Positions 1-64,000 of a DNA stretch of 64,000 bases are shown piece by piece; the first letter of the stretch is position 1; every line of letters starts with the position of its first letter. Below the pieces are notes generated by a model. That model had not been told where the DNA came from. It saw only the letters and a list, made by a program, of their open reading frames with translations, and searched no databases. The translations under genes were made by a program, and so were the position numbers. Origin of the DNA: an uncultured Christensenellaceae bacterium (lineage in GTDB: Bacteria > Bacillota > Clostridia > Christensenellales > Aristaeellaceae). The stretch spans positions 62,001 to 126,000 of the forward strand of contig CAJOJQ010000001.1 of the NCBI GenBank assembly GCA_905234985.1, in the 5' to 3' direction.

Positions 1-1501
1 GGCCTTCGGTGCAGCCGCACTTGCGCAGCATGTTCATCTGCTCCATGTTTTCGATGCCCTCGGCGGACAGCGTCCGCTGCAGATTGCGGGCCTGATCGAA
101 AATGGAATTGAGCATGCCCTGGTTCACCTTCCCGCCGAAGCGGCGCAGGTCCAGCTTCATGGCGTCGCAGTTCACGTTTTCGATGGAATTCATGGCGATG
201 AAATCGCCGTCGAAGCCGTCCATCACCACGCGGAAGCCGTTCTGGCGCAGCTTTTCTTCGGTTTCGATCACCACATGGCTGGACTGGATATAGGCGTTTT
301 CCGCGATTTCGATTTCCAGATAAATGGGGGGGATGCGGTATTTTTTCAGCATTTCCGAGAAGAACTCGGCAATGTCGATGGCCAGGATGTCGGTTTTTGT
401 CACGTTGATGGAAATGGGCACCGGGCGGAAGCCCGTATCCACCCATTTGCGGATGGTGATGCACACCTGCTCCCAGATGTACTGGTCCAGCTTGGTGATG
501 TAGCCGTTGCTTTCCAGAATGGGAATGAAAACGGCGGGGGAAACCATGCCCAATTTTCCGTGGCTCCAGCGCACCAGCGCTTCCGCGCCCACCATTTTGC
601 GGGTGTTCAGGTCAAAGCGCGGCTGGAGATAGAAGATAAATTCGCCGTTCTTCAGGCCCTGCAGGATCTGGGGCATCAAAATCTGCTCGTTGCCGGTGTT
701 CTGGGCCGGAATGGAGGGATTGGCCGCACCGCCCGCCACGGTAAAGGTGCCGCTCTTGGGCAGGCGCTCCAGCAGCTGGGTGATCTGCTTCATTTCCCGG
801 CGTTCCCGGTAGCGCAGTTGCTCCTCCACGGGCGGGATCACGTTTTTGTGGAACTCGTCGATGAACAGGCCCAAATTCCGAATCATCATGTTCCAGGTGA
901 TGCGGTAAATAATGTTGAACACAAGGGACAGAATAACGCCCGCGATGGACGTATAGAAAGCCACGCGGATACCGGCCAGCAGCGTCTGCACGCTGGACAG
1001 GGCGGCGTTCACGCTGCTGAACCCGATGCCCTGAATACCGACGATCAAACCGATGAAGGTACCGAGGATGCCAAGACCGGTCAGGGTGCCGGGAAGCTGC
1101 TGCACCACGTTCTGCCAGCTTTTCAGGCCTAAGATATCTTCGTTGATGTAATCCTCGATATCCGACAGCACCTGGCCGGAATCCCGCTGGGCCTGCACCT
1201 TTTCCTGGTACTCGCGGAACTGTTCGTCCATCACCCGCTGATGGAAGAATTCTTCGATCTGCACCATCACGGACCAGGTGGAGCTGGTCTGCACCTCCAG
1301 TGCCCGTTCGATGTTTTCCAGGCCCGTTTCAAAGGCGCGGTAATACTGGATCACCGGGAACACGCCCAAAAGCACGCCTAAGAAAACGATGCCTTCCATG
1401 ATCACGATGAAAACGGTGGATATCTCATCCGGCGCATAAGCGGTGAGAATCACACCGCCTATGAGGATAAAAATAACCAGAAAATAAATCAGTCTCCTCA
1501 T
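1..1501 (-). CDS. Membrane MotA/TolQ/ExbB-like protein fused to an EAL domain (3' end cut by window edge)
   Basis: About 500 residues are visible, starting at the ATG at 1499-1501; the C-terminus runs off the left edge. Two N-terminal membrane helices (residues 4-21, 28-50) are followed by a helical segment and a second hydrophobic pair (about 136-156 and 178-200) containing LPGTLTGLGILGTFIGL, which resembles the proton-channel core of MotA/TolQ/ExbB. A linker leads into an EAL domain from about residue 275 (QPRFDL, then GAEALVRW with E307). The metal-binding DDFG motif reads MDGFDGDF, so its second aspartate is glycine; KLD and AEGIE are kept. EAL domains hydrolyse cyclic di-GMP, but this one may be impaired and act as a sensor or scaffold. 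Family assignment of the EAL part is firm; the ExbB-like part is inferred from sequence pattern. Confidence 0.85.
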   Translation of the reverse strand, partial: MRRLIYFLVIFILIGGVILTAYAPDEISTVFIVIMEGIVFLGVLLGVFPVIQYYRAFETGLENIERALEVQTSSTWSVMVQIEEFFHQRVMDEQFREYQEKVQAQRDSGQVLSDIEDYINEDILGLKSWQNVVQQLPGTLTGLGILGTFIGLIVGIQGIGFSSVNAALSSVQTLLAGIRVAFYTSIAGVILSLVFNIIYRITWNMMIRNLGLFIDEFHKNVIPPVEEQLRYRERREMKQITQLLERLPKSGTFTVAGGAANPSIPAQNTGNEQILMPQILQGLKNGEFIFYLQPRFDLNTRKMVGAEALVRWSHGKLGMVSPAVFIPILESNGYITKLDQYIWEQVCITIRKWVDTGFRPVPISINVTKTDILAIDIAEFFSEMLKKYRIPPIYLEIEIAENAYIQSSHVVIETEEKLRQNGFRVVMDGFDGDFIAMNSIENVNCDAMKLDLRRFGGKVNQGMLNSIFDQARNLQRTLSAEGIENMEQMNMLRKCGCTEG

Positions 1502-1623
1502 CCGCGTCGCTCCTACAAATCTATTTTGACCGTCCGCCCCGCCGCCTTGGTCTTGCTCCGGCTCCCCCCCGGACGGACGGGAAAGAAGGTTGCCTCAACA
1601 AAGGGTCAAAAAACCCCACCTTC

Positions 1624-1632
1624 ATTATAGCA
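1624..1632 (-). promoter_or_regulatory. Extended -10 promoter of the EAL-domain gene
   Basis: On the minus strand the sequence TGCTATAAT lies here, about 120 bases upstream of the EAL-protein start. TGnTATAAT is an extended -10 element; no good -35 hexamer is seen at 16-18 bases, as expected for this promoter type. Confidence 0.6.
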
Positions 1633-1695
1633 TATCAAGGCGCGGAGCGCTATACCGTTCGGCAAAAAATGTGGGTCAAAGTGGAATATAATGGT

Positions 1696-1733
1696 AAAAA
1701 AGCAGCAAAAAAGCAACAAAAAGGCAACAAAAA
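1696..1733. repeat. Four A-tracts phased every 11 bp
   Basis: Runs of five to six A begin at 1696, 1707, 1718 and 1729, an exact 11-base period, inside an imperfect 11-bp tandem repeat (AAAAAAGCARC-like). Phased A-tracts bend DNA. They lie 65-100 bp upstream of the EAL-gene promoter, and on the minus strand they are also T-runs just after the nnrD terminator stem. Confidence 0.7.
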
Positions 1734-1748
1734 CGCCCCGCCGCGGGG
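1729..1748 (-). terminator. Intrinsic terminator after nnrD
   Basis: On the minus strand, CCCCG-CGG-CGGGG (1736-1748) is followed by CGTTTTTG. The stem is short but strong and is followed by several more T-runs. It lies about 80 bases past the nnrD stop and separates nnrD from the EAL gene. Confidence 0.6.
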
Positions 1749-1828
1749 AGCGCGTCAGGGCGAAAGGAGGAGACGGTTCATTTCATAAAATTTCTATCCG
1801 GATCAGAAAGCAGTGAACCGGGGGAGGC

Positions 1829-3424
1829 TTACTTTTCGCCCCGGCCCCGCCGCTCCGCTTCGTGCAGGCAGGCGATCAGCTGGGCGGTGGTCAGTTCCCG
1901 CTGGCCGAATTTTTCTTCGCCCACCACGCCCGCCATGCCGTGCCACAGGCAGGCCAGGGCGGCGGCGTCCAGGGGTGCGGTTTGGACGAGAAGGACGGCA
2001 AAAATACCGGTCAGGGCGTCGCCGCTGCCGCCTTTGGCCAGGGCGGGGGAACCCACGGTGTTGAGCATGAATTCCGGGCCGTCCTCGCCGATTTTGCAGA
2101 TCACGGTCACGTCGCTTTTCAACACGGCGGTGCAGTCGAATTTTTCCGCTAAGGCCTGGGTGGCGGTGAAACGGTCAGCCAGGATTTCTTCTGCGCTTCG
2201 ATTCAAAAGCCGCGCCGCTTCGCCGGGATGGGGAGTAATGACGGCATTTTTCCCTAACTTCATGGGATGCTTTGCCAGCAGGTTCAGGGCGTCCGCATCC
2301 CAAACGGATTTTTTGTCAGGATTCCAGAGCTTGATGATATTGCCCCAGATTTCTTCGCTTTGCCCTAAGCCGCAGCCCAGAGCCAGCACGTCGTATGCGG
2401 GCGGGTTTTGAATTGCTTCCCCGATCTCCATGCACATGGCGTTGGGAACCAGCGTCTGCAAAACAGGAATGATTTCCTTCTCACAGGCCACGGTGGTCAG
2501 TCCCGCCCCGGCGGTGACGGCGGCCTGGGCGCACATGGCGGCAGCCCCGGCCATGCCCATCTTCCCGGCGTAGATCAACACCCGCCCGCAATTGCCCTTG
2601 TGGGCGTTTATGGAACGGCCTTCCATCAGGCGCAGGGCGGATGGAGCGAGAGTTTCGCAGCGCAGTTCAGGATCGTCCAGCAGCAGCAAATCGCTGTTCC
2701 AGGGCATCATGTCCCATAGCCCGATGTCCGCCACCACGATTTTGCCCACGGCTTCCCGTTCCTTCGTCAGATACAGGCCGGGCTTGGGGGCGTTGAAGGT
2801 CACGGTCACGTCGGCGTGAACGAAGGGCCATTCAGCCTCCCCGGTTTTTCCGTTGATGCCGCTGGGAATGTCCACCGCCACGACGGGGGGCATGTGGGCC
2901 ATGCCCAAATGAAAATCGTGGTACGGGGCCAGCGTCATGCGGGACAGCAGGGGGCTTTCGATGCGTCCCCGGAAGCCGGTGCCCAGCAGGGCGTCCACAT
3001 AGCCGTCAAAGGGCTGCATAGGGCTTTCCCCGTCAAAGGGCAGTTCATTTTCCGGCAACTTGGCCAGATTCAAAATTTTATCTTCCCGCACTACCAGCCG
3101 AAGCCAGCGGAGATTGATCCGCGCGTCCGGGGTTTTCGGTTCCCCGTACAGCCATACGGTGGGAAGCCCGCCCCGCATTTTGAACAGCCGGGCAGCGGCA
3201 AAGCCGTCCCCGCCGTTGTTGCCCGTGCCGCAGAGGAACAAAACCCGCTTCTCCGCGCAGCTTCCGCCCAAGACCTTTTCCAGCTCGTCCACCACGGACA
3301 GGGCGGCGTGCTCCATGAGCAAAAGGCTGGATACGCCCAAAGCAAAGGCTTTCTGCTCCGTGCGGCGCATATCCTCCGGGGTCAGCACAGGATAGGAATC
3401 CATGGTCGTATCATCGTACAGCAT
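1829..3424 (-). CDS. nnrD: Bifunctional NAD(P)H-hydrate repair enzyme (epimerase + ADP/ATP-dependent dehydratase)
   Basis: 531 residues. The N-terminal YjeF epimerase domain (about 15-235) carries GTGNNGGDGFAAAR; the C-terminal ribokinase-like dehydratase domain (about 260-525) carries ITPHPGEAARLL and the nucleotide-binding GGSGDALTG near residue 466. Together they epimerise and dehydrate damaged NADHX/NADPHX back to NAD(P)H in the cytoplasm. I chose the ATG at 3422-3424 because a GGAG lies nine bases upstream; an upstream ATG at 3457 would add 11 residues without a ribosome site. acpS lies upstream in the same direction, a common pairing in Firmicutes, separated by a structured repeat (3486-3654). 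The full two-domain length matches the family. Confidence 0.95.
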   Translation of the reverse strand: MLYDDTTMDSYPVLTPEDMRRTEQKAFALGVSSLLLMEHAALSVVDELEKVLGGSCAEKRVLFLCGTGNNGGDGFAAARLFKMRGGLPTVWLYGEPKTPDARINLRWLRLVVREDKILNLAKLPENELPFDGESPMQPFDGYVDALLGTGFRGRIESPLLSRMTLAPYHDFHLGMAHMPPVVAVDIPSGINGKTGEAEWPFVHADVTVTFNAPKPGLYLTKEREAVGKIVVADIGLWDMMPWNSDLLLLDDPELRCETLAPSALRLMEGRSINAHKGNCGRVLIYAGKMGMAGAAAMCAQAAVTAGAGLTTVACEKEIIPVLQTLVPNAMCMEIGEAIQNPPAYDVLALGCGLGQSEEIWGNIIKLWNPDKKSVWDADALNLLAKHPMKLGKNAVITPHPGEAARLLNRSAEEILADRFTATQALAEKFDCTAVLKSDVTVICKIGEDGPEFMLNTVGSPALAKGGSGDALTGIFAVLLVQTAPLDAAALACLWHGMAGVVGEEKFGQRELTTAQLIACLHEAERRGRGEK

Positions 3425-3485
3425 ACGGCATTTCTCCGATCGTTTTTTGTGAAGCAATAATATGCATGTATTACCCTGCCGTTTT

Positions 3486-3654
3486 CCCTATGGCTTTCTT
3501 GGAGGGGACGAACCGCCGATGACCGCCTGTGGCGGAAATCTCATCGGCGGTGAGATCAGCCGAAAGGGAGCAATCTCTCCATGAAGGAGAGTTGCGACCA
3601 TTGAGGCTGCGGAAGGGGGGAACCGTTCTTTGGCCTCCAAAGAACGGTTCCCCC
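3486..3654 (-). repeat. Structured 3'-UTR repeat element, long form (copy A)
   Basis: Read on the minus strand from acpS: an 18-bp perfect hairpin (3616-3633 with 3637-3654; GGGGGAACCGTTCTTTGG arm), then a hairpin with stem CTCTCC/GGAGAG inside CAGCC/GGCTG, then a compound hairpin CCGCCGATGA/TCATCGGCGG enclosing CCGCC/GGCGG, and finally the conserved end module CTTTCTTGGAGGGG. It starts 18 bases after the acpS stop. Copies with co-varying stems occur at 15785, 19660, 40502 and 63001; the copy at 63001 is the other long form. Confidence 0.85.
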
Positions 3655-3672
3655 TGCAAAAATTTTCACGCC

Positions 3673-4050
3673 TCAGTCCTTCCGTTCCGCCACGCACACC
3701 GCGGCGGCCATGCCGCCGTCGTGGGTGATGGACAGGTAAAAGGAGGATACGCGTTTATCCTCCGCCAGACGGGCGTATTCCCCTTGCAGCACGTAGGAGG
3801 GCTTGCCGTACCCGTCGTGGGTCACGCCGATGGTGTTCAAATCGGCGGAAACGATGCCGCAGCCCAGGGCTTTCACCAGGGCTTCCTTGGCGGCGTAAAT
3901 GCCCGCCATGGTCTGGGCCGCGCCCTTGCCTTTGCCGTGGATATAGGCCTGCTCCTCCGGGCTGAAATACCGGGCCAGGAAGCGTTCGTCCTCCATCAGC
4001 TTTTCCATGCGCGAAATCTCACACAGATCAATACCAATGCCCGCGATCAT
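3673..4050 (-). CDS. acpS: Holo-[acyl-carrier-protein] synthase
   Basis: 125 residues, the usual AcpS length. It transfers 4'-phosphopantetheine from CoA to acyl carrier protein in the cytoplasm. The N-terminus MIAGIGIDLCEISR holds the Mg-binding aspartate of the GIDLxxIxR motif, and YAAKEALVKALG is the second family signature (residues about 50-62); the end carries SITHDGGMAAAV. The start is fixed by the ATGA overlap with the stop of the upstream P1-family peptidase (4047-4050), indicating translational coupling. A longer open frame to 4269 exists only because of overlap with that gene. Confidence 0.95.
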   Translation of the reverse strand: MIAGIGIDLCEISRMEKLMEDERFLARYFSPEEQAYIHGKGKGAAQTMAGIYAAKEALVKALGCGIVSADLNTIGVTHDGYGKPSYVLQGEYARLAEDKRVSSFYLSITHDGGMAAAVCVAERKD

Positions 4051-5000
4051 AGCTTTGTATACAGCAGGGCGTTGGCGATGGCCCGCGCCGTTACTTCGGC
4101 TGCCGCTGCGCACAGCTTCACGAAATTCACTTCCGCGTCGATCCGGCCCGTGGCTAGAGCAAACAGGGTGTCGCCGTCCATCTGGGTGTGTACCGGACGG
4201 ATGGTGCGGGCCAGGCCGTCGTGGCTCACGTCGGCCAGGCGGTTGGCCTGTTCTTTTGTCAGCTTGCAATCCACCGCCACCACGCCGATGGTGGTGTTGC
4301 TGCCGGGGGCGGGGATGCGGATCTGCTGGGGTACGGGGGCGTGGCCGTAGAGCAGACCTTCCGCCAAAACGCCCGTACCGTCGGGCATGTGGGCGCAGCC
4401 CAGCACTTCCCCGGTTTCCGGGTGGTACACGTCGCCCACGGCGTTGACGGCTACCACCGCGCCCACCGTCACGCCCTCGGGGAGGGTGATAGACGCGGAA
4501 CCGATGCCGCTGTCCTGGGGCACGGAACCGGGCACCAATTTACCCACGGTAGCCCCGGCGCCAGCGCCCGCCTTGCCCTGTTGCATGCCCTTCTGGGCGT
4601 TCATGCAGGCGGATCGGCCCATGGCCGCGTCGGGGCGGATATGGGGATCGCCCACGTTCAGATCGTACAGCACGGCGGCGGGCACGATGGGAACGCGAGC
4701 CACGCCCATGTCCATGCCGCAGTCCATCTGCTCCAAATAGCGCATCACGCCGCCTGCCGCGTCCAGACCGAACGCGCTGCCGCCGGAGAGTACCACGGCG
4801 TTGACGCATTCCACCAAATTGCCGGGGCGCAGAAGATCGGTTTCCCGGGTGCCGGGGGCCGCGCCGCGCACAGAAACGCCGCCGACGGCCCCTTCCTTGC
4901 GGCACAGTACCACCGTCACGCCCGTTTTGCCGCTGACGCTCTGGGCCTGGCCCACCCGGATGCCGTGCACCCGGGTAATATCGCCGGGATAGGGATTCAT
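4047..5000 (-). CDS. P1-family (S58, DmpA-like) aminopeptidase
   Basis: 317 residues of the L-aminopeptidase/D-esterase (DmpA, BapA) N-terminal-nucleophile family, which self-cleaves before an internal serine and removes N-terminal residues from small peptides or beta-peptides. Visible signatures are VLSGGSAFGLDAAGGVMRYLE, GAGAGATVGK and IGSASITLPEGVTVGAVVAVN; the Ser in the GSAS segment is the likely nucleophile. No signal peptide, so cytoplasmic. Ribosome site GAGGTG lies eight bases before the ATG. Its end overlaps acpS by an ATGA. The substrate cannot be read from sequence. Confidence 0.88.
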   Translation of the reverse strand: MNPYPGDITRVHGIRVGQAQSVSGKTGVTVVLCRKEGAVGGVSVRGAAPGTRETDLLRPGNLVECVNAVVLSGGSAFGLDAAGGVMRYLEQMDCGMDMGVARVPIVPAAVLYDLNVGDPHIRPDAAMGRSACMNAQKGMQQGKAGAGAGATVGKLVPGSVPQDSGIGSASITLPEGVTVGAVVAVNAVGDVYHPETGEVLGCAHMPDGTGVLAEGLLYGHAPVPQQIRIPAPGSNTTIGVVAVDCKLTKEQANRLADVSHDGLARTIRPVHTQMDGDTLFALATGRIDAEVNFVKLCAAAAEVTARAIANALLYTKL

Positions 5001-5074
5001 GAGATCACCTCGTTATCTCTTTCAATTAAAGCCCATCGAGACAGGCACTTCATGGTTTTTCCCCAAATCAATTA

Positions 5075-5091
5075 AACAGACAGTGTCTGTT
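5075..5091. repeat. 17-bp palindrome at the end of the DUF1905 gene
   Basis: AACAGACA-G-TGTCTGTT is a perfect 8-bp inverted repeat with a one-base centre. It overlaps the DUF1905 stop codon. The same half-site, in the opposite arrangement, forms the palindrome at 6679-6709 on the other side of trpS. Confidence 0.6.
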
Positions 5092-5401
5092 ATTTCTTTT
5101 CAAACGGGGAAACCGTGACGCGCACGGTATCCCCCGGCTGTTTGCCGATGGCCTGCCGGATGGATTTCAGCACGCCGATGATGTAACAGATTTCGCCCGT
5201 TTCGTCTTTGACGCCCATATTCACGATGCTGCCGTCGTAGGGGACGCCGTCGAATTCGGCGTGTACTTTGACCCTGCCTTTGCCGAATTCCTCCCGGATG
5301 TTCCAGGGAAAAACCACGTAAGCGCCGCCCTTATCCGGCACGGCTTGCAGCACGGCGTCAAAGATGTAATTGCCGTTTTCTTCCCGCTGTTTCATGCTCA
5401 C
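5090..5401 (-). CDS. DUF1905 domain protein
   Basis: 103 residues matching the small DUF1905 beta-barrel family: YIFDAVLQAV at the start, AYVVFPWNIREEFG, VKVHAEFDGVPYDGSIVNMG and a C-terminal PGDTVRVTVSPFEK. The biochemical role is unknown. The GTG at 5399-5401 overlaps the trpS stop (GTGA), and an ATG two codons later is an alternative. The gene is translationally coupled to trpS and followed by the P1-family peptidase. Confidence 0.8.
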   Translation of the reverse strand: MSMKQREENGNYIFDAVLQAVPDKGGAYVVFPWNIREEFGKGRVKVHAEFDGVPYDGSIVNMGVKDETGEICYIIGVLKSIRQAIGKQPGDTVRVTVSPFEKK

Positions 5402-6411
5402 GGCTGGTACAGGCCGACCTTTTTGTATACCTTCCGCAGGGTCTTGGCGGCCAAATACGCCGCCCGTTCCGCATTGCGCTTGAGCATAGCGGCCATGCCG
5501 TCCTTGTCGGCGATGATGGCGTTGTAGCGCTCCTGAATGAGGGAGAGTTCGGCGATGACCGCTTCGGACACGGCCTCTTTCAGCGCCCCGTAGCCCAGGC
5601 CGGACAGGGAAGAAACGGTTTCCTCCATGCTCTGCTTTTTCAGCACGGAAAGAATGGTCAGCAGGTTGGAAACGCCGGGCTTGGCTTCCGGATCGTAGCG
5701 GATCTCGCCGTCGCTGTCGGTGACGGCGCGCTTGAGCTTGCGGCGGATGTCCTCGGGCTTGTCCAGTACGGCGATGAAGGTGTCTTCGGGGTCGGACTTG
5801 CTCATTTTCTTCGTCGGTTCGGCCAGGCTCATGATTTTCGCTGTGGCCTTGGGGATGTAGGGTTCGGGAATGGTGAACACGTCGCCGTAAATGCCGTTGA
5901 AGCGCTGGGCGATGTCCCGGCAGATTTCCACGTGCTGCTTCTGGTCGGCTCCCACGGGCACGATGTCCGTCTGGTACAGCAGGATGTCGGAGGCCATCAG
6001 CACGGGATAATCGAACAGGCCCGCGTTGATATTATCGGCGTGCTTGGCGGATTTATCCTTGAACTGGGTCATGCGGGACAGCTCGCCCATGTAGGTGTAG
6101 CAGTTCAAAATCCAGGCCAGCTCCGCGTGGGCGGGCACGTGGCTTTGGCAGTAGATGATATTCTTGTCCGGATCCAGGCCGCAGGCCACGTAAATGGCGG
6201 CCAGGGACAGGGTACGCTTGCGCAGGTCGGCGGGGTTCTGGCGCACGGTGAGGGTGTGCAGGTCTGCCATGCAGTAGAGGCAGTCCGCGTCGTCAAACAG
6301 GGTAAAGTTCCGCAGCGCCCCGATGTAGTTGCCCAGCGTCAGATTGCCGGAGGGCTGGATGCCCGAAAATACGACCTTGCGCTTTTCAACGGTTTTTTCC
6401 TGATTTTCCAT
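5398..6411 (-). CDS. trpS: Tryptophanyl-tRNA synthetase
   Basis: 337 residues, typical length for bacterial TrpRS. A class I synthetase that charges tRNA-Trp. The HIGH-equivalent is GNLTLGNYIGAL in the SGIQPSG context (about residues 17-32) and KMSKSDPEDTF is the KMSKS loop (about 197). AGGGGA lies nine bases upstream of the ATG. No T-box can be found in the 300 bases upstream, unlike metG here. The next gene, DUF1905, overlaps its stop. Confidence 0.97.
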   Translation of the reverse strand: MENQEKTVEKRKVVFSGIQPSGNLTLGNYIGALRNFTLFDDADCLYCMADLHTLTVRQNPADLRKRTLSLAAIYVACGLDPDKNIIYCQSHVPAHAELAWILNCYTYMGELSRMTQFKDKSAKHADNINAGLFDYPVLMASDILLYQTDIVPVGADQKQHVEICRDIAQRFNGIYGDVFTIPEPYIPKATAKIMSLAEPTKKMSKSDPEDTFIAVLDKPEDIRRKLKRAVTDSDGEIRYDPEAKPGVSNLLTILSVLKKQSMEETVSSLSGLGYGALKEAVSEAVIAELSLIQERYNAIIADKDGMAAMLKRNAERAAYLAAKTLRKVYKKVGLYQP

Positions 6412-6449
6412 GATTTCATTTCCCCTTTTGTTTTTATATTTTCGTTGTT

Positions 6450-6478
6450 ATTGTATAGCGTATTGAAGCACACCCCAA
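6450..6478 (-). promoter_or_regulatory. Probable trpS promoter
   Basis: Minus-strand TTGGGG (6473-6478), 17-base spacer, TACAAT (6450-6455), about 40 bases upstream of trpS. Moderate match to sigma-A consensus. Confidence 0.5.
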
Positions 6479-6479
6479 G

Positions 6480-6709
6480 GGGGGCCAGGGGGCTCACCCC
6501 CTGAACGCAATCCGCACCGGCGGCGTGTACGCCGGGAGGACGGATAAATTTCCGGCGGGAGCGAAGACGACCAGAGGAAATTTTCCTTCCCTGCGGATTT
6601 GCCGCCCGGGAGAACCGAAGGTTCGACAGGCAAATCCGTGCGGGGGGAACGCGGGGGGTATGCAATACCCGCCCGCGCGTGTCTGTTCAGTCAATGACTG
6701 AACAGACAC
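6480..6709. other. Structured intergenic stretch between BMP gene and trpS
   Basis: No gene is supported. The stretch is crowded with palindromes: AGGGGG/CCCCCT near 6487-6501, CCGGCG/CGCCGG near 6518-6536, GGATTTGCC/GGCAAATCC enclosing GAACC-GAA-GGTTC (about 6595-6637), GGGTAT/ATACCC (about 6656-6670), and a perfect 15-bp inverted repeat GTGTCTGTTCAGTCA around one base (6679-6709). The last starts two bases beyond the BMP-gene stop and may end that transcript, although no T-run follows. Confidence 0.6.
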
Positions 6710-6711
6710 AT

Positions 6712-7902
6712 TTAGTTTTCAATCTCGATCACCCCGTCCAGCACGTAATGGAAGGAGGGGGCGGAGGATTTTTCGTTTTCGATATAACCCTTATTGAGGT
6801 CAATGGTGTCGGCGGGGTTTTCCGGGTTCGTGCCGGTATAATTTCCTTTGAACACGCTGACGCTGCCCTTGCGGAAGGCTTCGGTGAGCTGGGCGATTTT
6901 TTCAGCGGTGCCCTCGGCGGCGATGGACTGGTTCAGCTCTAAAATTTCCACCCAGTTTTTATCCAGCCCGGCGCTCATGTCGTTGCCGTGGACGGCGCCG
7001 TCCACCGTCTTTTCGATGGGCCTGTGGGCCAGCACCGCGCCCACCGCCCCGGTGACGTAGGGCGTCCAGTTGATGCGGGTGCTGAGCAGGGAAACGGAGG
7101 GGGCCAGGTCGATCATGCTCTGGTTATACCCCACGTGAATCACGGTGAGGAATGCGGAGGCTTCCTCGCAGGCCACGGCGGGGCCGGTGGTGTTGGTGTG
7201 CTGGGAGATCACCGCGCAGCCCTCCCGGATCAGGGCCTCCGCGGCGGCTTTCTCCTTGGTGTAGCTGCTCCAGGTATTGGTGTAGCGCACCTTCATGGTG
7301 GCGTTGGGCACCACGGAGCGCACGCCAAGCAGGAACGCCGTGTAGCCGGAAATGACCTCGGCGGTGGGGAAGGCCCCCACGAAGCCCACCAGCGCCTTGT
7401 CAGGGCCGATGACGCCGCTGTCCATGAGCTGTTTCAGCTTCATGCCCGCCGCCACGCCGCACACGTACCTGCCCTGGTAGATTTCGCCGCTGAACGTATG
7501 GTAGTTGGCGGGATCGGCGCTGGAAGCGTCGCTGCCCACGGAAATCTGGCAGAAGGTCACTTTGGGGTATTCTCGGGCCATTTCCCGCACCTGGGTGCTG
7601 TCGTTATTGACGAAAATGACGCCGCAGCCCTTTTTTACCAGCTCCCGCAGGGGTTCCTCCGTTTCGCTGGCCCGCACGTTGCTGCGGGACAGGATATGCA
7701 CCTGATCGGGATACAGCCTTTCCAGCGCCTCCTGGGCCAGCATAAAGCTGTAGGTAAAGGGCGTGCTGCCGTCGTTTTCGTAGATAAAGCCCACCTTCAG
7801 CGTTTCGTCCGCCGCCTGGGGCGTCCAGGCGTCGTATACGAAGCTGAAAGCCAGCAGCACTGTTAGGGAAACGAGCAGCGTGGTGATATAGTATTTTTTC
7901 AT
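6712..7902 (-). CDS. BMP-family (PnrA/Med-like) substrate-binding protein
   Basis: 396 residues. An N-terminal hydrophobic segment (about 4-22) without a lipobox cysteine suggests a signal anchor or uncleaved signal. The rest follows the basic-membrane-protein/PnrA fold: KVGFIYENDG, VIFVNNDSTQVREMAREYP, VGFVGAFPTAEVISGYTAFLLGVRSV. Family members bind nucleosides for ABC import or act as sensors. No permease or ATPase of the matching importer is nearby; instead the gene follows a giant HD-GYP sensor by 18 bases, so a sensory role for the bound ligand is my inference. Confidence 0.85.
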   Translation of the reverse strand: MKKYYITTLLVSLTVLLAFSFVYDAWTPQAADETLKVGFIYENDGSTPFTYSFMLAQEALERLYPDQVHILSRSNVRASETEEPLRELVKKGCGVIFVNNDSTQVREMAREYPKVTFCQISVGSDASSADPANYHTFSGEIYQGRYVCGVAAGMKLKQLMDSGVIGPDKALVGFVGAFPTAEVISGYTAFLLGVRSVVPNATMKVRYTNTWSSYTKEKAAAEALIREGCAVISQHTNTTGPAVACEEASAFLTVIHVGYNQSMIDLAPSVSLLSTRINWTPYVTGAVGAVLAHRPIEKTVDGAVHGNDMSAGLDKNWVEILELNQSIAAEGTAEKIAQLTEAFRKGSVSVFKGNYTGTNPENPADTIDLNKGYIENEKSSAPSFHYVLDGVIEIEN

Positions 7903-7920
7903 GCTGTTTCACCTCCGCCC

Positions 7921-10900
7921 TTACCGCGCTTTGGGTTCCTCTTTGGGTGCTTCTTTCGGTTCTTCCTTCTTGGGTTCCTCTTTGGGTTCTTCCTTGGGCC
8001 GCTCCTGGGCGGGGTACAGGGTGTTCAGGTCGATTTGCCCCTCGTCGATGAGCTGGAGCAGGATGTCCGCCATTTGGGGATCGAACTGCGCGCCCCGGCC
8101 CTTTTGAATTTCTCCCAGCACGTAGCTGAAATCCATCTGCTTGCGGTATACGCGGTTGGCGGTCATGGCGTCGAAGGCGTCAGCCACGCCGATGATGCGG
8201 GCGAACAGGGGGATATCCTCGCCCTTGATGCCGGAGGGGTAGCCCCTTCCGTCGTAGCGCTCGTGATGGTACAGCGCCCCTTCCACCACGTGGTCGATCA
8301 GGGTGAAATCCTTTAAGATTTCCGCGCCGCGCAGGGTGTGGGATTTCATCACGGCGTATTCCTCGTCGGTCAGCTTGGCGGGCTTATTCAGGATGCTGTC
8401 CGGGATGCCGATTTTGCCGATGTCGTGCATCAGCGCCGTTTTTCGGATGCTTTCGCAGTCCTTTTCCGAAAGTCCCAAGCGGCGGGCGATCATGGTGGAG
8501 TACTGGCTCACGCGCTGGGAATGCTGGCTGGTGCGCTCGTCCTTGGCGTCCACGGCCTTGGCGATGGCGAAGATGGTTTCGTTGCCCATCTGAATCTGCT
8601 GCTGGGCCAGGGCCAGTTCCCGCTTCTGGATATCCAGGGTGCGCTGCACCTGGGTGCGCATGATGTACCAGGTGAACCAGGAAACGGCCAAAATCAGCAC
8701 CGCCAGCATGTAGATCACGAACCAGGGGTGATCGTAGAACGCCTTTTCCTTCACCAGGCTGTAGGTTCTTTCGGTGATGGGGGTTTCCCCGGCGCTGTCC
8801 ATCACCGCCAAATGGAAGGTGTAGGAGCCGGAGGGCAGGTTGGTGTACACGATGTTGTTCAGGCTGCTTTGGGGCATCACAGCCCACTCGCTGTCAAAAC
8901 CCTCGATATAGAAGCCTATCATGGGGTCCTGGATGGAGTAATTGATGATTTCGGGGTAGATATCCACCTTGTACGCGCCGCGGCTCAGGGTGATGGCGCT
9001 GCCGTCGGCCATGTTCACTGGTTCGCCGTCTTCCTTGACGGAGGAAAGCATCATGCGGTAGGAATGCACGCCGGTATCGTACCGGCCCGGATTGATGACG
9101 TACACGCCCGTATCGCAGGGCAGGAACAGGCTGTCGCTTCCCGCGTCGTAATGGTTCCAGGAGTTGGCGGTCAGGCTGCTGGTCAGGCCCCGGCGGGAAT
9201 CCAGCAGGTCGTAGTGCATATCCTCTTTGCCGGAAAGCAGCTCGTCGTGATCCACCACGTAAATGCCCGCGCTGCTCATGACGAACAGGGTGTCATTGTT
9301 CCTGATCCACACGTCGTAGTTGTTGAAGTAGGGGAAATTGTTCAGCGTGCGCACGCCGCCGTTTTCGTCCATGTAGCAAAGGCCGTTGCTGGTCACAATG
9401 AACAGGCCGCCGGTCTTTTCGTCCTTCACCGTGCGCAGGATCACTTCGCTGCTAAGCCCGTCCTGCCGGGTGATCATTCGCGTCACCTGGCCGTCGGTCA
9501 GCTCGGCGATGCCGTCGCCGTCCGTACCCACCAGCACCCGGCCCGGCTCCATTTCCGTGGCGGTCAGGATCATGGAATTGATCAGGCCCTCGGCGTAGCC
9601 GATGGTACGCAGCACCTGATGGTCCCGGATAAAGCTGATGCCCGTATCGCCCCCCGCCAAAATGGAACCGTCGGAAAGCTGGGTCACCAGCCTGGAACGG
9701 TTGCCGAAGGAGCCGTTTTTGGCGTTGTACCAGTATTGCTCCCCTTCCGGCGTGACCTCCAGCAGGCCGCTGCCGTAGGTGCATACCCACAGATGGCTTT
9801 CCGCGTCCACATACATGCAGCGGATGCGGGAGCCGGAAAGCAGCTTTGTCAGATCGTTTTCAATGGCCCCCCGGCAGTTTTCGTCCACGATGTCCAGGCC
9901 TTTGTCGGTGCCGATATAGTAAGCGCCCTGCCACTTTACGATGGTGTTCACCACCCGGCGGCTCATGCCGGCGGTGCTGTACACGTCCCGGAAGGCGGAG
10001 GGGGCCAGGCGCAAAAGGCCCAGCCGGGAGGAGGTAAACCACAGGTTGCCCTGGTAGTCGATGAGCATATTGTCGATGGAGTTGTTGAAATCGTTGGTGT
10101 TGATGCGGTGGAACTCGCCCTCCCAGTCCATATAGCCCACGCCGTTGTCCGCGCTGATGAACAATTCGCCGTTGTCCAGCCAGCTCAAATCCTTTAAGCT
10201 GTTCAGCCCCTCGCAGATCATCATCCCGGCGGGTTCAAAATACCCTTCGGAAATATCGAAAAGATAGATGTGGTTGGAAGTGGTGCCCGCAAGCAGGCGG
10301 CCCTGGCCGTCGAAGCAGCAGGATTTGAACACTTCCTGGCCGTTGGTGATCTGGCGGGAGCTTAAAATGCGCCCCTCCTTCATCAGGAACAGCCGCCCGT
10401 TGGAGGTCACGGCGGCCACGTGGCCCGCGCCGTCGGCGGCCACGTCGTCGGCGTAATTCACTTCAAACAGGGTGCTTTCCGTTTTGAGGCCGCTGTTCAG
10501 CGTGAGCACCTGCATGCTGCTGGTGGTGCCGACGTAGTAATACCCGTCGGCGCTCTGGATGATGGAGCGCACGGAATTGGAGGGCAGCCCCTGATCCTGA
10601 TCCACCACGTTGGCGATTTTTTCCCGGATGCAGATCGATAAGCCGTTGTCGTTGGTGCCGATCCACAGGCGGCCTTCCGCGTCCACGTACAGGCAGTTCA
10701 CATTGCGCACGGACTCATAATTGTCCATCCACAGAAATTCACGGCCGTTGTAGCGGTACAGGCCCGCATAGGTGCCGATCCACAGGATGCCGTCGTTGGT
10801 CTGGGCGATGTCGTTGGCCTCGCCGCAGGGCAGGCCGTTGCCGCTGCTGTACACCGTCTGCACGTAATCGGTGTAATTGTTGGCGTCCGGGGACAGGGGT

Positions 10901-11574
10901 TCCGCCGCACGGGCGGGCGCAGCCGCGCCCAGAACCAAACCCAGGGCCAGCAGGGCGCACAGAGCTTTCGCCGCCTTTCCCTGGGGCTTGCCCTCCGGCT
11001 GTTCTTCCTGATCCAGGCCCCGCTGTTTCATGATCCAATGGTATACCCGCAGGGCCGCATACAGCAGCAGCAGCGTCACCAGCCGATCCAGGAAATCAAT
11101 ATAAAATTCCCCCGTGATGATGCACAAAAACCACGGCACGCCGTTCTCCTGCAAAAAGTGGATCACGCCGTCGCCCCATTGGTTGCTGGTCATGCCGCCG
11201 TAAAACAGCACGTTCAGCGCCGTGGCGATGGCGGCGGAAAGCAGCGTGGCCTGGGATACCACGCTCATGGTGCCAAACAGCGTGTCCATTTTCCGCTTTT
11301 TCGCCGCGAAGCCCACGATCACGCCCACGGTGGCCCCGGTGAGGCCGTAGATGGAGGACACGTGGTTTTTCATGCCGAAAAGCAGGTTGCCCGTCATGCC
11401 CACGATGCCGCCGCACACCGGCCCCGCCGTGTAGGCGCACAGGGCGGTGCCGAAGCAGTCCAGCCACAGGGGAAGCTGAAAATGGGCCGCGAACAGCCGG
11501 AAGAAAAAGTTCACGATGATGCAGAACAGGATGAATAACGCAAACAGGGGCGCCTTCATATTTTTGAATTTCAT
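7921..11574 (-). CDS. Giant membrane sensor: ECF-S-like domain, beta-propeller, Y_Y_Y, HD-GYP
   Basis: 1217 residues. Order: 5-6 membrane helices (1-185) resembling an ECF transporter S component; a second hydrophobic stretch ending APARAAEP (about 200-224) that looks like an internal signal peptide; a long two-component-regulator propeller with repeated GILWIGTYAGL and GRLWIGTNDNGL motifs (about 230-830); a Y_Y_Y-like beta domain; a membrane helix; a coiled segment; and an HD-GYP phosphodiesterase with MHDIGKIGIP, HHERYDGRGYPSG and GVADAFDAMT intact. The end is a low-complexity PKEEPKEE tail. Likely an active cyclic di-GMP hydrolase gated by an outside ligand. I start at the second ATG (11572-11574), seven bases from GGGGG. 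Genes for binding proteins flank it. Confidence 0.88.
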   Translation of the reverse strand: MKFKNMKAPLFALFILFCIIVNFFFRLFAAHFQLPLWLDCFGTALCAYTAGPVCGGIVGMTGNLLFGMKNHVSSIYGLTGATVGVIVGFAAKKRKMDTLFGTMSVVSQATLLSAAIATALNVLFYGGMTSNQWGDGVIHFLQENGVPWFLCIITGEFYIDFLDRLVTLLLLYAALRVYHWIMKQRGLDQEEQPEGKPQGKAAKALCALLALGLVLGAAAPARAAEPLSPDANNYTDYVQTVYSSGNGLPCGEANDIAQTNDGILWIGTYAGLYRYNGREFLWMDNYESVRNVNCLYVDAEGRLWIGTNDNGLSICIREKIANVVDQDQGLPSNSVRSIIQSADGYYYVGTTSSMQVLTLNSGLKTESTLFEVNYADDVAADGAGHVAAVTSNGRLFLMKEGRILSSRQITNGQEVFKSCCFDGQGRLLAGTTSNHIYLFDISEGYFEPAGMMICEGLNSLKDLSWLDNGELFISADNGVGYMDWEGEFHRINTNDFNNSIDNMLIDYQGNLWFTSSRLGLLRLAPSAFRDVYSTAGMSRRVVNTIVKWQGAYYIGTDKGLDIVDENCRGAIENDLTKLLSGSRIRCMYVDAESHLWVCTYGSGLLEVTPEGEQYWYNAKNGSFGNRSRLVTQLSDGSILAGGDTGISFIRDHQVLRTIGYAEGLINSMILTATEMEPGRVLVGTDGDGIAELTDGQVTRMITRQDGLSSEVILRTVKDEKTGGLFIVTSNGLCYMDENGGVRTLNNFPYFNNYDVWIRNNDTLFVMSSAGIYVVDHDELLSGKEDMHYDLLDSRRGLTSSLTANSWNHYDAGSDSLFLPCDTGVYVINPGRYDTGVHSYRMMLSSVKEDGEPVNMADGSAITLSRGAYKVDIYPEIINYSIQDPMIGFYIEGFDSEWAVMPQSSLNNIVYTNLPSGSYTFHLAVMDSAGETPITERTYSLVKEKAFYDHPWFVIYMLAVLILAVSWFTWYIMRTQVQRTLDIQKRELALAQQQIQMGNETIFAIAKAVDAKDERTSQHSQRVSQYSTMIARRLGLSEKDCESIRKTALMHDIGKIGIPDSILNKPAKLTDEEYAVMKSHTLRGAEILKDFTLIDHVVEGALYHHERYDGRGYPSGIKGEDIPLFARIIGVADAFDAMTANRVYRKQMDFSYVLGEIQKGRGAQFDPQMADILLQLIDEGQIDLNTLYPAQERPKEEPKEEPKKEEPKEAPKEEPKAR

Positions 11575-11610
11575 GTTCATTCCCCCTTTGCGTGCCAGCA
11601 CGCATTCTTT

Positions 11611-12537
11611 TTAGCGCTTTTCCGCCTCCAGCTCCGTCGCCAGCTTCTGGTATTCGTCGTACCATGCCTGGTACTGTCCGGAGGAAAGCACCTCGTCGAT
11701 CACGCCGTTGACGAAATACAGCAATTGGATTTCGCCCTTGCGCCCGGCGATGCGGTCGCCCTCGAACTGTTCGTCCAGGTCGAACTGCACGCCCTCCACC
11801 ACCGTCAGGCCGGAGGTGGGATGGTTCTGAATATAGGCCACGGCCGTTTCCAAATCCACGATGGCGGCGTCGGCCACGCCCTCCCGCACCGCGCCGTACA
11901 CCTCCTGCATGGTGGAAAGGCGTCGGAATTCCTTGTAGGCCAGCACGTTTTCCGCCGTCTGGCTTTCCTGCAGGGAGCCGCTTTGGACCACGATCACCCG
12001 ATTGCTCAGGTCTTCGATGGTTTTGATTTCGTCCCGATCCGCCGCCCGGATCACCATGCCGCTGCTCACCGTCTCGCCGGAATAATAATACCCCTTGGAA
12101 AGGGTCATCATCACGGCGCGGGAGGGGGTGTAGGCCAGGGCGGAAACGGCTAAATCGCATTCCCCGTCTGCTACGGCAAACAGCACCCGGGAAAACTCCA
12201 TGGGCACGATTTCCAATTCAACGCCCATACGCCGGGCAATCAGCTTGGCCAGCTCCACGTCCGCCCCCACGTATTGCGCCTGGCCCGTTTGGGAAGGATC
12301 AATAAATTCCTGGGGCGGGAAATACGGCTCCATGGCCACCAGCAGCTTGCCCCGCAGGCGAATGCGCTCCAGCGCCCCCACCGCGTCCTCCGGGATGCCG
12401 TGGGTTACGTCCATGGAATTCTCCACGAAATTCCATTGGTTTTCCACGTATTGCGCTTCCGTTTCCTCCCCCAGGGCGGCGAAGGAAAAGCAAAGCAGCA
12501 GCGCAAAAAGCAGCGCCAGCAGCGTTTTATGATTCAC
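11611..12537 (-). CDS. Family 3 extracellular solute-binding protein
   Basis: 308 residues with an N-terminal signal peptide (about 5-22, ending FAALGEE). The body follows the amino-acid-binding (SBP_bac_3) fold: LRGKLLVAMEPYFPPQEF, GADVELAKLIARRMGVELEIV, DLAVSALAYTPSRA, and IVVQSGSLQESQ. I choose the GTG at 12535-12537, six bases after GAGGTG; an upstream ATG at 12576 would bury the signal peptide. No permease follows, and the next gene 36 bases on is the HD-GYP sensor, so it probably presents a ligand to that sensor, as related periplasmic domains do in histidine kinases. Confidence 0.85.
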   Translation of the reverse strand: MNHKTLLALLFALLLCFSFAALGEETEAQYVENQWNFVENSMDVTHGIPEDAVGALERIRLRGKLLVAMEPYFPPQEFIDPSQTGQAQYVGADVELAKLIARRMGVELEIVPMEFSRVLFAVADGECDLAVSALAYTPSRAVMMTLSKGYYYSGETVSSGMVIRAADRDEIKTIEDLSNRVIVVQSGSLQESQTAENVLAYKEFRRLSTMQEVYGAVREGVADAAIVDLETAVAYIQNHPTSGLTVVEGVQFDLDEQFEGDRIAGRKGEIQLLYFVNGVIDEVLSSGQYQAWYDEYQKLATELEAEKR

Positions 12538-12593
12538 GGCGGTCACCTCATCGCTTTCGTCGGCAAAAAACCGCAAAAAAACGGCACAAACCC

Positions 12594-12602
12594 ATTATAC
12601 CA
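12594..12602 (-). promoter_or_regulatory. Extended -10 promoter of the binding-protein/HD-GYP operon
   Basis: Minus-strand TGGTATAAT, about 57 bases upstream of the solute-binding-protein start. It is an extended -10 with a poor -35. Confidence 0.55.
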
Positions 12603-12772
12603 GCATTGACGGAAAAAAGCTACTATAAATGAAGTTTTGTTGAAAATGATTTCTTGATTTTGGAAATAAATTTATTTTGAAAAATGTTGATTTTGTTATT
12701 GATTTTTCAGGGGGGGAGGTGTGATATGATGAAATTGAGAGTAATTCCGGAAGACGAAAGGAGAATTTACCC

Positions 12773-13267
12773 ATGAAAAAGAATCTGCGCACCCTCCTGG
12801 CCGCCCTGCTGGCCCTGATCCTGATCCTGATCCTGTCCGCCACCGCCGCGCTGGCGGATGAACCCGATAGCAATTCCGGAATACCCATCGGCGAATTGAT
12901 CAACCCCGCCAGCGGCGACAACAACCCCGGCAGCGGCCCCAGCGAGAAGACCGGCGCTGCGTACCTCAGCATCCCCATGAGCGGCGAGGGCGTGGGCGAA
13001 CTTAAATTCGTTTCCACCCGCAAGTGCCTTGTTGCGAAGGACGGCTACAGGGAATATTTCGGCTTCCGGGTTGAAGACGGCAAGCTGATCTTCACCAACG
13101 CCGACGGCGTGGATACCGAAGTGGCGGTTGGCGAGGACGGCAGGGGCGCCCTGGAAGTCGCCCTGGGCAACGGCGAAACCTTCACCACGGAAATTAACCG
13201 CACCATGCTGAATTACATCGTCAATAACGGCGTGTTCCCCACCGAGAAGCAGAACGCACCCAAGTAA
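12773..13267 (+). CDS. Small exported protein of unknown function
   Basis: 164 residues. A clear signal peptide (residues 1-27, Leu/Ile-rich, ending ATAALADE) precedes a Ser/Gly/Pro/Asn-rich spacer (about 30-60) and a compact beta-rich domain with VEDGKLIFTNADGVDTEVAVGE. I do not recognise a family. AAAGGAG lies nine bases upstream of the ATG. It stands alone, divergent from the binding-protein/HD-GYP operon, with its own terminator at 13308. Confidence 0.7.
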   Translation: MKKNLRTLLAALLALILILILSATAALADEPDSNSGIPIGELINPASGDNNPGSGPSEKTGAAYLSIPMSGEGVGELKFVSTRKCLVAKDGYREYFGFRVEDGKLIFTNADGVDTEVAVGEDGRGALEVALGNGETFTTEINRTMLNYIVNNGVFPTEKQNAPK

Positions 13268-13307
13268 ACCGTGAATAGCGCCCCGCCCGGTTGGGCCGGA
13301 TAAAACG

Positions 13308-13349
13308 ATTCCCCTGTGCGAATGAACCGCACAGGGGAGTTGCATTTTT
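13308..13349 (+). terminator. Intrinsic terminator of the small exported protein gene
   Basis: TCCCCTGTGCG (13310-13320) pairs with CGCACAGGGGA (13328-13338) over a 7-base loop, and TTTTT follows a few bases later. Confidence 0.75.
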
Positions 13350-13378
13350 GGGGGCGGCATATACCGGCGCATCTGATG

Positions 13379-13618
13379 AACCCAGGCCGAACGAAGGCGA
13401 AAATACCAATTTGCGTTGTAGGGGCGGATAATATCCGCCCGCCACCCGTGGAATGTCGGTTCCGTTGGATTTCAAAACATTCATTCTATCCGCCCGCCAC
13501 CCGTGACATGATCGGAATGTTGAATTTCCGGCGTTCATGACATCCGGCAATGGGCGGGCGGATCATATCCGCCCCTACGCCATTTCATTGAAACCATCGC
13601 CTTCGTTCAGGCTGGGTT
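13379..13618. repeat. Composite inverted-repeat element (MITE-like)
   Basis: Outer ends of 22 bp match in 20 positions as an inverted repeat (13379-13400 and 13597-13618; GAACGAAGGCGA core). Inside are inverted 26-bp ends (13418-13443 and 13553-13578) starting GTAGGGGCGGAT, each itself a palindrome, and a 19-bp direct repeat TATCCGCCCGCCACCCGTG at 13432 and 13487. No coding capacity. It fills the convergent space between the small exported protein and metG. Confidence 0.75.
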
Positions 13619-13651
13619 TTGTTCGCTGCCTTGGGTTTACAACGATGATAT

Positions 13652-15673
13652 TTACCCAATTTCCGCGCCGTCGGGCATGATGGGATCGGCGGTGAGCAGG
13701 CGCAGGGTTTCGCTTCCGTCCTCATTCACCTTCACGGCGGACAGCAGCATGCCCTGGCTTTCGATGCCCATGATCTTCCGGGGGGCCAGGTTCGCCAGCA
13801 GGATCAGCTTCTTTCCCACCAAATCCTCGGGATCGTGGAACTTGGCGATGCCGGAAAGCACGGTGCGTTCCTCGTCACCCAAGGACAAACGGAATTTCAG
13901 CAGCTTTTCGCTCTTTTCCACCCGTTCGCAGGAAATGACGCGAACCACCCGCAGCTTGATCTTCTCGAAATCGTCAAAGCCGATGCAGCCCTCGGGAATC
14001 TCCACCTTCTTCTTTTCCTTTTCCTTCTTTTCGGGCTTCTTTTCTTCTTTCTTTTCAGGCGCGTTTTTTTCTTCCTTCTTTTCTTCCTTGCCGCTTAAGG
14101 CTTCCAGTTCCTTTGTCACGTCGATGCGGGGGAACAGGGCTTCGCCCTTATGCACTTTCAATCCCTGGGGCAGCGCGCCGAAAGAAGCCAGGGAATCCCA
14201 GGCTTTCAGGGCTTCGTCCTGTACGCCTAACTGTTCAAAGATGCGGGCGGGGGTGGAGGGCATGAAGGGTTGGATCAGCACGGCCACGAAGCGCACGCAT
14301 TCCGCCAGGGTCAAAAGAACGTTGGCGAGCCGGTCCTTCTTCTCCGGATCCTTGCCCAGCACCCAGGGCTGGGTCAGGTCGATGTACTTGTTGCATTCGC
14401 CGATGACCTTCCAAATCTCCACCAGGGCCTGGGAGAACTGCAGCTTGTCCATCTGCTCCGAAACCAGGCCGGGCAGGGCGGCGCAATGCTCTTTGATGGG
14501 ATTGTCCAGCGCTTCGTCCACCGCGCCCGTCCAGGCGGGAGTCACGCCGTCGAAGTATTTTTCGATCATGGCGACCGTGCGGGACACCAGGTTGCCCAAA
14601 TCGTTAGCCAAATCGGCGTTCATGCGGGTCAGGAAGGATTCGTTGGTGTAGTTGCCGTCCGCGCCGAAGGGCATTTCGCGCATGAGGTAATAGCGCAGGC
14701 TGTCCACCCCGTAGCGGGCCACGATGGGCTGGGGATAGACCACGTTGCCCTTGGATTTGCTCATGCGGTCCGCCCCGAAGAGCAGCCAGCCGTGGCCGAA
14801 CACCTGCTTGGGCAGGGGCAGGCCTAAGGCGTGGAGCATGATGGGCCAGTAAATGGTATGGAAGCGCACGATCTCCTTGCCCACCAGATGCACGTCGGCG
14901 GGCCAGTACTTCTTAAAGAGTTCGTCGTGATCGGTGCCGTAGCCTAAGGCGGTGATGTAGTTGGACAGGGCGTCGATCCACACGTATACGGTATGCTTTT
15001 CGTCAAAGTCCACCGGGATGCCCCACTTCACGCTGGTGCGGCTGACGCACAGGTCCTGGAGGCCGGGCTTTAAGAAGTTGTTGAGCATTTCGTTGGCGCG
15101 CTTGGCGGGCTGAATGAAATCGGGATGGGTCTCGATGTAGTCGATCATCCAATCCTGATATTTGCTCATACGGAAGAAATAGCTTTCCTCCTTCATGGGC
15201 TGGCAGGGGCGGCCGCAGTCGGGGCACACCTTTTCCCCGTCCTTTTCCACCAGCTGGGTGGGGGTCCAGAAGGATTCACAGGGGGTACAGTACATGCCTT
15301 CATACTCGGCCTTGTAAATGTCGCCCTGCTCGTAGAACTGGCGGAAGATTTTCTGCACGATCTTGGTGTGCCGCTCCTCGCTGGTGCGGATGAAATCGTC
15401 GTATTCGATGTTCATCAGCTTCCAGAGCTGCTTGGTTTCATCCACGATCTTGTCCACGTACTGGATGGGGGAAACGCCCGCTTCGGCGGCCTTCTTTTCG
15501 ATCTTCTGGCCGTGTTCGTCGGTGCCGGTGAGGAAATAGGTATCATACCCCTGCATCTTCTTGAACCGGGTCATGGTATCCGCCGCCACGGTGGTGTAGG
15601 TGTGGCCGATGGTCATGTTGCCCGAGGGGTAGTAGATGGGCGTGGTGATGTAGAAGGTTTTCTTGTCAGCCAT
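13652..15673 (-). CDS. metG: Methionyl-tRNA synthetase with C-terminal tRNA-binding domain
   Basis: 673 residues. Charges tRNA-Met. The HIGH-equivalent is YYPSGNMTIGHTYT (about residues 12-25), zinc ligands appear as CTPCESF and CPDCGRPC (about 125-150), and RMSKSKGNV is the KMSKS loop (about 300). A very Lys/Glu-rich linker (about 535-565) joins an EMAP/Arc1p-like tRNA-binding domain at the end. The start is MADKKTFYITTP at 15671-15673, with AAGGAAG upstream; the open frame continues upstream only through the untranslated T-box leader. Expression should respond to uncharged tRNA-Met. Confidence 0.97.
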   Translation of the reverse strand: MADKKTFYITTPIYYPSGNMTIGHTYTTVAADTMTRFKKMQGYDTYFLTGTDEHGQKIEKKAAEAGVSPIQYVDKIVDETKQLWKLMNIEYDDFIRTSEERHTKIVQKIFRQFYEQGDIYKAEYEGMYCTPCESFWTPTQLVEKDGEKVCPDCGRPCQPMKEESYFFRMSKYQDWMIDYIETHPDFIQPAKRANEMLNNFLKPGLQDLCVSRTSVKWGIPVDFDEKHTVYVWIDALSNYITALGYGTDHDELFKKYWPADVHLVGKEIVRFHTIYWPIMLHALGLPLPKQVFGHGWLLFGADRMSKSKGNVVYPQPIVARYGVDSLRYYLMREMPFGADGNYTNESFLTRMNADLANDLGNLVSRTVAMIEKYFDGVTPAWTGAVDEALDNPIKEHCAALPGLVSEQMDKLQFSQALVEIWKVIGECNKYIDLTQPWVLGKDPEKKDRLANVLLTLAECVRFVAVLIQPFMPSTPARIFEQLGVQDEALKAWDSLASFGALPQGLKVHKGEALFPRIDVTKELEALSGKEEKKEEKNAPEKKEEKKPEKKEKEKKKVEIPEGCIGFDDFEKIKLRVVRVISCERVEKSEKLLKFRLSLGDEERTVLSGIAKFHDPEDLVGKKLILLANLAPRKIMGIESQGMLLSAVKVNEDGSETLRLLTADPIMPDGAEIG

Positions 15674-15705
15674 ATGATCTTCTTCCTTTCCATTGATGCG
15701 GTAAG

Positions 15706-15743
15706 AAAAATCCCCCGCATCGATTGATTTCTCGATGCAGGGG
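15706..15743 (-). terminator. T-box terminator hairpin
   Basis: Minus-strand CCCC-TGCATCGA pairs with TCGATGC-GGGG (one bulged base) and is followed by ATTTTTC. It is the alternative to the antiterminator formed with the T-box bulge. Confidence 0.88.
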
Positions 15744-15784
15744 CGTAAAAATACGCTGTACCACCCTGATTCGCGCGTTCCCGT

Positions 15785-15854
15785 CCCCTTATGGCTTTCT
15801 TGGAAAGGGGCCTGGGGGAAACCATTCTTTGGCCCCCAAAGAATGGTTTCCCCC
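15785..15854 (-). repeat. Structured repeat element, short form (copy B), inside the T-box leader
   Basis: A 19-bp perfect hairpin (15814-15832 with 15836-15854; GGGGGAAACCATTCTTTGG arm) next to the end module CCCCTTATGGCTTTCTTGG with AAAGGGG. It reads in the same orientation to the metG transcript as the other copies do to the genes they follow, but here no gene precedes it. Confidence 0.88.
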
Positions 15855-16042
15855 AGAAAACTCATTCTCAAACGCGCCTTCATTCAGCGGATATCGGCGC
15901 TGCCCGGCGGGGGCTGAACGTGCTTGCCCTCGCATGCTCCGGGGCCATGTTCCCCTGCCGTCCGCCGCCGCGCTTCCACCTGTTCGCGGCTCTCTTGGGG
16001 CGACCTTGCCGGGTACTCTTCCCTTCCTCGCATGTGCCTTAT

Positions 16043-16071
16043 ATCTTACCGATTTTCAGCGCAATTGTCAA
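16043..16071 (-). promoter_or_regulatory. metG promoter
   Basis: Minus-strand TTGACA (16066-16071), 17-base spacer, TAAGAT (16043-16048). It starts the T-box leader. Confidence 0.85.
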
Positions 16072-16078
16072 GCAATTC

Positions 16079-16107
16079 TTGCGTTTCTTGCCAAAATCCC
16101 TTATAAT
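16079..16107 (+). promoter_or_regulatory. Promoter of the first MATE gene
   Basis: TTGCGT (16079-16084), 17-base spacer, TATAAT (16102-16107), 38 bases before the chosen start. It lies back-to-back with the metG promoter. Confidence 0.7.
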
Positions 16108-16144
16108 GGCTGGTGCCCATTTTTTCTGGAAGCGGAGGACTTGC

Positions 16145-17485
16145 ATGCGCGCCACGGACATGACCCGGGGAAAACCGGCCCGGCTGATTATGGCGTTCGC
16201 TCTGCCCATGATGGCGGGCAACGTGTGCCAGCAGCTGTATACCATCGTGGACGGGGCGTTCGTGGGCCGGTTCGCGGGCATCGACGCCCTGGCGGCGGTG
16301 GGCGCGGCGGACTGGCTGTGCTGGATGTTTTTGGGCGTGGTCACGGGGTTCACCCAGGGCTTTTCCGTGCTGATTTCCCAGCGCTTCGGCGCGCAGGATA
16401 CGCAGGGCGTGCGCCGGGCGGCGGCCCAGTCCGTGCTGCTCACGGCGCTGATTGCCGCAGGCGTGATCGTGCTGAGCCAAACGCTCATGACGGCCATTCT
16501 GCGGGGGGCGCTGCATACCCCGGAGGATATTTTTCCCCAGGCGGTGCTGTACCTGCGCATCATCATGTGCGGCGTGCCCATTTACGCGGCGTATAACGTG
16601 ATGGCCGCCATGTTGCGGGCGGTGGGCGATTCCAAAACGCCCCTGCTTTCCATGCTGATCGCGTCCTTTGTAAATATCGCCCTGGACGGGCTGTTCGTGA
16701 TCGCGTTTCGGTGGGGCGTGGCGGGGGCCGCGGCGGCCACCCTGATCGCCCAGGCCAGCGCCGCCCTGTATTGTCTTTCGCTGGTGCGCCGCCTGCCCGC
16801 CCTGCGGTTCGGGCGCGAAGACATGAAATGGGATGGCGTGCTGGCCCGCCGCCTGATTTTTTTAGGTTCGCCCACGGCGGCCCAGAACGTCATCATCGGC
16901 CTGGGCGGCATGGCGGTGCAGCGGGTGATCAACAGCTATGGCAGCGTGTTCATCGCGGGCTTTACCGCCACCAATAAGCTGTACGGCATCATGGAAATGG
17001 CCGCCGTTTCCTACGGCGGGGCCATGGCCGCCTATGCGGGGCAGAATTACGGGGCCGGGCAGAAGGAGCGGCTGAAAAACGGCGTGCGGGCCGGGGCGGC
17101 GATGGCGCTTATCACGTCCTGCGCCATCGCGGCGGCCCTGTTCCTTTCGGGGCGGGCGGTGCTTTCCCTGTTCGTGGATCCGGAGGCCGCCCAGCGGGAG
17201 GAAGTGCTTTCCGTGGCCCTGCGGTATCTGCATATCATGTTAGGCGGGCTGTTCATCCTGTATTTGCTGTATGTATACCGCAGCGCCCTCCAGGGCATGG
17301 GGGACACGGTGACGCCCATGCTGTCCGGCGGCGCGGAAATGGTCATGCGCGTCAGCGCCGCGCTGCTGCTGCCCGCGCTTTTGGGGCAGGACGGCATTTT
17401 CTTCGCCGAACCCGCCGCGTGGACAGGGGCGGAGGTGCTGCTTATGATTACCTACTATCGGACGATTAAAAAACTGTCCTTTTAA
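16145..17485 (+). CDS. MATE-family multidrug exporter
   Basis: 446 residues with about 12 membrane helices. MATE proteins are Na+- or H+-driven antiporters that expel drugs and metabolites. Family signatures: GKPARLIMAFALPMMAGNVCQQLY at the N-terminus (residues about 8-31), GAADWLCWMFLGVVTGFTQGFSV, and the symmetric VINSYGSVFIAGFTATNKLYGI in the second half. The ATG at 16145 follows GGAGG by six bases and the promoter by 38; upstream in-frame ATGs fall within the promoter. tex starts 15 bases after its stop, so the two may be co-transcribed. Confidence 0.9.
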   Translation: MRATDMTRGKPARLIMAFALPMMAGNVCQQLYTIVDGAFVGRFAGIDALAAVGAADWLCWMFLGVVTGFTQGFSVLISQRFGAQDTQGVRRAAAQSVLLTALIAAGVIVLSQTLMTAILRGALHTPEDIFPQAVLYLRIIMCGVPIYAAYNVMAAMLRAVGDSKTPLLSMLIASFVNIALDGLFVIAFRWGVAGAAAATLIAQASAALYCLSLVRRLPALRFGREDMKWDGVLARRLIFLGSPTAAQNVIIGLGGMAVQRVINSYGSVFIAGFTATNKLYGIMEMAAVSYGGAMAAYAGQNYGAGQKERLKNGVRAGAAMALITSCAIAAALFLSGRAVLSLFVDPEAAQREEVLSVALRYLHIMLGGLFILYLLYVYRSALQGMGDTVTPMLSGGAEMVMRVSAALLLPALLGQDGIFFAEPAAWTGAEVLLMITYYRTIKKLSF

Positions 17486-17500
17486 GGAGGAATTTGCTTT

Positions 17501-19651
17501 ATGGATTTCGTTACCATTCTCGCAAAGGAATTCAATTTGCGACCGGAACACGTGCAGGCCGTGATCGAAATGTTAGACGCGGGGAACACCATCCCCTTCA
17601 TCGCTCGCTACCGCAAGGAAAAAACCGGCTCCATGGACGACCAGACCCTCCGCGATTTGGCGGAGCGGCTGGAATACCTGCGCAATTTAGAAAAGCGGCG
17701 GGAGGAAATTACCAAGGCATTGGAAGAGCAGGGCGTGCTGACGGATGAACTGACCCTGGCCCTGCAAAAGGCCCAGACCTTAGCCGAATTGGAGGACATT
17801 TACCGTCCCTTCCGGCCCAAGCGCCGCACCCGGGCCACCATCGCCAAGGAACGGGGCCTGGAACCCCTGGCCCTGTGGCTGCTGCTGCAGCTGCCCAAGG
17901 GCGACGTGCAGACCGAAGCGCAGAAGTATATCAATCCCGAAAAGGAAGTGCCGGACGCCGAAAGCGCTTTGGCGGGCGCGCGGGATATTCTGGCCGAGCA
18001 AGTCAGCGACGACGCGGCCCTGCGCAAGGAAATCCGCGAAATGCTGCTGCGGGAGGGCGTGATCGAAACCAAGGCCGCCAAGGAAGAAGACAGCGTGTAC
18101 AGCATGTACTACGATTACAAAGAACCGGTGCCCAAAATGGCGGCTCACCGCATCCTTGCCATCAACCGGGGCGAGCGGGAGGAATTTTTGAAGGTTTCGC
18201 TCACCGCCCCGGAGGGCAAGGCGGAGCTGTCGGTGCGGAACGCTTTCGTCAGGGGCCACGCCCCCGCCTCCGAGCAGGTGGCTTTGGCCTGCGGCGACGC
18301 CTGGGAGAGGCTGCTGTTCCCTTCTTTGGAACGTGAAATCCGCAATGAACTCACAGACCGGGCCAACGTGCAGGCCATCCATGTATTCTCTCAAAACCTG
18401 CATCAATTGCTCATGCAGCCCCCCATCAAGGGCAAGGTGACCTTGGGCGTGGACCCCGGCTTCCGCACGGGCTGTAAATTAGCGGTCATCGATGAAAACG
18501 GCAAGGTGCTGGACACCGGCGTGGGCCATTTCACCCTGCCGGGGGCCGAGGCCGGGAAAGCCGCCGCCGCCAAGCTGATCAAGGGCTTTGTGAAAAAGTA
18601 CGGGATCACCGCCATCGCCATCGGCAACGGCACCGCCAGCCGGGAAAGCGAGCAGTTCATCGTGTCCCTGCTGCCGGAATTGCCCGGCGTGGCTTACATG
18701 ATCGTCAGCGAGGCCGGGGCCTCCGTCTATTCCGCCAGCAAATTGGCGGCGGCGGAATTCCCCGATTTCGACGTGACCCAGCGCAGCGCCGTTTCCATCG
18801 CCCGCCGCATGCAGGATCCGCTGGCCGAGCTGGTGAAGATCGACCCGAAAGCCATCGGCGTGGGCCAGTACCAGCACGATTTGAAGCAGAACGAGCTGAC
18901 CGCCGCCCTGGACGGGGTGGTGGAGCAGTGCGTCAATGCCGTGGGCGTGGAAGTCTCCACCGCCTCCGCCGAATTGCTCTCCCACGTGGCGGGCATCGGC
19001 CCGGCCCTGGCGAAAAACATCGTGGCCTATCGGGAGGAAAACGGCATTCCCTCCCGCGCCGCCCTGAAAAAGGTTCCGAAGCTCGGCCCCAAGGCCTTTG
19101 AGCAGTGCGCGGGCTTCCTGCGGGTGATGGACAGCAAAAACCCCCTGGACGCCACCGCCGTCCACCCGGAAAGCTACGACGCGGCGAAACAGGTCTTATC
19201 TACTTTGGGCTATGAAGCCAAAGACGTGAAAAACGGCGGCCTGCCGGGCATTGCCCTGAAAGCCAAGGAGTACGGAGTAGAAAAGCTGGCGAAGGAACTG
19301 GATGTCGGCCTGCCCACCCTCAACGATATTCTCTCCGAATTGCAGAAGCCGGGCCGCGACCCCCGCGACGAGCTGCCCAAGCCCGTCCTGCGGACAGATG
19401 TTTTGGACATGAAGGATTTACAGCCCGGCATGGAACTCACCGGCACCGTGCGCAACGTCATCGACTTCGGCGCCTTCGTGGACATCGGCGTGCATCAGGA
19501 CGGCCTGGTTCACATCTCCCGCATGGCCGACCGCTTCATCAGGCACCCCTCCGAGGTTGTCAAGGTGGGCGATATCGTCAAGGTCTGGGTGGTCAGCGTG
19601 GACGAAAAGAAAAAGCGCATCGCCCTGACCATGGTCAAAGGCAGGACGTGA
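17501..19651 (+). CDS. tex: Tex-like RNA-binding transcription accessory protein
   Basis: 716 residues, full length for Tex. An N-terminal helical domain with FIARYRKEKTGSMDDQTL (about 27-45) is followed by the YqgF/RuvC-like core (VTLGVDPGFRTGCKLAVID near 310), tandem helix-hairpin-helix motifs (LLSHVAGIGPALAKNIV, about 490) and a C-terminal S1 RNA-binding domain (LTGTVRNVIDFGAFVDIGVHQDGLVHIS, about 640-716). Tex binds RNA and the transcription machinery. AGGAGG sits eight bases before the ATG. A structured repeat begins eight bases after the stop. Confidence 0.97.
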   Translation: MDFVTILAKEFNLRPEHVQAVIEMLDAGNTIPFIARYRKEKTGSMDDQTLRDLAERLEYLRNLEKRREEITKALEEQGVLTDELTLALQKAQTLAELEDIYRPFRPKRRTRATIAKERGLEPLALWLLLQLPKGDVQTEAQKYINPEKEVPDAESALAGARDILAEQVSDDAALRKEIREMLLREGVIETKAAKEEDSVYSMYYDYKEPVPKMAAHRILAINRGEREEFLKVSLTAPEGKAELSVRNAFVRGHAPASEQVALACGDAWERLLFPSLEREIRNELTDRANVQAIHVFSQNLHQLLMQPPIKGKVTLGVDPGFRTGCKLAVIDENGKVLDTGVGHFTLPGAEAGKAAAAKLIKGFVKKYGITAIAIGNGTASRESEQFIVSLLPELPGVAYMIVSEAGASVYSASKLAAAEFPDFDVTQRSAVSIARRMQDPLAELVKIDPKAIGVGQYQHDLKQNELTAALDGVVEQCVNAVGVEVSTASAELLSHVAGIGPALAKNIVAYREENGIPSRAALKKVPKLGPKAFEQCAGFLRVMDSKNPLDATAVHPESYDAAKQVLSTLGYEAKDVKNGGLPGIALKAKEYGVEKLAKELDVGLPTLNDILSELQKPGRDPRDELPKPVLRTDVLDMKDLQPGMELTGTVRNVIDFGAFVDIGVHQDGLVHISRMADRFIRHPSEVVKVGDIVKVWVVSVDEKKKRIALTMVKGRT

Positions 19652-19659
19652 ATGTGATT

Positions 19660-19731
19660 GGGGGAAAACCTCTCTTTGCAGCCAAAGAGAGGTTTTCCCC
19701 CAAACCCCCTTTCCGAGAAAGCTATAAGGGG
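19660..19731 (+). repeat. Structured 3'-UTR repeat element, short form (copy C)
   Basis: A 19-bp perfect hairpin (19660-19678 with 19683-19701; GGGGGAAAACCTCTCTTTG arm) followed by the end module CCCCTTTCCGAGAAAGCTATAAGGGG. It starts eight bases past the tex stop. In every copy the base changes in one arm are matched in the other. Confidence 0.9.
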
Positions 19732-19804
19732 CTAGATAATATATGTGCATTATTTGTTATATGACGATATATTATAAGACTGGGATATGAAGGAGGAAGC
19801 GACA

Positions 19805-20872
19805 TTGAAGCGCATCGTATTGACCGGCGGGGGCACGGCGGGCCACGTGACGCCCCACATGGCGATTTTGCCCCATCTGCTGAAAGAGGGCTATGACGTA
19901 CACTATATCGGCACGGAAAACGGCATCGAGCATAAAATGATGGATTTGCCCGGCGTTACTTACCACGCCGTGAAAAGCGGCAAGCTGCGCCGGTACTTTG
20001 ACTGGCAGAACTTCATTGATCCCTTCCGGGTGATTCATGGGGCCTTTCAATCCGCCCGGCTCATGGGCAAGCTCAAGCCCGACGTGTGCTTTTCCAAAGG
20101 CGGCTTCGTGTCCGTGCCCGTGGTGGTTGGCGCGTGGCTCCATAAGGTGCCCGTGGTCTGCCACGAAAGCGACCTGACCCCCGGCCTTGCCAACAAAATT
20201 TGCTCCAAATTCGCCCGGAGAGTGGCGACCACCTTCCCGGAGTGCGCCAAGGCCTTGGGTGAAAAGGGCGTTTGCACCGGCACCCCCATGCGCCCCGCCC
20301 TGTTTTCCGGCACCCGGGAAAAGGGCCTGAAGCTCACCGGGTTTTCGGGGAACAGACCCATTTTGATGATGATGGGCGGCTCCATCGGTGCCCAGAAGGT
20401 GAACGAAGCCCTGCGGGCTGCTCTGCCGCGCTTACTGGAAACCATGGACGTGCTGCACCTGACCGGCAAAGGAAATTTGGATGAAAGCCTGAACACCCTG
20501 CCGGGCTATAAGCAATTCGAGTTCCTTTCCGACGACCTGCCCGACGCTCTGGCCTGCGCTGACCTGGTGCTGTCCCGCGCTGGCAGCAACGCCATCTGCG
20601 AGTTCCAGGCCCTGAAAAAGCCCATGCTGCTGGTGCCCTATCCCAAGGGAGCCAGCCGGGGCGACCAGATTTTGAACGCCGAGTCCTTCCGTCAGCGGGG
20701 CCTGTGCCACGTGCTGGCCCAGGAAAACATGACCGCCGATTCCCTGTACGAAGCCATTTTGGAATTGCAGAAGGACAAGGATAACCTGATTCGGAACCTG
20801 ACCCAGGCCCCGCCCGCCGACGGCACGACGCCTGTTCTCAAACTGATCCACGAAGCGGAGAAGAAAGGGTGA
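19805..20872 (+). CDS. murG: UDP-GlcNAc:undecaprenyl-PP-MurNAc-pentapeptide GlcNAc transferase
   Basis: 355 residues. A GT28 enzyme on the inner face of the membrane that makes lipid II for peptidoglycan. N-terminal TGGGTAGHVTPH (about 6-17), FSKGGFVSVPVVVGAWLHKVPVVCHESD, and the C-terminal UDP-GlcNAc site (DLVLSRAGSNAICEFQALKKPMLLVPYP, about 256-283). I take the TTG at 19805, eight bases after AAGGAGG; the in-frame ATG at 19787 overlaps that ribosome site and would leave none. It stands alone rather than in a mur/fts cluster, as occurs for extra MurG copies in Clostridia. Confidence 0.93.
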   Translation: MKRIVLTGGGTAGHVTPHMAILPHLLKEGYDVHYIGTENGIEHKMMDLPGVTYHAVKSGKLRRYFDWQNFIDPFRVIHGAFQSARLMGKLKPDVCFSKGGFVSVPVVVGAWLHKVPVVCHESDLTPGLANKICSKFARRVATTFPECAKALGEKGVCTGTPMRPALFSGTREKGLKLTGFSGNRPILMMMGGSIGAQKVNEALRAALPRLLETMDVLHLTGKGNLDESLNTLPGYKQFEFLSDDLPDALACADLVLSRAGSNAICEFQALKKPMLLVPYPKGASRGDQILNAESFRQRGLCHVLAQENMTADSLYEAILELQKDKDNLIRNLTQAPPADGTTPVLKLIHEAEKKG

Positions 20873-20910
20873 GCGCCGCTTTCCGGCACGCATCGTTTGA
20901 TACGAACCCC

Positions 20911-20945
20911 AAAAAGGAGTTCCGCCGAAGCGGAACTCCAATTTT
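20911..20945. terminator. Bidirectional terminator between murG and the flavin reductase
   Basis: AAAAA, then a perfect 10-bp stem GGAGTTCCGC-CGAA-GCGGAACTCC (20916-20939), then AATTTTT. It serves both converging genes. Confidence 0.9.
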
Positions 20946-20959
20946 TGGCTTATTTTGGA

Positions 20960-22990
20960 TTACAGGGCCTTGCCCAGCGCGTCGTTGACAGCTTCCTTGT
21001 AGCCGTCCAGGGTCACGGTGCAGCCGGTGATCACGTCGATGTCCAGGCCGTTCTTTTCCACGGTGGCCTTGGCGTATTCGGGCAGCGCCACGCCGCCCAA
21101 GGTCTCGGTTTCGTTATGGCTGAGGACTTCCACGTCGGCGATCTTGCCGTCCTTGATGGTGACCTTCACCTTGATCTTGCCGCCGATGCCGGTGCCCTCG
21201 CCTTCATATTCGCCGTCCTTGAAGGCGCCGGTCACGTTCTCGCCCGCGCCCTTCACTTCGCTGATGGGACGGGTGGTGCCGGGAGCGTAGATATCGCCAA
21301 CCCAGGTGGTCACAGGCGCGGTTTCGCTCTTGAATTCGCCCTTGGCGCGCTTGGCGGCGTTGGTGCCGGAGATGCGGCCGAACACCATGGTCTCGCCCAG
21401 GTTGCCGGAGCCGTTGTACATGTCGCAGAAGATGGAACCCATTTCACCGGCTTCAAACAGGCCTTCGATGGGCAGGCCGTCGGTGTTGATGACCTGGCCG
21501 TACTTGTTCTTCCGGGGGCCGCCCTGGGTGTTGAAGTAGGTGGGGCCGATCTTGGTGGCGTAGAAGGGGCCTTTCTTCACGGGCACCATGGTGCTGAAGG
21601 GACGGCCATAGTCGGCGTCTTCGCCCGCGTCATAGCGCTTGTTGTAGGCGTTCACAGCAGCCACGAAGCGTTCGGTGCTGAAATCGGGGGCATCCTTGCC
21701 GCCCTCGGACTTGCGGATGGCTTCGGCCAGGTCTTCCAGGGTTTCGCCCATCAGCACTTCGCCGGTAGCCAATTCGTCCACATAGCCGTCGGAGAAGGCG
21801 CTGACCAGCTTGTTGCCGGCGGCCAGCTGATCGGAATCCTGCACCAGATAGGCGGGCAGGGGCATGGGGGTAGAGATCCAGCGGCCGCCGATGTAGATGC
21901 GGCCATGGCGGGTAGCGGCGGATTCATCCATGAAGCGGTCGCCGCCTAAGCCCACGTAAATGCCGCACTTGGCGTTGGGGCCGCCGAACAGGCTCACAGC
22001 GTCCAAATGGGGCCGCTTGTGGGTCCAGGTGAAACCGGCGGAGTTGGACATATGCCACAGGTCGGCACCAGCGCCCAAAGCCATCTTGATGCCGTCGCCG
22101 TCGTTGTACAGGCCGCCCTGCTGATGCACATAGGGCATCTGCAGATAGCTGGCGATCATTTCCTGATTGTGTTCAAAGCCGCCGCAGGCCAGCACCACGC
22201 CGCCGTTGGCCTTGATTTTCAGATCCTTGCCGTTCTTGTTGATGATCACGCCGATGACGCAGCCGTCCGCGTCGGTGATCAGTTTTTTGCCGGGAGCGGA
22301 GAACCACACGTCGATGGGACGGGCTTTCACGGCGTTCTGGCACAGGTTGTAGTAGCCGCGGTCAAAGCGGGTGCCGGTGGCGGTGAGGCACAGGCAGTGC
22401 TTGCTGGAGGGGATTTCGGGGAACTCGGCCCAGTTGTAATACCAATAATCGTTCTTGCCCAGCTTGTAGGGGTCGTTCAGGTTGCCTTCGCTGCCAGCCA
22501 GCTTCCAGTCGCTGTTGTTGGCTTCCATGCCGGCGGAGGGATGATCCACGGGGGAAATAACGGCGGGATCGCCGCCCATGGGGCCGGTCATCCAGTTGTA
22601 GTTCTCGGCGCAGCCCTCGCAGTAAGCGCGGACGGCTTCGGGATCCCAGTTCTGGAATTTGCCCATCAGGGTGGTCAGATAGTCATACAGGCCGTCGGGA
22701 TCGTCCGTCGCCATGACGAACTGACCGGAAACGGCGGTGTTTCCGCCCTCAGCGCCTTCGGGCGCTTTTTCAGCCAGCAGCACCTTCGCGCCGTTCTCGT
22801 AAGCGGCAACGGCCGCGTTGGCGCCAGCGCCGCCGTAGCCCAGCACCACGACGTCATATTCTTCGTCCCAGGCGATGGATTCTTCCGCCCGACCGTTGGA
22901 AACGTTCAGTCCGGCGCCCGCGATGGTCAGCCCGGCAGCGCCGATTGCCGCGCCCTTGAGGAAGGAACGGCGGGAAATGTTTTTCTCCAT
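20960..22990 (-). CDS. Tat-exported fumarate-reductase-like flavoprotein with FMN-binding domain
   Basis: 676 residues. A twin-arginine signal (SRRSFLKGAAIGAAGL, about 5-20) sends the folded protein across the membrane. The FAD-binding domain begins YDVVVLGYGGAGANAAVAAYE (about 44-64), with RFMDESAATRHGR in the substrate-capping region. The C-terminal FMN_bind domain (about 575-676) ends with DVITGCTVTLDGYKEAV; the covalent-FMN motif usually reads SGAT, here TGCT with the acceptor threonine kept. Relatives (fumarate, urocanate and other enoate reductases of gut anaerobes) use organic acceptors for respiration. The substrate is unknown. A LysR gene lies divergently, suggesting substrate induction. 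Confidence 0.9.
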   Translation of the reverse strand: MEKNISRRSFLKGAAIGAAGLTIAGAGLNVSNGRAEESIAWDEEYDVVVLGYGGAGANAAVAAYENGAKVLLAEKAPEGAEGGNTAVSGQFVMATDDPDGLYDYLTTLMGKFQNWDPEAVRAYCEGCAENYNWMTGPMGGDPAVISPVDHPSAGMEANNSDWKLAGSEGNLNDPYKLGKNDYWYYNWAEFPEIPSSKHCLCLTATGTRFDRGYYNLCQNAVKARPIDVWFSAPGKKLITDADGCVIGVIINKNGKDLKIKANGGVVLACGGFEHNQEMIASYLQMPYVHQQGGLYNDGDGIKMALGAGADLWHMSNSAGFTWTHKRPHLDAVSLFGGPNAKCGIYVGLGGDRFMDESAATRHGRIYIGGRWISTPMPLPAYLVQDSDQLAAGNKLVSAFSDGYVDELATGEVLMGETLEDLAEAIRKSEGGKDAPDFSTERFVAAVNAYNKRYDAGEDADYGRPFSTMVPVKKGPFYATKIGPTYFNTQGGPRKNKYGQVINTDGLPIEGLFEAGEMGSIFCDMYNGSGNLGETMVFGRISGTNAAKRAKGEFKSETAPVTTWVGDIYAPGTTRPISEVKGAGENVTGAFKDGEYEGEGTGIGGKIKVKVTIKDGKIADVEVLSHNETETLGGVALPEYAKATVEKNGLDIDVITGCTVTLDGYKEAVNDALGKAL

Positions 22991-23042
22991 GACAAAATTA
23001 CCCCTTTCATATTTGGCCGAAACCGGCTTTTCTCACACGCAG

Positions 23043-23089
23043 ATTATAAATCTTCCGGGCTTGCATTAGAAGAATATTTCTGGTATGAT
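23043..23089. promoter_or_regulatory. Back-to-back promoters of the flavin reductase and its LysR gene
   Basis: Plus strand: TTGCAT (23061-23066), 17 bases, TATGAT (23084-23089) for the LysR gene. Minus strand: TATAAT (23043-23048) with a weak TTCTAA 17 bases upstream for the reductase. The two -35 regions overlap, the usual layout for LysR-controlled targets. A palindrome AAAAGG-GAAA-CCTTTT follows at about 23095-23110. Confidence 0.7.
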
Positions 23090-23135
23090 AGTGAAAAGGG
23101 AAACCTTTTTACCCTGATGATAAACGAGGCAAACC

Positions 23136-24014
23136 ATGAACACCAAGAATCTGGACACCTTTATCTCCGTATCAAAATACACTAGCATCAACGCCGCCGC
23201 CGAAGCTCTGTTCATTTCTCCCCCCGCCCTGCAGCAGCAGCTGAACCGGCTGGAGAGTGAAATCGGCTTCCGCCTTTTGGACAGGCACCCAGGCGGCATC
23301 CGCCTGACCCCCGCCGGGGCGGCCTTTCTGGACGGAATCGAAAAAATGCGCTCCGGCATGGAGTTGCTGTTGACTCATTGCCGGGAGCTGGATTCCCTGA
23401 GCAGCTGCATCCGCATTGGGGCGATTTTGGGCCTGCAGCCCGACCTGTTCCCCCGGGTCAGCGGCCTTTTTTACCAGAAATATCCCGAGGTGATCCAAAA
23501 ACCGGTGATGGAAAGCGAGGATCAGCTTTTCAGCGACCTGGACAGCGGCGCTTTGGACGCCATTGAGTATTTCGACTGCCCCAAGGCTCACGCCGCCGGG
23601 CGCGATTTTGAAGCGCTGATCTGGGAGGGTCGGGATTGCCTGATGTCGCCCAAACATCCCCTGGCCGCCCGAAAAGAGCTGACCATGGACGATTTGAGGG
23701 GCCAGCACATCATCGTGTACCGGTTCGACCGCATCCCCGGCTTCCGGGAATACGTGGAGGAATGCTATCCGGACATCCGGCTCAGCGAGGACACCCGAAC
23801 GGTGGATTTTTACACCATGGTGCGCTCCTTTGAGGACGGGCATGTGGGCCTGATCCCGCCCCATTGCGCCAGCCAGTTCCTTCCCCTCAGGGCCGTGCCC
23901 CTGGTGCTGGATATGCGCTGGGCCGTGGGCCTGGTGTACCGGGAACCCCGCTCCGCCCTGATGGAGCAGTTCATCCAGGTGGCCCGGCAGGTGTTCCGAA
24001 GCCCGGCGGAGTAA
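23136..24014 (+). CDS. LysR-family transcription regulator
   Basis: 292 residues. An N-terminal winged helix (SINAAAEALFISPPALQQQLNRLESEIGFRLLDR segment, about 17-50) followed by the ligand-binding half with IRIGAILGLQPDLFPRVSGLF (about 87) and CLMSPKHPLAARKELTMDDL (about 167). It probably activates the divergent Tat flavin reductase in response to that enzyme's substrate, inferred from position. It ends three bases before an inverted heptamer array (24017). Confidence 0.92.
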   Translation: MNTKNLDTFISVSKYTSINAAAEALFISPPALQQQLNRLESEIGFRLLDRHPGGIRLTPAGAAFLDGIEKMRSGMELLLTHCRELDSLSSCIRIGAILGLQPDLFPRVSGLFYQKYPEVIQKPVMESEDQLFSDLDSGALDAIEYFDCPKAHAAGRDFEALIWEGRDCLMSPKHPLAARKELTMDDLRGQHIIVYRFDRIPGFREYVEECYPDIRLSEDTRTVDFYTMVRSFEDGHVGLIPPHCASQFLPLRAVPLVLDMRWAVGLVYREPRSALMEQFIQVARQVFRSPAE

Positions 24015-24016
24015 AA

Positions 24017-24132
24017 CAGGTAGGAGGTAGGAAGTAGGAGGTAGGAGTTTTATCATGTTCAACAAAAACACTTGCTATCGCTTTTGTTGGACTATATATA
24101 CTTCCTACCTCCTACCTCCTACTTCCTACCTG
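24017..24132. repeat. Inverted heptamer-array element 1 (GTAGGAR family)
   Basis: Left arm 24017-24047 is four units of GTAGGAG/GTAGGAA; right arm 24101-24132 is the reverse complement of four such units in a different variant order. The 53-base centre contains an inner hairpin GTTCAACAAAA/CTTTTGTTGGAC. It lies between the convergent LysR and GH3 genes. Element at 60106 shares the heptamer. Confidence 0.9.
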
Positions 24133-24146
24133 ATTTTAAGTGTCCT

Positions 24147-26354
24147 TCAATCCTTGTCTGTCAGTGTGAAAAAAGCTGTGTTTTCCGTTGTGCTGTCCAG
24201 CCCGATCCACACCTGGAAGTCCCCCGGTTCGCTTTCCATGCGGCGGCTGATCGTCCAGAAGCGGAGCATGGGTTCCGTAATGGCAAAAACGACTTCCTTT
24301 TCTTCTCCGGGCCGGAGCGTGATTCGCCGGAAGCCCTTTAGTTCTTTGACCGGGCGCACGCGGCTGCCCACCAAATCCCGGATATAGAGCTGCAAAACGG
24401 CGGTCCCGGCCCGTTTTCCGGTATTGGTCAGGGTGACGGCGGCGGTGAGTTCGCCTGTTTTGGACAGGGTTTCACTGCTCAATCGAATTTCCGATACCCG
24501 GAAATCCGTATAGGTCAGGCCATAACCGAAGGAGTACAGGGCTTCGTTGGGGCAGTCCAGATAATGGGACGTAAAGCTGCCGATCCCCTCCCTGGGCCGG
24601 GGCCGTCCGGTCATGTACTGGTCGTAATGCAGCGGCTCCTGGCCCACGTGGCGGGGGAAGCTCATGGGCAGCTTGCCGGAAGGCGCTTCCTTGCCCGTGA
24701 GTACGTCCATCACGCCGTGGCCGCCCTCGGTGCCGGGGAGCCAGCAGATCATAAGGGCGTTCGACGCTTCGCTTTCCGCCTGCAGGGTCAAAGGCCGTCC
24801 GCAGAAAATCAGCGTCGTCAAGCGTTTGCACAGGGGCCGCAGGGCGTCCAGCAGCCGCTTTTGGGGCGCGGGCAAGCCGATATCCACCTTACTGGCGCTT
24901 TCGCCGGTTTGGAGACGATGCTCGCCCAAGCAAAGCACCACCGCATCCGCCCAGGCCGCCGCTTCCTTGGCTTCCGAAAGCAGGCGGGCGTTTTCCTGTT
25001 CCCAGTCCGGATGGGCAATCACTTCGATGGAAGTAAATGTTTTGTCCGCCAGCATCATACAGCCGGGGACACAGCGCGGCTCGACATCCTGCCCGAACGC
25101 TTCCTTCGCCGCCTGCCAGAGGGTAACGGTGTTCTCCGGATCAGCCGAAATAGCCCAGGCGCTCCGCAATTCCTTTTCATCGGCGTAGGGGCCGATGAAA
25201 GCGATTTTTCCGCCTTTCAGGGGAAGGGTTTCCTTTTCGTTTTTGAGCAGCACCAGGGATTCCGCCGCGGCCTTCCGGGCCAGTGCCCGATGCTCCGCAG
25301 CGCCTAACACGGCCTTCGCTTTTTCCGGGTCCGCGCCGTGGAAGGGGTCTTCAAACAGGCCCAGTTCGTTTTTCAGCCGCAGCACCCGCAGCACCGCCGC
25401 ATCCAGCATATCGAGGGAGACCTTTCCTTCCTCCACCAGCGCCTGCAAATGCTTTTCGTAGCAGCCGGAACACATGTCGATATCAATGCCCGCCCGCATA
25501 GCCAGCAGGGCGGCTTCTTTTTCGTCCTTGGCGATCCCGTGAGGCACCAGTTCCCCCACGGCGTTCCAGTCGGAAATCACAACCCCGTCAAAGCCCATTT
25601 CCTGCCGCAGCACCGTCTGCATGAGCCAGGGATTGGCGGAACTGGGCACGCCGTCCCAGGTGTTGAAGGAGGACATGACCAAGCGCGCCCCCGCTTCCAC
25701 CCCGCACTGATAGGCGGACAAATACTGCTCCCGCAGGGTATGCTCGGAAAGCTCTGTGTTTTGGTAATCTCGCCCCGCTTCCGCCGCACCGTAGGCGGCG
25801 AAGTGCTTCACGCAGGCGGCCACGGAATTCCCTTCTGTAAGGGTCTTCCCCTGGTAGCCCCGGGTCATGGCGGCGGCCATGCGGCCGTTCAGGTATTTGT
25901 CCTCCCCCGTAGATTCCATCACCCGGCCCCAGCGGGCGTCCCGGGAAAGGTCGGCCATGGGGGAAAAGGTGACGTGAATGCCGTCGGCGGCGGCTTCCCG
26001 GGCCTGCACAGCAGCGGCCCGCTCCGTCAGTTCCGGGTCGAAGGAAGCGCCCTGGCCCAAGGGGCAGGGAAACACGGTTTTGTGGCCGTGGATCACGTCA
26101 AGCATCATAAGCAGGGGGATATGATGGGGATGGTTTTCCATGTATTGCCGCTGCAGCCGATTCAGCTTTTCCGCGCCCCATATGCCCAATGTGCTGCCCG
26201 CTAAGCGCAGGGTGCGGGCCTTGGCCGTATCATTCAGCAGGCCGGTCACCGCCGCGCCGCTTTCATAGGCCACGCCGGGCAGCTGCACCAGCTGCATCAC
26301 CTTTTCCTCTAAGGACAGATCGTTCAGCAGGGCGGTCAATTCCTGTTCTTTCAT
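24147..26354 (-). CDS. Glycoside hydrolase family 3 (beta-glucosidase-like, BglX type)
   Basis: 735 residues, no signal peptide, so intracellular. Domain order: the (beta/alpha)8 domain with MLDVIHGHKTVFPCPLGQGASFD (about 95-117) and nucleophile aspartate in GFDGVVISDWNAVGE (about 265-280); the alpha/beta sandwich with AAAESLVLLKNEKETLPLKGG (about 370-390) and CLGEHRLQTGESASKVD; and a C-terminal fibronectin III-like domain. It likely trims beta-glucosides or other beta-linked oligosaccharides. The start is the ATG overlapping the fdhD stop (ATGA at 26351-26354), preceded by AAAGGAAAG. Confidence 0.93.
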   Translation of the reverse strand: MKEQELTALLNDLSLEEKVMQLVQLPGVAYESGAAVTGLLNDTAKARTLRLAGSTLGIWGAEKLNRLQRQYMENHPHHIPLLMMLDVIHGHKTVFPCPLGQGASFDPELTERAAAVQAREAAADGIHVTFSPMADLSRDARWGRVMESTGEDKYLNGRMAAAMTRGYQGKTLTEGNSVAACVKHFAAYGAAEAGRDYQNTELSEHTLREQYLSAYQCGVEAGARLVMSSFNTWDGVPSSANPWLMQTVLRQEMGFDGVVISDWNAVGELVPHGIAKDEKEAALLAMRAGIDIDMCSGCYEKHLQALVEEGKVSLDMLDAAVLRVLRLKNELGLFEDPFHGADPEKAKAVLGAAEHRALARKAAAESLVLLKNEKETLPLKGGKIAFIGPYADEKELRSAWAISADPENTVTLWQAAKEAFGQDVEPRCVPGCMMLADKTFTSIEVIAHPDWEQENARLLSEAKEAAAWADAVVLCLGEHRLQTGESASKVDIGLPAPQKRLLDALRPLCKRLTTLIFCGRPLTLQAESEASNALMICWLPGTEGGHGVMDVLTGKEAPSGKLPMSFPRHVGQEPLHYDQYMTGRPRPREGIGSFTSHYLDCPNEALYSFGYGLTYTDFRVSEIRLSSETLSKTGELTAAVTLTNTGKRAGTAVLQLYIRDLVGSRVRPVKELKGFRRITLRPGEEKEVVFAITEPMLRFWTISRRMESEPGDFQVWIGLDSTTENTAFFTLTDKD

Positions 26355-27076
26355 TTGTGTTCTTTCCTTTCCGTTCCGTCTGTCCATACCAGCAGGAAAC
26401 CGTTGGGCCGGAGGGTGACCAAGGTCACGCCCGCACGTTCTGCCAGCGCGATTCCTTCATTGGTGGGATAAGTTTTGGAGGCCATGAGGGGAATGCCCGC
26501 CCGGGCCGCTTTCAGTACCATATCGGCGGGCATGCGCCCAGTGGTGAAGAGATAACACTCCGCTCGGTCAATGCTCTGAATCAAGGCATAGCCTACGGCC
26601 TTATCAATGGCGTTGTGCCTGCCGACGTCTTCCCGGCAGCACAAAAGCTCGTCCCCCCGGCCCAAATAGCAGCCGTGAACCGCGTGGGTGCGGCTGTACA
26701 GCGGTTCTTCTCCCCGCATGCGCTCCGCCGCCCGGCGCAGCCAGCTTTCTTCCCAGGGCTGGGGCGTGATGGCAGGGAATTCCTGGGGCGCGGCGGGGCC
26801 GTTTGCCAGCGTCACGTCGGCCCGCAGGCCCCCTGCCCCGATTTCAATGGAGCGAATATCCTCCCTTTGCCGCGCCCATCCTTCCGTGACCAAATGCCCC
26901 GCCGCCAGCTCCGCCAAATGCTCCGGCGTACACACCATATGCAAGGCAAAGCGGTCGTCAATATATAAATCCATCTCGTGTTCCGAGGCGATTTCCACGG
27001 GAGCCGGGGCGTTCAGGGAGGCTGCACGCATAGCGCACGGCGGCAGGCCGGTTTCCGAACAGTCAACAATACGCAT
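26351..27076 (-). CDS. fdhD: FdhD-like formate dehydrogenase sulfurtransferase, without the CxxC
   Basis: 241 residues. FdhD passes sulfur from a cysteine desulfurase to the molybdenum/tungsten bis-MGD cofactor of formate dehydrogenase. The signatures EIASEHEMDLYIDDRFALHMV (about 28-50), EDVGRHNAIDKAVG (about 155-168) and FTTGRMPADMVLKAARAGIP are present. The CxxC loop of the E. coli enzyme (C121/C124) is not seen; the only nearby cysteines are in HAVHGCYL and ELLCCRED. No formate dehydrogenase gene is in the window. The ATG at 27074-27076 follows GAGAGGG. Confidence 0.85.
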   Translation of the reverse strand: MRIVDCSETGLPPCAMRAASLNAPAPVEIASEHEMDLYIDDRFALHMVCTPEHLAELAAGHLVTEGWARQREDIRSIEIGAGGLRADVTLANGPAAPQEFPAITPQPWEESWLRRAAERMRGEEPLYSRTHAVHGCYLGRGDELLCCREDVGRHNAIDKAVGYALIQSIDRAECYLFTTGRMPADMVLKAARAGIPLMASKTYPTNEGIALAERAGVTLVTLRPNGFLLVWTDGTERKEHK

Positions 27077-27094
27077 ATTTCCCTCTCGCTGAAT

Positions 27095-27200
27095 AAAAAG
27101 TGGAAATTGAAAAGTGAAAAGTGAAAATATGAATAGACGGCGCTTGGACTTAGCGAGACATGATAGAATTCCACTTTTCACTTTCCACTTTTCACTTTTG
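27095..27200. repeat. Inverted heptamer-array element 2 (RAAAGTG family)
   Basis: Left arm 27095-27128 runs AAAAGTG-GAAATTG-AAAAGTG-AAAAGTG; right arm 27167-27199 is the reverse complement of AAAAGTG-AAAAGTG-GAAAGTG-AAAAGTG-GAATT. The centre contains CGCT/AGCG. It lies between the XRE gene and fdhD, just upstream of the fdhD ribosome site. Confidence 0.88.
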
Positions 27201-27227
27201 AATGATTCGCCAAGTTTTGACTTACCG

Positions 27228-27743
27228 TTACTTCTTCCCCAGCCCCGTCAGCGCTTCCAGAGCGCCGCCCAGCAGGCTGCCCACCAGGCTGTCCGAGTCG
27301 CTGTCCTCCTGCACTTTCTTGGTGCCCTTGAGTACGGCTTCGGCGTCTTTCCGGGCGGCGCTGGTGGCCGCGCGGTACAGCTCCAGGAATTTCTTTTCCG
27401 TCGCGGTGAGCTTCACGCTGCTGTCGGTGGACGCGGTTTTTTTCGCGGCGGTGGACGCGGCGGGTTTCTTGGCGGTGGTGGACGCGGCGGGTTTCTTCGC
27501 GGTGGACGCGGCGGGCTTTGCAGCAGTGACCAGCCCCGCCGCTTCCAGCAGGGATTTCTGGGTGACGCCGCAGATTTTGGCGATGGCCTTTAATTCCGCA
27601 GCGGTCAGATCCTTTTCGCCCCGCTCCGCTTTGCTCAGCTCGGAGGCGGACAGCCCCTCGACCATTCCGGCCAGCTTTTCCTGACTCAGGCCCTTTTTGG
27701 TGCGGGCGTCTTTGATCAGTTCCCCAACCTTCTTCTGTGCCAT
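27228..27743 (-). CDS. XRE-family helix-turn-helix protein with Lys/Ala/Pro/Ser-rich repeats
   Basis: 171 residues. Residues 4-62 are a lambda-Cro-like HTH (ARTKKGLSQEKLAGMVEGLS, then KAERGEKDLTAAELKAIAK). Residues about 75-105 are tandem KKPAAST-like repeats (STAKKPAAST, TTAKKPAAST, AAKKTAST), histone-tail-like and basic. The rest is a helical region (KLTATEKKFLELYRAATSAARKDAEAVLKG). Target unknown; the basic repeats suggest extra nucleic acid contact. It sits between two heptamer-array elements. Confidence 0.85.
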   Translation of the reverse strand: MAQKKVGELIKDARTKKGLSQEKLAGMVEGLSASELSKAERGEKDLTAAELKAIAKICGVTQKSLLEAAGLVTAAKPAASTAKKPAASTTAKKPAASTAAKKTASTDSSVKLTATEKKFLELYRAATSAARKDAEAVLKGTKKVQEDSDSDSLVGSLLGGALEALTGLGKK

Positions 27744-27774
27744 ATGAAAACGCCTCTTTCCATTTTTTCTTTCA

Positions 27775-27802
27775 TCATACCACAGGGATGGCCTGAACGC
27801 AA
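27775..27802 (-). promoter_or_regulatory. Promoter of the XRE gene
   Basis: Minus-strand TTGCGT (27797-27802), 16 bases, TATGAT (27775-27780) preceded by TGG as an extended -10. Confidence 0.7.
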
Positions 27803-27815
27803 GGACACTTTAAGT

Positions 27816-27912
27816 AAAAAAAGTGGAAAGTGAAAAGTGAAAATTAGGATAGTCAGCGCTTTGATTGACGACCATTATTGAAGACTAAATGAAATATCAC
27901 TTTTCACTTTCT
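27816..27912. repeat. Inverted heptamer-array element 3 (RAAAGTG family)
   Basis: Left arm 27816-27845 holds AAAAGTG-GAAAGTG-AAAAGTG; right arm 27894-27912 is the reverse complement of GAAAGTG-AAAAGTG. It has the same heptamer as element 2 and lies on the other side of the XRE gene, downstream of the U32 gene. Confidence 0.82.
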
Positions 27913-27958
27913 GATTAAAAAATGTTCATTCATGCCTGCATTTATGCATCATGAACGT

Positions 27959-29182
27959 CTATCCCCTGTGGTTCCGGTTGGGTCCCCGCAGGAAATCCCC
28001 TTCCGCCGCGGGCGGCGAAGGAATCAGCACCCGCTGCCCGGCGATGGACACGGTATCCATCTGTTCGCCGGTATCGCAAAGGGTGATGCTTTCCACCGGG
28101 AAGGATACGGGTCCCTGGGGGCGCAGCAGATCCAGAAAATCGCCCACGTAAAAGCGGTTTTTTACGTGCAGGGTGGCGACGCCGTCTTTCCATTCCTCCA
28201 CCCGGGCCACGTACTCCATTTCCTGGGTGAACCCCGCCGCCCCGGACGCGGGCTGGGGCGCGCCGAAGTAAAAGCCGGTGTTGAAATCCCGATGGCTGGC
28301 CTTGCGCAGTTCCCCTTCCAATTCCGGCAGCAAAGCGCGGTACGCTTCCTCGCTTTCCTTGAAAGCGTCCAGCGCCCGGCGGTAAGCCCCCACCACGGTG
28401 GCGACGTAGTATTCCGTTTTCATGCGGCCCTCGATTTTGAGGCTGGCAACGCCCGCCCGAATCAGCTCCGGCAAATGGGACAGCATGTTCAGGTCGTAAG
28501 CGGACAAAAGATAGGTTCCCCGCCCGTCTTCTTCGATGGGCCAGTATTCGCCGGGACGCTTTTTCTCCACCAGGGCGTATTCCCACCGGCAGGGCTGGGC
28601 GCAGGCGCCCCGGTTGCCACCCCGGCCCGTCAGATGGTCGGACAGCATGCACCGGCCCGAATAGCTCATGCACATGGCCCCGTGCACGAAGGCCTCGATT
28701 TCCAGGGCGGGGGGCAGACTGTCCCGCAGGGCGGCGATGCGGGAAAGGGATAATTCCCGGGCCAGCACGATCCTCTCCGCCCCGTGTTCGTAATAGAACC
28801 GGGCGGCCTCGGCGTTCAGGGTGTTGGCCTGGGTGCTGATATGCAGCTTCAAATCCGGCGCTTCCCGCCGAAGAGCTAAAAACGCACCCAAATCGCTGAC
28901 CAGGGCCGCGTCCACGCCCAGCTCTCCGGCCCGGCGGGCCGTTTCGATCAGGGCGGGCAGTTCGTCCTCATAGGGCAGGATGTTCAGGGTGAGATAGAAT
29001 TTCTTCCCCTGCGCATGCACCAATGAAAGGGCCTGATTTAGTTCTTCCCAGGTAAAATTCCCCGCGAAGGCGCGAAGGCCAAAGGCTGGCAGCGCGCCGT
29101 AGACCGCGTCCGCCCCAAAGCGCAGCGCGGCCTTCAATTGGGCCATGCCCCCGGCGGGGGCCAGCAATTCCGGTAAAGCCAT
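27959..29182 (-). CDS. Peptidase U32 family protein (TrhP-like tRNA hydroxylation type)
   Basis: 407 residues. Starts ALPELLAPAGGMAQLKAALRFGADAVY and carries the U32 signature around FVHGAMCMSYSGRCMLSDHLTG and GGNRGACAQPCRWEY, whose four cysteines (about residues 175-207) are those linked to iron-sulfur binding in this group. Characterised relatives (TrhP/YegQ-like, RlhA) use prephenate to hydroxylate tRNA or 23S rRNA rather than acting as proteases, so RNA modification is the more likely role. The start at 29180-29182 follows TGGAGG; an upstream ATG at 29224 lacks one. Confidence 0.9.
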   Translation of the reverse strand: MALPELLAPAGGMAQLKAALRFGADAVYGALPAFGLRAFAGNFTWEELNQALSLVHAQGKKFYLTLNILPYEDELPALIETARRAGELGVDAALVSDLGAFLALRREAPDLKLHISTQANTLNAEAARFYYEHGAERIVLARELSLSRIAALRDSLPPALEIEAFVHGAMCMSYSGRCMLSDHLTGRGGNRGACAQPCRWEYALVEKKRPGEYWPIEEDGRGTYLLSAYDLNMLSHLPELIRAGVASLKIEGRMKTEYYVATVVGAYRRALDAFKESEEAYRALLPELEGELRKASHRDFNTGFYFGAPQPASGAAGFTQEMEYVARVEEWKDGVATLHVKNRFYVGDFLDLLRPQGPVSFPVESITLCDTGEQMDTVSIAGQRVLIPSPPAAEGDFLRGPNRNHRG

Positions 29183-29251
29183 GCTTTCCTCCAGGTTTCT
29201 GTTTTCAAGATCATGATAAAACACGAACCCGGGAAAAGCAAGCGGGAAAAA

Positions 29252-29491
29252 TCATTGCAGGCCGAAAAAACGCAGCAGGCTTTCCCACAGGGGCCAGACG
29301 AAAACCACTTTTGTTTCGTCCTCCGGGCTTTCCCCGTCCGCTTTTGCCAACAGCAAAGCGTCCCCGTACATCGCGCCCCACCAGGCGCGGTTTCCGGCCC
29401 CCGTCCGGCGATATTCTCCCAGCGCTCTGCCCGCCGTCCCCACGGCCAGCGTGAGGGCCAGCGTTCCCGCCGCAATCCGAAGCATCCGCAC
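29252..29491 (-). CDS. Small single-pass membrane protein, unknown
   Basis: 79 residues from a GTG (29489-29491) seven bases after GGAGGG. One hydrophobic helix near the N-terminus (LRIAAGTLALTLAVGTAG, about 4-21), then a short domain with NRAWWGAMYGDALLLAKADG and an end VFVWPLWESLLRFFGLQ that may lie on the membrane. No family recognised. It is divergent from the ECF sigma gene, so could belong to that stress response. Confidence 0.55.
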   Translation of the reverse strand: MRMLRIAAGTLALTLAVGTAGRALGEYRRTGAGNRAWWGAMYGDALLLAKADGESPEDETKVVFVWPLWESLLRFFGLQ

Positions 29492-29650
29492 AGGCGATCC
29501 CTCCTTCCATGCGTCAGCATGCCCGGAAGGAGGAAAAATATACCTTTTCAAAAGAGGAGCTTCGACGGAATTTTTTTGCGCGAAAAATTTCTTCATGTTG
29601 CGTTTTCCGTGCTATGCTGTGTCTAATGGATGAAAGGGGGCGAGGCTGCC

Positions 29651-30172
29651 GTGGAAACTGTCAAGGGCCCTGACAGCAAGGAAGAAAGAATGGCGCGCAT
29701 GGTGGCCCTGTACCAGCTTCCCCTGCTTCGGCTGTGCATCCTGTATCTGCACGATGAAGAGCTGGCGAAGGACGCTGTGCAGGAAACATTCGTTAAAGCC
29801 TATCGGAATTTGGATGGGTTCCGGGCGGAAGCAAGCGAAAAGACCTGGCTGACCCGCATCGCGGTGAACACCTGCAAGAACGTGTACCGGTCAGGCTGGT
29901 TCCGGCACGTGGATCGTTCGGTAACACTTGATATGATCGCGGAAAAGTTTTCATCCGCGAACGATGAAGACAACACGCTGACAGAAGCGATCATGCGCCT
30001 TCCCCGCAAACTGCGGGAAGCCGCCCTGCTCTGCTGGCTGCAAGGAATGACTTATGAGGAAGCCGCCGCGGCCTTAGGCATATCCCGCCAGGCCGTCGGC
30101 AGCCGGTTGAACCGCGCAAGACGAAAGCTGCGCTTTGCTTTGGAAGGAAGTGAAGAACATGACCCTGCATGA
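29651..30172 (+). CDS. ECF-type RNA polymerase sigma factor
   Basis: 173 residues. Region 2 appears as YLHDEELAKDAVQETFVKAYRNLDGF (about 35-60) and TWLTRIAVNTCKNVYR, region 4 as MTYEEAAAALGISRQAVGSRLNRARRKL (about 135-162). The GTG at 29651 is chosen because GGGGG lies ten bases upstream and nothing suitable precedes the ATG at 29630. Its end overlaps the next gene by 14 bases, the standard sigma/anti-sigma coupling. Confidence 0.93.
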   Translation: METVKGPDSKEERMARMVALYQLPLLRLCILYLHDEELAKDAVQETFVKAYRNLDGFRAEASEKTWLTRIAVNTCKNVYRSGWFRHVDRSVTLDMIAEKFSSANDEDNTLTEAIMRLPRKLREAALLCWLQGMTYEEAAAALGISRQAVGSRLNRARRKLRFALEGSEEHDPA

Positions 30173-31952
30173 GGAACAGGAAAGAGTACAGAAGGCCGTG
30201 AGCAATTCTCTTTCTTTTGTGCGGGAAGATCCATGGCTCGCGCAGCGGGTTCTTGCCAAGGTGAAAGGAGAAAAACCCGTGAAAAAGAAAATATCTGCCG
30301 CGCTTGTACTCTGTATTTTGTTAGGGTTGTCCATTATCGGAACGGCTTACGCCTTATCTTCCTCTCAAGTGGCCGAGTTTTTCGGCCTGCACTGGAATCA
30401 GGAATTGGGGGAATCCCTGAAGGAAGGCAAGGTCGCCCAGATCGGCGAATCGGTGACCATCGGGGACGTGGTGTTCACCCTGGACGAAATCGTATACAAA
30501 AACCGCGCGCTGTATGGCGTGGGCACGGCCCGGCCCGTCCATGAAAACGACGTGATCATTCCCATGGATATAGCGGAGAACCCGGAATATTTCACGATCA
30601 GCGAGGAAGCGCGGACGCTTGTTGAAAAAGCCAAAACCTCCGGCGGGAAAATGCTGACGACGGATTCCATGCCGACCAAAATCGGCGTGGATGAGGGCAC
30701 CATGCTGACGCCCGGCACGATTGGATACTATGATCTCGTCAACGGCGACGGCTCCGTGACCTTCTCCTTTGAAGCGTCGGACGGATTCGCCGTCAATGAA
30801 GGCACCAGCTACCAGATTCTGATGGAAAGCTGGGTCTGGCAAATGAACGAAAACGGCGAAAAGATCGACGGGACCAGAATGCAGGGCGATTGGACGGTTT
30901 TCTGCATTCCCACCGTCCTGAACCCCTCTAACGAAAAAAACGAAACGCCCGCTGTGACCGTCATCGAACAGGATGGGTATGAGCTGGTGGTTCCCGAAGC
31001 GTACAGGCAAACGGGCACCCTCCCCGTCTATCGGGCGGTGGAGGCGGATTTCACCAAAACCGTAAACCCGGCATGGTTCAACCGTTCTGGCGCGAAGGAC
31101 GGCGCGGACGGCATGGATATTCGTTTGAAGGACGACAGGGACGTATTGTTTGCGGACCACGCCAGGCTATCCCTTTCCCCGGAAGCCCTGTACTACAAAG
31201 AATACGCGGACGACGCTTACGCCAATTCTGATTCCGGCGTGATCGTTGACATCATATGGATGCGGAAATGGGAAAACCATCGGGGAGAATTCGCCCTGGA
31301 AAAAACGGAGTTGTCCGGTCTCACGCTGGAAGAAGCCCAGACCCAGGCGGAAGAACTGATGGAGAAGTTGGGCATCGCCTGCAATCAGTATATCTGCGAC
31401 GAAGCGCTGGACATGAGCTTGGAACGCATTCAAACCATGGGCGCGATTTGGGAAAAGGCTATCGTGGACGGGGAGCTGCTGGTGGACGACGATTACCAGC
31501 CCTATGATTACAGCGCCATTCCCGCCAGCGAAGAAGGCTATTATCTCCATTATAGCCCCTTGGGTGTGGATGTGTCGGCGGCGGGCGGGCGGTACGGCGT
31601 GAGCTTCTATGTAAACAGCCGGGGCATCGTTTACGCCAATATCCGGAATCAATTCAACCGGGGCGAAATTGTCGCCACGCCGGAAAAACTAATCACGCCC
31701 GACGCGGCCATTGAAAAGCTGGCGGAGGCGCTGGGCCGTTCCCTTTCCCGGTACGACAAAGAGATCAAGGCTGTTCAGCAGGTGGCGCTGACCTATGAAG
31801 CCGTCCGCGCGGAAAACAAATCGGAGGGGATGATTTTTGTGCCGACATGGATGATCCTGTATCAGGACGCGTCCGCCGCCCGGCAAAACTATTCCTGCTA
31901 TGCCCTGCTCAACGCCATGGACGGAACGCTGATTGACGCGACCTTCCAATAA
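30159..31952 (+). CDS. Membrane anti-sigma-like protein with DUF4179-type extracellular region
   Basis: 597 residues. A short cytoplasmic N-terminus (1-43) with a Glu-rich helix, one membrane helix (KKKISAALVLCILLGLSIIGTAYAL, about 43-66) and a large outside region. The first outside domain (about 70-260; SQVAEFFGLHWNQEL) resembles DUF4179 domains of Firmicutes anti-sigma proteins; the remainder is Tyr/Asp-rich and unrecognised. It overlaps the ECF sigma gene, so it most likely holds that sigma inactive until an envelope signal appears. The ATG at 30159 follows GGAAG; the ATG at 30135 is an alternative. Confidence 0.82.
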   Translation: MTLHEEQERVQKAVSNSLSFVREDPWLAQRVLAKVKGEKPVKKKISAALVLCILLGLSIIGTAYALSSSQVAEFFGLHWNQELGESLKEGKVAQIGESVTIGDVVFTLDEIVYKNRALYGVGTARPVHENDVIIPMDIAENPEYFTISEEARTLVEKAKTSGGKMLTTDSMPTKIGVDEGTMLTPGTIGYYDLVNGDGSVTFSFEASDGFAVNEGTSYQILMESWVWQMNENGEKIDGTRMQGDWTVFCIPTVLNPSNEKNETPAVTVIEQDGYELVVPEAYRQTGTLPVYRAVEADFTKTVNPAWFNRSGAKDGADGMDIRLKDDRDVLFADHARLSLSPEALYYKEYADDAYANSDSGVIVDIIWMRKWENHRGEFALEKTELSGLTLEEAQTQAEELMEKLGIACNQYICDEALDMSLERIQTMGAIWEKAIVDGELLVDDDYQPYDYSAIPASEEGYYLHYSPLGVDVSAAGGRYGVSFYVNSRGIVYANIRNQFNRGEIVATPEKLITPDAAIEKLAEALGRSLSRYDKEIKAVQQVALTYEAVRAENKSEGMIFVPTWMILYQDASAARQNYSCYALLNAMDGTLIDATFQ

Positions 31953-31965
31953 ACTGCAAACGGCA

Positions 31966-32003
31966 AAACTCCCGCAAGGCTCATGGCCCTGCGGGAGCTT
32001 TTG
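31966..32003. terminator. Bidirectional terminator between the anti-sigma gene and livF
   Basis: AAAA-CTCCCGCA (left arm from 31969) pairs with GCGGGAG (31991-31997), followed by CTTTTGC. It ends both converging transcripts. Confidence 0.8.
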
Positions 32004-32013
32004 CTTGTCAGTA

Positions 32014-32742
32014 TCACGATCCCAAGTACGCCTTTTGCACGGCGTCGTTGTGCAGCAGTTCTTCCGCCGGGCCCTGCATGGTGATGAGACCGGTTTCCAT
32101 GACGTAGGCCCGGTTAGCGACGCGGAGGGCCATTTGGGCGTTCTGCTCCACCAGCAGGATGGTGGCCCCGCCTTCGTGCAGCTCGGTGATGATGTCGAAA
32201 ATCTGTTCCACCAGGATGGGGGCCAGGCCCATGGAGGGTTCGTCGAGCATCAGCAGCTTGGGGCGGCTCATTAGCGCCCGGGCCATGGCAAGCATCTGCT
32301 GCTCGCCGCCGGACAGGGTGCCCGCGATTTGCTTTTCGCGTTCCTTTAAGCGGGGGAAGCGCTGGAACATTTCTTCCAGGCTTCCTTCGATTTCCGTGGC
32401 GGGGCGGCTGAACGCGCCCATTTCTAAGTTTTCCTTTACGGTCATCTGCTGGAAGATGCGGCGGCCTTCGGGGCAGAGGGCCAGGCCCTGGAAAACCATT
32501 TTGCTGGCGGAAACGCCCTGGATGGGCATGCCGTTCAGCTCGATGGTTCCCTGCCGGGGCTTGAGCAGCCCGGCGATGGTGTTCAGGGTGGTGGTTTTGC
32601 CCGCGCCGTTGGCCCCGATCAGGGTGACGATCTCGTTTTCGTACACATCGAGGGAAATGCCCTTGATGGCGTGGATCGCGCCGTAGTAAACGTGAATATC
32701 GTTGACCCGAAGCAGCGGGGCCGCCTGTTGGACGTCCGTCAT
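32014..32742 (-). CDS. livF: Branched-chain amino acid ABC transporter ATPase LivF
   Basis: 242 residues. One of two ATPases of the LIV importer. Walker A GANGAGKTT (about 44-52), signature LSGGEQQMLAMARALMSRPKLLMLDEP with Walker B, and the LivF-type end YVMETGLITMQGPAEELL. The ATG at 32740-32742 lies two bases past the livG stop; its ribosome site GGAGG is the end of livG. Confidence 0.96.
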   Translation of the reverse strand: MTDVQQAAPLLRVNDIHVYYGAIHAIKGISLDVYENEIVTLIGANGAGKTTTLNTIAGLLKPRQGTIELNGMPIQGVSASKMVFQGLALCPEGRRIFQQMTVKENLEMGAFSRPATEIEGSLEEMFQRFPRLKEREKQIAGTLSGGEQQMLAMARALMSRPKLLMLDEPSMGLAPILVEQIFDIITELHEGGATILLVEQNAQMALRVANRAYVMETGLITMQGPAEELLHNDAVQKAYLGS

Positions 32743-32744
32743 GG

Positions 32745-33605
32745 TCAGCCCTCCTTCTTCTTGCCCAAATAGGCTTCGATCACCACGGGATTGGCCTGAA
32801 TCTCGCTGGCGGTGCCCTTGGCGATGACGCGACCGAAGTTCAGCACGCAGATGCCCTCGCACACGCCCATGACCAGATTCATGTCATGCTCGATGAGCAG
32901 GATGGCAATCTGGAACTGGTCGCGGATCTTGGCGATGTTTTCCATCAGCTCCTCGGTTTCCCGGGGGTTCATGCCCGCCGCCGGTTCGTCCAGCAAAAGG
33001 AGCTTGGGGTCCGTAGCCAGGGCGCGCACGATTTCCAGGCGGCGCTGGGCGCCGTAGGGCAGGCTGCCCGCTTCCTCGTCGGCCAGCTTTTCCATATCGA
33101 AGATGTGCAGCAGCTCCAGGGCTTTTTCGTGCTGCTTGTTTTCCTGGATCCAGTACCGGGGCAGGCGCAGGATGCCGCTGAACATATCGTATTTGATACG
33201 GTTGTGCAAGCCGATGCGCACGTTTTCCTCCACCGTCATTTTATCGAACAGGCGGATGTTCTGGAACGTGCGGGCGATGCCGAGCTTGCTGGCCTGGGTG
33301 ATGCTCAGGCCGTGCAGGTCGCGCCCGTTGATGAGGGCCGCGCCGCTGGTGGGTTCGTACACCTTGGTGATCAGGTTGAACACGGTGGTTTTGCCCGCGC
33401 CGTTGGGGCCGATCAGCCCGGCGATTTCCGTTTTGCCGATGGTCAGGTTGAAATCGTCCACGGCCTTGAGGCCGCCGAACTCAATGCCCAAATGGCGGGT
33501 TTCCAGCACGGGAATATCGTTGATGTCGCGCTCCGGCACGATGCTTTGGGAAGGGACGGGCACCATTTTTGTGCTGCTGCGGCGCTTCACTTTCTGCTGG
33601 CTCAT
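32745..33605 (-). CDS. livG: Branched-chain amino acid ABC transporter ATPase LivG
   Basis: 286 residues. Walker A GPNGAGKTT (about 67-75), GIARTFQNIRLFDKMTVEENV in the LivG-specific Q-loop region, signature SLPYGAQRRLEIVRALATDPKLLLLDEPAAGMNP, and IEHDMNLVMGVC switch histidine. A 30-residue N-terminal extension (KVKRRSSTKMVPVPSQS) is longer than usual. The start overlaps the livM stop (ATGA). Confidence 0.96.
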   Translation of the reverse strand: MSQQKVKRRSSTKMVPVPSQSIVPERDINDIPVLETRHLGIEFGGLKAVDDFNLTIGKTEIAGLIGPNGAGKTTVFNLITKVYEPTSGAALINGRDLHGLSITQASKLGIARTFQNIRLFDKMTVEENVRIGLHNRIKYDMFSGILRLPRYWIQENKQHEKALELLHIFDMEKLADEEAGSLPYGAQRRLEIVRALATDPKLLLLDEPAAGMNPRETEELMENIAKIRDQFQIAILLIEHDMNLVMGVCEGICVLNFGRVIAKGTASEIQANPVVIEAYLGKKKEG

Positions 33606-34672
33606 TGCGCGTCACCTCCCGGCGTGGATTCTTTCTTTTTGAAGGGAGCGATCAGCCGGTTCACGAAGGAACGGATGGTGGGGTTGTTGGTGAAAATCAT
33701 CACCAGGATCAGCACCACGGCGTACACCAGCATGCGGTAATCCGCGAAGGCGCGCAGCGTTTCGGGCAGGATGGTGAGGAAGGTCGCGGAAATGACGCTG
33801 CCCAGCACGTTGCCAAGGCCCCCTAAGACCACGAACACCAGCACGTTGATCGACTGGTTGAAGGTAAACTGGGTGGGCACTATGGTGGAGGATTTGAGGC
33901 CGTACAAGGCCCCGGCCATGCCCGCCAGCACGGCGGCGGTGACGAAGGCCGTCATTTTGTACTTGGTCACGTTGACACCCATGGATTCCGCGGCGATGCG
34001 GTTGTCCCGGCAGGCCTTGATGGCCCGGCCCGCCCGGGAATTGATCAGGTTCAGCACCACCACCAGGGTAATCAGGACCAGGATGAACCCGGCGGTAAAG
34101 GTGGAAATGGGCTTGATTTTCACCGCGCCCTTAGCCCCGTCCACCAGCATCACCACGCCCTCGGGCAGCTTTTTGGTCAGGAAGGAAAAATACAGCCGCC
34201 CGTCGCCCGCGCCGATGTACAGCACGTTCACCAGGTTGCGGATGATTTCACCGAAGGCCAGGGTCACGATGGCCAAATAGTCGCCCCGCAGGCGCAGCAC
34301 GGGAATGCCGATCAGCGCGCCGATGATCCCGGCCATCAGGCCCCCCGCCACAATGGCGATGGCCAAACGGGCGGTGACGTCTTCGATTTGGTACACGTTC
34401 AAAAGCAGGCCGCTGACCACCGCGCCGGTGTAAGCCCCCACGCTCATGAAGCCCGCGTGGCCCAGGGAAAGCTCGCCGGAAATACCGACCACCAGATTCA
34501 GGGAAACGGCCATGACGATCCAGCAGCAGATGGGAACCAGCTGGCCCTTTAAGGAACGGGTGATGGTCTTGTTTTCAATCATGGATTGCAGCACGATAAA
34601 AGCGATGATCACCAGGGCGAAGGTGACGATGTTGTAAATCAGGCGGTTCCGCTTGGCTTTGGTCATCTTCAT
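33602..34672 (-). CDS. livM: Branched-chain amino acid ABC transporter permease LivM
   Basis: 356 residues, about nine to ten membrane helices. GISGELSLGHAGFMSVGAYTGA (about 66-87) and LRGDYLAIVTLAFGEIIRNL are LivM signatures; KACRDNRIAAESMGVNVTKYK is the cytoplasmic ATPase-contact loop. With LivH it forms the membrane channel. It overlaps livG and starts five bases after livH ends. Confidence 0.96.
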   Translation of the reverse strand: MKMTKAKRNRLIYNIVTFALVIIAFIVLQSMIENKTITRSLKGQLVPICCWIVMAVSLNLVVGISGELSLGHAGFMSVGAYTGAVVSGLLLNVYQIEDVTARLAIAIVAGGLMAGIIGALIGIPVLRLRGDYLAIVTLAFGEIIRNLVNVLYIGAGDGRLYFSFLTKKLPEGVVMLVDGAKGAVKIKPISTFTAGFILVLITLVVVLNLINSRAGRAIKACRDNRIAAESMGVNVTKYKMTAFVTAAVLAGMAGALYGLKSSTIVPTQFTFNQSINVLVFVVLGGLGNVLGSVISATFLTILPETLRAFADYRMLVYAVVLILVMIFTNNPTIRSFVNRLIAPFKKKESTPGGDAQ

Positions 34673-34676
34673 CCTG

Positions 34677-35576
34677 TCACACCTTCTCTCTCACCGGCTT
34701 GCCTAACAGTCCGGAGGGCTTCACCAGCAGCACCACGATCAGCACGGCGAACACAATGGCGTCGCCTAATTCTGTGGAAATATAGGCTTTGCCGAAAATC
34801 TCGATCACGCCTAACAGCACGCCGCCGAGCATGGCTCCGGGAATGGAGCCGATGCCGCCGAACACAGCCGCCGTGAAGGCTTTGATGCCCGGCATGGAGC
34901 CGGTGGTGGGCTGCAAAATGGGATAGGAGGAACACAGCAGCACCCCGGCGATGGCCGCCAGGGCCGAGCCGATGGCGAAGGTGACGGAGATGGTGCGGTT
35001 CACGTTGATGCCCATCAGCTCTGCCGCGCCCCGGTCCTCGCTGACGCAGCGCATGGCCTTGCCCATTTTGGTTTTGGCCGTGAACAGGGTCAGGGCCACC
35101 ATGATGAGTACGTTGGCTAAGATGGTGATGATGGTGGCGCTGGAGATGCTCATATCGCCCAAGTTCAGCGTAGCCCCGTTGATAAAGGTTTGGGGGAAGG
35201 TTTTGGGATTGGCCCCCCAGATCATCAGCGCCACGTTTTGCAGCAGATAGCTCATGCCGATGGCAGTGATCAGCACCGCTAAGCTGGCCGCCTGCCGCAG
35301 GGGGCGGTAGGCCAGCCCCTCGATGGTGATGCCCAGCACCGTGCATACCACCATGGCGGTCAGGATGGACGCTACCGGGGGAAAGCCCCAATACTGCATA
35401 CCGCAGTAGGAAATGTACGCGCCGACCATGATGACATCGCCATGGGCGAAGTTCAGCATTTTGGCGATGCCGTACACCATCGTGTAGCCCAAAGCGATGA
35501 TGGCATACACGCTGCCTAAGCTCACGCCGTTTATGAGAAAACGCAGGAACGCCGTCACGATTTTCCAACTCCTCAC
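34677..35576 (-). CDS. livH: Branched-chain amino acid ABC transporter permease LivH
   Basis: 299 residues, about eight membrane helices. GVSLGSVYAIIALGYTMVYGIAKMLNFAHG (start region), CVSEDRGAAELMGINVNRTI as the coupling loop (about 160-180) and FGGIGSIPGAMLGGVLLGVIE near the end are typical of LivH. It is the first gene after livJ; hairpins in between probably lower its expression compared with the binding protein. Confidence 0.96.
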   Translation of the reverse strand: MRSWKIVTAFLRFLINGVSLGSVYAIIALGYTMVYGIAKMLNFAHGDVIMVGAYISYCGMQYWGFPPVASILTAMVVCTVLGITIEGLAYRPLRQAASLAVLITAIGMSYLLQNVALMIWGANPKTFPQTFINGATLNLGDMSISSATIITILANVLIMVALTLFTAKTKMGKAMRCVSEDRGAAELMGINVNRTISVTFAIGSALAAIAGVLLCSSYPILQPTTGSMPGIKAFTAAVFGGIGSIPGAMLGGVLLGVIEIFGKAYISTELGDAIVFAVLIVVLLVKPSGLLGKPVREKV

Positions 35577-35583
35577 AATACAG

Positions 35584-35628
35584 AAAAGTAATCAACCCCG
35601 GGCCTCAAACCGCCCGTCCGTTGATTAC
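35584..35628 (-). terminator. Attenuator-like hairpin between livJ and livH
   Basis: GTAATCAAC (35588-35596) pairs with GTTGATTAC (35620-35628), with GGGC/GCCC inside; on the minus strand TTTTC follows. It lies 8 bases upstream of livH, so would let some transcripts stop after livJ. Confidence 0.7.
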
Positions 35629-35663
35629 TGTTTCTGTTTTCAAGAACAGTAAATAAAGATATT

Positions 35664-35688
35664 CCGGTCCCGGGCGTACCGGGACCGG
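35664..35688 (-). terminator. Strong hairpin after livJ
   Basis: Perfect 10-bp stem CCGGTCCCGG with five-base loop, 20 bases beyond the livJ stop. No long T-run follows, so it may protect the livJ mRNA end rather than terminate. Confidence 0.6.
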
Positions 35689-35707
35689 TTGGCTGCAAAA
35701 ACGGGAA

Positions 35708-36838
35708 TTACTTGGCAAAGGGCACGTAAGCGCCGTTCTGGATGACGTAAGCGGCGGGCAGCTTGTTGACCGCGCCGGTCTCGTCCCACTGCATGGTGCC
35801 GGTCAGGCCGGTGTATTCCATCTGGGAGAACTGATCAATGAGCAATTCGCAGGCGTCTTCCGCGGAGGTTTCGCCGGTGATGCCGGCGTTCACGCAGGCC
35901 TGGTACAGAGCGCCCACGGCGTCATAAGCGTCCGCGCCGAACTGGTTGGGCACCACGCCGCCGGAAACGGCGGTGTACTTTTCAACGAAGTTCACCACGG
36001 TTTCATCCGTGTCAAAGGCGGAGAAGGGGGTCAGCAGGATCACGCCCTCGGCCAGGGTGGCGTCAAAGTTTTCCAGAGCCAGAATGCCGTCCATGCCGTC
36101 CACGCCGAAGAACACGGGCGCGTAGTTGATATCCTTCGCGGCGCGCAGGATCATGGAAGCGGGGGTGTAGTAGATGGGCAGGAACACCAGGTCGGCGCCG
36201 GCAGCCATGGCCTTGTCCACCTGGGTCTTATAGTCGGTGTCGCCTTCGGTGAAGGTGGTCACGGACACGATTTCCAGACCCACTTTTTCGGCTTCCGCCT
36301 TGAAGGCTTCGTAGATGCCGGTGGAATAGTCGTCGGAAATGTTATAGATGATGGCGATCTTGGAGCCGATCTTGTTTTCCGCGATCATATCGGCGGGAAT
36401 GATGCCCATCTGGGGATCCTGGAAGCAGATCTGGTACATCATGTCCTTATCGGCAACAACCAGGTCGCTGGAGGCGGAGGGGGTAAGCATGAATACGCGA
36501 TCTTCATTGGCCAGAGCGCTCACGGCCAGGCAGGGGCTGGTGGTGGTGGTGCCCGCGATCATCTGGGCGCCCTTGTCCATGGCGTAGGTGTACGCGTTCA
36601 CGGACTTTTCGGGGTCGTGTTCGTCGTCGACGCAAATCAGTTCGATCCGCATGCCGCCCTGGGCGTTGATTTCATCGGCGGCCACCTGGGCGCCGTACTG
36701 GCAGGCCAGACCGTAGTTGGCGGCGGGGCCGGTGAAGGGGCCGATCACGGCGATTTTGATGGACGCGTCTTCCGCCAAAACAGCGGTGACGGACAGCAGC
36801 ATCATGGCGGCCATCACAAGAGCCAACAGTTTCTTCAT
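35708..36838 (-). CDS. livJ: Branched-chain amino acid ABC transporter binding protein
   Basis: 376 residues. Signal peptide 1-21 (LLALVMAAMMLLSVTAVLAED). The mature part is a type I periplasmic-binding fold: IKIAVIGPFTGPAANYGLACQYG, ELICVDDEHDPEKSVNAY, AGTTTTSPCLAVSALANEDRVF with the ligand-binding Ser/Thr loop. No lipobox cysteine is visible at the cleavage site, unusual for a Gram-positive binding protein. AAGGAGG lies nine bases upstream of the ATG. It heads the livJHMGF operon. Confidence 0.94.
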   Translation of the reverse strand: MKKLLALVMAAMMLLSVTAVLAEDASIKIAVIGPFTGPAANYGLACQYGAQVAADEINAQGGMRIELICVDDEHDPEKSVNAYTYAMDKGAQMIAGTTTTSPCLAVSALANEDRVFMLTPSASSDLVVADKDMMYQICFQDPQMGIIPADMIAENKIGSKIAIIYNISDDYSTGIYEAFKAEAEKVGLEIVSVTTFTEGDTDYKTQVDKAMAAGADLVFLPIYYTPASMILRAAKDINYAPVFFGVDGMDGILALENFDATLAEGVILLTPFSAFDTDETVVNFVEKYTAVSGGVVPNQFGADAYDAVGALYQACVNAGITGETSAEDACELLIDQFSQMEYTGLTGTMQWDETGAVNKLPAAYVIQNGAYVPFAK

Positions 36839-36895
36839 TACAGTTTTCCTCCTTAAAAAATTCAATATACAGGGTCAAAACCCCGTAATGCGTAT

Positions 36896-36924
36896 ATTAT
36901 AATGATCGGAATAGGGTTGGGCAA
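36896..36924 (-). promoter_or_regulatory. Promoter of the livJHMGF operon
   Basis: Minus-strand TTGCCC (36919-36924), 17 bases, TATAAT (36896-36901), 58 bases upstream of livJ. Confidence 0.8.
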
Positions 36925-37071
36925 GTGGAAAATCTGTCTTTTCCCTGTTTTTTCAGAAAAAACATGAGGAAAGGCGGAATCATTTGCCGGATGGCGCGGA
37001 AGATTTTCCGAAACGCGGGCGGATTAACCAATATTTGCCTGAATTGGCGCGTTTTAGACGAAAAACGTATA

Positions 37072-37100
37072 TTGTCACCGGATTCGGGCTATGATAAGAT
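37072..37100 (+). promoter_or_regulatory. Promoter of the 75-residue protein gene
   Basis: TTGTCA (37072-37077), 17 bases, TAAGAT (37095-37100), 73 bases before the start. Confidence 0.7.
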
Positions 37101-37173
37101 AGAAACCGCGCCGGATAAGGCGCTTGTTCAAGCAACCTGCCCCAAAGCAGGCAATGATGGAAGGAAGAAAACG

Positions 37174-37401
37174 ATGAAAAAGGTCATTTGCAAAGTGGAA
37201 TACGATACCGAAGCGTCCGAACTGATCCAGAAGAAGACCAGCGGCGTTCCCGGCGATCCCGCGGGCTATGAAGAAAGCCTGTACAAGACTGCGGACGGCA
37301 AGCTGTTCCTGTATGTGAACGGCGGCCCCGAATCCCCCTACACCGAAGAAGGCATCAAGCGCATGTCCGCCGCCAAGGCCGAGGAATGGAAAAACGCCTG
37401 A
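37174..37401 (+). CDS. Small hypothetical protein (75 residues)
   Basis: Starts MKKVICKVEYDTEASELIQKK; then PGDPAGYEESLYKTADGKLFLYVNGG and an end GIKRMSAAKAEEWKNA. The pattern of a beta hairpin with a conserved-looking YVNGG followed by a helix suggests a small folded cytosolic protein; I recall no characterised family. GGAAGGAAG precedes the ATG, and it has its own promoter and terminator, so it is a single-gene unit between livJ and the 707-residue protein gene. Confidence 0.75.
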   Translation: MKKVICKVEYDTEASELIQKKTSGVPGDPAGYEESLYKTADGKLFLYVNGGPESPYTEEGIKRMSAAKAEEWKNA

Positions 37402-37421
37402 TCCTGACCGGAAAAATGGAG

Positions 37422-37452
37422 AAACAGCTTCCCTGCGGAGGCTGTTTTTTTA
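37422..37452 (+). terminator. Intrinsic terminator of the 75-residue protein gene
   Basis: AAACAGCTTCC and GGAGGCTGTTT form an 11-bp stem over CTGC, running into TTTTTTT. Confidence 0.9.
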
Positions 37453-37471
37453 TGAATCCATTGTTCAGTCC

Positions 37472-37501
37472 TTGACGGATGCGGGCGGGATTTGCTATAA
37501 T
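37472..37501 (+). promoter_or_regulatory. Promoter of the 707-residue protein gene
   Basis: TTGACG (37472-37477), 18 bases, TGCTATAAT with -10 at 37496-37501, about 50 bases before the start. Confidence 0.8.
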
Positions 37502-37553
37502 ACCGCCATATGGCCTGTTTGGTTTATTATTTTATTTTTTTGGAGGGGTACTT

Positions 37554-39677
37554 ATGAACTTTCAAGGCAAAGCGGTTCTGGTTTATTTAGAGGAAGACAA
37601 CATCGCCCGGGCTTATTTCCGGGTGCAGCCTCTGATGACGCAGGACGGTCCCGTAGGCCCCATGGCGGCGGAATATCCGGACGACGGTTTTCTGCGCATC
37701 GTGCCGGACAAAAACGAACAGCATACCTTTAAGGAGCGGATGCGCACCCTGACGGGCCTGTGTCTGGTGGATCTGCGCTTATTCTCCATGGAGGCCAACA
37801 AAATCCGCACCAACAAGAATTATTCCCCCTCCCGGGGCGAAACCAACCAGTTCATCGTGTATTCCGACGCCGTGCGCGCCCTGCCGGAGGATTTATTGTA
37901 TCAGGTGGTGGGCGAAAACGAAGTGAAAAACGCCTCCACGCCCCTGGTGTACATCCGCAACGGCGCGAATATCCAGGGTCCCTTCCGCCGGGAGGACGGG
38001 CAGAACGTGGGCGAAACGGTTCAATTGCCCCCGGACAGCAGCGAAATCCATTCCCTGACCGTGAACGGCCAGGAGCAACTGTTCTACTGGCCCCGGAAGG
38101 CCGAACGGGAAGCGCCCAAGCCCGCGGAACCGGCGGAAGCGCCCAAGCCCGTCGCTCCTGCCCCCGCTCCGGCTCCTGCGGCGGCGCCGGCAGCGCCGGA
38201 AGCCCCGGCCAACGCCTTTGACCAGATTCAGTCTTTGAACGAGCAGCTCAGCCAGAACGCCAACCGGCTGAACACCCCCGCCGCCCTGCCCGAGGATTTT
38301 ATGCCCGAGCAGCAAACCAAGGCCCTGGTGGGCACCCGGCTGTATCAGACGCCCCAGAAGCAGGTGAACCCCCGCAGGGCGCATAATTCCCTGATGGAGG
38401 TGGTGGAAAACCAGCGCTACGCCGCCCGGTATGAATCCCGCTATGAAGCGCCCGGGGCCACCATTCCTCAGAATACGGAACTCAAGGAAGTGCATAACCC
38501 CGCCGACGCGCTGAAACGCGCCCTCCAGGGCATGAGTCATTCCCCGGAGACCCAGCGGCAGGCGGCGGACGTGATTTTGTCCCAGTCCGGCATGCGGATC
38601 ACTTTGAGCAAGGCCCTGGCCCATGAGACCAACGACCTGACCCTGGCCGCCATGCAGAGCCAGCTCCAGGAATTGGAAGCCGAGCGGCTCATGACCCTGA
38701 TGCAGCTGGACGACGCGAAAAAGAACTTAGCCGCCGCCCATGAAGAAGCCTTGGGCAAGCTGAATCTGGCCGAGCAGAAGAAGCTGGATCAGCTGCACAT
38801 CGCCCAGCAGACGGCGCAGAATGAAATTGAGAAGCTGAATAAAGTTCTGGAACCCCTGGAAAAGAAGCGCCAGGAAATCGCAAAGGCCATCCAGGAAGGG
38901 CAGAACATCACGGATGATCGGTATCTCTGCGCCCCCGAGGGCAAGGATGTGTCCAAGGAAGAGCTGACCGACCGGGTGGAAAAGACGTTCAAGGCCGCCG
39001 GGTTCGTCATGGAGGAGGGCGATGCCCTTTCCCTGCTCACCGCCCTGGCCCTGACCAAGGATGTCTTTGAATTCCGTTCCGAAACGAAAGCGGACGCGCA
39101 GGAGGCCCTTTCCGTGCTGGCCCATGCTTTGGGCGCGCCGCTGAAGGACTCCGCCCGCTGGGGCGACGCGCTGGTGATGCTGCCCGGCGGCAGCGCGCCG
39201 GTGCTGGTGCAGGATAACGACGCCGATTATCCCCTGGTGTGGAAGGTGAACGTCAACAGCCTGCCCGACTGGGATGAACCCCAGGGCTGGCGCACTCCTT
39301 ATGCCAGCGTGCCCGTGGCCGTGAATCAGGACGCGCTGCCGGTGGCGCTGCCGGAATACGCGCCGGTCACCAAGGACTGCATCCTGAAAGCGTTCGTGAA
39401 GGATTCTGCCCTGAACGAAGAAACCAAGGCCGCCCTTTCCGCCCTGCGCAAGGGCCTCCGGGAAGCGGGCGCGCCCCTGCCCGTGACCGCGGTGGATATG
39501 ATGTGCCGCTTTATCAGCGCTACCCAGAACGAAGTAAAGGGCGGCGTGGCCGAGGCCATTGACAGGGCGGCATGCCTGTACATCGTGCCCCATCTGCTGG
39601 ATAACAAGGTGGATCAGGACGGGGTAAAGAGCCTGCTCGCCGCCATGCCCCGCACCCTGAAAGCCCTGAAAGCATGA
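37554..39677 (+). CDS. Large cytosolic protein of unknown function with coiled coil
   Basis: 707 residues, no signal peptide or membrane helix. Visible parts: an N-terminal alpha/beta domain (1-180; FQGKAVLVYLEEDNIARAYFRV); a Pro/Ala-rich linker (about 185-225; PAPAPAPAAAPAAPEAP); a helical region with a long coiled coil (about 370-460; LQELEAERLMTLMQLDDAKK); and a C-terminal domain (about 480-707) including VKVNVNSLPDWDEPQGWRTPY-like segments. I do not recognise it. GGAGGGG precedes the ATG by five bases. Its stop overlaps the TrmH-type methylase start by ATGA, so the two are co-translated. Confidence 0.75.
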   Translation: MNFQGKAVLVYLEEDNIARAYFRVQPLMTQDGPVGPMAAEYPDDGFLRIVPDKNEQHTFKERMRTLTGLCLVDLRLFSMEANKIRTNKNYSPSRGETNQFIVYSDAVRALPEDLLYQVVGENEVKNASTPLVYIRNGANIQGPFRREDGQNVGETVQLPPDSSEIHSLTVNGQEQLFYWPRKAEREAPKPAEPAEAPKPVAPAPAPAPAAAPAAPEAPANAFDQIQSLNEQLSQNANRLNTPAALPEDFMPEQQTKALVGTRLYQTPQKQVNPRRAHNSLMEVVENQRYAARYESRYEAPGATIPQNTELKEVHNPADALKRALQGMSHSPETQRQAADVILSQSGMRITLSKALAHETNDLTLAAMQSQLQELEAERLMTLMQLDDAKKNLAAAHEEALGKLNLAEQKKLDQLHIAQQTAQNEIEKLNKVLEPLEKKRQEIAKAIQEGQNITDDRYLCAPEGKDVSKEELTDRVEKTFKAAGFVMEEGDALSLLTALALTKDVFEFRSETKADAQEALSVLAHALGAPLKDSARWGDALVMLPGGSAPVLVQDNDADYPLVWKVNVNSLPDWDEPQGWRTPYASVPVAVNQDALPVALPEYAPVTKDCILKAFVKDSALNEETKAALSALRKGLREAGAPLPVTAVDMMCRFISATQNEVKGGVAEAIDRAACLYIVPHLLDNKVDQDGVKSLLAAMPRTLKALKA

Positions 39678-40453
39678 ACGAGATCATTACCAGCCTGCAA
39701 AATCCCCAGGTGAAGCTGTGGCGCGGCCTGAATAAATCCCGTGCCGCCCGGGTGGAAGCCGGATTGTTCTTGGCCGAAGGGGAGCATATGGCGGGCGAGG
39801 CCATAAAAGAACAGAAAGCCCGGGCGCTGCTGATCGACAGCGGCGCTCGGGAAAAATACAGCGCCCTGGCGGATTCCGCGAAGGGCGTTTCTGTGTTTTA
39901 TCTGGCAAGCCACGTCATGGAAGCCCTGTGCGACGCCAAGACGCCCCAGGGCATTATTGCTGTGTGCGATTATCCCCAAGCTGCCGGAATTTCCGGCGAT
40001 CTCCTGGTGGCCCTGGATGGGGTGCAGGATCCCGGCAACGTGGGAACGATCCTGCGCACCATGGACGCGGCGGGGTACGATTGCCTGCTCATGGACGAAA
40101 AAACCGCCGACCCCTACGCCCCCAAAGCGCTGCGCGCCACCATGGGCGCGGCCTTCCGCATCCCCGTGATTCGCTGCGCCGATTTGCCGAAGACCTTGCA
40201 TGATTTGGCGGAAAGCGGCTATGACATCGTGGCCGGAGATTTGCACGGCGAACCCTTCTATCAGCGGCGCAAAGCCAAAGACAAGCTGTGCATCGTCATC
40301 GGCAACGAGGGCCAGGGCGTTTCTCCCGCCGTGTTTGCCGAAGCCACCCTGCGCCTCAAGCTCCCCATGCCGGGAAAAGCGGAATCCCTGAACGCCGCCG
40401 TGGCCGGGGCTATTATGATGTATGATTTTCTAAGGGAAAGACAAACACGATAA
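39674..40453 (+). CDS. TrmH/SpoU-family RNA 2'-O-methyltransferase
   Basis: 259 residues. An N-terminal substrate-binding domain (LQNPQVKLWRGLNKSRAARVEAGLFLAEG) and a C-terminal SPOUT trefoil-knot domain with the three motifs: LDGVQDPGNVGTILRTMDAAG (about 114-134), CIVIGNEGQGVSP (about 205-217) and KLPMPGKAESLNAAVAGAIMMYDF (about 229-252). It methylates a ribose in rRNA or tRNA using S-adenosylmethionine; RlmB/TsnR-like, exact target not readable. The start overlaps the 707-residue gene stop. Confidence 0.93.
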   Translation: MNEIITSLQNPQVKLWRGLNKSRAARVEAGLFLAEGEHMAGEAIKEQKARALLIDSGAREKYSALADSAKGVSVFYLASHVMEALCDAKTPQGIIAVCDYPQAAGISGDLLVALDGVQDPGNVGTILRTMDAAGYDCLLMDEKTADPYAPKALRATMGAAFRIPVIRCADLPKTLHDLAESGYDIVAGDLHGEPFYQRRKAKDKLCIVIGNEGQGVSPAVFAEATLRLKLPMPGKAESLNAAVAGAIMMYDFLRERQTR

Positions 40454-40501
40454 GAAAAAATGTACTGCGTGGCATTTATCGCACAGCACGATTTTTTTTG
40501 T

Positions 40502-40572
40502 TCCTTTTGCGGCTTTCTCGGAAGGGGGCGCGGGGGAAACCACTCTTTGGCCCTCAAAGAGTGGTTTCCCCC
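40502..40572 (-). repeat. Structured 3'-UTR repeat element, short form (copy D)
   Basis: Read on the minus strand from the ATPase gene: hairpin arms 40532-40550 and 40555-40572 (GGGGGAAACCACTCTTTG), then the end module with CTTTCTCGGAAGG. It starts 11 bases past the ATPase stop. TTGAAAAAATTCA precedes the stem, as in copies A and E. Confidence 0.88.
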
Positions 40573-40583
40573 GCTGAATTTTT

Positions 40584-41309
40584 TCAATCTTCCAGCAGGT
40601 TTTTCAGCACTTGCTGGCGGTTGTTAATAAACATTTTGGTGATGCGGTAGCTGTCTGTGTCCTCATAGGCACAGGGGTGGATGGAGCCGCCGTCGAAGCT
40701 CCAGATTTCCGCCCCGGGCAGGCCCAGCAGGATGGGGGAGTGGGTGACGATGATGAACTGGGATTCCTCCTTGGCGCATTCGCTGATTTCAAAGAGCAGG
40801 GAAAGCTGGCGATGGGGGGAGAGAGCGGCTTCCGGCTCGTCCAGCAGGTATACGCCGTTGGCGCGGAAATTGTCTTGGGCCAGGGCCAAGAAGCTCTCCC
40901 CGTGGGACTGCTGGTGGAAATGATGGGGCCTGCCGCCCAATTTGGCGTATTCTTCCTCGGCGGTGGCTACGTTGTAAAAGCTCTCCGCCCGCAGGAAATA
41001 ACCCCAGCCGGGGCGGTAAATGCCTTTTGTCAGGGAAATAGCGTCACACAGCTCCGAATGGGAATCATAGGTGGAAAAATGGTAATTCCGGGTGCCGCCC
41101 TCGGGGTTGAAGCCGTAGGCCACGGCGATAGCTTCCAGCAGGGTGGATTTTCCGCTGCCGTTTTCGCCCACGAAGAAGGTAACGGGGGCGTGAAAGGTGA
41201 GGAAATCCACCTCCGCGATGGCGGGAATGTCCCGCAAATAACTGCGGGGGCTGATCTTGTCCCAGTGAATGTCCAGGCCCCGGATATGCAGTTCATGCTC
41301 TTCATGCAT
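40584..41309 (-). CDS. AAA/ABC-type ATPase (AAA_21-like)
   Basis: 241 residues. Walker A FVGENGSGKSTLLEAIA (about 45-61), an ABC-like signature SHGESFLALAQ (about 142), Walker B VYLLDEPEAALSPHRQ (about 161-176) and VTHSPILLGLPGAEIW. It resembles the free-standing RecF/ABC-like ATPases often found in clostridial genomes; the partner is unknown. Its start overlaps the upstream MATE gene by eight bases, so it may be co-expressed with that exporter, but there is no sign that it powers it. Confidence 0.85.
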   Translation of the reverse strand: MHEEHELHIRGLDIHWDKISPRSYLRDIPAIAEVDFLTFHAPVTFFVGENGSGKSTLLEAIAVAYGFNPEGGTRNYHFSTYDSHSELCDAISLTKGIYRPGWGYFLRAESFYNVATAEEEYAKLGGRPHHFHQQSHGESFLALAQDNFRANGVYLLDEPEAALSPHRQLSLLFEISECAKEESQFIIVTHSPILLGLPGAEIWSFDGGSIHPCAYEDTDSYRITKMFINNRQQVLKNLLED

Positions 41310-42684
41310 GGAGCATCGGCCTCACTTCCTGCCCTTTTTTCATATGCCGCCAAATCAAAAGGTACATGGTGACAAAGCACGCGGTGGCCCCGGTGAGCTG
41401 GCTGATAAATTCCGCCCAGAAAACGCCCTCCACACCCAGGCCCAGCCCCGGCAGCAACAGGGTAAGCGGCGCCACCAGGCCAATTTTCCGCAGCATGGAG
41501 AAAAACAGGGCGTGCTTGGGATAATTGAGGGCCACAAAGGTGGATTGGCCCGTCATTTGCAGCGCCATAAAGGGGAACGCGCCGAAATAGACGCGGGCGC
41601 ACCGCACCGTTAGATCAATCAATTCGTTGTCGGAGGAAAAAATGCGGATCAGGGGTTCCGGCACGAACAGGATCAGCGCCCACATGAGCAGGTTTACGGT
41701 CAGGCTGCACAGGAAGGTGAAGCGGATGCTGTCGGACACCCGGCGGTACAGCTTCGCCCCGTAATTGAAGCTCATCACGTTCTGGCCCGCCGTGGTCAGA
41801 CCGCCCACGGGCAGGCTCATGATCTCCCGCAGGGAATTGATGAGGCTCATGGCCCCCACATAGAGGGAGCTTAAGGGGCCGCCCCAGGCTTTCAGCATGA
41901 TATTCACGATGGCCTGGGTGACGCTGTTGGTCACCTTAAAGGTAAAGCCCGTCACGCCCAATTTTACGATGGACAGCAGCTGCACGCCGTCCACGCACAG
42001 CCTTTTCAGGCGCAGGGGCGGCCTGTCGCTCATGAGAAAACGCAAGGCCCAAAGGGCGCTGACCGTCTGGGACAGCACCGTGGCGACCGCCGCGCCCTGA
42101 ATGCCCATGTTCAGGGCGAAAATGAACAGGGGATCCAGGACGATGTTCAGCGCCGCCCCGATGATCACCGTCAGCATGCCCACCCGGGGAAAGCCTTGGG
42201 CGTTGATGAAGGGATTCATGCCCAGGCTGATCAATACCGGGATCGTTCCCAGCACGTAAATGCGGAAATATCCCAGGGCCAGGGGCAGGGTTTGTTCGTC
42301 GCCGCCCAGCAGGCCCAAGGCCCAGGGGGCGGTGAGGTAAAGCAGCACGGTCAGGGATGCCCCGATCAGCAGCAGCACAGTGAAGGCGGTACACATAATG
42401 GTTTCCGCCTTTTTTTCGTTCCCCTCTCCCCGAGCGATGGTGGAAAGGGTGGCCCCGCCGGTGCTGCACAGGTTAGCGAAAGCGCCGATCAGCGTGATCA
42501 GGGGAAAGCAGACGCCTAACCCCGTCAGGGCCAGGGTGCCGCCCTCTGCCATGTGGCCGATGTACATGCGATCCACGATGCTGTACAGCACATGCACCAG
42601 CTCCGCCAGCATGATGGGCAGGCCTAACTTCACGATGATGCCCGATACCCTGCCCTGGGAAAAATCACCCTTCCTGGCCTGCAT
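41302..42684 (-). CDS. MATE-family exporter (second copy)
   Basis: 460 residues, about 12 membrane helices. LGLPIMLAELVHVLYSIVDRMYIGHMAEGG at the N-terminus (about 16-45), STGGATLSTIARGEGNEKKAE, and VGGLTTAGQNVMSFNYGAKLYRRV in the second half are typical MATE motifs. The ATG at 42682-42684 follows GGAAGGAG and overlaps the EamA gene end by 20 bases. Closest in style to the clostridial MepA/DinF group; drug specificity cannot be read. Confidence 0.9.
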   Translation of the reverse strand: MQARKGDFSQGRVSGIIVKLGLPIMLAELVHVLYSIVDRMYIGHMAEGGTLALTGLGVCFPLITLIGAFANLCSTGGATLSTIARGEGNEKKAETIMCTAFTVLLLIGASLTVLLYLTAPWALGLLGGDEQTLPLALGYFRIYVLGTIPVLISLGMNPFINAQGFPRVGMLTVIIGAALNIVLDPLFIFALNMGIQGAAVATVLSQTVSALWALRFLMSDRPPLRLKRLCVDGVQLLSIVKLGVTGFTFKVTNSVTQAIVNIMLKAWGGPLSSLYVGAMSLINSLREIMSLPVGGLTTAGQNVMSFNYGAKLYRRVSDSIRFTFLCSLTVNLLMWALILFVPEPLIRIFSSDNELIDLTVRCARVYFGAFPFMALQMTGQSTFVALNYPKHALFFSMLRKIGLVAPLTLLLPGLGLGVEGVFWAEFISQLTGATACFVTMYLLIWRHMKKGQEVRPMLHA

Positions 42685-43546
42685 GGCGTTTTTCTCCTTC
42701 CCCGGATCGTTTGGCAAGCCACACATTGTACAGCACGATGGAACCCACCACGATCACCGAACCGATCACGGAAAGTGTGGAAACGGCCTCCCCGTAAAAC
42801 AGCGCCACCCACAAAGGGTTCATGATCGGCTCCATGCCGGTGATCAGGCTGGCGGTGATGGGCGGGGTGCGTTTGATGCCGATGGAAAACAGGATGTACG
42901 CACCGCCCACCTGCACCGCGCCCAAGGCAAAGACGGCCCACAGAGTAGGCGCGGAAAAATCCGTTTCCCCGAAGCACAGGGGGGTCAGCAGCACGCCCGC
43001 GGTCAGCTGGCCTAAGAAGCAGGAGGAAATGGCGTCGGCCTTTTCCCCGGTGTTCATCATGAATACCCCGGCATAACAAATGCCGGACAGCACCGCCGCG
43101 ATATTGCCGGGCAGATGGCCCGCCTGAATACCGTCCACAAAAAACAGGATCACGCCCAGCAGCACCGCTCCGCATGTGAGCAGGTCGGCCCGCCGCGGCT
43201 TTTCATGATACAGCAGGGCCATGAGCAGGATCACAAAGGCCGGGGCGGTGAATTGCAGCACGATGGCGTTGGCGGCAGTGGTCATCTTATTCGCCAAAGC
43301 GAATAGGGTGGTCACGCCAATCATGGCCGCCGCCCCGATGAATACCGGACGGCTGAACACCAGCTTGTGGCGGGTGATGAGCAGATACACCCCGATCACC
43401 GCCGCCCCGATCAGGTTCCGCGCCCCGTTGATGGCAAGGGCCTGCCAGGGCACCAGCTTGATGAACAGGCCGCCCAGGCTGAAACACACGGAGGCGAGGA
43501 ATACGCACAGCACCGAGGCCCATTGCTTTTGTTCTGGTTGTTTCAT
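42665..43546 (-). CDS. EamA/DMT-family transporter
   Basis: 293 residues with ten membrane helices in two EamA repeats (about 12-135 and 155-285). The end of repeat two, ITGMEPIMNPLWVALFYGEAVSTLSVIGSVIVVGSIVLYN, is the classic RhaT/EamA pattern with the conserved P-x-x-x-x-L near the last helices. Exports or imports metabolites such as amino acids or sugars; substrate unknown. First gene of the EamA-MATE-ATPase cluster. Confidence 0.9.
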   Translation of the reverse strand: MKQPEQKQWASVLCVFLASVCFSLGGLFIKLVPWQALAINGARNLIGAAVIGVYLLITRHKLVFSRPVFIGAAAMIGVTTLFALANKMTTAANAIVLQFTAPAFVILLMALLYHEKPRRADLLTCGAVLLGVILFFVDGIQAGHLPGNIAAVLSGICYAGVFMMNTGEKADAISSCFLGQLTAGVLLTPLCFGETDFSAPTLWAVFALGAVQVGGAYILFSIGIKRTPPITASLITGMEPIMNPLWVALFYGEAVSTLSVIGSVIVVGSIVLYNVWLAKRSGEGEKRHAGQEG

Positions 43547-43570
43547 TGGTTCATCTCCGCATTAGAATTA

Positions 43571-43678
43571 GAGGAGAGTTTAGAGTTGAGAATTGAGATG
43601 ATATAGTGTCCACAACAGGGAGCCAAAGTTGGTCAACTATATAAATCTCAACTCTCAACGCTTCACTCTCAACTCTCT
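43571..43678. repeat. Inverted heptamer-array element 5 (GAGAGTT family)
   Basis: Left arm 43571-43605 includes GAGAGTT-TAGAGTT-GAGAATT-GAGATGA; right arm 43638-43678 is the reverse complement of GAGAGTT-GAGAGTG-AAGCGTT-GAGAGTT-GAGATTT. The centre has AGTT/AACT. It lies between the helicase stop and the EamA start. A 9-bp direct repeat CCAACAATT follows at 43681. Confidence 0.85.
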
Positions 43679-43699
43679 ATCCAACAATTCCAACAATTC

Positions 43700-46111
43700 C
43701 TAATCTCCCCACCCGTCCATGATGGCGCCCGCCCGTCCCCGTCCCACATAGCTTCCCCGGCGGAAGCAGGCGTCGCACAGGGGATAGGGCCAGTTCCAGG
43801 GCAGGCGCTTTTTGCAGGAACGGCAGGTTTTCTGCTGCAATTTCTGGGTGGACAGGATATAGATGATGCCCTTGGAAATCAAATCCTTCCGGCACTGGAT
43901 TTCTTCTAAAATGCTGTCCGGGTTTTCCAGAAACAGCCGGGCGTAATTGTAGTACAGGTCGCATTGGCGGTAATCCGCTTCCAGCAGGTCTAACATTTGG
44001 ATGGTGCAGGCTTCCGGGTCCATGGCGTGGGGGATCATGGTCAGCACGTCCACATGCTCCTGCCTGCATTCCGCCTGGTACATGGCCTTCCAGCGGGCAA
44101 GCAGGTCGGGGTCGGTTTCGTCGAAGGGGATGCACAGGAAGCGATAAAGCAAATGCTTGTCCGTGCGGGGCGTTTCCATCATCTTCGCCAGCCCCTCCAT
44201 GCGCAGGGTGGAGGCTTTGGAAAAGAAGGTTTTGTCCTTCATGGCGATCCATTGGTTGATGATTTGCGTCAGGGGCAGGGGGATGTCCAGCAGGGATTCG
44301 GGGAAGCGGATGATGGCTTCCGTCAGCGGGTACAAGGGCCTGCCCAAAGCACGGGCCACCAGCCCCTTGAAGCCGAAGGCGTTCACATAGCCGATATCGT
44401 AAATGCCGTAGCGCCCTGCCCGTCCGGCGATCTGCTTGATTTCCGCGTCGGTGAGGGTGCGCACCACGTCGCCGTCGTATTTTTCCGATTCGAGGAACAC
44501 CACCCGTTCGATGGGCAGGTTCATGCCCATGGCGATGGCGTCGGTGGACACCACCACGTCCGTATCGCCCCGGTGAAAGCGTTCCGCCTGATCCCGCCGC
44601 ACGTCCGGCGGCAGCGCCCCGAAAATCAGGGACACCCGGTAGCCTAAGGTGCGCAGCTCCGCCGCCACCGCCAGCACCCGGGCCTTGGAAAACACGATCA
44701 GGGCGTCCCCGGGCCGCACGGAGCCGGGGAACTGAAAGCCCTCCTTTTCCATTTCCAGGGGGGTCATGCGCTCGTGGCGCACGATGGTGTATTCGTCGCC
44801 GCAGTCCTGCACCATGCGGATCAGCAGCGCTTCCGCGTCCGGGGAGGCGCAGGCGTGGATTTCATCGGCGCACAGGCCTAAGATGGCCGCCGTCCACGCG
44901 CCGCCCCGGTCCCGGTCGGCGATCATCTGGCATTCGTCGATGACCGCCACGTCGTAATGCTCTTTCAGGTCGGCCATTTCCACGGTGGAGGACTGCACCC
45001 GGCTGTTGGGCACGCGAATCTGTTCTTCGCCGGTGACCAGGGAACAGGGCACGTCGTCCATGTTCAGGGTTTCAAACTGCTCGGCGGCAAGCAGGCGCAA
45101 AGGACCCAAATAAATGCCGTTCAGCGCGCCCCGCAGGCGGCATACGCCCTCGTAGGTCTTGCCCGAATTGGTGGGGCCCAAATGCAGGATGAATTTGCGG
45201 CGCATCTGCCGGGCCAGGGGGTATAAGTCCTTGTAATGCTCGGGGATAGCGCTTAAAAGGGCGGTATGAAGCCGCTTTTCCTGGGCCGCCGCCGCGTCGG
45301 CCTGCTTTTGCAGGGCTTTCAGGGAGGCGTTTTCCGTCAACAGCCGCCGGATGCGCTTGGGCGGGAACCGTCTTTTGATTTCCCCGATCACGGCATATTT
45401 CGTCCGGGAGATTTCAGCCTTGACGGCGGCGGAAATCTTTTCCCCGTTTTCCATGCACACCGCCCCGCAGGCGGCGAGCCGGGGAAGACCCTTTTGAATT
45501 TCCTCCTGGAGCGCCTGGCCCAGGGACTGGGGATGATAAGCCGCGTCCACCGTGCCGCTGGTCACGCCGTTTTGAAAGGCGGTTTCCATGAGCCTTTCCA
45601 CGATGTGGCGGGGATTCTTTTCCGCTTTTGCCAGGGGGGACAGGTCACCTGCCCGGAGGTAACGCTCCACCTGCCGATCCGCGTCCTGAGTCAAACGCTT
45701 CATCTGGGCCTGCAAATTTTTTCGGGGCAGGTGGTCTTCGATTTGCTGAACGGCTTTATGTGCGCTGCCCAGGGTGATATGGCTTCGTTCCACCGAGCGG
45801 AGGAAGGGCAGGACGATGGGGTTTTCGTGCTTCAGCTCGCTTTGGATCAGGGGCAAAAGCTGGTCAAATTCCGCCTGCTGGTATTCCAGGGTCAGTTCTC
45901 CCCGGCGCAGGGCCTGATACACCTTATCGGCCCGTTTCAGGTGATAGAGTGTGGATTGGAACGCCTGGCTGTCCAGATACTTGTCCTTTTCCGCCGCGGA
46001 TATTCCCCGCAGGGCCGCGCCGCTTTTCTTTACCGCCTGCTGATATAAATACTGTTCCCGTTCCTGGGATAACGCCTGGCAGTACGCTTGCAGCGCTTCC
46101 TGCCGGTCCAT
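43700..46111 (-). CDS. Suv3-like DExH RNA helicase with C-terminal zinc ribbon
   Basis: 803 residues. Residues 1-300 are a helical N-terminal region. Walker A is LGPTNSGKTY (311-320), the Walker B box is IDECQM (391-396; Suv3 has DEIQM), and motif VI is QIAGRAGRYG (560-569). The layout with GYVNAFG and the helical C-terminal part is that of the mitochondrial/alpha-proteobacterial Suv3 family, which unwinds structured RNA for decay. The last 45 residues hold CRSC and CDAC, a zinc ribbon not found in mitochondrial Suv3. The start at 46109-46111 follows AAGGAGGTGAG; the upstream open frame is spurious. Suv3-type helicases are unusual in Firmicutes, though I cannot quantify it. Confidence 0.88.
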   Translation of the reverse strand: MDRQEALQAYCQALSQEREQYLYQQAVKKSGAALRGISAAEKDKYLDSQAFQSTLYHLKRADKVYQALRRGELTLEYQQAEFDQLLPLIQSELKHENPIVLPFLRSVERSHITLGSAHKAVQQIEDHLPRKNLQAQMKRLTQDADRQVERYLRAGDLSPLAKAEKNPRHIVERLMETAFQNGVTSGTVDAAYHPQSLGQALQEEIQKGLPRLAACGAVCMENGEKISAAVKAEISRTKYAVIGEIKRRFPPKRIRRLLTENASLKALQKQADAAAAQEKRLHTALLSAIPEHYKDLYPLARQMRRKFILHLGPTNSGKTYEGVCRLRGALNGIYLGPLRLLAAEQFETLNMDDVPCSLVTGEEQIRVPNSRVQSSTVEMADLKEHYDVAVIDECQMIADRDRGGAWTAAILGLCADEIHACASPDAEALLIRMVQDCGDEYTIVRHERMTPLEMEKEGFQFPGSVRPGDALIVFSKARVLAVAAELRTLGYRVSLIFGALPPDVRRDQAERFHRGDTDVVVSTDAIAMGMNLPIERVVFLESEKYDGDVVRTLTDAEIKQIAGRAGRYGIYDIGYVNAFGFKGLVARALGRPLYPLTEAIIRFPESLLDIPLPLTQIINQWIAMKDKTFFSKASTLRMEGLAKMMETPRTDKHLLYRFLCIPFDETDPDLLARWKAMYQAECRQEHVDVLTMIPHAMDPEACTIQMLDLLEADYRQCDLYYNYARLFLENPDSILEEIQCRKDLISKGIIYILSTQKLQQKTCRSCKKRLPWNWPYPLCDACFRRGSYVGRGRAGAIMDGWGD

Positions 46112-46167
46112 GCCCTCACCTCCTTGGGCGAACCTCGCCGCTTCTATTTTGAGTCCTTCCCTCCCTG

Positions 46168-46176
46168 AATATAGCA
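46168..46176 (-). promoter_or_regulatory. Extended -10 promoter of the Suv3-like helicase gene
   Basis: Minus-strand TGCTATATT, with TGGAAA 17 bases upstream of the hexamer, about 57 bases before the start. Confidence 0.55.
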
Positions 46177-46262
46177 TATTTCCGCGCATTTTTCCAGACT
46201 CGTTTTGAATGCTATTGAAATCTGCCGCTTTGTATAGTATCATGGAAGTGGGGGTGGAAAAT

Positions 46263-47378
46263 ATGGAGGGACAAAAGCAGACGATCACCAAAATCGTGAT
46301 CACAGGCGGACCCTGCGCGGGAAAGACCACGGCCATGAGCTGGATCCAGAACGCCTTTATCCAGAAGGGGTACATGGTGCTGTTCGTGGACGAAACGGCC
46401 ACGGAGCTGATCGGCGGCGGCGCGCCGTGGAAGTTCACCAAATGCAACCGGGATTATCAGTTCCGGCTGACCCAATTGATGCTGGCCAAGGAGCTGGCTT
46501 TCACGGAAATTGCCAAGACATTCGACGCGGAAAAGGTGCTGATCGTGTGCGACCGGGGGGCGCTGGACAACCGGGCGTACATGAGCGACGAGGAATTCAA
46601 GTATGTATTGAAGCGCCTGGACACCAACGAAGTGGCCCTGCGGGATCATTACGACGCGGTGTTCCATCTGGTCACGGCAGCCAAGGGCGCGGAGCAGTTC
46701 TATACCTTAGCCAACAACGCCGCCCGCTATGAGACCGTGGAGGAAGCCCGGGCGGTGGACGACGCCCTCATCGCTTCCTGGACGGGGCATCCCCATTTGC
46801 GGGTGATCGACAACCGGGCGGATTTCGATGAAAAGATGCTGTACCTTATCAAGGAAATTTCCGCATTCTTAGGCGAACCGCGCCCCATGGACACCCGGCG
46901 GAAGTTCCTGATCGCCTATCCCGACGTGCGGGAGCTGGCCCAGCGGCCCAACTGCCAGAGCGTGGATATTTTGCAGGCGTACTTAAAGAGCGAAATCCCC
47001 GGCGAGGTCATCCGCATCCGCCAGCGGGGCCAGAACGGCAATTATATCTATTTCAAGACCCGCAAGCGCCAGATCGAGGGCATGAAGCGCATCGAGCTGG
47101 AGGAGCGGCTCACCCAGGACGAATATTTGGAGCTGCTCATGCAGGCTGACCCCGATTACCGGCCCATTCGCAAGCAGCGCTACTGCCTGAGCGAAAACGG
47201 CCTGTATTATAACATCGACGTGTTCCCCCAGTGGACGGATCAGGCCCTCATGGAAATCGAGCTGTACAGCGAGGATCAGGAAGTGAAAATGCCCGAGGGC
47301 ATTCAGGTGATCCGGGAAGTGACCGGGGAGGACGAATTCACCAATCCGTATATCGCAAGGATCAAAAAGAAAGAATAA
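46263..47378 (+). CDS. P-loop kinase (AAA_28/NadR-like) fused to a CYTH-like domain
   Basis: 371 residues. Residues 8-200: a nucleotide-kinase-like NTPase with Walker A TGGPCAGKTT (14-23), KVLIVCDRGALDN (91-103) and LIASWTGHPHLRVIDN. Residues about 208-367 look like a CYTH/triphosphate tunnel domain: DTRRKFLIAYPD where CYTH has EIERKFLV, IRIRQRG, YIYFKTRKR, RIELEERLTQDEYLELL and ALMEIELYSED. The first two metal-binding glutamates of ExExK are D and R here, so phosphatase chemistry may be altered. Kinase-CYTH fusions (plant TTM1/2) are known; the substrate here is unknown. The ATG at 46263 follows GGGGGTGG. Confidence 0.82.
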   Translation: MEGQKQTITKIVITGGPCAGKTTAMSWIQNAFIQKGYMVLFVDETATELIGGGAPWKFTKCNRDYQFRLTQLMLAKELAFTEIAKTFDAEKVLIVCDRGALDNRAYMSDEEFKYVLKRLDTNEVALRDHYDAVFHLVTAAKGAEQFYTLANNAARYETVEEARAVDDALIASWTGHPHLRVIDNRADFDEKMLYLIKEISAFLGEPRPMDTRRKFLIAYPDVRELAQRPNCQSVDILQAYLKSEIPGEVIRIRQRGQNGNYIYFKTRKRQIEGMKRIELEERLTQDEYLELLMQADPDYRPIRKQRYCLSENGLYYNIDVFPQWTDQALMEIELYSEDQEVKMPEGIQVIREVTGEDEFTNPYIARIKKKE

Positions 47379-47775
47379 AGCAAGCTGCCCCAAAGCTTCT
47401 CTCCTTCGCTGCACGGGAGTGACGGCGGTTTGCCATGATGAAGAGTGTTTTTTATCCGATTCTTTTGGATGCTGGATAGTGGACGCTCTTCATTCATATT
47501 TGGTCGGGTGTGTGTCCCTGAATGTTAGGATCAGACGGATTATGTCAGGTCGACTTTTCCTTTTACACGAAAGCTTCTCATGGCGTTGGATTTCTTTTTT
47601 TCGCTTGTCCGGAGCCCATTGCTCTCTTTCGTGGAAACGAACTATTAGGAGGAAAACATTAAAGGAGTATGTGTTTTTGGATTGGTCCTAATTCCTTTTT
47701 ATGTAAGATTTCATTCCAACTGTAGACGTATTCTGTCATAGTATGGTATCATTACTGCTGGGAGGTGCTTCCACA
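47379..47775. other. Gene-free left flank of an A+T-rich islet
   Basis: No supportable gene. The first 55 bases keep the local G+C-rich style (a Ser/Pro-rich-looking remnant), then composition drops sharply near 47435. A 90-codon open frame (47419-47691) has no ribosome site, no recognisable motif and unusual composition (many Trp, Ser, Arg), so I treat it as chance or debris of an older gene. Confidence 0.5.
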
Positions 47776-48432
47776 GTGCGCGGAAAATATAGATATGTCA
47801 ATGTAGGCGAAATGATTGCTCGAAAAAGAGAAATAGATGAGCGCATAAACCGCCTTATGGACAATACTGCTGACCCCTTTTCATTCGGGCAGATTGATGC
47901 ACTTCGGGAAATGCGAGATACAACGCATAGTAAAATTGTTGCCAAGCTTGTCACAACCAAAAAAGAAATTGATAACATTAACGATTCACAATTCCTTGAC
48001 TTTGAGGAACCGTATCTGCGCGGTTATCTTAATGGACTTGAAACAATTCTGAATATAGATAGAAGTCTTTTCGGGTTGCAAATCAACTTCGTTTTTTTCA
48101 TCTTTGCCATGAATGACAGCATTGCCGACCGTTATGATTTTTCTTTTGCAGCAAATGAAAATTTCGTTAAATTCCCTGGGAATGGAAAACGCCTTCAATA
48201 TTTTGTTGCTACAACCGAAGAAATTTTAAAGGATGCCATTGATCGCATTAGCGACGAAGATTATGTTATTGCTCTGGTTTATGAATATGGAGTTTCCTTC
48301 CCACCCATTTCGTTGCTTGAGGTGCTATCCCAGGTCTCCAGAGAACAAATCTTCCTGATTCGGGAAAACGAGAATGTGTCTATAGATGAAATAATAAAAC
48401 GAGTTTTGAAATCAACAATGGTCGATCCGTAA
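47776..48432 (+). CDS. Hypothetical protein of the A+T-rich islet (218 residues)
   Basis: Starts at a GTG nine bases after GGAGGT. Sequence is mostly helical and charged: YVNVGEMIARKREIDERINRLMD near the start, a mid-section ILNIDRSLFGLQINFVFFIFAMND and an end SLLEVLSQVSREQIFLIRENE. No signal peptide, catalytic motif or family recognised. Its codons favour A/T at third positions, unlike the G/C-rich genes on both sides, which points to horizontal transfer. Convergent with the 399-residue gene. Confidence 0.7.
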   Translation: MRGKYRYVNVGEMIARKREIDERINRLMDNTADPFSFGQIDALREMRDTTHSKIVAKLVTTKKEIDNINDSQFLDFEEPYLRGYLNGLETILNIDRSLFGLQINFVFFIFAMNDSIADRYDFSFAANENFVKFPGNGKRLQYFVATTEEILKDAIDRISDEDYVIALVYEYGVSFPPISLLEVLSQVSREQIFLIRENENVSIDEIIKRVLKSTMVDP

Positions 48433-48447
48433 GGAAAACCAGAGTCC

Positions 48448-49647
48448 CTATTTTCTTTTGCTATATTTTTCTAAGTGGCCATGTATCGTTTTTTTAAGAA
48501 TATTTTGCTGCGATAGCCAGTCCAAATCCTCCTGCCATTTTTCGACTGCTGAAAGCATCTGGTATTTGTTTTTGTTAAGTCTAACAAGCATTGCAATTTG
48601 ATCCATTGCCTGTTGTTGTGTTACATGTCCACTTGAAATTGCTGATGAAAGGATGGATTGCCGTACTAACGTAGGGAGCTTATCTTTTGCGCTAACATTA
48701 TATCCAAACTTATGTAAATCTGATTCAATCAACCATCCTGTTTCGTCAAAAGAAAGTGATGATGGATCGCCTTCTTCTCCATTAAACCAGAGTTTTCCAT
48801 AGTGTTTTTCTTGGAGTTCCAATACTTCTTTTAGAATAAAATAGTGCTGACATTTGATACATTTTTGAATTGGTATTGTTACAGTACCATGTGTTTTTTC
48901 ATCCCTAACCTGCGCGAACATCCCTTTTATTCTGTGCCCCATAGTTATGCATCCAAGATGTCCTGAAACGATATAAATTACCGATTCTGTTTCAACAAGC
49001 GTGTTCAAAACATCATTTGTCTGATAGTGAGATGGGGCTGCATTGATTGTCGATAATAAGCTATCTTCACGCGGCGAACAATAGTAATCTATTTCAGAGA
49101 AGCAATCCGACAACATTTTCCAAATTTCGGGATTGAACCATGAACGAACAAAATCTTCTACAAGTATAAGTGTTACAGAAGATGTTGTTGATGAAAAGAG
49201 TTTATTGGCTTTTACAATTTCTTCTTCGATAGTTTTGCTCTTTTTTGCCATGATAATAAAAACATCAGTATCACGATTGTCTGGATTATTGCCGGTTGGG
49301 ATATACCATGGGGCTTTATGAATACGAAAAAAACTTATCTCATCAATGAAGCGAAGTCTGGTTTTTCTGAAGTAAATGTATATGGCTTTTCCATGGCTTA
49401 CATCACATATAATATTTCTTTCCTCTATTTGATATAAGAGGTGGGAGAACAATTCAGCGAGTTGTTTTTGATAAAAAATGCTAAGTTTACTGTATTGCCG
49501 CTCGGCGCTGGTTTCTTCAGATAATGAGTAATCAAATAGTGGTGTGGGATAGTATTTGTTATCCTGTCTTTTCGGATTATAGTAATATCGATCCATAACA
49601 GAATTATAAAAGCTGTCAATTGCTTCTTTAGACTGGCCTTGAATCAC
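48448..49647 (-). CDS. Hypothetical protein of the A+T-rich islet (399 residues, CxxC motif)
   Basis: Starts at a GTG seven bases after AGGAG. Features: N-terminal helical part, a Rossmann-like stretch DVFIIMAKKSKTIEEEIVKANKL (about 125-147), SVTLILVEDFVRSWF, and IPIQKCIKCQHYFILKEV (about 270-287), which resembles half of a zinc ribbon; the end is helical (MLVRLNKNKYQMLSAVEKWQ). No family recognised. A+T-rich like its neighbour. It lies 15 bases after the stop of a truncated gene, so the two once formed an operon. A mobile or defence gene is a guess only. Confidence 0.72.
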   Translation of the reverse strand: MIQGQSKEAIDSFYNSVMDRYYYNPKRQDNKYYPTPLFDYSLSEETSAERQYSKLSIFYQKQLAELFSHLLYQIEERNIICDVSHGKAIYIYFRKTRLRFIDEISFFRIHKAPWYIPTGNNPDNRDTDVFIIMAKKSKTIEEEIVKANKLFSSTTSSVTLILVEDFVRSWFNPEIWKMLSDCFSEIDYYCSPREDSLLSTINAAPSHYQTNDVLNTLVETESVIYIVSGHLGCITMGHRIKGMFAQVRDEKTHGTVTIPIQKCIKCQHYFILKEVLELQEKHYGKLWFNGEEGDPSSLSFDETGWLIESDLHKFGYNVSAKDKLPTLVRQSILSSAISSGHVTQQQAMDQIAMLVRLNKNKYQMLSAVEKWQEDLDWLSQQNILKKTIHGHLEKYSKRK

Positions 49648-49661
49648 AATACTTCTCCTCT

Positions 49662-49794
49662 CTATCCCTTCTGAAATAAATTGGATTTGGTTTTTAGCTT
49701 TTCTATGGCTTTGATGAGATTATCAAGTCCCTTTTTGTAAGATTCTTCACGTTCAAATGGTGGTAAAGATGCGACATCTGACTTTGAGAAATCA
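49662..49794 (-). pseudogene. 3' remnant of a gene truncated at the islet edge
   Basis: On the minus strand a frame reads SKSDVASLPPFEREESYK and KKGLDNLIKAIEKLKTK, ending in TAG at 49662-49664. It has no start codon; A+T-rich sequence stops exactly where the fucosidase terminator begins (49795). This is best read as the last 44 codons of a gene cut by the event that placed the islet here. Confidence 0.6.
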
Positions 49795-49823
49795 ACAGCG
49801 CGCGGCGATGAACCGCGCGCTGT
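49795..49823 (-). terminator. Terminator hairpin of the fucosidase gene at the islet junction
   Basis: ACAGCGCGCGG and CCGCGCGCTGT form an 11-bp stem over seven bases, 14 bases after the stop. The T-run expected downstream is weak (TTGATTTC), perhaps because the islet joined here. Confidence 0.6.
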
Positions 49824-49837
49824 AGCTTTTTGCGGGT

Positions 49838-51301
49838 TTATTTGATTTTCAGGGCGTTAGCGCAGAAAGCGGGCAGCTTGTCCGGCAGGGAAACGGTGAG
49901 CAGGCCGAACTCCTTGCGGAAGGGCACGGGGCCGTAACCCAGCAGCTCCACGCTGTGGACTTCCTGATCCTTGAAGCTGCGGAGCACGGCGGCTTCCCCG
50001 CCCTTGAGGCCCAGCATGAAGGCGTACACCGCGCCGTCCTTCTGGGTAAAGCGGAAATCGCCGCGCAGCCAGTCGGTTTTGTCTTCCCGGAAGCCCTCGA
50101 TCTTGACCAATGTGTCGCCCTCGCCGAACACGCGCCATGGGCGGGTGCCGTACACAGCTTCGGCGCAAATATGGAACCATTCGCCTAACTTTTTCAGAAT
50201 AAACTCCGCGTCGTCGTCGATGGTGCCGTCGGGGCGCTGGAGGATGTTGAGGAGCATCACGCCGTTCTTGGAAATGATGTCCACCAGCATCTCGACGATC
50301 TGCTCCGGCGTCTTGTAGGGGTTGTGTACGTCATAGAACCAGTTGCCGATGCAAGTGTCGGTGTGCCAGGGGGCGGGCACGATGCCGGGGAGCTGGCTCT
50401 TTTCGATGTCCAGCACGCCCACATTGAAAATCTCGGTCCGCCGATCCTTTTGCAGGTATACGGCGCGGTTTTCACCGTGCTTGTCCATGGAGGCGTTGTA
50501 CAGGTTCGCCACGGCCTGGAGGCCCAGGGCGTAATCCTCGTCCCGGATGGGGCGCTGGCCTTCCTCGTTCCACCAGGCCCCGCCGAAGGGCAGGGAGCCG
50601 TCGGTATACAAAAGGTCTGGGGTGAACTTTTCGATCATTTCATTCACGCAGCGCAGCCAGTAATCCCGGAACGCCTTGTTTTCCGTGTACCAGGGGGACA
50701 CGTTCTGGGGATCGTCGACGCCGTGTTCCTGATTGGCGTGGTAAAAGTCCTGCCAGGCGGGGTCGCTGCCGTCGTAGGGCACGCCCGCGTAGGGGCCGCG
50801 CTTGTCGCAGCCCTTGTTCACGCGCCACCAGGAGAAAGACGCGCCCAAATGCTCGCTGACGCCGAAGGGCATGCCGCGCTTGTCCGCCGCCGCTTTCCAC
50901 AGGGCCAGGATATCCTTGCGGGGGCCGACCTTCACGCTGTTCATGCGGTTGATTTGGGAATCGTAGTTGAAGAAATGGTCGTGGTGGGTGCCCTGGGACA
51001 TGAAGTACCGGGCTCCGGCGCGCCAGTATTTGTCCATCAGCCCCTCGGGGTCGAAGTTTTCCGCCTTCCACAGGGCGCAAATGTCCTTATACCCGAACTT
51101 GGAGGGGTGGCCGTAGTGGCGCACGTGATATTCGTACTGGGGGGTGCCTTCGATGTAGATGTTCCGGGCGTACCAGTCCCCGAACATGGGCACGCTCTGG
51201 GGTCCCCAATGGCTCCAGACGCCGAATTTGGCGTCCTTGAACCATTCGGGCACGGTATACTGGCGCAGGGATTGGAAGGTAGGCTCGAAATGCTTGTCCA
51301 T
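49838..51301 (-). CDS. Glycoside hydrolase family 29 alpha-L-fucosidase
   Basis: 487 residues, no signal peptide, so it acts inside the cell. WFKDAKFGVWSHWGPQSVPMFGDWYARNIY (about 18-47), the HHDHFFNYDSQIN segment (about 112-124) and the putative nucleophile in DLLYTDGSLPFGG (about 260) are GH29 features; NGVMLLNILQRPDGTID marks the end of the catalytic barrel and a beta-sandwich follows. It releases fucose from imported glycans. GGAGG lies eight bases from the ATG; a longer frame upstream is not translated. The FucI-like sugar operon is 8 kb away and could use the product. Confidence 0.92.
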   Translation of the reverse strand: MDKHFEPTFQSLRQYTVPEWFKDAKFGVWSHWGPQSVPMFGDWYARNIYIEGTPQYEYHVRHYGHPSKFGYKDICALWKAENFDPEGLMDKYWRAGARYFMSQGTHHDHFFNYDSQINRMNSVKVGPRKDILALWKAAADKRGMPFGVSEHLGASFSWWRVNKGCDKRGPYAGVPYDGSDPAWQDFYHANQEHGVDDPQNVSPWYTENKAFRDYWLRCVNEMIEKFTPDLLYTDGSLPFGGAWWNEEGQRPIRDEDYALGLQAVANLYNASMDKHGENRAVYLQKDRRTEIFNVGVLDIEKSQLPGIVPAPWHTDTCIGNWFYDVHNPYKTPEQIVEMLVDIISKNGVMLLNILQRPDGTIDDDAEFILKKLGEWFHICAEAVYGTRPWRVFGEGDTLVKIEGFREDKTDWLRGDFRFTQKDGAVYAFMLGLKGGEAAVLRSFKDQEVHSVELLGYGPVPFRKEFGLLTVSLPDKLPAFCANALKIK

Positions 51302-51332
51302 GGCGTTTCCTCCGCTCGTTTTATTCGTTTTC

Positions 51333-51361
51333 ATTATAAGGCGGATGGGAGAAAAATGCAA
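51333..51361 (-). promoter_or_regulatory. Promoter of the GH29 gene
   Basis: Minus-strand TTGCAT (51356-51361), 17 bases, TATAAT (51333-51338). Confidence 0.8.
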
Positions 51362-51421
51362 TTCAAATTCTGTTAAGACCGGAGTTATGCACGAATCACA
51401 AATTGAGATTTGTCGATGGGC

Positions 51422-51478
51422 ACGTTGGGGACTCTCCGCCCCCAAACCCCCGACCAAAGGTCTTCGACCTCTGGACAC
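51422..51478. repeat. Palindromic G+C-rich intergenic element
   Basis: TTGGGG/CCCCAA followed by CCA-AGGTC-TTC-GACCT-TGG. The first part of a 400-base intergenic stretch rich in perfect palindromes. Confidence 0.6.
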
Positions 51479-51551
51479 CAATAGGCGAATAAGCTATGTT
51501 GGGAAAAACAGACAACCTCCGCCTGCTGCTGGAGAATACGAAATATAGAGA

Positions 51552-51678
51552 GCTTCTGGCCCAAGAAAGCCGGGAAAATCCCAGAGGGAAAGCTCGCTTT
51601 CCCCTAAGGGATTATTCCCCGGCTTTCCCCGGATGCGAAGCATCCGGGATGGCCGCCAAAGGCGGCCGGGCCAGAAGC
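51552..51678. repeat. Perfect cloverleaf-forming palindromic element
   Basis: Outer stem GCTTCTGGCCC (51552-51562) with GGGCCAGAAGC (51668-51678). Inside, three arms: a compound arm GAAAGCCGGG/CCCGGCTTTC (51565-51574, 51618-51627) enclosing AATCCC/GGGATT and GGGAAAGC-TC-GCTTTCCC; CCCGGATGC-GAA-GCATCCGGG (51628-51648); and GGCCGCC-AAA-GGCGGCC (51651-51667). Almost every base is paired. No coding frame. Confidence 0.85.
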
Positions 51679-51706
51679 ACAACGGCAGCAAGTTTGGCCG
51701 TTTCCC

Positions 51707-51818
51707 TCAAACAACAGCGGGAAGCTGCTTTGTTTCCGTGTCAGGTAATATCCGCAGGAGAGGGTGCAGGGGATCATCCCCTGCCGCGGGGTCTGGGACC
51801 GCGGAGGCCCCAGGGTAG
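51707..51818. repeat. Further palindromes next to the cloverleaf element
   Basis: AAACAACAGC/GCTGCTTTGTTT (about 51709-51735), GCAGGGGAT-C-ATCCCCTGC (51766-51784), and CCGCGG/CCGCGG nested with CTGGG/CCCAG (51784-51812). They lie just past the kinase-like gene end and may include its terminator. Confidence 0.6.
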
Positions 51819-51835
51819 CCCGTAAATCCTGCTGT

Positions 51836-52387
51836 TCAGGCTTTTTCCTGCGCCTTCTTTTCCGCAAGGGCTTTTTGAAATTCCGGCGTCATGCTCCAGT
51901 AGCGCACGCCCCAATTGTCAAAGCTCCATTCCTCCATGTAGGCGTTGCATTCGTAGTCGATGTACCAGAGCAGACCTTCCCGCGCCACGAAGTTGGTGGG
52001 GTAATAGTCGATATTCAGCCCGGCGGCCCGGGCCTGCTCCGCCATTTGGCGAATCTGGGGGAGGTACGCTTCCACGGAAACGCCCCGGGCCACCAGATCA
52101 AAGATGATGTCCCCTTCGATGTATTCCTTCACGATGCGCTCGGCCTCGATATCGCAGGCAATCATTTCGGGGATCCGGATGCCCGCCGCCCGCAGCCGTT
52201 CGTAATCCCGCAGCTCCGCTTCGATCTTGTTGCCGAACTGGTAGTAAGCGCAGGGTTCGTGATGGATTTGTTTCAGCACGAACTGCTTTCCGTCCGCCTC
52301 TGCCAGATAGGAATAGCCGCCCTTGCCGTGGCCTAAGAGCTTCACCACGGTATACGTTTGGCCGTTCACATCCATCTTCTCTGCCAT
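51836..52387 (-). CDS. Small protein-kinase-like protein
   Basis: 183 residues. Beta-strand N-lobe with VVKLLGHGKGGYSYLAEADGKQFVLKQIH (glycine loop and lysine, about 14-42), then ACDIEAERIVKEYIEG, and a shortened catalytic loop: NIDYYPTNFV (about 125-134, in place of HxDxxxxN) and WYIDYECN (about 141-148, in place of DFG). It resembles Bud32/RIO-like mini kinases. Whether it phosphorylates protein or small molecule is open. Gene end abuts the palindrome-rich stretch; DUF1294 is five bases upstream. Confidence 0.78.
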   Translation of the reverse strand: MAEKMDVNGQTYTVVKLLGHGKGGYSYLAEADGKQFVLKQIHHEPCAYYQFGNKIEAELRDYERLRAAGIRIPEMIACDIEAERIVKEYIEGDIIFDLVARGVSVEAYLPQIRQMAEQARAAGLNIDYYPTNFVAREGLLWYIDYECNAYMEEWSFDNWGVRYWSMTPEFQKALAEKKAQEKA

Positions 52388-52391
52388 TGCC

Positions 52392-52673
52392 TTATCCCCG
52401 GAAATTCCATGCCAGCAGCGCCAGCACGATCACCTGGAGCGCCAGCAGCAGCGGGAAAAACAGCTTGAAATACCAGTGCTTGGTCTTGTGGCGGCATAAA
52501 ACCATCCCTAATACACCGCCCAAGCCCCCGAAGCAGGCCGTGGCGAGAAACAGGGTCTTTTCCGGCACACGCCATTTGCCCGCTTTCGCACATTTCTTGT
52601 CATAGGCCATCAGGCCGAAGGAAAGCGCGTTCAGCGCCGCCAGCACGATGGCTATGATCACATACAGGTTCAT
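52392..52673 (-). CDS. DUF1294 membrane protein
   Basis: 93 residues with three membrane helices. YDKKCAKAGKWRVPEKTLFLATACFGGLGGVLGM and CRHKTKHWYFK match the DUF1294 pattern (K-x-x-A, RVPE, GG-x-G, RHKT-x-H). Function unknown. It is five bases upstream of the kinase-like gene and probably in its operon. Confidence 0.85.
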   Translation of the reverse strand: MNLYVIIAIVLAALNALSFGLMAYDKKCAKAGKWRVPEKTLFLATACFGGLGGVLGMVLCRHKTKHWYFKLFFPLLLALQVIVLALLAWNFRG

Positions 52674-52716
52674 TGAGTAAGCACCTCTCCCGTCGTTCGA
52701 TATTGATGATCGGTTC

Positions 52717-53346
52717 TCAGAATCCCAGGGAATCGTTGACCAGGATCACATGCATCCTGTCCTTGTGCCGGGAATACCGCGTCATCAAAAACTGGCAGCA
52801 AATGGTGTCCGGAGATTTGCAGTCCATGCACGCGCCGGTCTTGGCGCAGGGGGTGGACAGGCCGAAGCGTTGGGCGTTGATGGGCGCGGCCACGTTCCTG
52901 GCCCGTTTCATGGCGCTGTCCACGTCGTTGCAGACCTTGTTCATGCCCACGATGAAGATCACTTTTTTCGGTCCCTGGGCGATGGCGGACACGCGGTTGG
53001 AGTTTCCGTCGATATTGATCATGACCCCGTCTTCCGTGATGGCGTTAGCGCTGGACAGAAACACGTCCGCGTCGTAGGCCATGAGCATAGCTGCCCGTTT
53101 GTCTTCGCAGGCGTCCCGATCAATGAAATTGTATTTGCCGTTTTTCAGCACGTCCACCAGGCCGATTTCATGGGCGCTCATGGCCCCGCCCATGGTGACG
53201 GTGCTTCCTTCCGGGATCAGCGAAAGGGCCAGTTTCAGCGCTTCTTCTTTGGACGGGGCGTAGTACCCGGTCATGTTCCGGGACTGAAGGCCCTTGATCA
53301 CTTTCTGCGCCAGCAGCTCGTTCCGTTTGAAGATGTTTTCGTTCAT
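52717..53346 (-). CDS. LUD-domain protein (LutC/YkgG-like)
   Basis: 209 residues. ALSLIPEGSTVTMGGAMSAHEIGLVDVL (about 42-68), ADVFLSSANAITEDGVMINIDGNSNRVSAIAQGPKKVIF and a cysteine-bearing end TPCAKTGACMDCKSPDTICC. LUD domains occur in LutC of lactate oxidation, but free-standing clostridial members are of unknown role. The C-terminal cysteines could bind metal. The M42 peptidase lies 24 bases upstream, so they are likely co-transcribed. Confidence 0.88.
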   Translation of the reverse strand: MNENIFKRNELLAQKVIKGLQSRNMTGYYAPSKEEALKLALSLIPEGSTVTMGGAMSAHEIGLVDVLKNGKYNFIDRDACEDKRAAMLMAYDADVFLSSANAITEDGVMINIDGNSNRVSAIAQGPKKVIFIVGMNKVCNDVDSAMKRARNVAAPINAQRFGLSTPCAKTGACMDCKSPDTICCQFLMTRYSRHKDRMHVILVNDSLGF

Positions 53347-53370
53347 GATGCTCCTCCCCGTTCCTGTTTT

Positions 53371-54417
53371 TTATAATGCAAACGCGATCAGCAGACGCAG
53401 CGTGTTTTCCGCGCCGTCCCGGTGGCTTCTCTCGTAGCCGTGGGAAGCGTATACGCCCGCGCCGATCAGCCCATGCTGCAGGTCGTTGCCCGCACGGAGC
53501 GTCGCTTCCACGTCGCTGCCGTAATGCGGATAGATATCCACCGCGTAATCCGCTCCGCAAGCCTTGGCTGCTTCGATCAGCCTTTTGACCATGGAATAGC
53601 TGTACGGCCCGTGGCTGTCCTTGGCGCAGATGGAAACCTGCTTCTCCGTACACTGCAGGCCTTCGCCGACGCACCCCATATCCACGGAAATCGCTTCCGT
53701 GCATCCCGCGGGAACGCTGCCGGAGCCGCCGTGCCCCACCTCTTCATACACCGTGATATGGGCGTAAAGTGCGCGCTTGGGCACGATTTTTTCATCCCGG
53801 ATATATTTCGCAAGCCCCAGCAGGATGCCCACGCTCAGCTTGTCATCCAGGAAACGGGACTTGATGTAGCCGGATTTCGTGATCCGCACGTTCGGCTCAA
53901 AGCACACGATATCCCCCGCGGCGACGCCGAGCTTTTCGGTATCTTCCTTGTTTTTTACGTCCTCGTCCAGAACGACCTCGCAGGTATCCCAATCCCGTTT
54001 GATGTTGTTGTATTCGCCGTTCACATGGATGGAAGCGTTGCAGAGCTGGAAAGTGCCTTCATAAACGCCGCTGAACTTTGTGACCACGCGAACGTTTTCC
54101 GTTTCGGCATTGTTGGGGTTCATGCCGCCTAAGTTGGTGAGCCGGAGGTGGCCGTTTCCTTTGATTTCCGCGACCATCCCGCCCAGCGTATCCAAATGCG
54201 CTTCCAGCAGCAGGCCGTTTTCCCCGTCGCCGCCGCCGAAGGAAACGAGAACCCCGCCTTTGTTGGTCAGGGTTGCTTCAAAGCCTAACTTTTCAAACTC
54301 GCGCTTCACCCAGGCAGCCGCGTCTTCCGTATACCCTGTGGGAGAATCAATGTTCAGAAGCGTTTCCGTTTCTTTTACCAGAAAATCCGTGTATTGCTTC
54401 AAATTGATCTTTTCCAT
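53371..54417 (-). CDS. M42-family metallopeptidase (glutamyl aminopeptidase-like)
   Basis: 348 residues. Zinc ligands appear in LLLEAHLDTLGGMV (H, D, about 70-83), KSRFLDDKLSVG (D, about 178-189), YEEVGHGG (EE, about 219-226), ISVDMGC (D) and the final HGYERSH. These are the M42/FrvX motifs of tetrahedral aminopeptidases that trim peptides in the cytoplasm. GGAAAGGAAAC precedes the ATG at 54415-54417. It forms a pair with the LUD gene. Confidence 0.92.
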   Translation of the reverse strand: MEKINLKQYTDFLVKETETLLNIDSPTGYTEDAAAWVKREFEKLGFEATLTNKGGVLVSFGGGDGENGLLLEAHLDTLGGMVAEIKGNGHLRLTNLGGMNPNNAETENVRVVTKFSGVYEGTFQLCNASIHVNGEYNNIKRDWDTCEVVLDEDVKNKEDTEKLGVAAGDIVCFEPNVRITKSGYIKSRFLDDKLSVGILLGLAKYIRDEKIVPKRALYAHITVYEEVGHGGSGSVPAGCTEAISVDMGCVGEGLQCTEKQVSICAKDSHGPYSYSMVKRLIEAAKACGADYAVDIYPHYGSDVEATLRAGNDLQHGLIGAGVYASHGYERSHRDGAENTLRLLIAFAL

Positions 54418-54540
54418 GCCCGTTTCCTTTCCGCGATCAAAAGCATTTCGCGCTGTATCGCATGATTGATATTCGCCCAAAAATCAAAAAATCCTGTAAA
54501 CAGAAAACGCCAGCCCTGCATCAAGGTTGGCGTTTATGGG

Positions 54541-54616
54541 TGGCACCCCCAATGGGATTCGAACCCATGTTTCCGCCTTGAGAGGGCGGCGTCCTAGGCC
54601 TCTAGACAATGGAGGC
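54541..54616 (-). tRNA. tRNA-Glu (CTC)
   Basis: 76 nt on the minus strand. Acceptor GCCTCCA pairs with TGGGGGT (one T-G and one G-T), anticodon arm CCGCC-CTCTCAA-GGCGG gives CTC, T-arm contains GGTTCGAATCC, and CCA is encoded. It lies 4 bases after tRNA-Gln in the same transcript. Confidence 0.95.
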
Positions 54617-54620
54617 AAAA

Positions 54621-54694
54621 TGGCTGGGGAACAAGGATTTGAACCTTGACAATACGAGTCAGAGTCGTAGGTGCTGCCGTTACACCATTCCCCA
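54621..54694 (-). tRNA. tRNA-Gln (CTG)
   Basis: 74 nt on the minus strand. Acceptor TGGGGAA with TTCCCCA, anticodon arm TACGA-CTCTGAC-TCGTA gives CTG, T-arm GGTTCAAATCC, CCA encoded. Confidence 0.95.
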
Positions 54695-54733
54695 ATACCA
54701 GCGACAGAGGGCATTTCCTCAACCGCGAAAGTA

Positions 54734-54762
54734 ATCATACTACAATTTCCGCTCCCTGTCAA
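54734..54762 (-). promoter_or_regulatory. tRNA promoter
   Basis: Minus-strand TTGACA (54757-54762), 17 bases, TATGAT (54734-54739), 40 bases upstream of tRNA-Gln. Confidence 0.88.
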
Positions 54763-54827
54763 GCATTTTTTTAAAGTTTTTCAGGCAAATTTCTTCCAAA
54801 AATTGCCATTCCATGATAACGTTTTGC

Positions 54828-54856
54828 TTGAAAAAAAGCGGGGGCCTTTGTATAAT
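54828..54856 (+). promoter_or_regulatory. Promoter of the third MATE gene
   Basis: TTGAAA (54828-54833), 17 bases, TATAAT (54851-54856), 31 bases before the start. Confidence 0.85.
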
Positions 54857-54887
54857 AAAGGCGCCGGAGGGCAAAGGGGGCGTCGTG

Positions 54888-56255
54888 ATGCGAAGCATTC
54901 GCCGGCGGCTGGAGAGCCTGCTCGCCTCGGATCAATTCACGTATCCGGAACTGCGGAAAATGTTTTTGACCCTGCTGCTGGATCAGTTTTTTATTTTCTT
55001 TATCGGGCTTTTGTCCACCATGCTGGTGTCGCGCCTTGGCGAGGCGGCCATGGCGGCGGTGTCCCTTGTGGGCACGGTGAACGGCATGGTGTCGCTGCTG
55101 TTCACCTCCCTGGCGACCGGCGGAGCCATCGCGGTGGCCCGGACCAAGGGCAGGGGAGACGCCGTTGAGATCCGCCACGCCATCGGCGAGGTGACGGGGG
55201 TGTGCTTCACGGTGGCGCTGGTGCTGGGATCGGCCCTGTATTTCGGGGCGGACGCGGTGGTACAGCTGCTGTACCCGGACGTGGAGCCGCTGGTGACCGA
55301 TTACGCCGTGCGCTATATGCGCATGATGTGCATCTCCTTCATTCCCTTTTCCGTTTTCAACGCCATTTTTAATATTTTCCGCAATTTGGGCGATACAAAA
55401 TCCAGCCTGCTGCTCACCATCGTGATCAACGTGGCCCACCTGCTGCTGAGCCTGCTGTTCATCAACGGCATGGGGTTAGGCGTGATGGGATCGGGCCTGA
55501 GCTACATCGTGGCCCGGGTGATCGGCATGGGGCTGGCGATGATCTGGCTGCTGGCGGTGCATAACACCTATGAGGTGCGCTTCTGGCATTTCTTCCACTT
55601 TAATCCCCAGGCCACCCGGGATATTTTCGCCTTAGGCATGCCCCTGGCCCTGGAATCCCTGCTTTTGCAGGGCGGCATGCTGATCGTGAATATTTATTTA
55701 GCGAAGCTGTCCACCATGGAAATGGCGGCCCACGCCCGGGCCAACGCCATCATCAGCCTGTACAACACCACCGCCGGGGCCATTACCGCCCTGACCAGCA
55801 CGGTCTGCGGCCAGTGCTACGGCGCGAAGAAGTACGACATGACCCTGACCTATGGCCGGAACCTGATCCGCGCGGGACGCTTCGCCATGGCGGCCACCTC
55901 CCTGATCCTGTACCCCTTAACGCCGCTGCTGCTGGCCATGTACGGCGTGCCCCCGGAAAGCACGGGCATGATTTACGTGGCCCTGGCCATCGCCGCCGTG
56001 GGCATGCCCCTCTTCGCCGTGGACAGCAACGTGACCGCCATGGTGCTGCGCGTGGCGGGGGACGGGGTGTTCACCGGGGCCTGCGCCGTCGCCGCCCTGG
56101 CCCTGGGCCGCTGCCTGTTGGGCTATATCCTCACCATCCCCATGGGCATGGGCGTGCCGGGCATCTGGATCGCTCTGGCCTTTGAATGGCTGCTGCGCAC
56201 CGTGGTTCAGCGCCTGCGCCTGCGGGGCAGCGCGTGGCTGCACAGGAAAGAATGA
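54888..56255 (+). CDS. MATE-family exporter (third copy)
   Basis: 455 residues, about 12 membrane helices. A cationic start (RSIRRRLESLLAS) leads to MFLTLLLDQFFIFFIGLLSTMLVSRLGEAAMAAVS; ARTKGRGDAVEIRHAIGEVTG follows the second helix pair, and LTSTVCGQCYGAKKYD is the C-half motif. The ATG at 54888 follows AAAGGGGGC; a GTG one codon earlier is possible. Monocistronic, with terminator at 56261. Confidence 0.9.
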   Translation: MRSIRRRLESLLASDQFTYPELRKMFLTLLLDQFFIFFIGLLSTMLVSRLGEAAMAAVSLVGTVNGMVSLLFTSLATGGAIAVARTKGRGDAVEIRHAIGEVTGVCFTVALVLGSALYFGADAVVQLLYPDVEPLVTDYAVRYMRMMCISFIPFSVFNAIFNIFRNLGDTKSSLLLTIVINVAHLLLSLLFINGMGLGVMGSGLSYIVARVIGMGLAMIWLLAVHNTYEVRFWHFFHFNPQATRDIFALGMPLALESLLLQGGMLIVNIYLAKLSTMEMAAHARANAIISLYNTTAGAITALTSTVCGQCYGAKKYDMTLTYGRNLIRAGRFAMAATSLILYPLTPLLLAMYGVPPESTGMIYVALAIAAVGMPLFAVDSNVTAMVLRVAGDGVFTGACAVAALALGRCLLGYILTIPMGMGVPGIWIALAFEWLLRTVVQRLRLRGSAWLHRKE

Positions 56256-56260
56256 AAAAT

Positions 56261-56315
56261 GTAAAAGTCACGTACCACCGACTCAGCCGGTGGTACGCGG
56301 CTTTTACACTTTTTT
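56261..56315. terminator. Bidirectional terminator between MATE and trmO
   Basis: GTAAAAG-CACGTACCACCG (from 56261) pairs with CGGTGGTACG-CTTTTAC (to 56306), then CACTTTTTT. It overlaps the trmO end. Confidence 0.85.
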
Positions 56316-56981
56316 ATATATGATTTCTTTGACCGTCAGCGTATTCTCCCGCACGGAAAACCGGACGTCCATGCCGCCATAGGCCATGCCGTACACCCTG
56401 TCCGGGTCGTTCTGGTAGGAGGGGCGGGGATCCTGGGCCAAAATTTCCAATAGAGCCTGCCGCTGGGCCTCGGGAATGCGGGAAAGCAGCGCCGGGGCAC
56501 AGTCTACTTGCAGCAGCCGTTCCCATTCACTGGCCGCGAAGCCCCCTTTCGCCTCCGGATGGCTGTCGGCATAGGGCAGGTAAGGCTTGATATCGAAAAT
56601 GGGCGTGCCGTTCATGAGGTCTGCCCCGCTTACGATCAGTACCGGGCCGTCCTCGGCGTGGGGCTGGATTTCCACTAATTTCACACAGGAAAGCCCGATG
56701 GGATTGGGCCGGAAGGGGGAACGGGTGGCGAACACCCCCATGCGGGTATTGCCCCCAAGGCGCGGCGGGCGCACGGTGGGAGACCAGTCTTCCCGCTTGG
56801 CTTCGGAAAATTCCCAAATCAGCCACAGGTGGGAAAAATCCTCCATGCCCCGCAAAGCGTCGGCATTGCGGTATTCCGGCTCGAACACCACGCGGGACAG
56901 GGCGGAGGGGGCCAGCCCGCTTTGCCGGGGAATGCCGAACTTGGAGGAAAAATCGTTCTGGATGCGGGCGATGATCTTCAC
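56304..56981 (-). CDS. trmO: tRNA t6A37 N6-methyltransferase (TsaA/TrmO family)
   Basis: 225 residues. The TsaA-like beta-barrel with ARIQNDFSSKFGIPRQSGLA, FEPEYRNADALRGMEDFSHLWLIWEF (about 33-58), GVFATRSPFRPNPIGLS (about 82-98) and FDIKPYLPYADS (about 128-139). TrmO uses S-adenosylmethionine to methylate t6A at position 37 of tRNA-Thr. It ends three bases before the G1P-dehydrogenase-like gene in transcription order, so they form an operon with that gene first. Confidence 0.93.
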   Translation of the reverse strand: MKIIARIQNDFSSKFGIPRQSGLAPSALSRVVFEPEYRNADALRGMEDFSHLWLIWEFSEAKREDWSPTVRPPRLGGNTRMGVFATRSPFRPNPIGLSCVKLVEIQPHAEDGPVLIVSGADLMNGTPIFDIKPYLPYADSHPEAKGGFAASEWERLLQVDCAPALLSRIPEAQRQALLEILAQDPRPSYQNDPDRVYGMAYGGMDVRFSVRENTLTVKEIIYKKV

Positions 56982-56984
56982 GCC

Positions 56985-58352
56985 TTATTCCTCCGCCACC
57001 TGGGCCAAATATTCCGCGAATTCGTCCGTCAGGCCCAAATCCCACAGCACGGAGCAGCACATGTATTTGAGCCGAGCGTCCCGGGCCCCAACGAAGGCGT
57101 TCACCGTGTCTTCTACGGAAATGTCGATGTCGGAGGGCTTCACGGGCATACCGGTGCTTTTCATGAGGGAAAGCAGGGCCTTTTCGTCGGGCAGTTCCTC
57201 GTTGACGGCGGCCAAAATGCCGTCCCAGTGGTTCAGGATGCGGTTCAGCCGTTCTTCGTGGGCGGCGGGGTCGTTCTTCCGGCCCTTGCGCTCCATTGCA
57301 ATGATTTCCGGTGCGGTCTTGCCGAAAATGCGCCGGATTTGGGCTTCCCATTTTTCTTTCGTCATGGCCTGCCAGTATGCTTCCGCCTGGGTCCGGTTCG
57401 GGGTGATTTCCCGGAACTTGCGGTACAGCTTCAGCATCATGGCCGTGCCGACGCCCACCTGGATGCCGTGCAGGTCGTAGGGCTGATTCCGCTCCAAAGC
57501 CATCATTTCCCACATATGGCTGAAATAATGCTCCGTGCCGGAGGCGGGGCGGGAAATTTCCGCGTAGGCCATAGCAATGCCGGAAATCACCAGGCCCTCG
57601 GCGATGGACTGAATGGCCTCGGGCTTCCTGTCCGGGATGCCCGCCGCCGCGTCCACCACGCGCTTGAGCGCCGCCCGCATGAGTACGGCCACGGCCTCGC
57701 AGTAATATTCGCCGGTGACGATATGGCTCATGCGCCATTCGCACAGGGCGATATATTTGGCCAGCATGTCCCCGAGGCCCGCCCACAGCATGCGCATGGG
57801 GGCCTGGGCCAGAATTTCGGTGTCCAAAATCATGCCCTTGGGGGCGCGGTTGAACAGGGTCATTTTCACATGGTTGATTTCCATGGCGGAGGAATTGGAG
57901 GCGTAGCCGTCCATGCTGGGGGCGGTGCCGATGATGGCGCTCTTTTTGCCCAGGGCGTTGCCCACCACCTTGCAAATGTCGTTGATGACGCCGCTGCCCA
58001 CGCCCAAGATCAAATCGCAGGCTGGGTCGTAATGCATCATCACGCTGCCCACCTCCCACTCCGCCGGGGCGATCTTCTGCCCGGCGCAGGGAATCACGTA
58101 CAGCTGATGCTTAATGCCCGCCGCGGTCAGCAGTTCGTCCACTCGCTTTCCGGCGGCTTCATAGGTGTTTTTGTCGCACACAATAAAGGGCTTTTCGCAT
58201 CCCATGGCCCGCACCATGTCCGGCGCTTTCGTGATAGCCCCCGGCCCGATCTCCAGAAAATCCATGGCGCAGGCGTGATGCTTCCCGCATTCGCAGTCAT
58301 AGCCCTCCGGGCGAATCAGTTCCTGTAAGGTCATTTCGTCAAAACGGAGCAT
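56985..58352 (-). CDS. sn-glycerol-1-phosphate dehydrogenase family protein (AraM/EgsA-like)
   Basis: 455 residues. Nucleotide-binding LILGVGSGVINDICKVVG (about 113-130) and the metal site region IGTAPSMDGYASNSSAM, plus SGTEHYFSHMWEM with two histidines near 270, are those of iron/nickel-dependent glycerol-1-phosphate dehydrogenases. B. subtilis AraM makes G1P for an archaeal-type lipid (with PcrB) and lies in the arabinose operon. No pcrB is seen here, but a sugar kinase gene is divergent, so a sugar-alcohol phosphate may be the true substrate. GGGAGG precedes the ATG. Confidence 0.88.
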   Translation of the reverse strand: MLRFDEMTLQELIRPEGYDCECGKHHACAMDFLEIGPGAITKAPDMVRAMGCEKPFIVCDKNTYEAAGKRVDELLTAAGIKHQLYVIPCAGQKIAPAEWEVGSVMMHYDPACDLILGVGSGVINDICKVVGNALGKKSAIIGTAPSMDGYASNSSAMEINHVKMTLFNRAPKGMILDTEILAQAPMRMLWAGLGDMLAKYIALCEWRMSHIVTGEYYCEAVAVLMRAALKRVVDAAAGIPDRKPEAIQSIAEGLVISGIAMAYAEISRPASGTEHYFSHMWEMMALERNQPYDLHGIQVGVGTAMMLKLYRKFREITPNRTQAEAYWQAMTKEKWEAQIRRIFGKTAPEIIAMERKGRKNDPAAHEERLNRILNHWDGILAAVNEELPDEKALLSLMKSTGMPVKPSDIDISVEDTVNAFVGARDARLKYMCCSVLWDLGLTDEFAEYLAQVAEE

Positions 58353-58386
58353 TGAAGCCGCCTCCCTGCGTTTGTTTACAAGAAAA

Positions 58387-58414
58387 ATTATATCATAACT
58401 GGCCGGGCCGTCAA
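58387..58414 (-). promoter_or_regulatory. Promoter of the AraM-like/trmO operon
   Basis: Minus-strand TTGACG (58409-58414), 16 bases, TATAAT (58387-58392) with a TGA extension. Confidence 0.8.
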
Positions 58415-58495
58415 GGATAATTCATTTGGAACAGATAGCGAAAACAGAGCGCAAAATCTGCATAAAAAAACGATATAAAATGTTTTGCGTTTTTC

Positions 58496-58524
58496 TTGCA
58501 TTTTTGGCTTTTTTCAACTACAAT
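58496..58524 (+). promoter_or_regulatory. Promoter of the sugar kinase operon
   Basis: TTGCAT (58496-58501), 17 bases, TACAAT (58519-58524), 42 bases before the kinase start. Confidence 0.75.
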
Positions 58525-58566
58525 AGAGGTAATCGTTTCCCCAGGATTTTTTACGAAGGGAGCAGG

Positions 58567-60099
58567 ATGAAGTTGCAATATCTGATTGGCGTGGATTTGG
58601 GCACCTCGGGTACCAAAACCGTGTTGTTTGACGTACACGGCAAGGAAATCGCCTCCGCCCTGGAGGAATATCCGCTGTATCAGCCCTATAACGGCTGGGC
58701 GGAGCAGGAGCCGGAGGACTGGTGGAACGCGGCGGTGAACACCATCAAAGCCGTGATCTTGAAGAGCAAAGTAAATCCGAAGGATATCGCGGGTCTGTCC
58801 CTGTCCGGGCAGATGCACGGCCTGGTGCTGACGGACGATAACGGCAAGGCCCTGGGCCGGTCCATCATCTGGTGCGATAACCGCACCATCGAAAGCTGCG
58901 AAGAGTTCACCCATTTGGTGGGCGGCAGGGAGCGGCTGATCCAAATCAGCGCCAATCCCGCCCTGACCGGCTTCACCGCCGGGAAAATCCTGTGGGTGCG
59001 CAAAAACCAGCCCGAAATCTGGGAAAAGGCGCGCCACATCCAGCTGCCCAAGGATTACGTGCGCTTGAAGCTCACCGGCGTATACCATATGGAAATGAGC
59101 GACGCCTCCGGCACCAACCTGCTGGACGTGCCGCGCCGCTGCTGGAGCGAAGAAATCTGCGAAAAGACCGGCATCCCCATGAGCATGCTGCCCCCCCTGG
59201 TGGAGAGCAGCGACGTGGCGGGCCATATCACCGAGGAAGCCGCCAAGCTCACCGGCTTGCCCGTAGGCATGCCCGTGGCCGCCGGTGCGGGCGACAACAT
59301 GGCCGCCGCCATCGGCACCGGCGTGGTGTGCGAGGGCAAAGCCTTTACCACCATCGGCACCAGCGGCGTGATCTTCGCCCATTCCAATTCCGTGCAGATC
59401 GACCCCGCGGGCCGGGTACACACCTTCTGCGCCGCCGTGCCGGGCTGCTACGTGGTCATGGGCGTGGGCCTGGCCGCGGGCCTCAGCCTCAAATGGTGCC
59501 GGGATCAGTTCTTCCAGGCCGAAATTGAGGTCGCCAAGGAAATGGGCACCGATTCCTACGTACTCATGAACCAGGAAGCGGCCCGCAGCCCCATCGGGGC
59601 CAACCGGCTGATCTACCTGCCTTACCTCATGGGCGAGCGCAGCCCCATCCTGGACCCCGAAAGCAGGGGCGTGCTGTTCGGCCTTTCCGCCATGCACACC
59701 AAGAAGGACATCGTGCGGGCGGTCATGGAAGGCGTTATGTACTCCCAGTGGCACAACCTGAACGTGCTGCGGGGCATGCACGTGGCCCCCAACGCCATGC
59801 TGGCCTGCGGCGGCGGCGCGAAATCTCCCTTCTGGCGGCAGATGATGGCGGATATGTACAACATGCCCGTTTCCACTTTGCAGAACACCGAAGGCCCGGC
59901 CTTAGGCGCAGCCATCTTAGCGGGCGTGGGCGCTGGCATCTATAAGGACGTGCCCTCCGCCTGCAAGGAACTGCTCAGGGAGAGCGAACCCCTCCTGCCC
60001 GACGCGGACCGTCACGCCGCCTACGAACCCTTCTTCGACCTGTACCAGAAGATTTATTTGGACCTCAAGGACGAGTTCCATACCCTGGCGCAGCTGTAA
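58567..60099 (+). CDS. xylB: FGGY-family carbohydrate kinase (xylulokinase-like)
   Basis: 510 residues. GVDLGTSGTKTVLFD (about 8-22) binds ATP; GLSLSGQMHGLVLTD (about 78-92) is the xylulokinase-type sugar loop; IIWCDNRT follows; the catalytic aspartate lies in GAGDNMAAAIG (about 241-251); and the C-terminal ATPase motif is ACGGGAKSPFWRQMMADMYN (about 416-435). Usual XylB length. It phosphorylates a ketopentose or related ketose; with a FucI-family isomerase downstream, the substrate could be that enzyme's product (for example a 6-deoxyketose or pentulose). GGGAG is four to eight bases before the ATG. Confidence 0.9.
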   Translation: MKLQYLIGVDLGTSGTKTVLFDVHGKEIASALEEYPLYQPYNGWAEQEPEDWWNAAVNTIKAVILKSKVNPKDIAGLSLSGQMHGLVLTDDNGKALGRSIIWCDNRTIESCEEFTHLVGGRERLIQISANPALTGFTAGKILWVRKNQPEIWEKARHIQLPKDYVRLKLTGVYHMEMSDASGTNLLDVPRRCWSEEICEKTGIPMSMLPPLVESSDVAGHITEEAAKLTGLPVGMPVAAGAGDNMAAAIGTGVVCEGKAFTTIGTSGVIFAHSNSVQIDPAGRVHTFCAAVPGCYVVMGVGLAAGLSLKWCRDQFFQAEIEVAKEMGTDSYVLMNQEAARSPIGANRLIYLPYLMGERSPILDPESRGVLFGLSAMHTKKDIVRAVMEGVMYSQWHNLNVLRGMHVAPNAMLACGGGAKSPFWRQMMADMYNMPVSTLQNTEGPALGAAILAGVGAGIYKDVPSACKELLRESEPLLPDADRHAAYEPFFDLYQKIYLDLKDEFHTLAQL

Positions 60100-60105
60100 A
60101 AAATC

Positions 60106-60223
60106 AAGGTAGGAAGTGGAAGGTAGGAGGTTTATATAGCTGGATAAAGAGAGAAACCCAGCGCTGCACGAAAATGTAAAGCAAAACAAAACCTCCTACC
60201 TCCTACTTCCTACCTCCTACTTC
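60106..60223. repeat. Inverted heptamer-array element 4 (GTAGGAR family)
   Basis: Left arm 60106-60133: GTAGGAA-GTGGAAG-GTAGGAG-GTTT. Right arm 60189-60223: reverse complement of GTAGGAG-GTAGGAA-GTAGGAG-GTAGGAG-GTTT. The centre contains GCTGG/CCAGC. It begins just after the kinase stop and ends just before the DUF4867 ribosome site. Confidence 0.9.
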
Positions 60224-60243
60224 AACTGATGGAGGTAATTACC

Positions 60244-60885
60244 ATGCAGATCATTCCCGTAACCGACAAGTCCTTCGCCCCCTATGGCCGCATCGTGGAA
60301 GGCTATGACGTGAAGGGCATTTTGAAAGCCCTGGAAGAAACCACTCCCTGCCCCGACGGCGTGGTGTACTTCCCCAAGGTGGACACCCTGCACGCCGCGG
60401 CCGGTGCGGAAGAATTAGGCGAGATCCTGTTCGGCGGCATGCCCTTCCAGCTGGGCTGCTGCAACGGCCATAACACCAAGCTGAACTGCTTAGAATACCA
60501 TCGGGACAGCGAATTCAACTTAGGCACGGAGGATTTCATTCTCCTGCTGGCGAAGCAGGGCGAGATCGAAAACGACGTGCTGGACACCGCCAAGGTGAAG
60601 GCCTTCTTCGTACCCAAGGGCGTGCTGGTGGAGGTGTACGCCACCACCCTGCACTATGCCCCCTGCCACGCCAACCCCACCAAGGGCTTCCGGGTACTGG
60701 TGGGCTTGCCCCTCAACACCAACACCGATTACCGCCCCGGCACCGGCAAGAACACCCTGGACAAGAGCCTCTGGGCCAGGAACAAGTGGCTGCTGGCTCA
60801 CGCTGACAGCAGCGAAGCCAAGGACGGCGCTTACGTTGGCCTGAAAGGCGAAAACATCGACGTCGCCGCCGATCTGCCCGTCTGA
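60244..60885 (+). CDS. DUF4867 family protein, cupin-like
   Basis: 213 residues, cytosolic. LNCLEYHRDSEFNLGTEDFILLLAKQGE (about 84-110) looks like a cupin metal motif (H, then E), and YATTLHYAPCHANP (about 137-150) supplies another histidine. The family is found beside sugar isomerases and kinases in Firmicutes; a sugar isomerase or mutarotase-type role is an inference from fold and context. GATGGAGG precedes the ATG at 60244. It sits between the kinase and isomerase genes. Confidence 0.8.
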   Translation: MQIIPVTDKSFAPYGRIVEGYDVKGILKALEETTPCPDGVVYFPKVDTLHAAAGAEELGEILFGGMPFQLGCCNGHNTKLNCLEYHRDSEFNLGTEDFILLLAKQGEIENDVLDTAKVKAFFVPKGVLVEVYATTLHYAPCHANPTKGFRVLVGLPLNTNTDYRPGTGKNTLDKSLWARNKWLLAHADSSEAKDGAYVGLKGENIDVAADLPV

Positions 60886-60937
60886 GATCAAACCCGTTTC
60901 CGTATCCTGCACACACAGAAAAAGGAGGACGCTACCC

Positions 60938-61432
60938 ATGAAGAAGCTCGTTTCGTTCCTGCTCGCGGTCTGCATGCTCGCCGCCTGCTCCGTCGCGTTC
61001 GCAATGCCCAAAAACGTCGCCTACGCCAACACCATCCGCTTTCTGCAGGCGCTGGAGGCCGACGACATAAACTACAGCTATTTGGGCATCGACCAGGATG
61101 ACGACGAACACGTCAGGCTTGCCTTTGACGACGACGTTAAAATCAACTTCTTCTTTACCGAAGACAACGAGGAATGCAACATCCGCGTATGGAATCTGGT
61201 GGAACTGAACCCGGAATCCATTGAAGATGCTTATCGGATTTGCAATGAGCTGAATAATAATTACAAATTCTGCACGTTCTATGTGGACACCAGCGACAAC
61301 ACCGTCACCATGAGCATGGATCTGATTCTGCGGGACAGCGACGACGTGGGCGATATCTGCTATGAAGCCCTGATCCGCGTTCTCAGGATTTATGAAAAAG
61401 GCCATGAGGCGCTGCTGGCCGTGGCGAAGTGA
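60938..61432 (+). CDS. Small exported (possibly lipo-) protein, YbjN-like
   Basis: 164 residues. The signal peptide VSFLLAVCMLAACSVAFAM contains LAAC, a possible lipobox, although an AFA cleavage site follows. The mature part is acidic and alternates helices and strands (LEADDINYSYLGIDQDDDEHV, DNTVTMSMDLILRDSDDVGDICYEAL), like YbjN/T3S-chaperone-like domains. Its presence inside a sugar operon is odd; role unknown. AAAGGAGG precedes the ATG. Confidence 0.7.
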   Translation: MKKLVSFLLAVCMLAACSVAFAMPKNVAYANTIRFLQALEADDINYSYLGIDQDDDEHVRLAFDDDVKINFFFTEDNEECNIRVWNLVELNPESIEDAYRICNELNNNYKFCTFYVDTSDNTVTMSMDLILRDSDDVGDICYEALIRVLRIYEKGHEALLAVAK

Positions 61433-61502
61433 CGCGGCCCAACCGCAAAAGTAAAAACTGTAATGGTTTTTATATATAAACTGAAAAATGGAGGAGATTA
61501 CA

Positions 61503-62981
61503 ATGGCTTGCAACATTCCCGAGGTCAAATTAGGCATCGTCGCCGTATCCCGCGACTGCTTCCCCATCGGCCTGTCCATCGCCCGCCGCGAGGCTATCAA
61601 GAAGGCTTACAAGGGTGAACTGTACGAGTGCCCCGTCACCGTGGAAAACGAAGCCGACATGCTCAAGGCTGTGGCCGACGTGAAAGCCGCCGACTGCAAC
61701 GCCCTGGTTGTGTTCCTGGGCAACTTCGGCCCTGAGACCCCCGAAACCCTGATTGCCAAGAACTTTGACGGCCCCTGCATGTTCGTGGCGGCTGCCGAAG
61801 GCGACGGCGACCTCATCAACGGCCGCGGCGACGCCTACTGCGGCATGCTGAACTGCTCCTACAACTTAGGCATGCGGCACCTGCAGGGCTACATCCCCGA
61901 ATATCCCGTGGGCACCGCGGACGATATCGCCGCCATGATCGCGGACTTTGTGCCCGTGGCCCGGGCCATCATCGGGGTTAAGAACCTGAAGATCATCACC
62001 TTCGGCCCCCGTCCCCAGGACTTCTTCGCCTGCAACGCCCCCATCAAGGGCCTGTACGAGCTGGGCGTCGAAATCGAAGAAAACAGCGAATTGGACCTGC
62101 TGGTTTCCTACAAGGCTCACGCCGGCGACAAGCGCATCCCCGCCGTCATGGACGATATGGCTAAGGAAATGGGCGAAGGCAAGTACTACGCCGAAATGTT
62201 AGAGCGCATGGCCCAGTTTGAACTGACCCTGCTGGATTGGGCCGATCAGCACAAGGGCGCCCGCAAGTACGTCGCGTTTGCCGACAAGTGCTGGCCCGCC
62301 TTCCCCGAGCAGTTCGGCTTTGAACCCTGCTATGTGAACAGCCGTCTGGCTTCCCGTGGCATCCCGGTTGCCTGCGAAGTGGACATCTACGGCGCGCTGT
62401 CCGAATACATCGGCGCGTGCGTGTCCGGCGACGCCATTACCCTGCTGGACATCAACAACTCCGTGCCCGCCTCCATGTGGGAAAGCCAGATCAAGGGCAA
62501 GTTCGATTATAGCCTCACCGACACCTTCATGGGCTTCCACTGCGGCAACACCCCCTCCTGCAAGATGTGCGACAGTCGTGCCATTAAGTATCAGCTGATT
62601 CAGCACCGCCTGCTGGAGCCTGCCGGCAGCGAACCCGACTTCACCCGCGGCACGCTGGAAGGCGACATCGCTCCCGGCGAAATCACCTTCTACCGCCTCC
62701 AGTGCGACAGCAACGGCGACCTGCGCTCCTACATCGCCGAGGGCGAAGTGCTGCCCGTGGCCACCACCTCCTTCGGCGGCATCGGCGTGTTCGCCATCAA
62801 GGAAATGGGCCGCTTCTACCGCCACGTGCTGATTCAGAAGCGCTATCCGCATCACGGCGCGGTGGCTTTCGGCCATCACGGCAAGGCCTTGTTCGAGGTC
62901 TTCAAGTTCCTGGGCGTCAAGGACATCGCTTACAACCAGCCCAAGACCCTGCCCTATCCCACCGAGAATCCCTGGGCGTAA
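61503..62981 (+). CDS. L-fucose/L-arabinose isomerase family protein
   Basis: 492 residues. Three-domain FucI fold: N-terminal KLGIVAVSRDCFPIGLSIARREAI, mid DCNALVVFLGNFGPETPETL, active-site glutamate and aspartate regions PVACEVDIYGALSEYIG (about 287-303) and LLDINNSVP, and C-terminal GFHCGNTPSCKM with KRYPHHGAVAFGHHGKAL. It interconverts an aldose and ketose with a metal ion. True L-fucose isomerase is near 590 residues, so this shorter one belongs to the related group whose sugar is unproved. GGAGG precedes the ATG by eight bases. Confidence 0.88.
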   Translation: MACNIPEVKLGIVAVSRDCFPIGLSIARREAIKKAYKGELYECPVTVENEADMLKAVADVKAADCNALVVFLGNFGPETPETLIAKNFDGPCMFVAAAEGDGDLINGRGDAYCGMLNCSYNLGMRHLQGYIPEYPVGTADDIAAMIADFVPVARAIIGVKNLKIITFGPRPQDFFACNAPIKGLYELGVEIEENSELDLLVSYKAHAGDKRIPAVMDDMAKEMGEGKYYAEMLERMAQFELTLLDWADQHKGARKYVAFADKCWPAFPEQFGFEPCYVNSRLASRGIPVACEVDIYGALSEYIGACVSGDAITLLDINNSVPASMWESQIKGKFDYSLTDTFMGFHCGNTPSCKMCDSRAIKYQLIQHRLLEPAGSEPDFTRGTLEGDIAPGEITFYRLQCDSNGDLRSYIAEGEVLPVATTSFGGIGVFAIKEMGRFYRHVLIQKRYPHHGAVAFGHHGKALFEVFKFLGVKDIAYNQPKTLPYPTENPWA

Positions 62982-63000
62982 GTTCTTTGAAATTTTTTCA

Positions 63001-63174
63001 GGGGGAAACCTCTCTTTGCAAGCCAAAGAGAGGTTTCCCCCTTTTCCGCATCCTCAATCGGCGCAAGTCCGCTTCATGCGGACATTGCTTGTTTCGGATG
63101 ATCTCACCGCCGATGAGATTCCCGCCACAGGCGGTCATCGGCGCTTCGTCCCCTTCCGAGAAAGCCACAAAAGG
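63001..63174 (+). repeat. Structured 3'-UTR repeat element, long form (copy E)
   Basis: Starts 19 bases after the isomerase stop. An 18-bp hairpin (63001-63018 with 63024-63041; GGGGGAAACCTCTCTTTG), then GTCCGC-TTCAT-GCGGAC, then CGCCGATGA/TCATCGGCG enclosing CCGCC/GGCGG, then the end module CCTTCCGAGAAAGCC. TGAAATTTTTTCA precedes it. It is the mirror of copy A, with different bases but the same pairings in the second hairpin. Confidence 0.9.
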
Positions 63175-63246
63175 TTAAGCGTTATTCCGGCTGTCGCGGT
63201 AACACGGCGGCCTTTTTTGATGCAAAAATTCATTCCCTTTTTTCCA

Positions 63247-63275
63247 TGGAATAACCATATATTCAATGATATAAT
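63247..63275 (+). promoter_or_regulatory. Promoter of the exported repeat protein gene
   Basis: TATAAT at 63270-63275 with a weak TGGAAT 17 bases upstream, 41 bases before the start. Confidence 0.5.
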
Positions 63276-63316
63276 ATGAGATAAGAAAACCCATTTGGAA
63301 AACGGAGGATGACGCC

Positions 63317-64000
63317 ATGAGAAGGATTATTTGCCTGCTGTTGGCTTTTATGATCCTTGTTTGCTGCACCGCTTCGGCTTTGGGGGAAAGCAGCGCACAG
63401 CAATATGAGAAAGCGATGGAACTGCTGAAAGAAAACCAGTACACGGAAGCGGGCCGTTCCTTCGCCGCGCTGGGAACGTATGCCGATTCCCCGCGCTATA
63501 CCATGTACTGCAACGCGATTGCGGCGGGAGAAGCCGGGTTTTATTCCGTTGCCGTGGACAATCTGAACAGCCTGAGCGGATTTCTGGACAGCAATCTGCT
63601 GGCCGTTTACTACGCGGGGCTTAGCTGGGAAGCCGCCGAGGATTATGAACGCGCCAGCGAGGTTTTGAGCGGTATTACTCTGTATCGGGACGTTGCGACG
63701 CGCGTGGCGGGTTATCCGGCTTTGATAGAAGCGAGGGATGCGGCGGCGGCGGAGCGGGCCCGCGCGGACGCTTACGCGGCGGCTGATCGGGCGGAACAAA
63801 GTGGGGATTATGACACAGCGTATACAGGATTTGTAAAACTGGGTGATTATAAAGACAGCGTGGGCCGCGCCGCCAAGCTGAAAACAGTGATCGAGGAAAG
63901 GGACGCGGCAGCAGCGGAGCAGGCCCGCGCGGTCGCATACGCGGCGGCTGACCGAGCGGAACAAAACGGTGACTATGCCGCAGCCTATACAGGATTCAGC
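63317..64000 (+). CDS. Exported TPR-like repeat protein (3' end beyond window)
   Basis: 228 residues visible. Signal peptide 1-23 (IICLLLAFMILVCCTASALGE), then helical pairs of TPR/Sel1-like type: YEKAMELLKENQYTEAGRSFAALGTYADS, and from about residue 137 a 55-residue tandem repeat with RDAAAAERARADAYAAADRA and QSGDYDTAYTGFVKLGDYKDS; the second copy begins near residue 192 and is cut by the window edge. Such proteins usually bind partners at the cell surface. GGAGG lies eight bases before the ATG. Confidence 0.78.
   Translation, partial: MRRIICLLLAFMILVCCTASALGESSAQQYEKAMELLKENQYTEAGRSFAALGTYADSPRYTMYCNAIAAGEAGFYSVAVDNLNSLSGFLDSNLLAVYYAGLSWEAAEDYERASEVLSGITLYRDVATRVAGYPALIEARDAAAAERARADAYAAADRAEQSGDYDTAYTGFVKLGDYKDSVGRAAKLKTVIEERDAAAAEQARAVAYAAADRAEQNGDYAAAYTGFS

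Follow-up and report, generated by a model that had tools for sequence, protein, structure and literature searches.

Inverted heptamer arrays near gene ends in an uncultured Christensenellaceae bacterium: several hairpin families, probably mobile, that switch at orthologous sites

Introduction

Tandem arrays of seven-nucleotide units are known from distant bacteria and have no accepted cause. Cyanobacteria carry tandem heptamer (STRR) arrays along with small dispersed repeats, and small hairpin elements lie within the heptamers. Bacterial MITEs are short and non-autonomous with inverted ends, and the elements described here resemble them in these features.

For Xanthomonas and Nostoc, Rehm et al. 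(2015, PMC4692102) describe heptamer repeats with the units GGGAATC and GGGGA(C/T)T. These are intergenic and of period 7, mostly with four units, lie close to the 5′ neighbouring ORF, and form inverted pairs, of which two Xanthomonas genomes have 70 and 75. Between sister Xanthomonas species the gene context is the same in 83% of cases, with variable length and sequence. Few of the Xanthomonas and Nostoc repeats lie between divergent genes, and the one G-rich unit studied in each genome was read as a G-quadruplex candidate. By description, our elements are like these in period, in arrays of about four units, in intergenic position close to the 5′ neighbouring ORF, in inverted pairing, and in gene context shared between sister species with variation in length and sequence. 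They differ in their consensus units GTAGGAR, GAGAGTT and RAAAGTG, which lack GGG, although the variant GGGAGTT, present in many GAGAGTT arms, does hold it. Here, moreover, at least five or six unit types coexist in one genome, a border motif is present, and sister species can carry different families at one slot, all of which goes beyond the case as set out there. Abundant intergenic heptamer arrays are likewise described by MacGregor (2015, PMC4679880), with the unit TAACTGA in Beggiatoaceae, cyanobacteria and Bacteroidetes, but these are direct arrays of one unit, with only one inverted case in the Beggiatoa genome, where they mostly precede start codons. The REPINs (Bertels and Rainey 2011, PMC3116915) have inverted conserved ends, a variable centre, a hairpin fold, extragenic position, high copy number and non-autonomy, all as here; the ends of our elements, however, are tandem heptamers rather than imperfect REP palindromes.

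An earlier note on this DNA named, as an outcome that would refute its reading, a genome-wide scan placing the elements in a known repeat family. In part this applies, inverted heptamer pairs near gene ends having been published for the Xanthomonas GGGAATC unit (PMC4692102). In the open-licence literature searched we found neither these particular families nor the border common to them, nor the replacement of one family by another, and the multi-family build is a new variant.

Results

The window, a stretch of 64,000 nucleotides of a Christensenellaceae genome, contains five elements, none assigned a strand, at exactly the positions first reported and with the heptamers first assigned to them. 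Element 1 (24017..24132, GTAGGAR) has its left array at about 24018-24047, its right array at 24099-24131 and a centre with an inner hairpin at about 24057-24092. It takes up the space between two ORFs that converge on it (stops 24014 and 24147): a LysR-like regulator on the plus strand (23136..24014; matches below the curated cut-offs) ends 2 bp before it, and a BglX-type beta-glucosidase on the minus strand (24147..26387; 690 bits, cut-off 666) has its stop 14 bp past it. Elements 2 and 3 are of the RAAAGTG family. The former (27095..27200) has arrays at 27097-27127 and 27172-27199 around a centre with a short stem at about 27141-27155; the latter (27816..27912), with arrays at 27819-27843 and about 27896-27911, is directly preceded by the outer motif GGACACTTTAAGT (27803-27815). 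Beside element 3 is a U32 peptidase / TrhP-like ORF (27959..29224, minus strand; match below cut-off), which served as the anchor for finding relatives. Element 4 (43571..43678, GAGAGTT; arrays at 43574-43598 and 43646-43677) has the inner border GATATAGTG...CAACTATATAAA. Element 5 (60106..60223, GTAGGAR) lies just after an ORF end at 60099 and combines a degenerate left array (about 60109-60131) with a right array at 60191-60220 and the inner border TTTATATAGC. At a score threshold of 30, Tandem Repeats Finder picks up a period-7 array in each arm of elements 1, 2 and 4; in elements 3 and 5 it does so for a single arm, the other being more degenerate yet visible.

All five elements form long hairpins, each with a better fold than any of 200 dinucleotide shuffles, with z-scores of -11.34, -5.42, -4.45, -6.14 and -8.24 for elements 1 to 5 as RNA and -10.51, -5.67, -4.23, -5.55 and -7.39 as DNA. 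In these folds the arms pair with each other and not with themselves. We have also carried out a period scan, as the earlier note had proposed, covering 464,000 bases of this genome (the window and 20 further stretches). Inverted array pairs numbered 23 at period 7, whereas periods 4-6 and 8-15 yielded none; the control, one first-order shuffle per sequence, gave no inverted pairs. Single arrays are nearly as frequent or more so at other periods (76 at period 7 against 74, 76, 102 and 59 at periods 6, 9, 12 and 15), and those at these multiples of 3 probably reflect coding sequence. What sets period 7 apart is that its arrays pair in inverse orientation, and not how many of them there are. The strict period, the pairing arms and the single build from different units are all real. 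Element 5 was missed by the pair finder because its left arm is degenerate, and our element counts are therefore lower bounds.

At least 77 elements were found within 849 kb. Besides the three initial families there are at least three further unit types (CAGAGTN, AGTGTGG and an AGATAGG/AGAGAGG type), and one genome carries at least five or six. The arms are purine-rich and consist of about 4 to 4.5 heptamers, with a median length of 30 nt and 115 of 280 arms at 30-32 nt. Between the arrays lie about 50-57 nt, borders included, and the centre often has a small hairpin. Common to most families is an inner border of about 11 nt, roughly TTTATATAGTC / GACTATATAAA, the two being inverse or near-inverse. 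This border is mostly confined to the elements: of 83 matches to TTTATATAGTC (at most one mismatch) in 1.45 Mb, 61 lie within detected elements and 11 more, as judged by eye, in elements that the finder missed or cut (72 of 83), leaving 11 elsewhere. Many dispersed copies match across arms and centre, the full-length ones being about 70-88% identical. The elements thus combine two inverted conserved ends and a variable spacer in an extragenic, multi-copy setting, and equally the short length, inverted terminal repeats and many copies of a MITE.

An alignment of 41 GTAGGAR centres shows recurring borders. When centres were compared without their borders (133 of 140 were long enough), strong pairs, with a score of 24 or more, made up 64 of 2733 comparisons within families against 5 of 6045 between them, and none of 1000 shuffles of the family labels reached the observed mean. 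Centres are more alike within than between families, clearly so for GTAGGAR and weakly for GAGAGTT. GAGAGTT centres score little higher against one another (11.14) than against other families (10.65); in this family, then, heptamer and centre do not go together as a fixed unit.

Arms of the same element resemble each other no more than do arms from different elements of the family. On a scale of 26, similarity within and between elements is 21.46 and 22.19 for GTAGGAR, 20.94 and 20.88 for GAGAGTT, and 20.33 and 21.02 for RAAAGTG, the within-element value being significantly the lower in two of the three families. It follows that the arms of an element were not copied from each other; arm-to-arm copying inside one hairpin is rejected, and the result agrees with the earlier suggestion that a single recent inversion did not produce them. 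If the left end and the right end each had a conserved sequence of its own, the within-element deficit would be explained, but after orienting by the centre the differences between them are weak. Nor is every element nested in an older outer palindrome, which is true for a few only: in flank-to-flank pairing (n=134), scores of at least 16 occur in 11 cases against 6.2 expected, and of at least 20 in 5 against 1.2. Mixed arms occur at L235, L304, L336 and L348, and these also allow recombination or slippage. At mosaic sites one family stands beside or inside another.

With ORFs picked mechanically, and with some stretches chosen for holding copies, the median distance from elements is 7.5 bp to ORF 3′ ends (132 distances) and 38.5 bp to 5′ ends (96 distances); the same ORF pick encloses 17 of 140 elements. 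Between divergent genes the elements show a deficit that is not significant (13 of 102 against 81 of 384, P 0.066). Orientation relative to gene direction is too weak a signal to use, the sense to antisense counts being 21:9 for GAGAGTT, 13:6 for RAAAGTG and 11:11 for GTAGGAR.

The main new result comes from the orthologous intergenic regions, a comparison the earlier note had suggested; they turned out to hold elements of the same family, of another family, or none. Numbers are small: 21 of 76 elements could be placed in the sister species G025, where 12 slots hold the same family, one more the same family weakly, 7 a different family, and one is empty. In the reverse direction, with 26 of 58 G025 elements placed, 11 slots are the same, 7 different and 8 empty, the seven different-family slots being identical in both directions. 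Across 87 orthologous gaps, 11 hold the same family in both species, 6 different families, 1 an element only in the source genome, 9 only in G025, and 60 neither. Different families stand at the same gap more often than independence would predict (odds ratio 40, P 1.4e-4). Two of these rows were mis-scored as G025 only, and the printed counts are kept: at L084 3757 the source genome's RAAAGTG element straddles the gap edge, and at L108 16522 its GAGAGTT element, of the same family as in G025, is hidden by the ORF pick. Correcting them would strengthen, not weaken, the association, which is weaker in restricted sets with longer gaps (P 0.002 and 0.004).

Three of the original elements illustrate the switching. 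The place of element 1 is occupied in L120 (RUG10975, taken as G010) by an AGTGTGG-family element; the gap orthologous to that of element 2 in G025 (L334) holds a GTAGGAR element; and that of element 3 holds a GAGAGTT element in G003 and no heptamer element in G010. Slot L108 2726 has GTAGGAR, GAGAGTT, RAAAGTG and nothing across four species, and at L075 4835 the G025 and G010 genomes have different elements at the same spot in a homologous intergenic frame. We have not relied on L094 9770 in G003, scored as different at 18, where no element is visible by eye. In a switch the heptamer is exchanged and so, judged by eye, is the centre; where orthologous slots hold one family, the copies vary in their units and length. 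Six of nine slots of the source genome's elements are empty in G010, and at one slot the source genome has lost the whole intergenic region. The flanks of empty sites are too diverged, or deleted, to read any target-site duplication.

Discussion

We read the elements, with rather better than even confidence, as several families of short (about 110 bp) non-autonomous mobile hairpins, MITE- or REPIN-like, which replace each other at gene-end slots. Transposition, recognition of the border and a role at transcript ends are what we infer from these patterns. A putative trans-acting machine would copy or move the whole hairpin, probably by recognising the inner border together with the 7-nt periodicity of the stem, and not the precise unit. 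New copies would land mostly just past stop codons, often where another such element already stood, so that over time one family would succeed another at fixed slots by the gene ends. Once in place, a hairpin could act as a transcript 3′ hairpin, in termination or 3′-end protection, and the slot would then tolerate or favour some element. Among the unpaired arrays and border motifs of about 1.45 Mb, no autonomous relative was recognised by eye. The earlier note had proposed either a function of periodicity and pairing or a copying mechanism acting on unrelated units. Copying by a putative enzyme fits best; the different heptamers are real, but their unrelated origin finds no support, given the shared border, arm length and position.

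Family swapping could also arise where one element is lost and another inserts independently at a favoured gene end. That families simply prefer the same sites, swaps being insertion plus loss without replacement, accords with the preference for gene ends and with the weaker association (P 0.004) in the 47 gaps of at least 60 bp between co-directional or convergent ORFs (10 same, 6 different, 1 and 7 single, 23 neither), but the coincident elements at L075 4835 and the mosaic sites speak against it, and we hold it improbable. Selected gene-end hairpins, serving as terminators or mRNA 3′-end protectors whose arrays change by polymerase slippage and unequal recombination, are a stronger rival, although on balance an unlikely one. 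The elements hug stop codons, and element 1 is the sole thing between its convergent ORFs. Fifteen terminator-like sites were found at 22000-30000 (shuffles give 10.6), none of them in the gaps of elements 1-3, to which the scan is blind because it allowed only loops of 3-8. At least 5 T in 8 bases are found close beyond an arm, on either strand, in 62 of 140 elements, a raw count without control; 20 of the 21 placed slots are occupied in G025, and orthologous copies of one family vary in units and length. Nevertheless, switches that exchange heptamer and centre alike, the loss of a whole intergenic region, the empty slots (8 of 26 and 6 of 9 in the two comparisons) and the patchiness of GTAGGAR, the one family to which the pattern test was applied, are awkward for it. 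The diverse GAGAGTT centres and the common T-rich tails have nonetheless led us to give mobility less weight and this rival more.

A further rival, simple tandem repetition of 7 nt through polymerase slippage, with chance rearrangement pairing the arrays as inverted repeats, seems just as improbable as shared site preference. Heptamers are over-represented among the longer SSRs of many bacteria, according to PMC4692102 and PMC4679880, and heptamer patterns located 56 loci on viral contigs, of which 45 have no inverted pair; however, the tight arm length, the conserved border motif and GTAGGAR centres, inverted pairs at period 7 alone, and dispersed families whose copies match from end to end speak against it. 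REPINs moved by a RAYT (a Y1, IS200/IS605-like transposase) are the least probable explanation and are largely refuted. The inverted conserved ends, variable centre, length of about 110 bp and high extragenic copy number would suit them, as would the GTAG present in one family, but the arms are heptamer tandems, not palindromes, and GTAG is absent from the GAGAGTT and RAAAGTG units. Moreover, Y1_Tnp (PF01797) has no match in the source genome or in G025, G019 and G006, the other same-genus genomes with many GTAGGAR matches (all four 86-95% complete), and in this our case departs from the REPIN/RAYT system (PMC3116915). RAYT/IS200 mobilisation is accordingly rejected for these four genomes; the domain matches in 10 of 29 genomes of the genus and in 5 of 14 control genomes.

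The sister species preserve a direct record of whole hairpins with different unit families at the same gene-end slots, and both why the period is 7 nt and what copies heptamer hairpins become testable. There is also a warning here: intergenic hairpins common to several species need not be inherited in place. Tentatively, the elements may even represent a widespread class, across phyla and phages, in which the unit is free to change while period, unit number and core stay fixed, a putative machine senses stem periodicity, and families compete and replace each other in gene-end sockets.

As to distribution, no match was found for element 1 in a plasmid collection or for element 4 in a phage collection, and 4227 Rfam families at gathering score recognise only two tRNAs in the window and no element. 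The exact 20-nt GTAGGAR pattern, whose reversed control has no matches, was searched in 60 genomes. It matches 189 times in the source genome, 320 in G025, 65 in G019 and 32 in G006, 44 times in G034, which belongs to another genus, 4 in G013, 2 in G023, once each in G003, G009 and G010, and in none of the other 50, a patchy burst among genomes. On a viral contig, a copy of an element lies between the terminase and portal genes.

Inverted pairing and period 7

All five of the inverted heptamer-array elements claimed for the window in the earlier note were found where and as it described them: elements 1 (24017-24132) and 5 (60106-60223) with GTAGGAR units, 2 (27095-27200) and 3 (27816-27912) with RAAAGTG, and 4 (43571-43678) with GAGAGTT. 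Each is predicted to fold into a long hairpin under RNA as well as DNA models, and a small inner hairpin in the centre is visible by eye and in the predicted folds of elements 1 and 2. The draft genome containing them comprises 3.57 Mb. Among named genomes, MAGs of rumen and gut Clostridia are closest to it; the U32 peptidase/TrhP-like protein encoded beside element 3 is 94% identical to its counterpart in Clostridia bacterium RGIG3310.

When 464,000 bases were scanned for period 4-15 tandem arrays whose inverted partner lies at most 150 bases away, 23 inverted pairs came up at period 7, none at any other period in this range and none in a shuffled control (one shuffle per sequence). Since unpaired arrays are equally frequent at periods 6, 9 and 12, it is the inverted pairing that distinguishes period 7. 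A looser finder, which overlooked degenerate copies, gave 77 elements in 848,957 bases of this genome (34 GAGAGTT, 22 GTAGGAR, 14 RAAAGTG, 3 CAGAGTN, 1 AGTGTGG and 3 other, one of the latter being element 4); for 603,343 bases of its relative G025 the count was 63. These counts are not densities, because many stretches were chosen for holding copies (20 of 40 in this genome and likewise 20 of 40 in two large G025 sets).

Arms, borders and centres

The median element is 112 bp long and the median arm 30 nt, with 115 of 280 arms measuring 30-32 nt, or four units and a few bases. Just inside the arms lies a border: one side has approximately TTTATATAGTC, the opposite side the inverse of this sequence or nearly so (GACTATATAAA, ACATGATAAA). 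It is evident in GTAGGAR, GAGAGTT and CAGAGTN copies and less clear in RAAAGTG copies. With at most one mismatch, this motif has 83 matches in 1.45 Mb: 61 within detected elements, 11 in elements judged by eye to have been missed or cut, and 11 elsewhere. The case for a shared border depends mainly on this count, because the first 14 inner bases are only modestly similar between families (6.7-7.2 of 14 versus 6.3-6.5 shuffled). Without their borders, centres score higher within families than between them (mean 11.95 versus 10.70; none of 1000 label shuffles as high), and 64 of 2733 within-family pairs reach at least 24, versus 5 of 6045. GTAGGAR shows this difference clearly (13.88 versus 10.94), RAAAGTG to a smaller extent (11.76 versus 10.42) and GAGAGTT slightly (11.14 versus 10.65).

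Copying within a hairpin would make the two arms of an element resemble each other more than they resemble arms of other elements. None of the three main families shows this, and such homogenisation was rejected; the earlier remark that unit order differs between the two arms agrees with this result. The lack of extra likeness points instead to arms drawn by inheritance from a family pool.

Persistent slots, changing occupants

Judged from sequence comparison, orthologous intergenic places (slots) persist while the family occupying them changes. Within the available G025 sequence, 21 of the 76 elements with usable flanks could be placed, and their slots held the same family in 12 cases, a weak same-family copy in 1, a different family in 7 and nothing in 1. 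In reverse, 26 of 58 G025 elements were placed (11 same, 7 different, 8 empty), and the seven different-family slots are the identical set in both directions. Against the related genome G010, 9 elements were placed (3 different, 6 empty), and against G003, 10 (2 same, 2 weak, 2 empty and 4 scored as different, one of these unconvincing by eye). At locus L108 (2726), four species have GTAGGAR, GAGAGTT, RAAAGTG and nothing, respectively. Element 1 is the sole occupant of a gap between two convergent ORFs; its place in L120 holds an AGTGTGG element. At L075 (4835), the intergenic frame is homologous between G025 and G010 and holds a different element in each at one and the same position; our genome has lost the gap. 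Mosaic sites of at least two families occur at L304, L336, L348 and L235. In 87 gaps orthologous between this genome and G025, with 11 same-family gaps excluded, both genomes carried an element, of different families, in 6, this genome alone in 1, G025 alone in 9, and neither in 60 (counts as scored, two single-occupancy rows being mis-scored); gaps occupied in both genomes by different families are over-represented (P 1.4e-4; 0.002 and 0.004 in restricted sets).

Distribution

The GTAGGAR family is patchily distributed. An exact three-unit pattern, whose counts are overlapping matches with several per element, had 189 matches in this genome, 320 in G025, 65 in G019, 32 in G006, 44 in G034 (another genus), 4 in G013, 2 in G023 and 1 each in G003, G009 and G010; it was absent from 50 of the 60 genomes searched, and a reversed control pattern had no matches. 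Other relatives have different units: AGGGAWT (L111), ATTCGGA (L112) and AGTGTGG (L120). Around the U32 gene (in the window at 27959..29224, minus strand), 3 of 80 loci carry an inverted period-7 pair and none carries one of period 5, 6 or 8-12; 4 of 20 further stretches of relatives have an inverted period-7 pair, including L235 of G034. There (19615-19855), at least four different heptamers (GCATTAC, CTCCTCA, CTCTCCA and CTACCTC types) are stacked on one side, mirrored only in part on the other.

Heptamer patterns picked out 56 viral loci, and an inverted pair is present in 11 of these. In viral contig L389 (4124-4250), a GTAGGAR element lies in the head-gene module, between the terminase and portal genes, and this virus could possibly have carried the element between species. 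Another, in viral contig L443, has the border ACTATATAAA and begins 3 bp past a 262-aa ORF. Three GC-rich viral contigs (L418, L424 and L440) have inverted heptamer pairs with other centres, four of them in L424, which suggests that the architecture extends beyond this genus.

Position and possible roles

Seventeen of 140 elements lie inside mechanically picked ORFs; for the others, median distances are 7.5 bp to ORF 3' ends (n = 132) and 38.5 bp to 5' ends (n = 96). This position suggests a role at transcript ends. Among gaps of at least 100 bp, elements occupy 23 of the 107 between convergent ORFs, 58 of the 277 between co-directional ORFs and 13 of the 102 between divergent ORFs, the deficit in the last class not being significant (P 0.066). 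The elements may be terminators, since in 62 of 140 an arm is followed closely, on one or other strand, by a run rich in T (a count with no control set); a simple scan detected no terminator-like site within the gaps of elements 1-3.

Proposed spread of the hairpins

We propose that whole hairpins, arms and centre together, would spread within and between related genomes, probably by transposition, and would settle directly past stop codons, often at the former site of another family, so that residents are displaced by later families. At the compared slots, neither a clean empty site nor a target duplication turned up. The system known to move elements of the closest architecture is Y1/RAYT; none was found in this genome, G025, G019 or G006. 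In Xanthomonas (Rehm et al. 2015, PMC4692102), a G-rich heptamer, mostly in four units, forms 70 and 75 inverted pairs in two genomes, near the 5' neighbouring ORF and seldom between divergent genes; gene context is kept in the sister species, with a varied pattern. The architecture is the same in a different phylum, a single unit being studied there. In the open-licence literature searched, we found no account of multiple unit families replacing one another.

Outer motifs and other repeats

Two outer motifs border elements of differing families on one or both sides: approximately AAAGRACRCTTTAA, with 9 of 12 matches adjoining an element, and approximately GCATGAAT...GGGATTT, with 8 of 14. The second motif also surrounds inserts of another, GC-rich kind. 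Flank-to-flank pairing exceeds chance in a small subset of elements only. A GC-rich repeat (L094 8031-8495, L099 19677-20000), roughly 300-460 bp in length, has many matches in all three sister genomes; its L094 copy and an L332 insert are bounded by a CGCATGAAT...GGGATTTG flank that also surrounds heptamer elements. Short repeats of about 60-75 bp in L075 (10461-10529, 14294-14353 and 18882-18952, the last matching on both strands) have many matches in G025, G003 and G010, and an abundant repeat of about 160 bp (L108 15906-16068) has tens of matches in the sister genomes.
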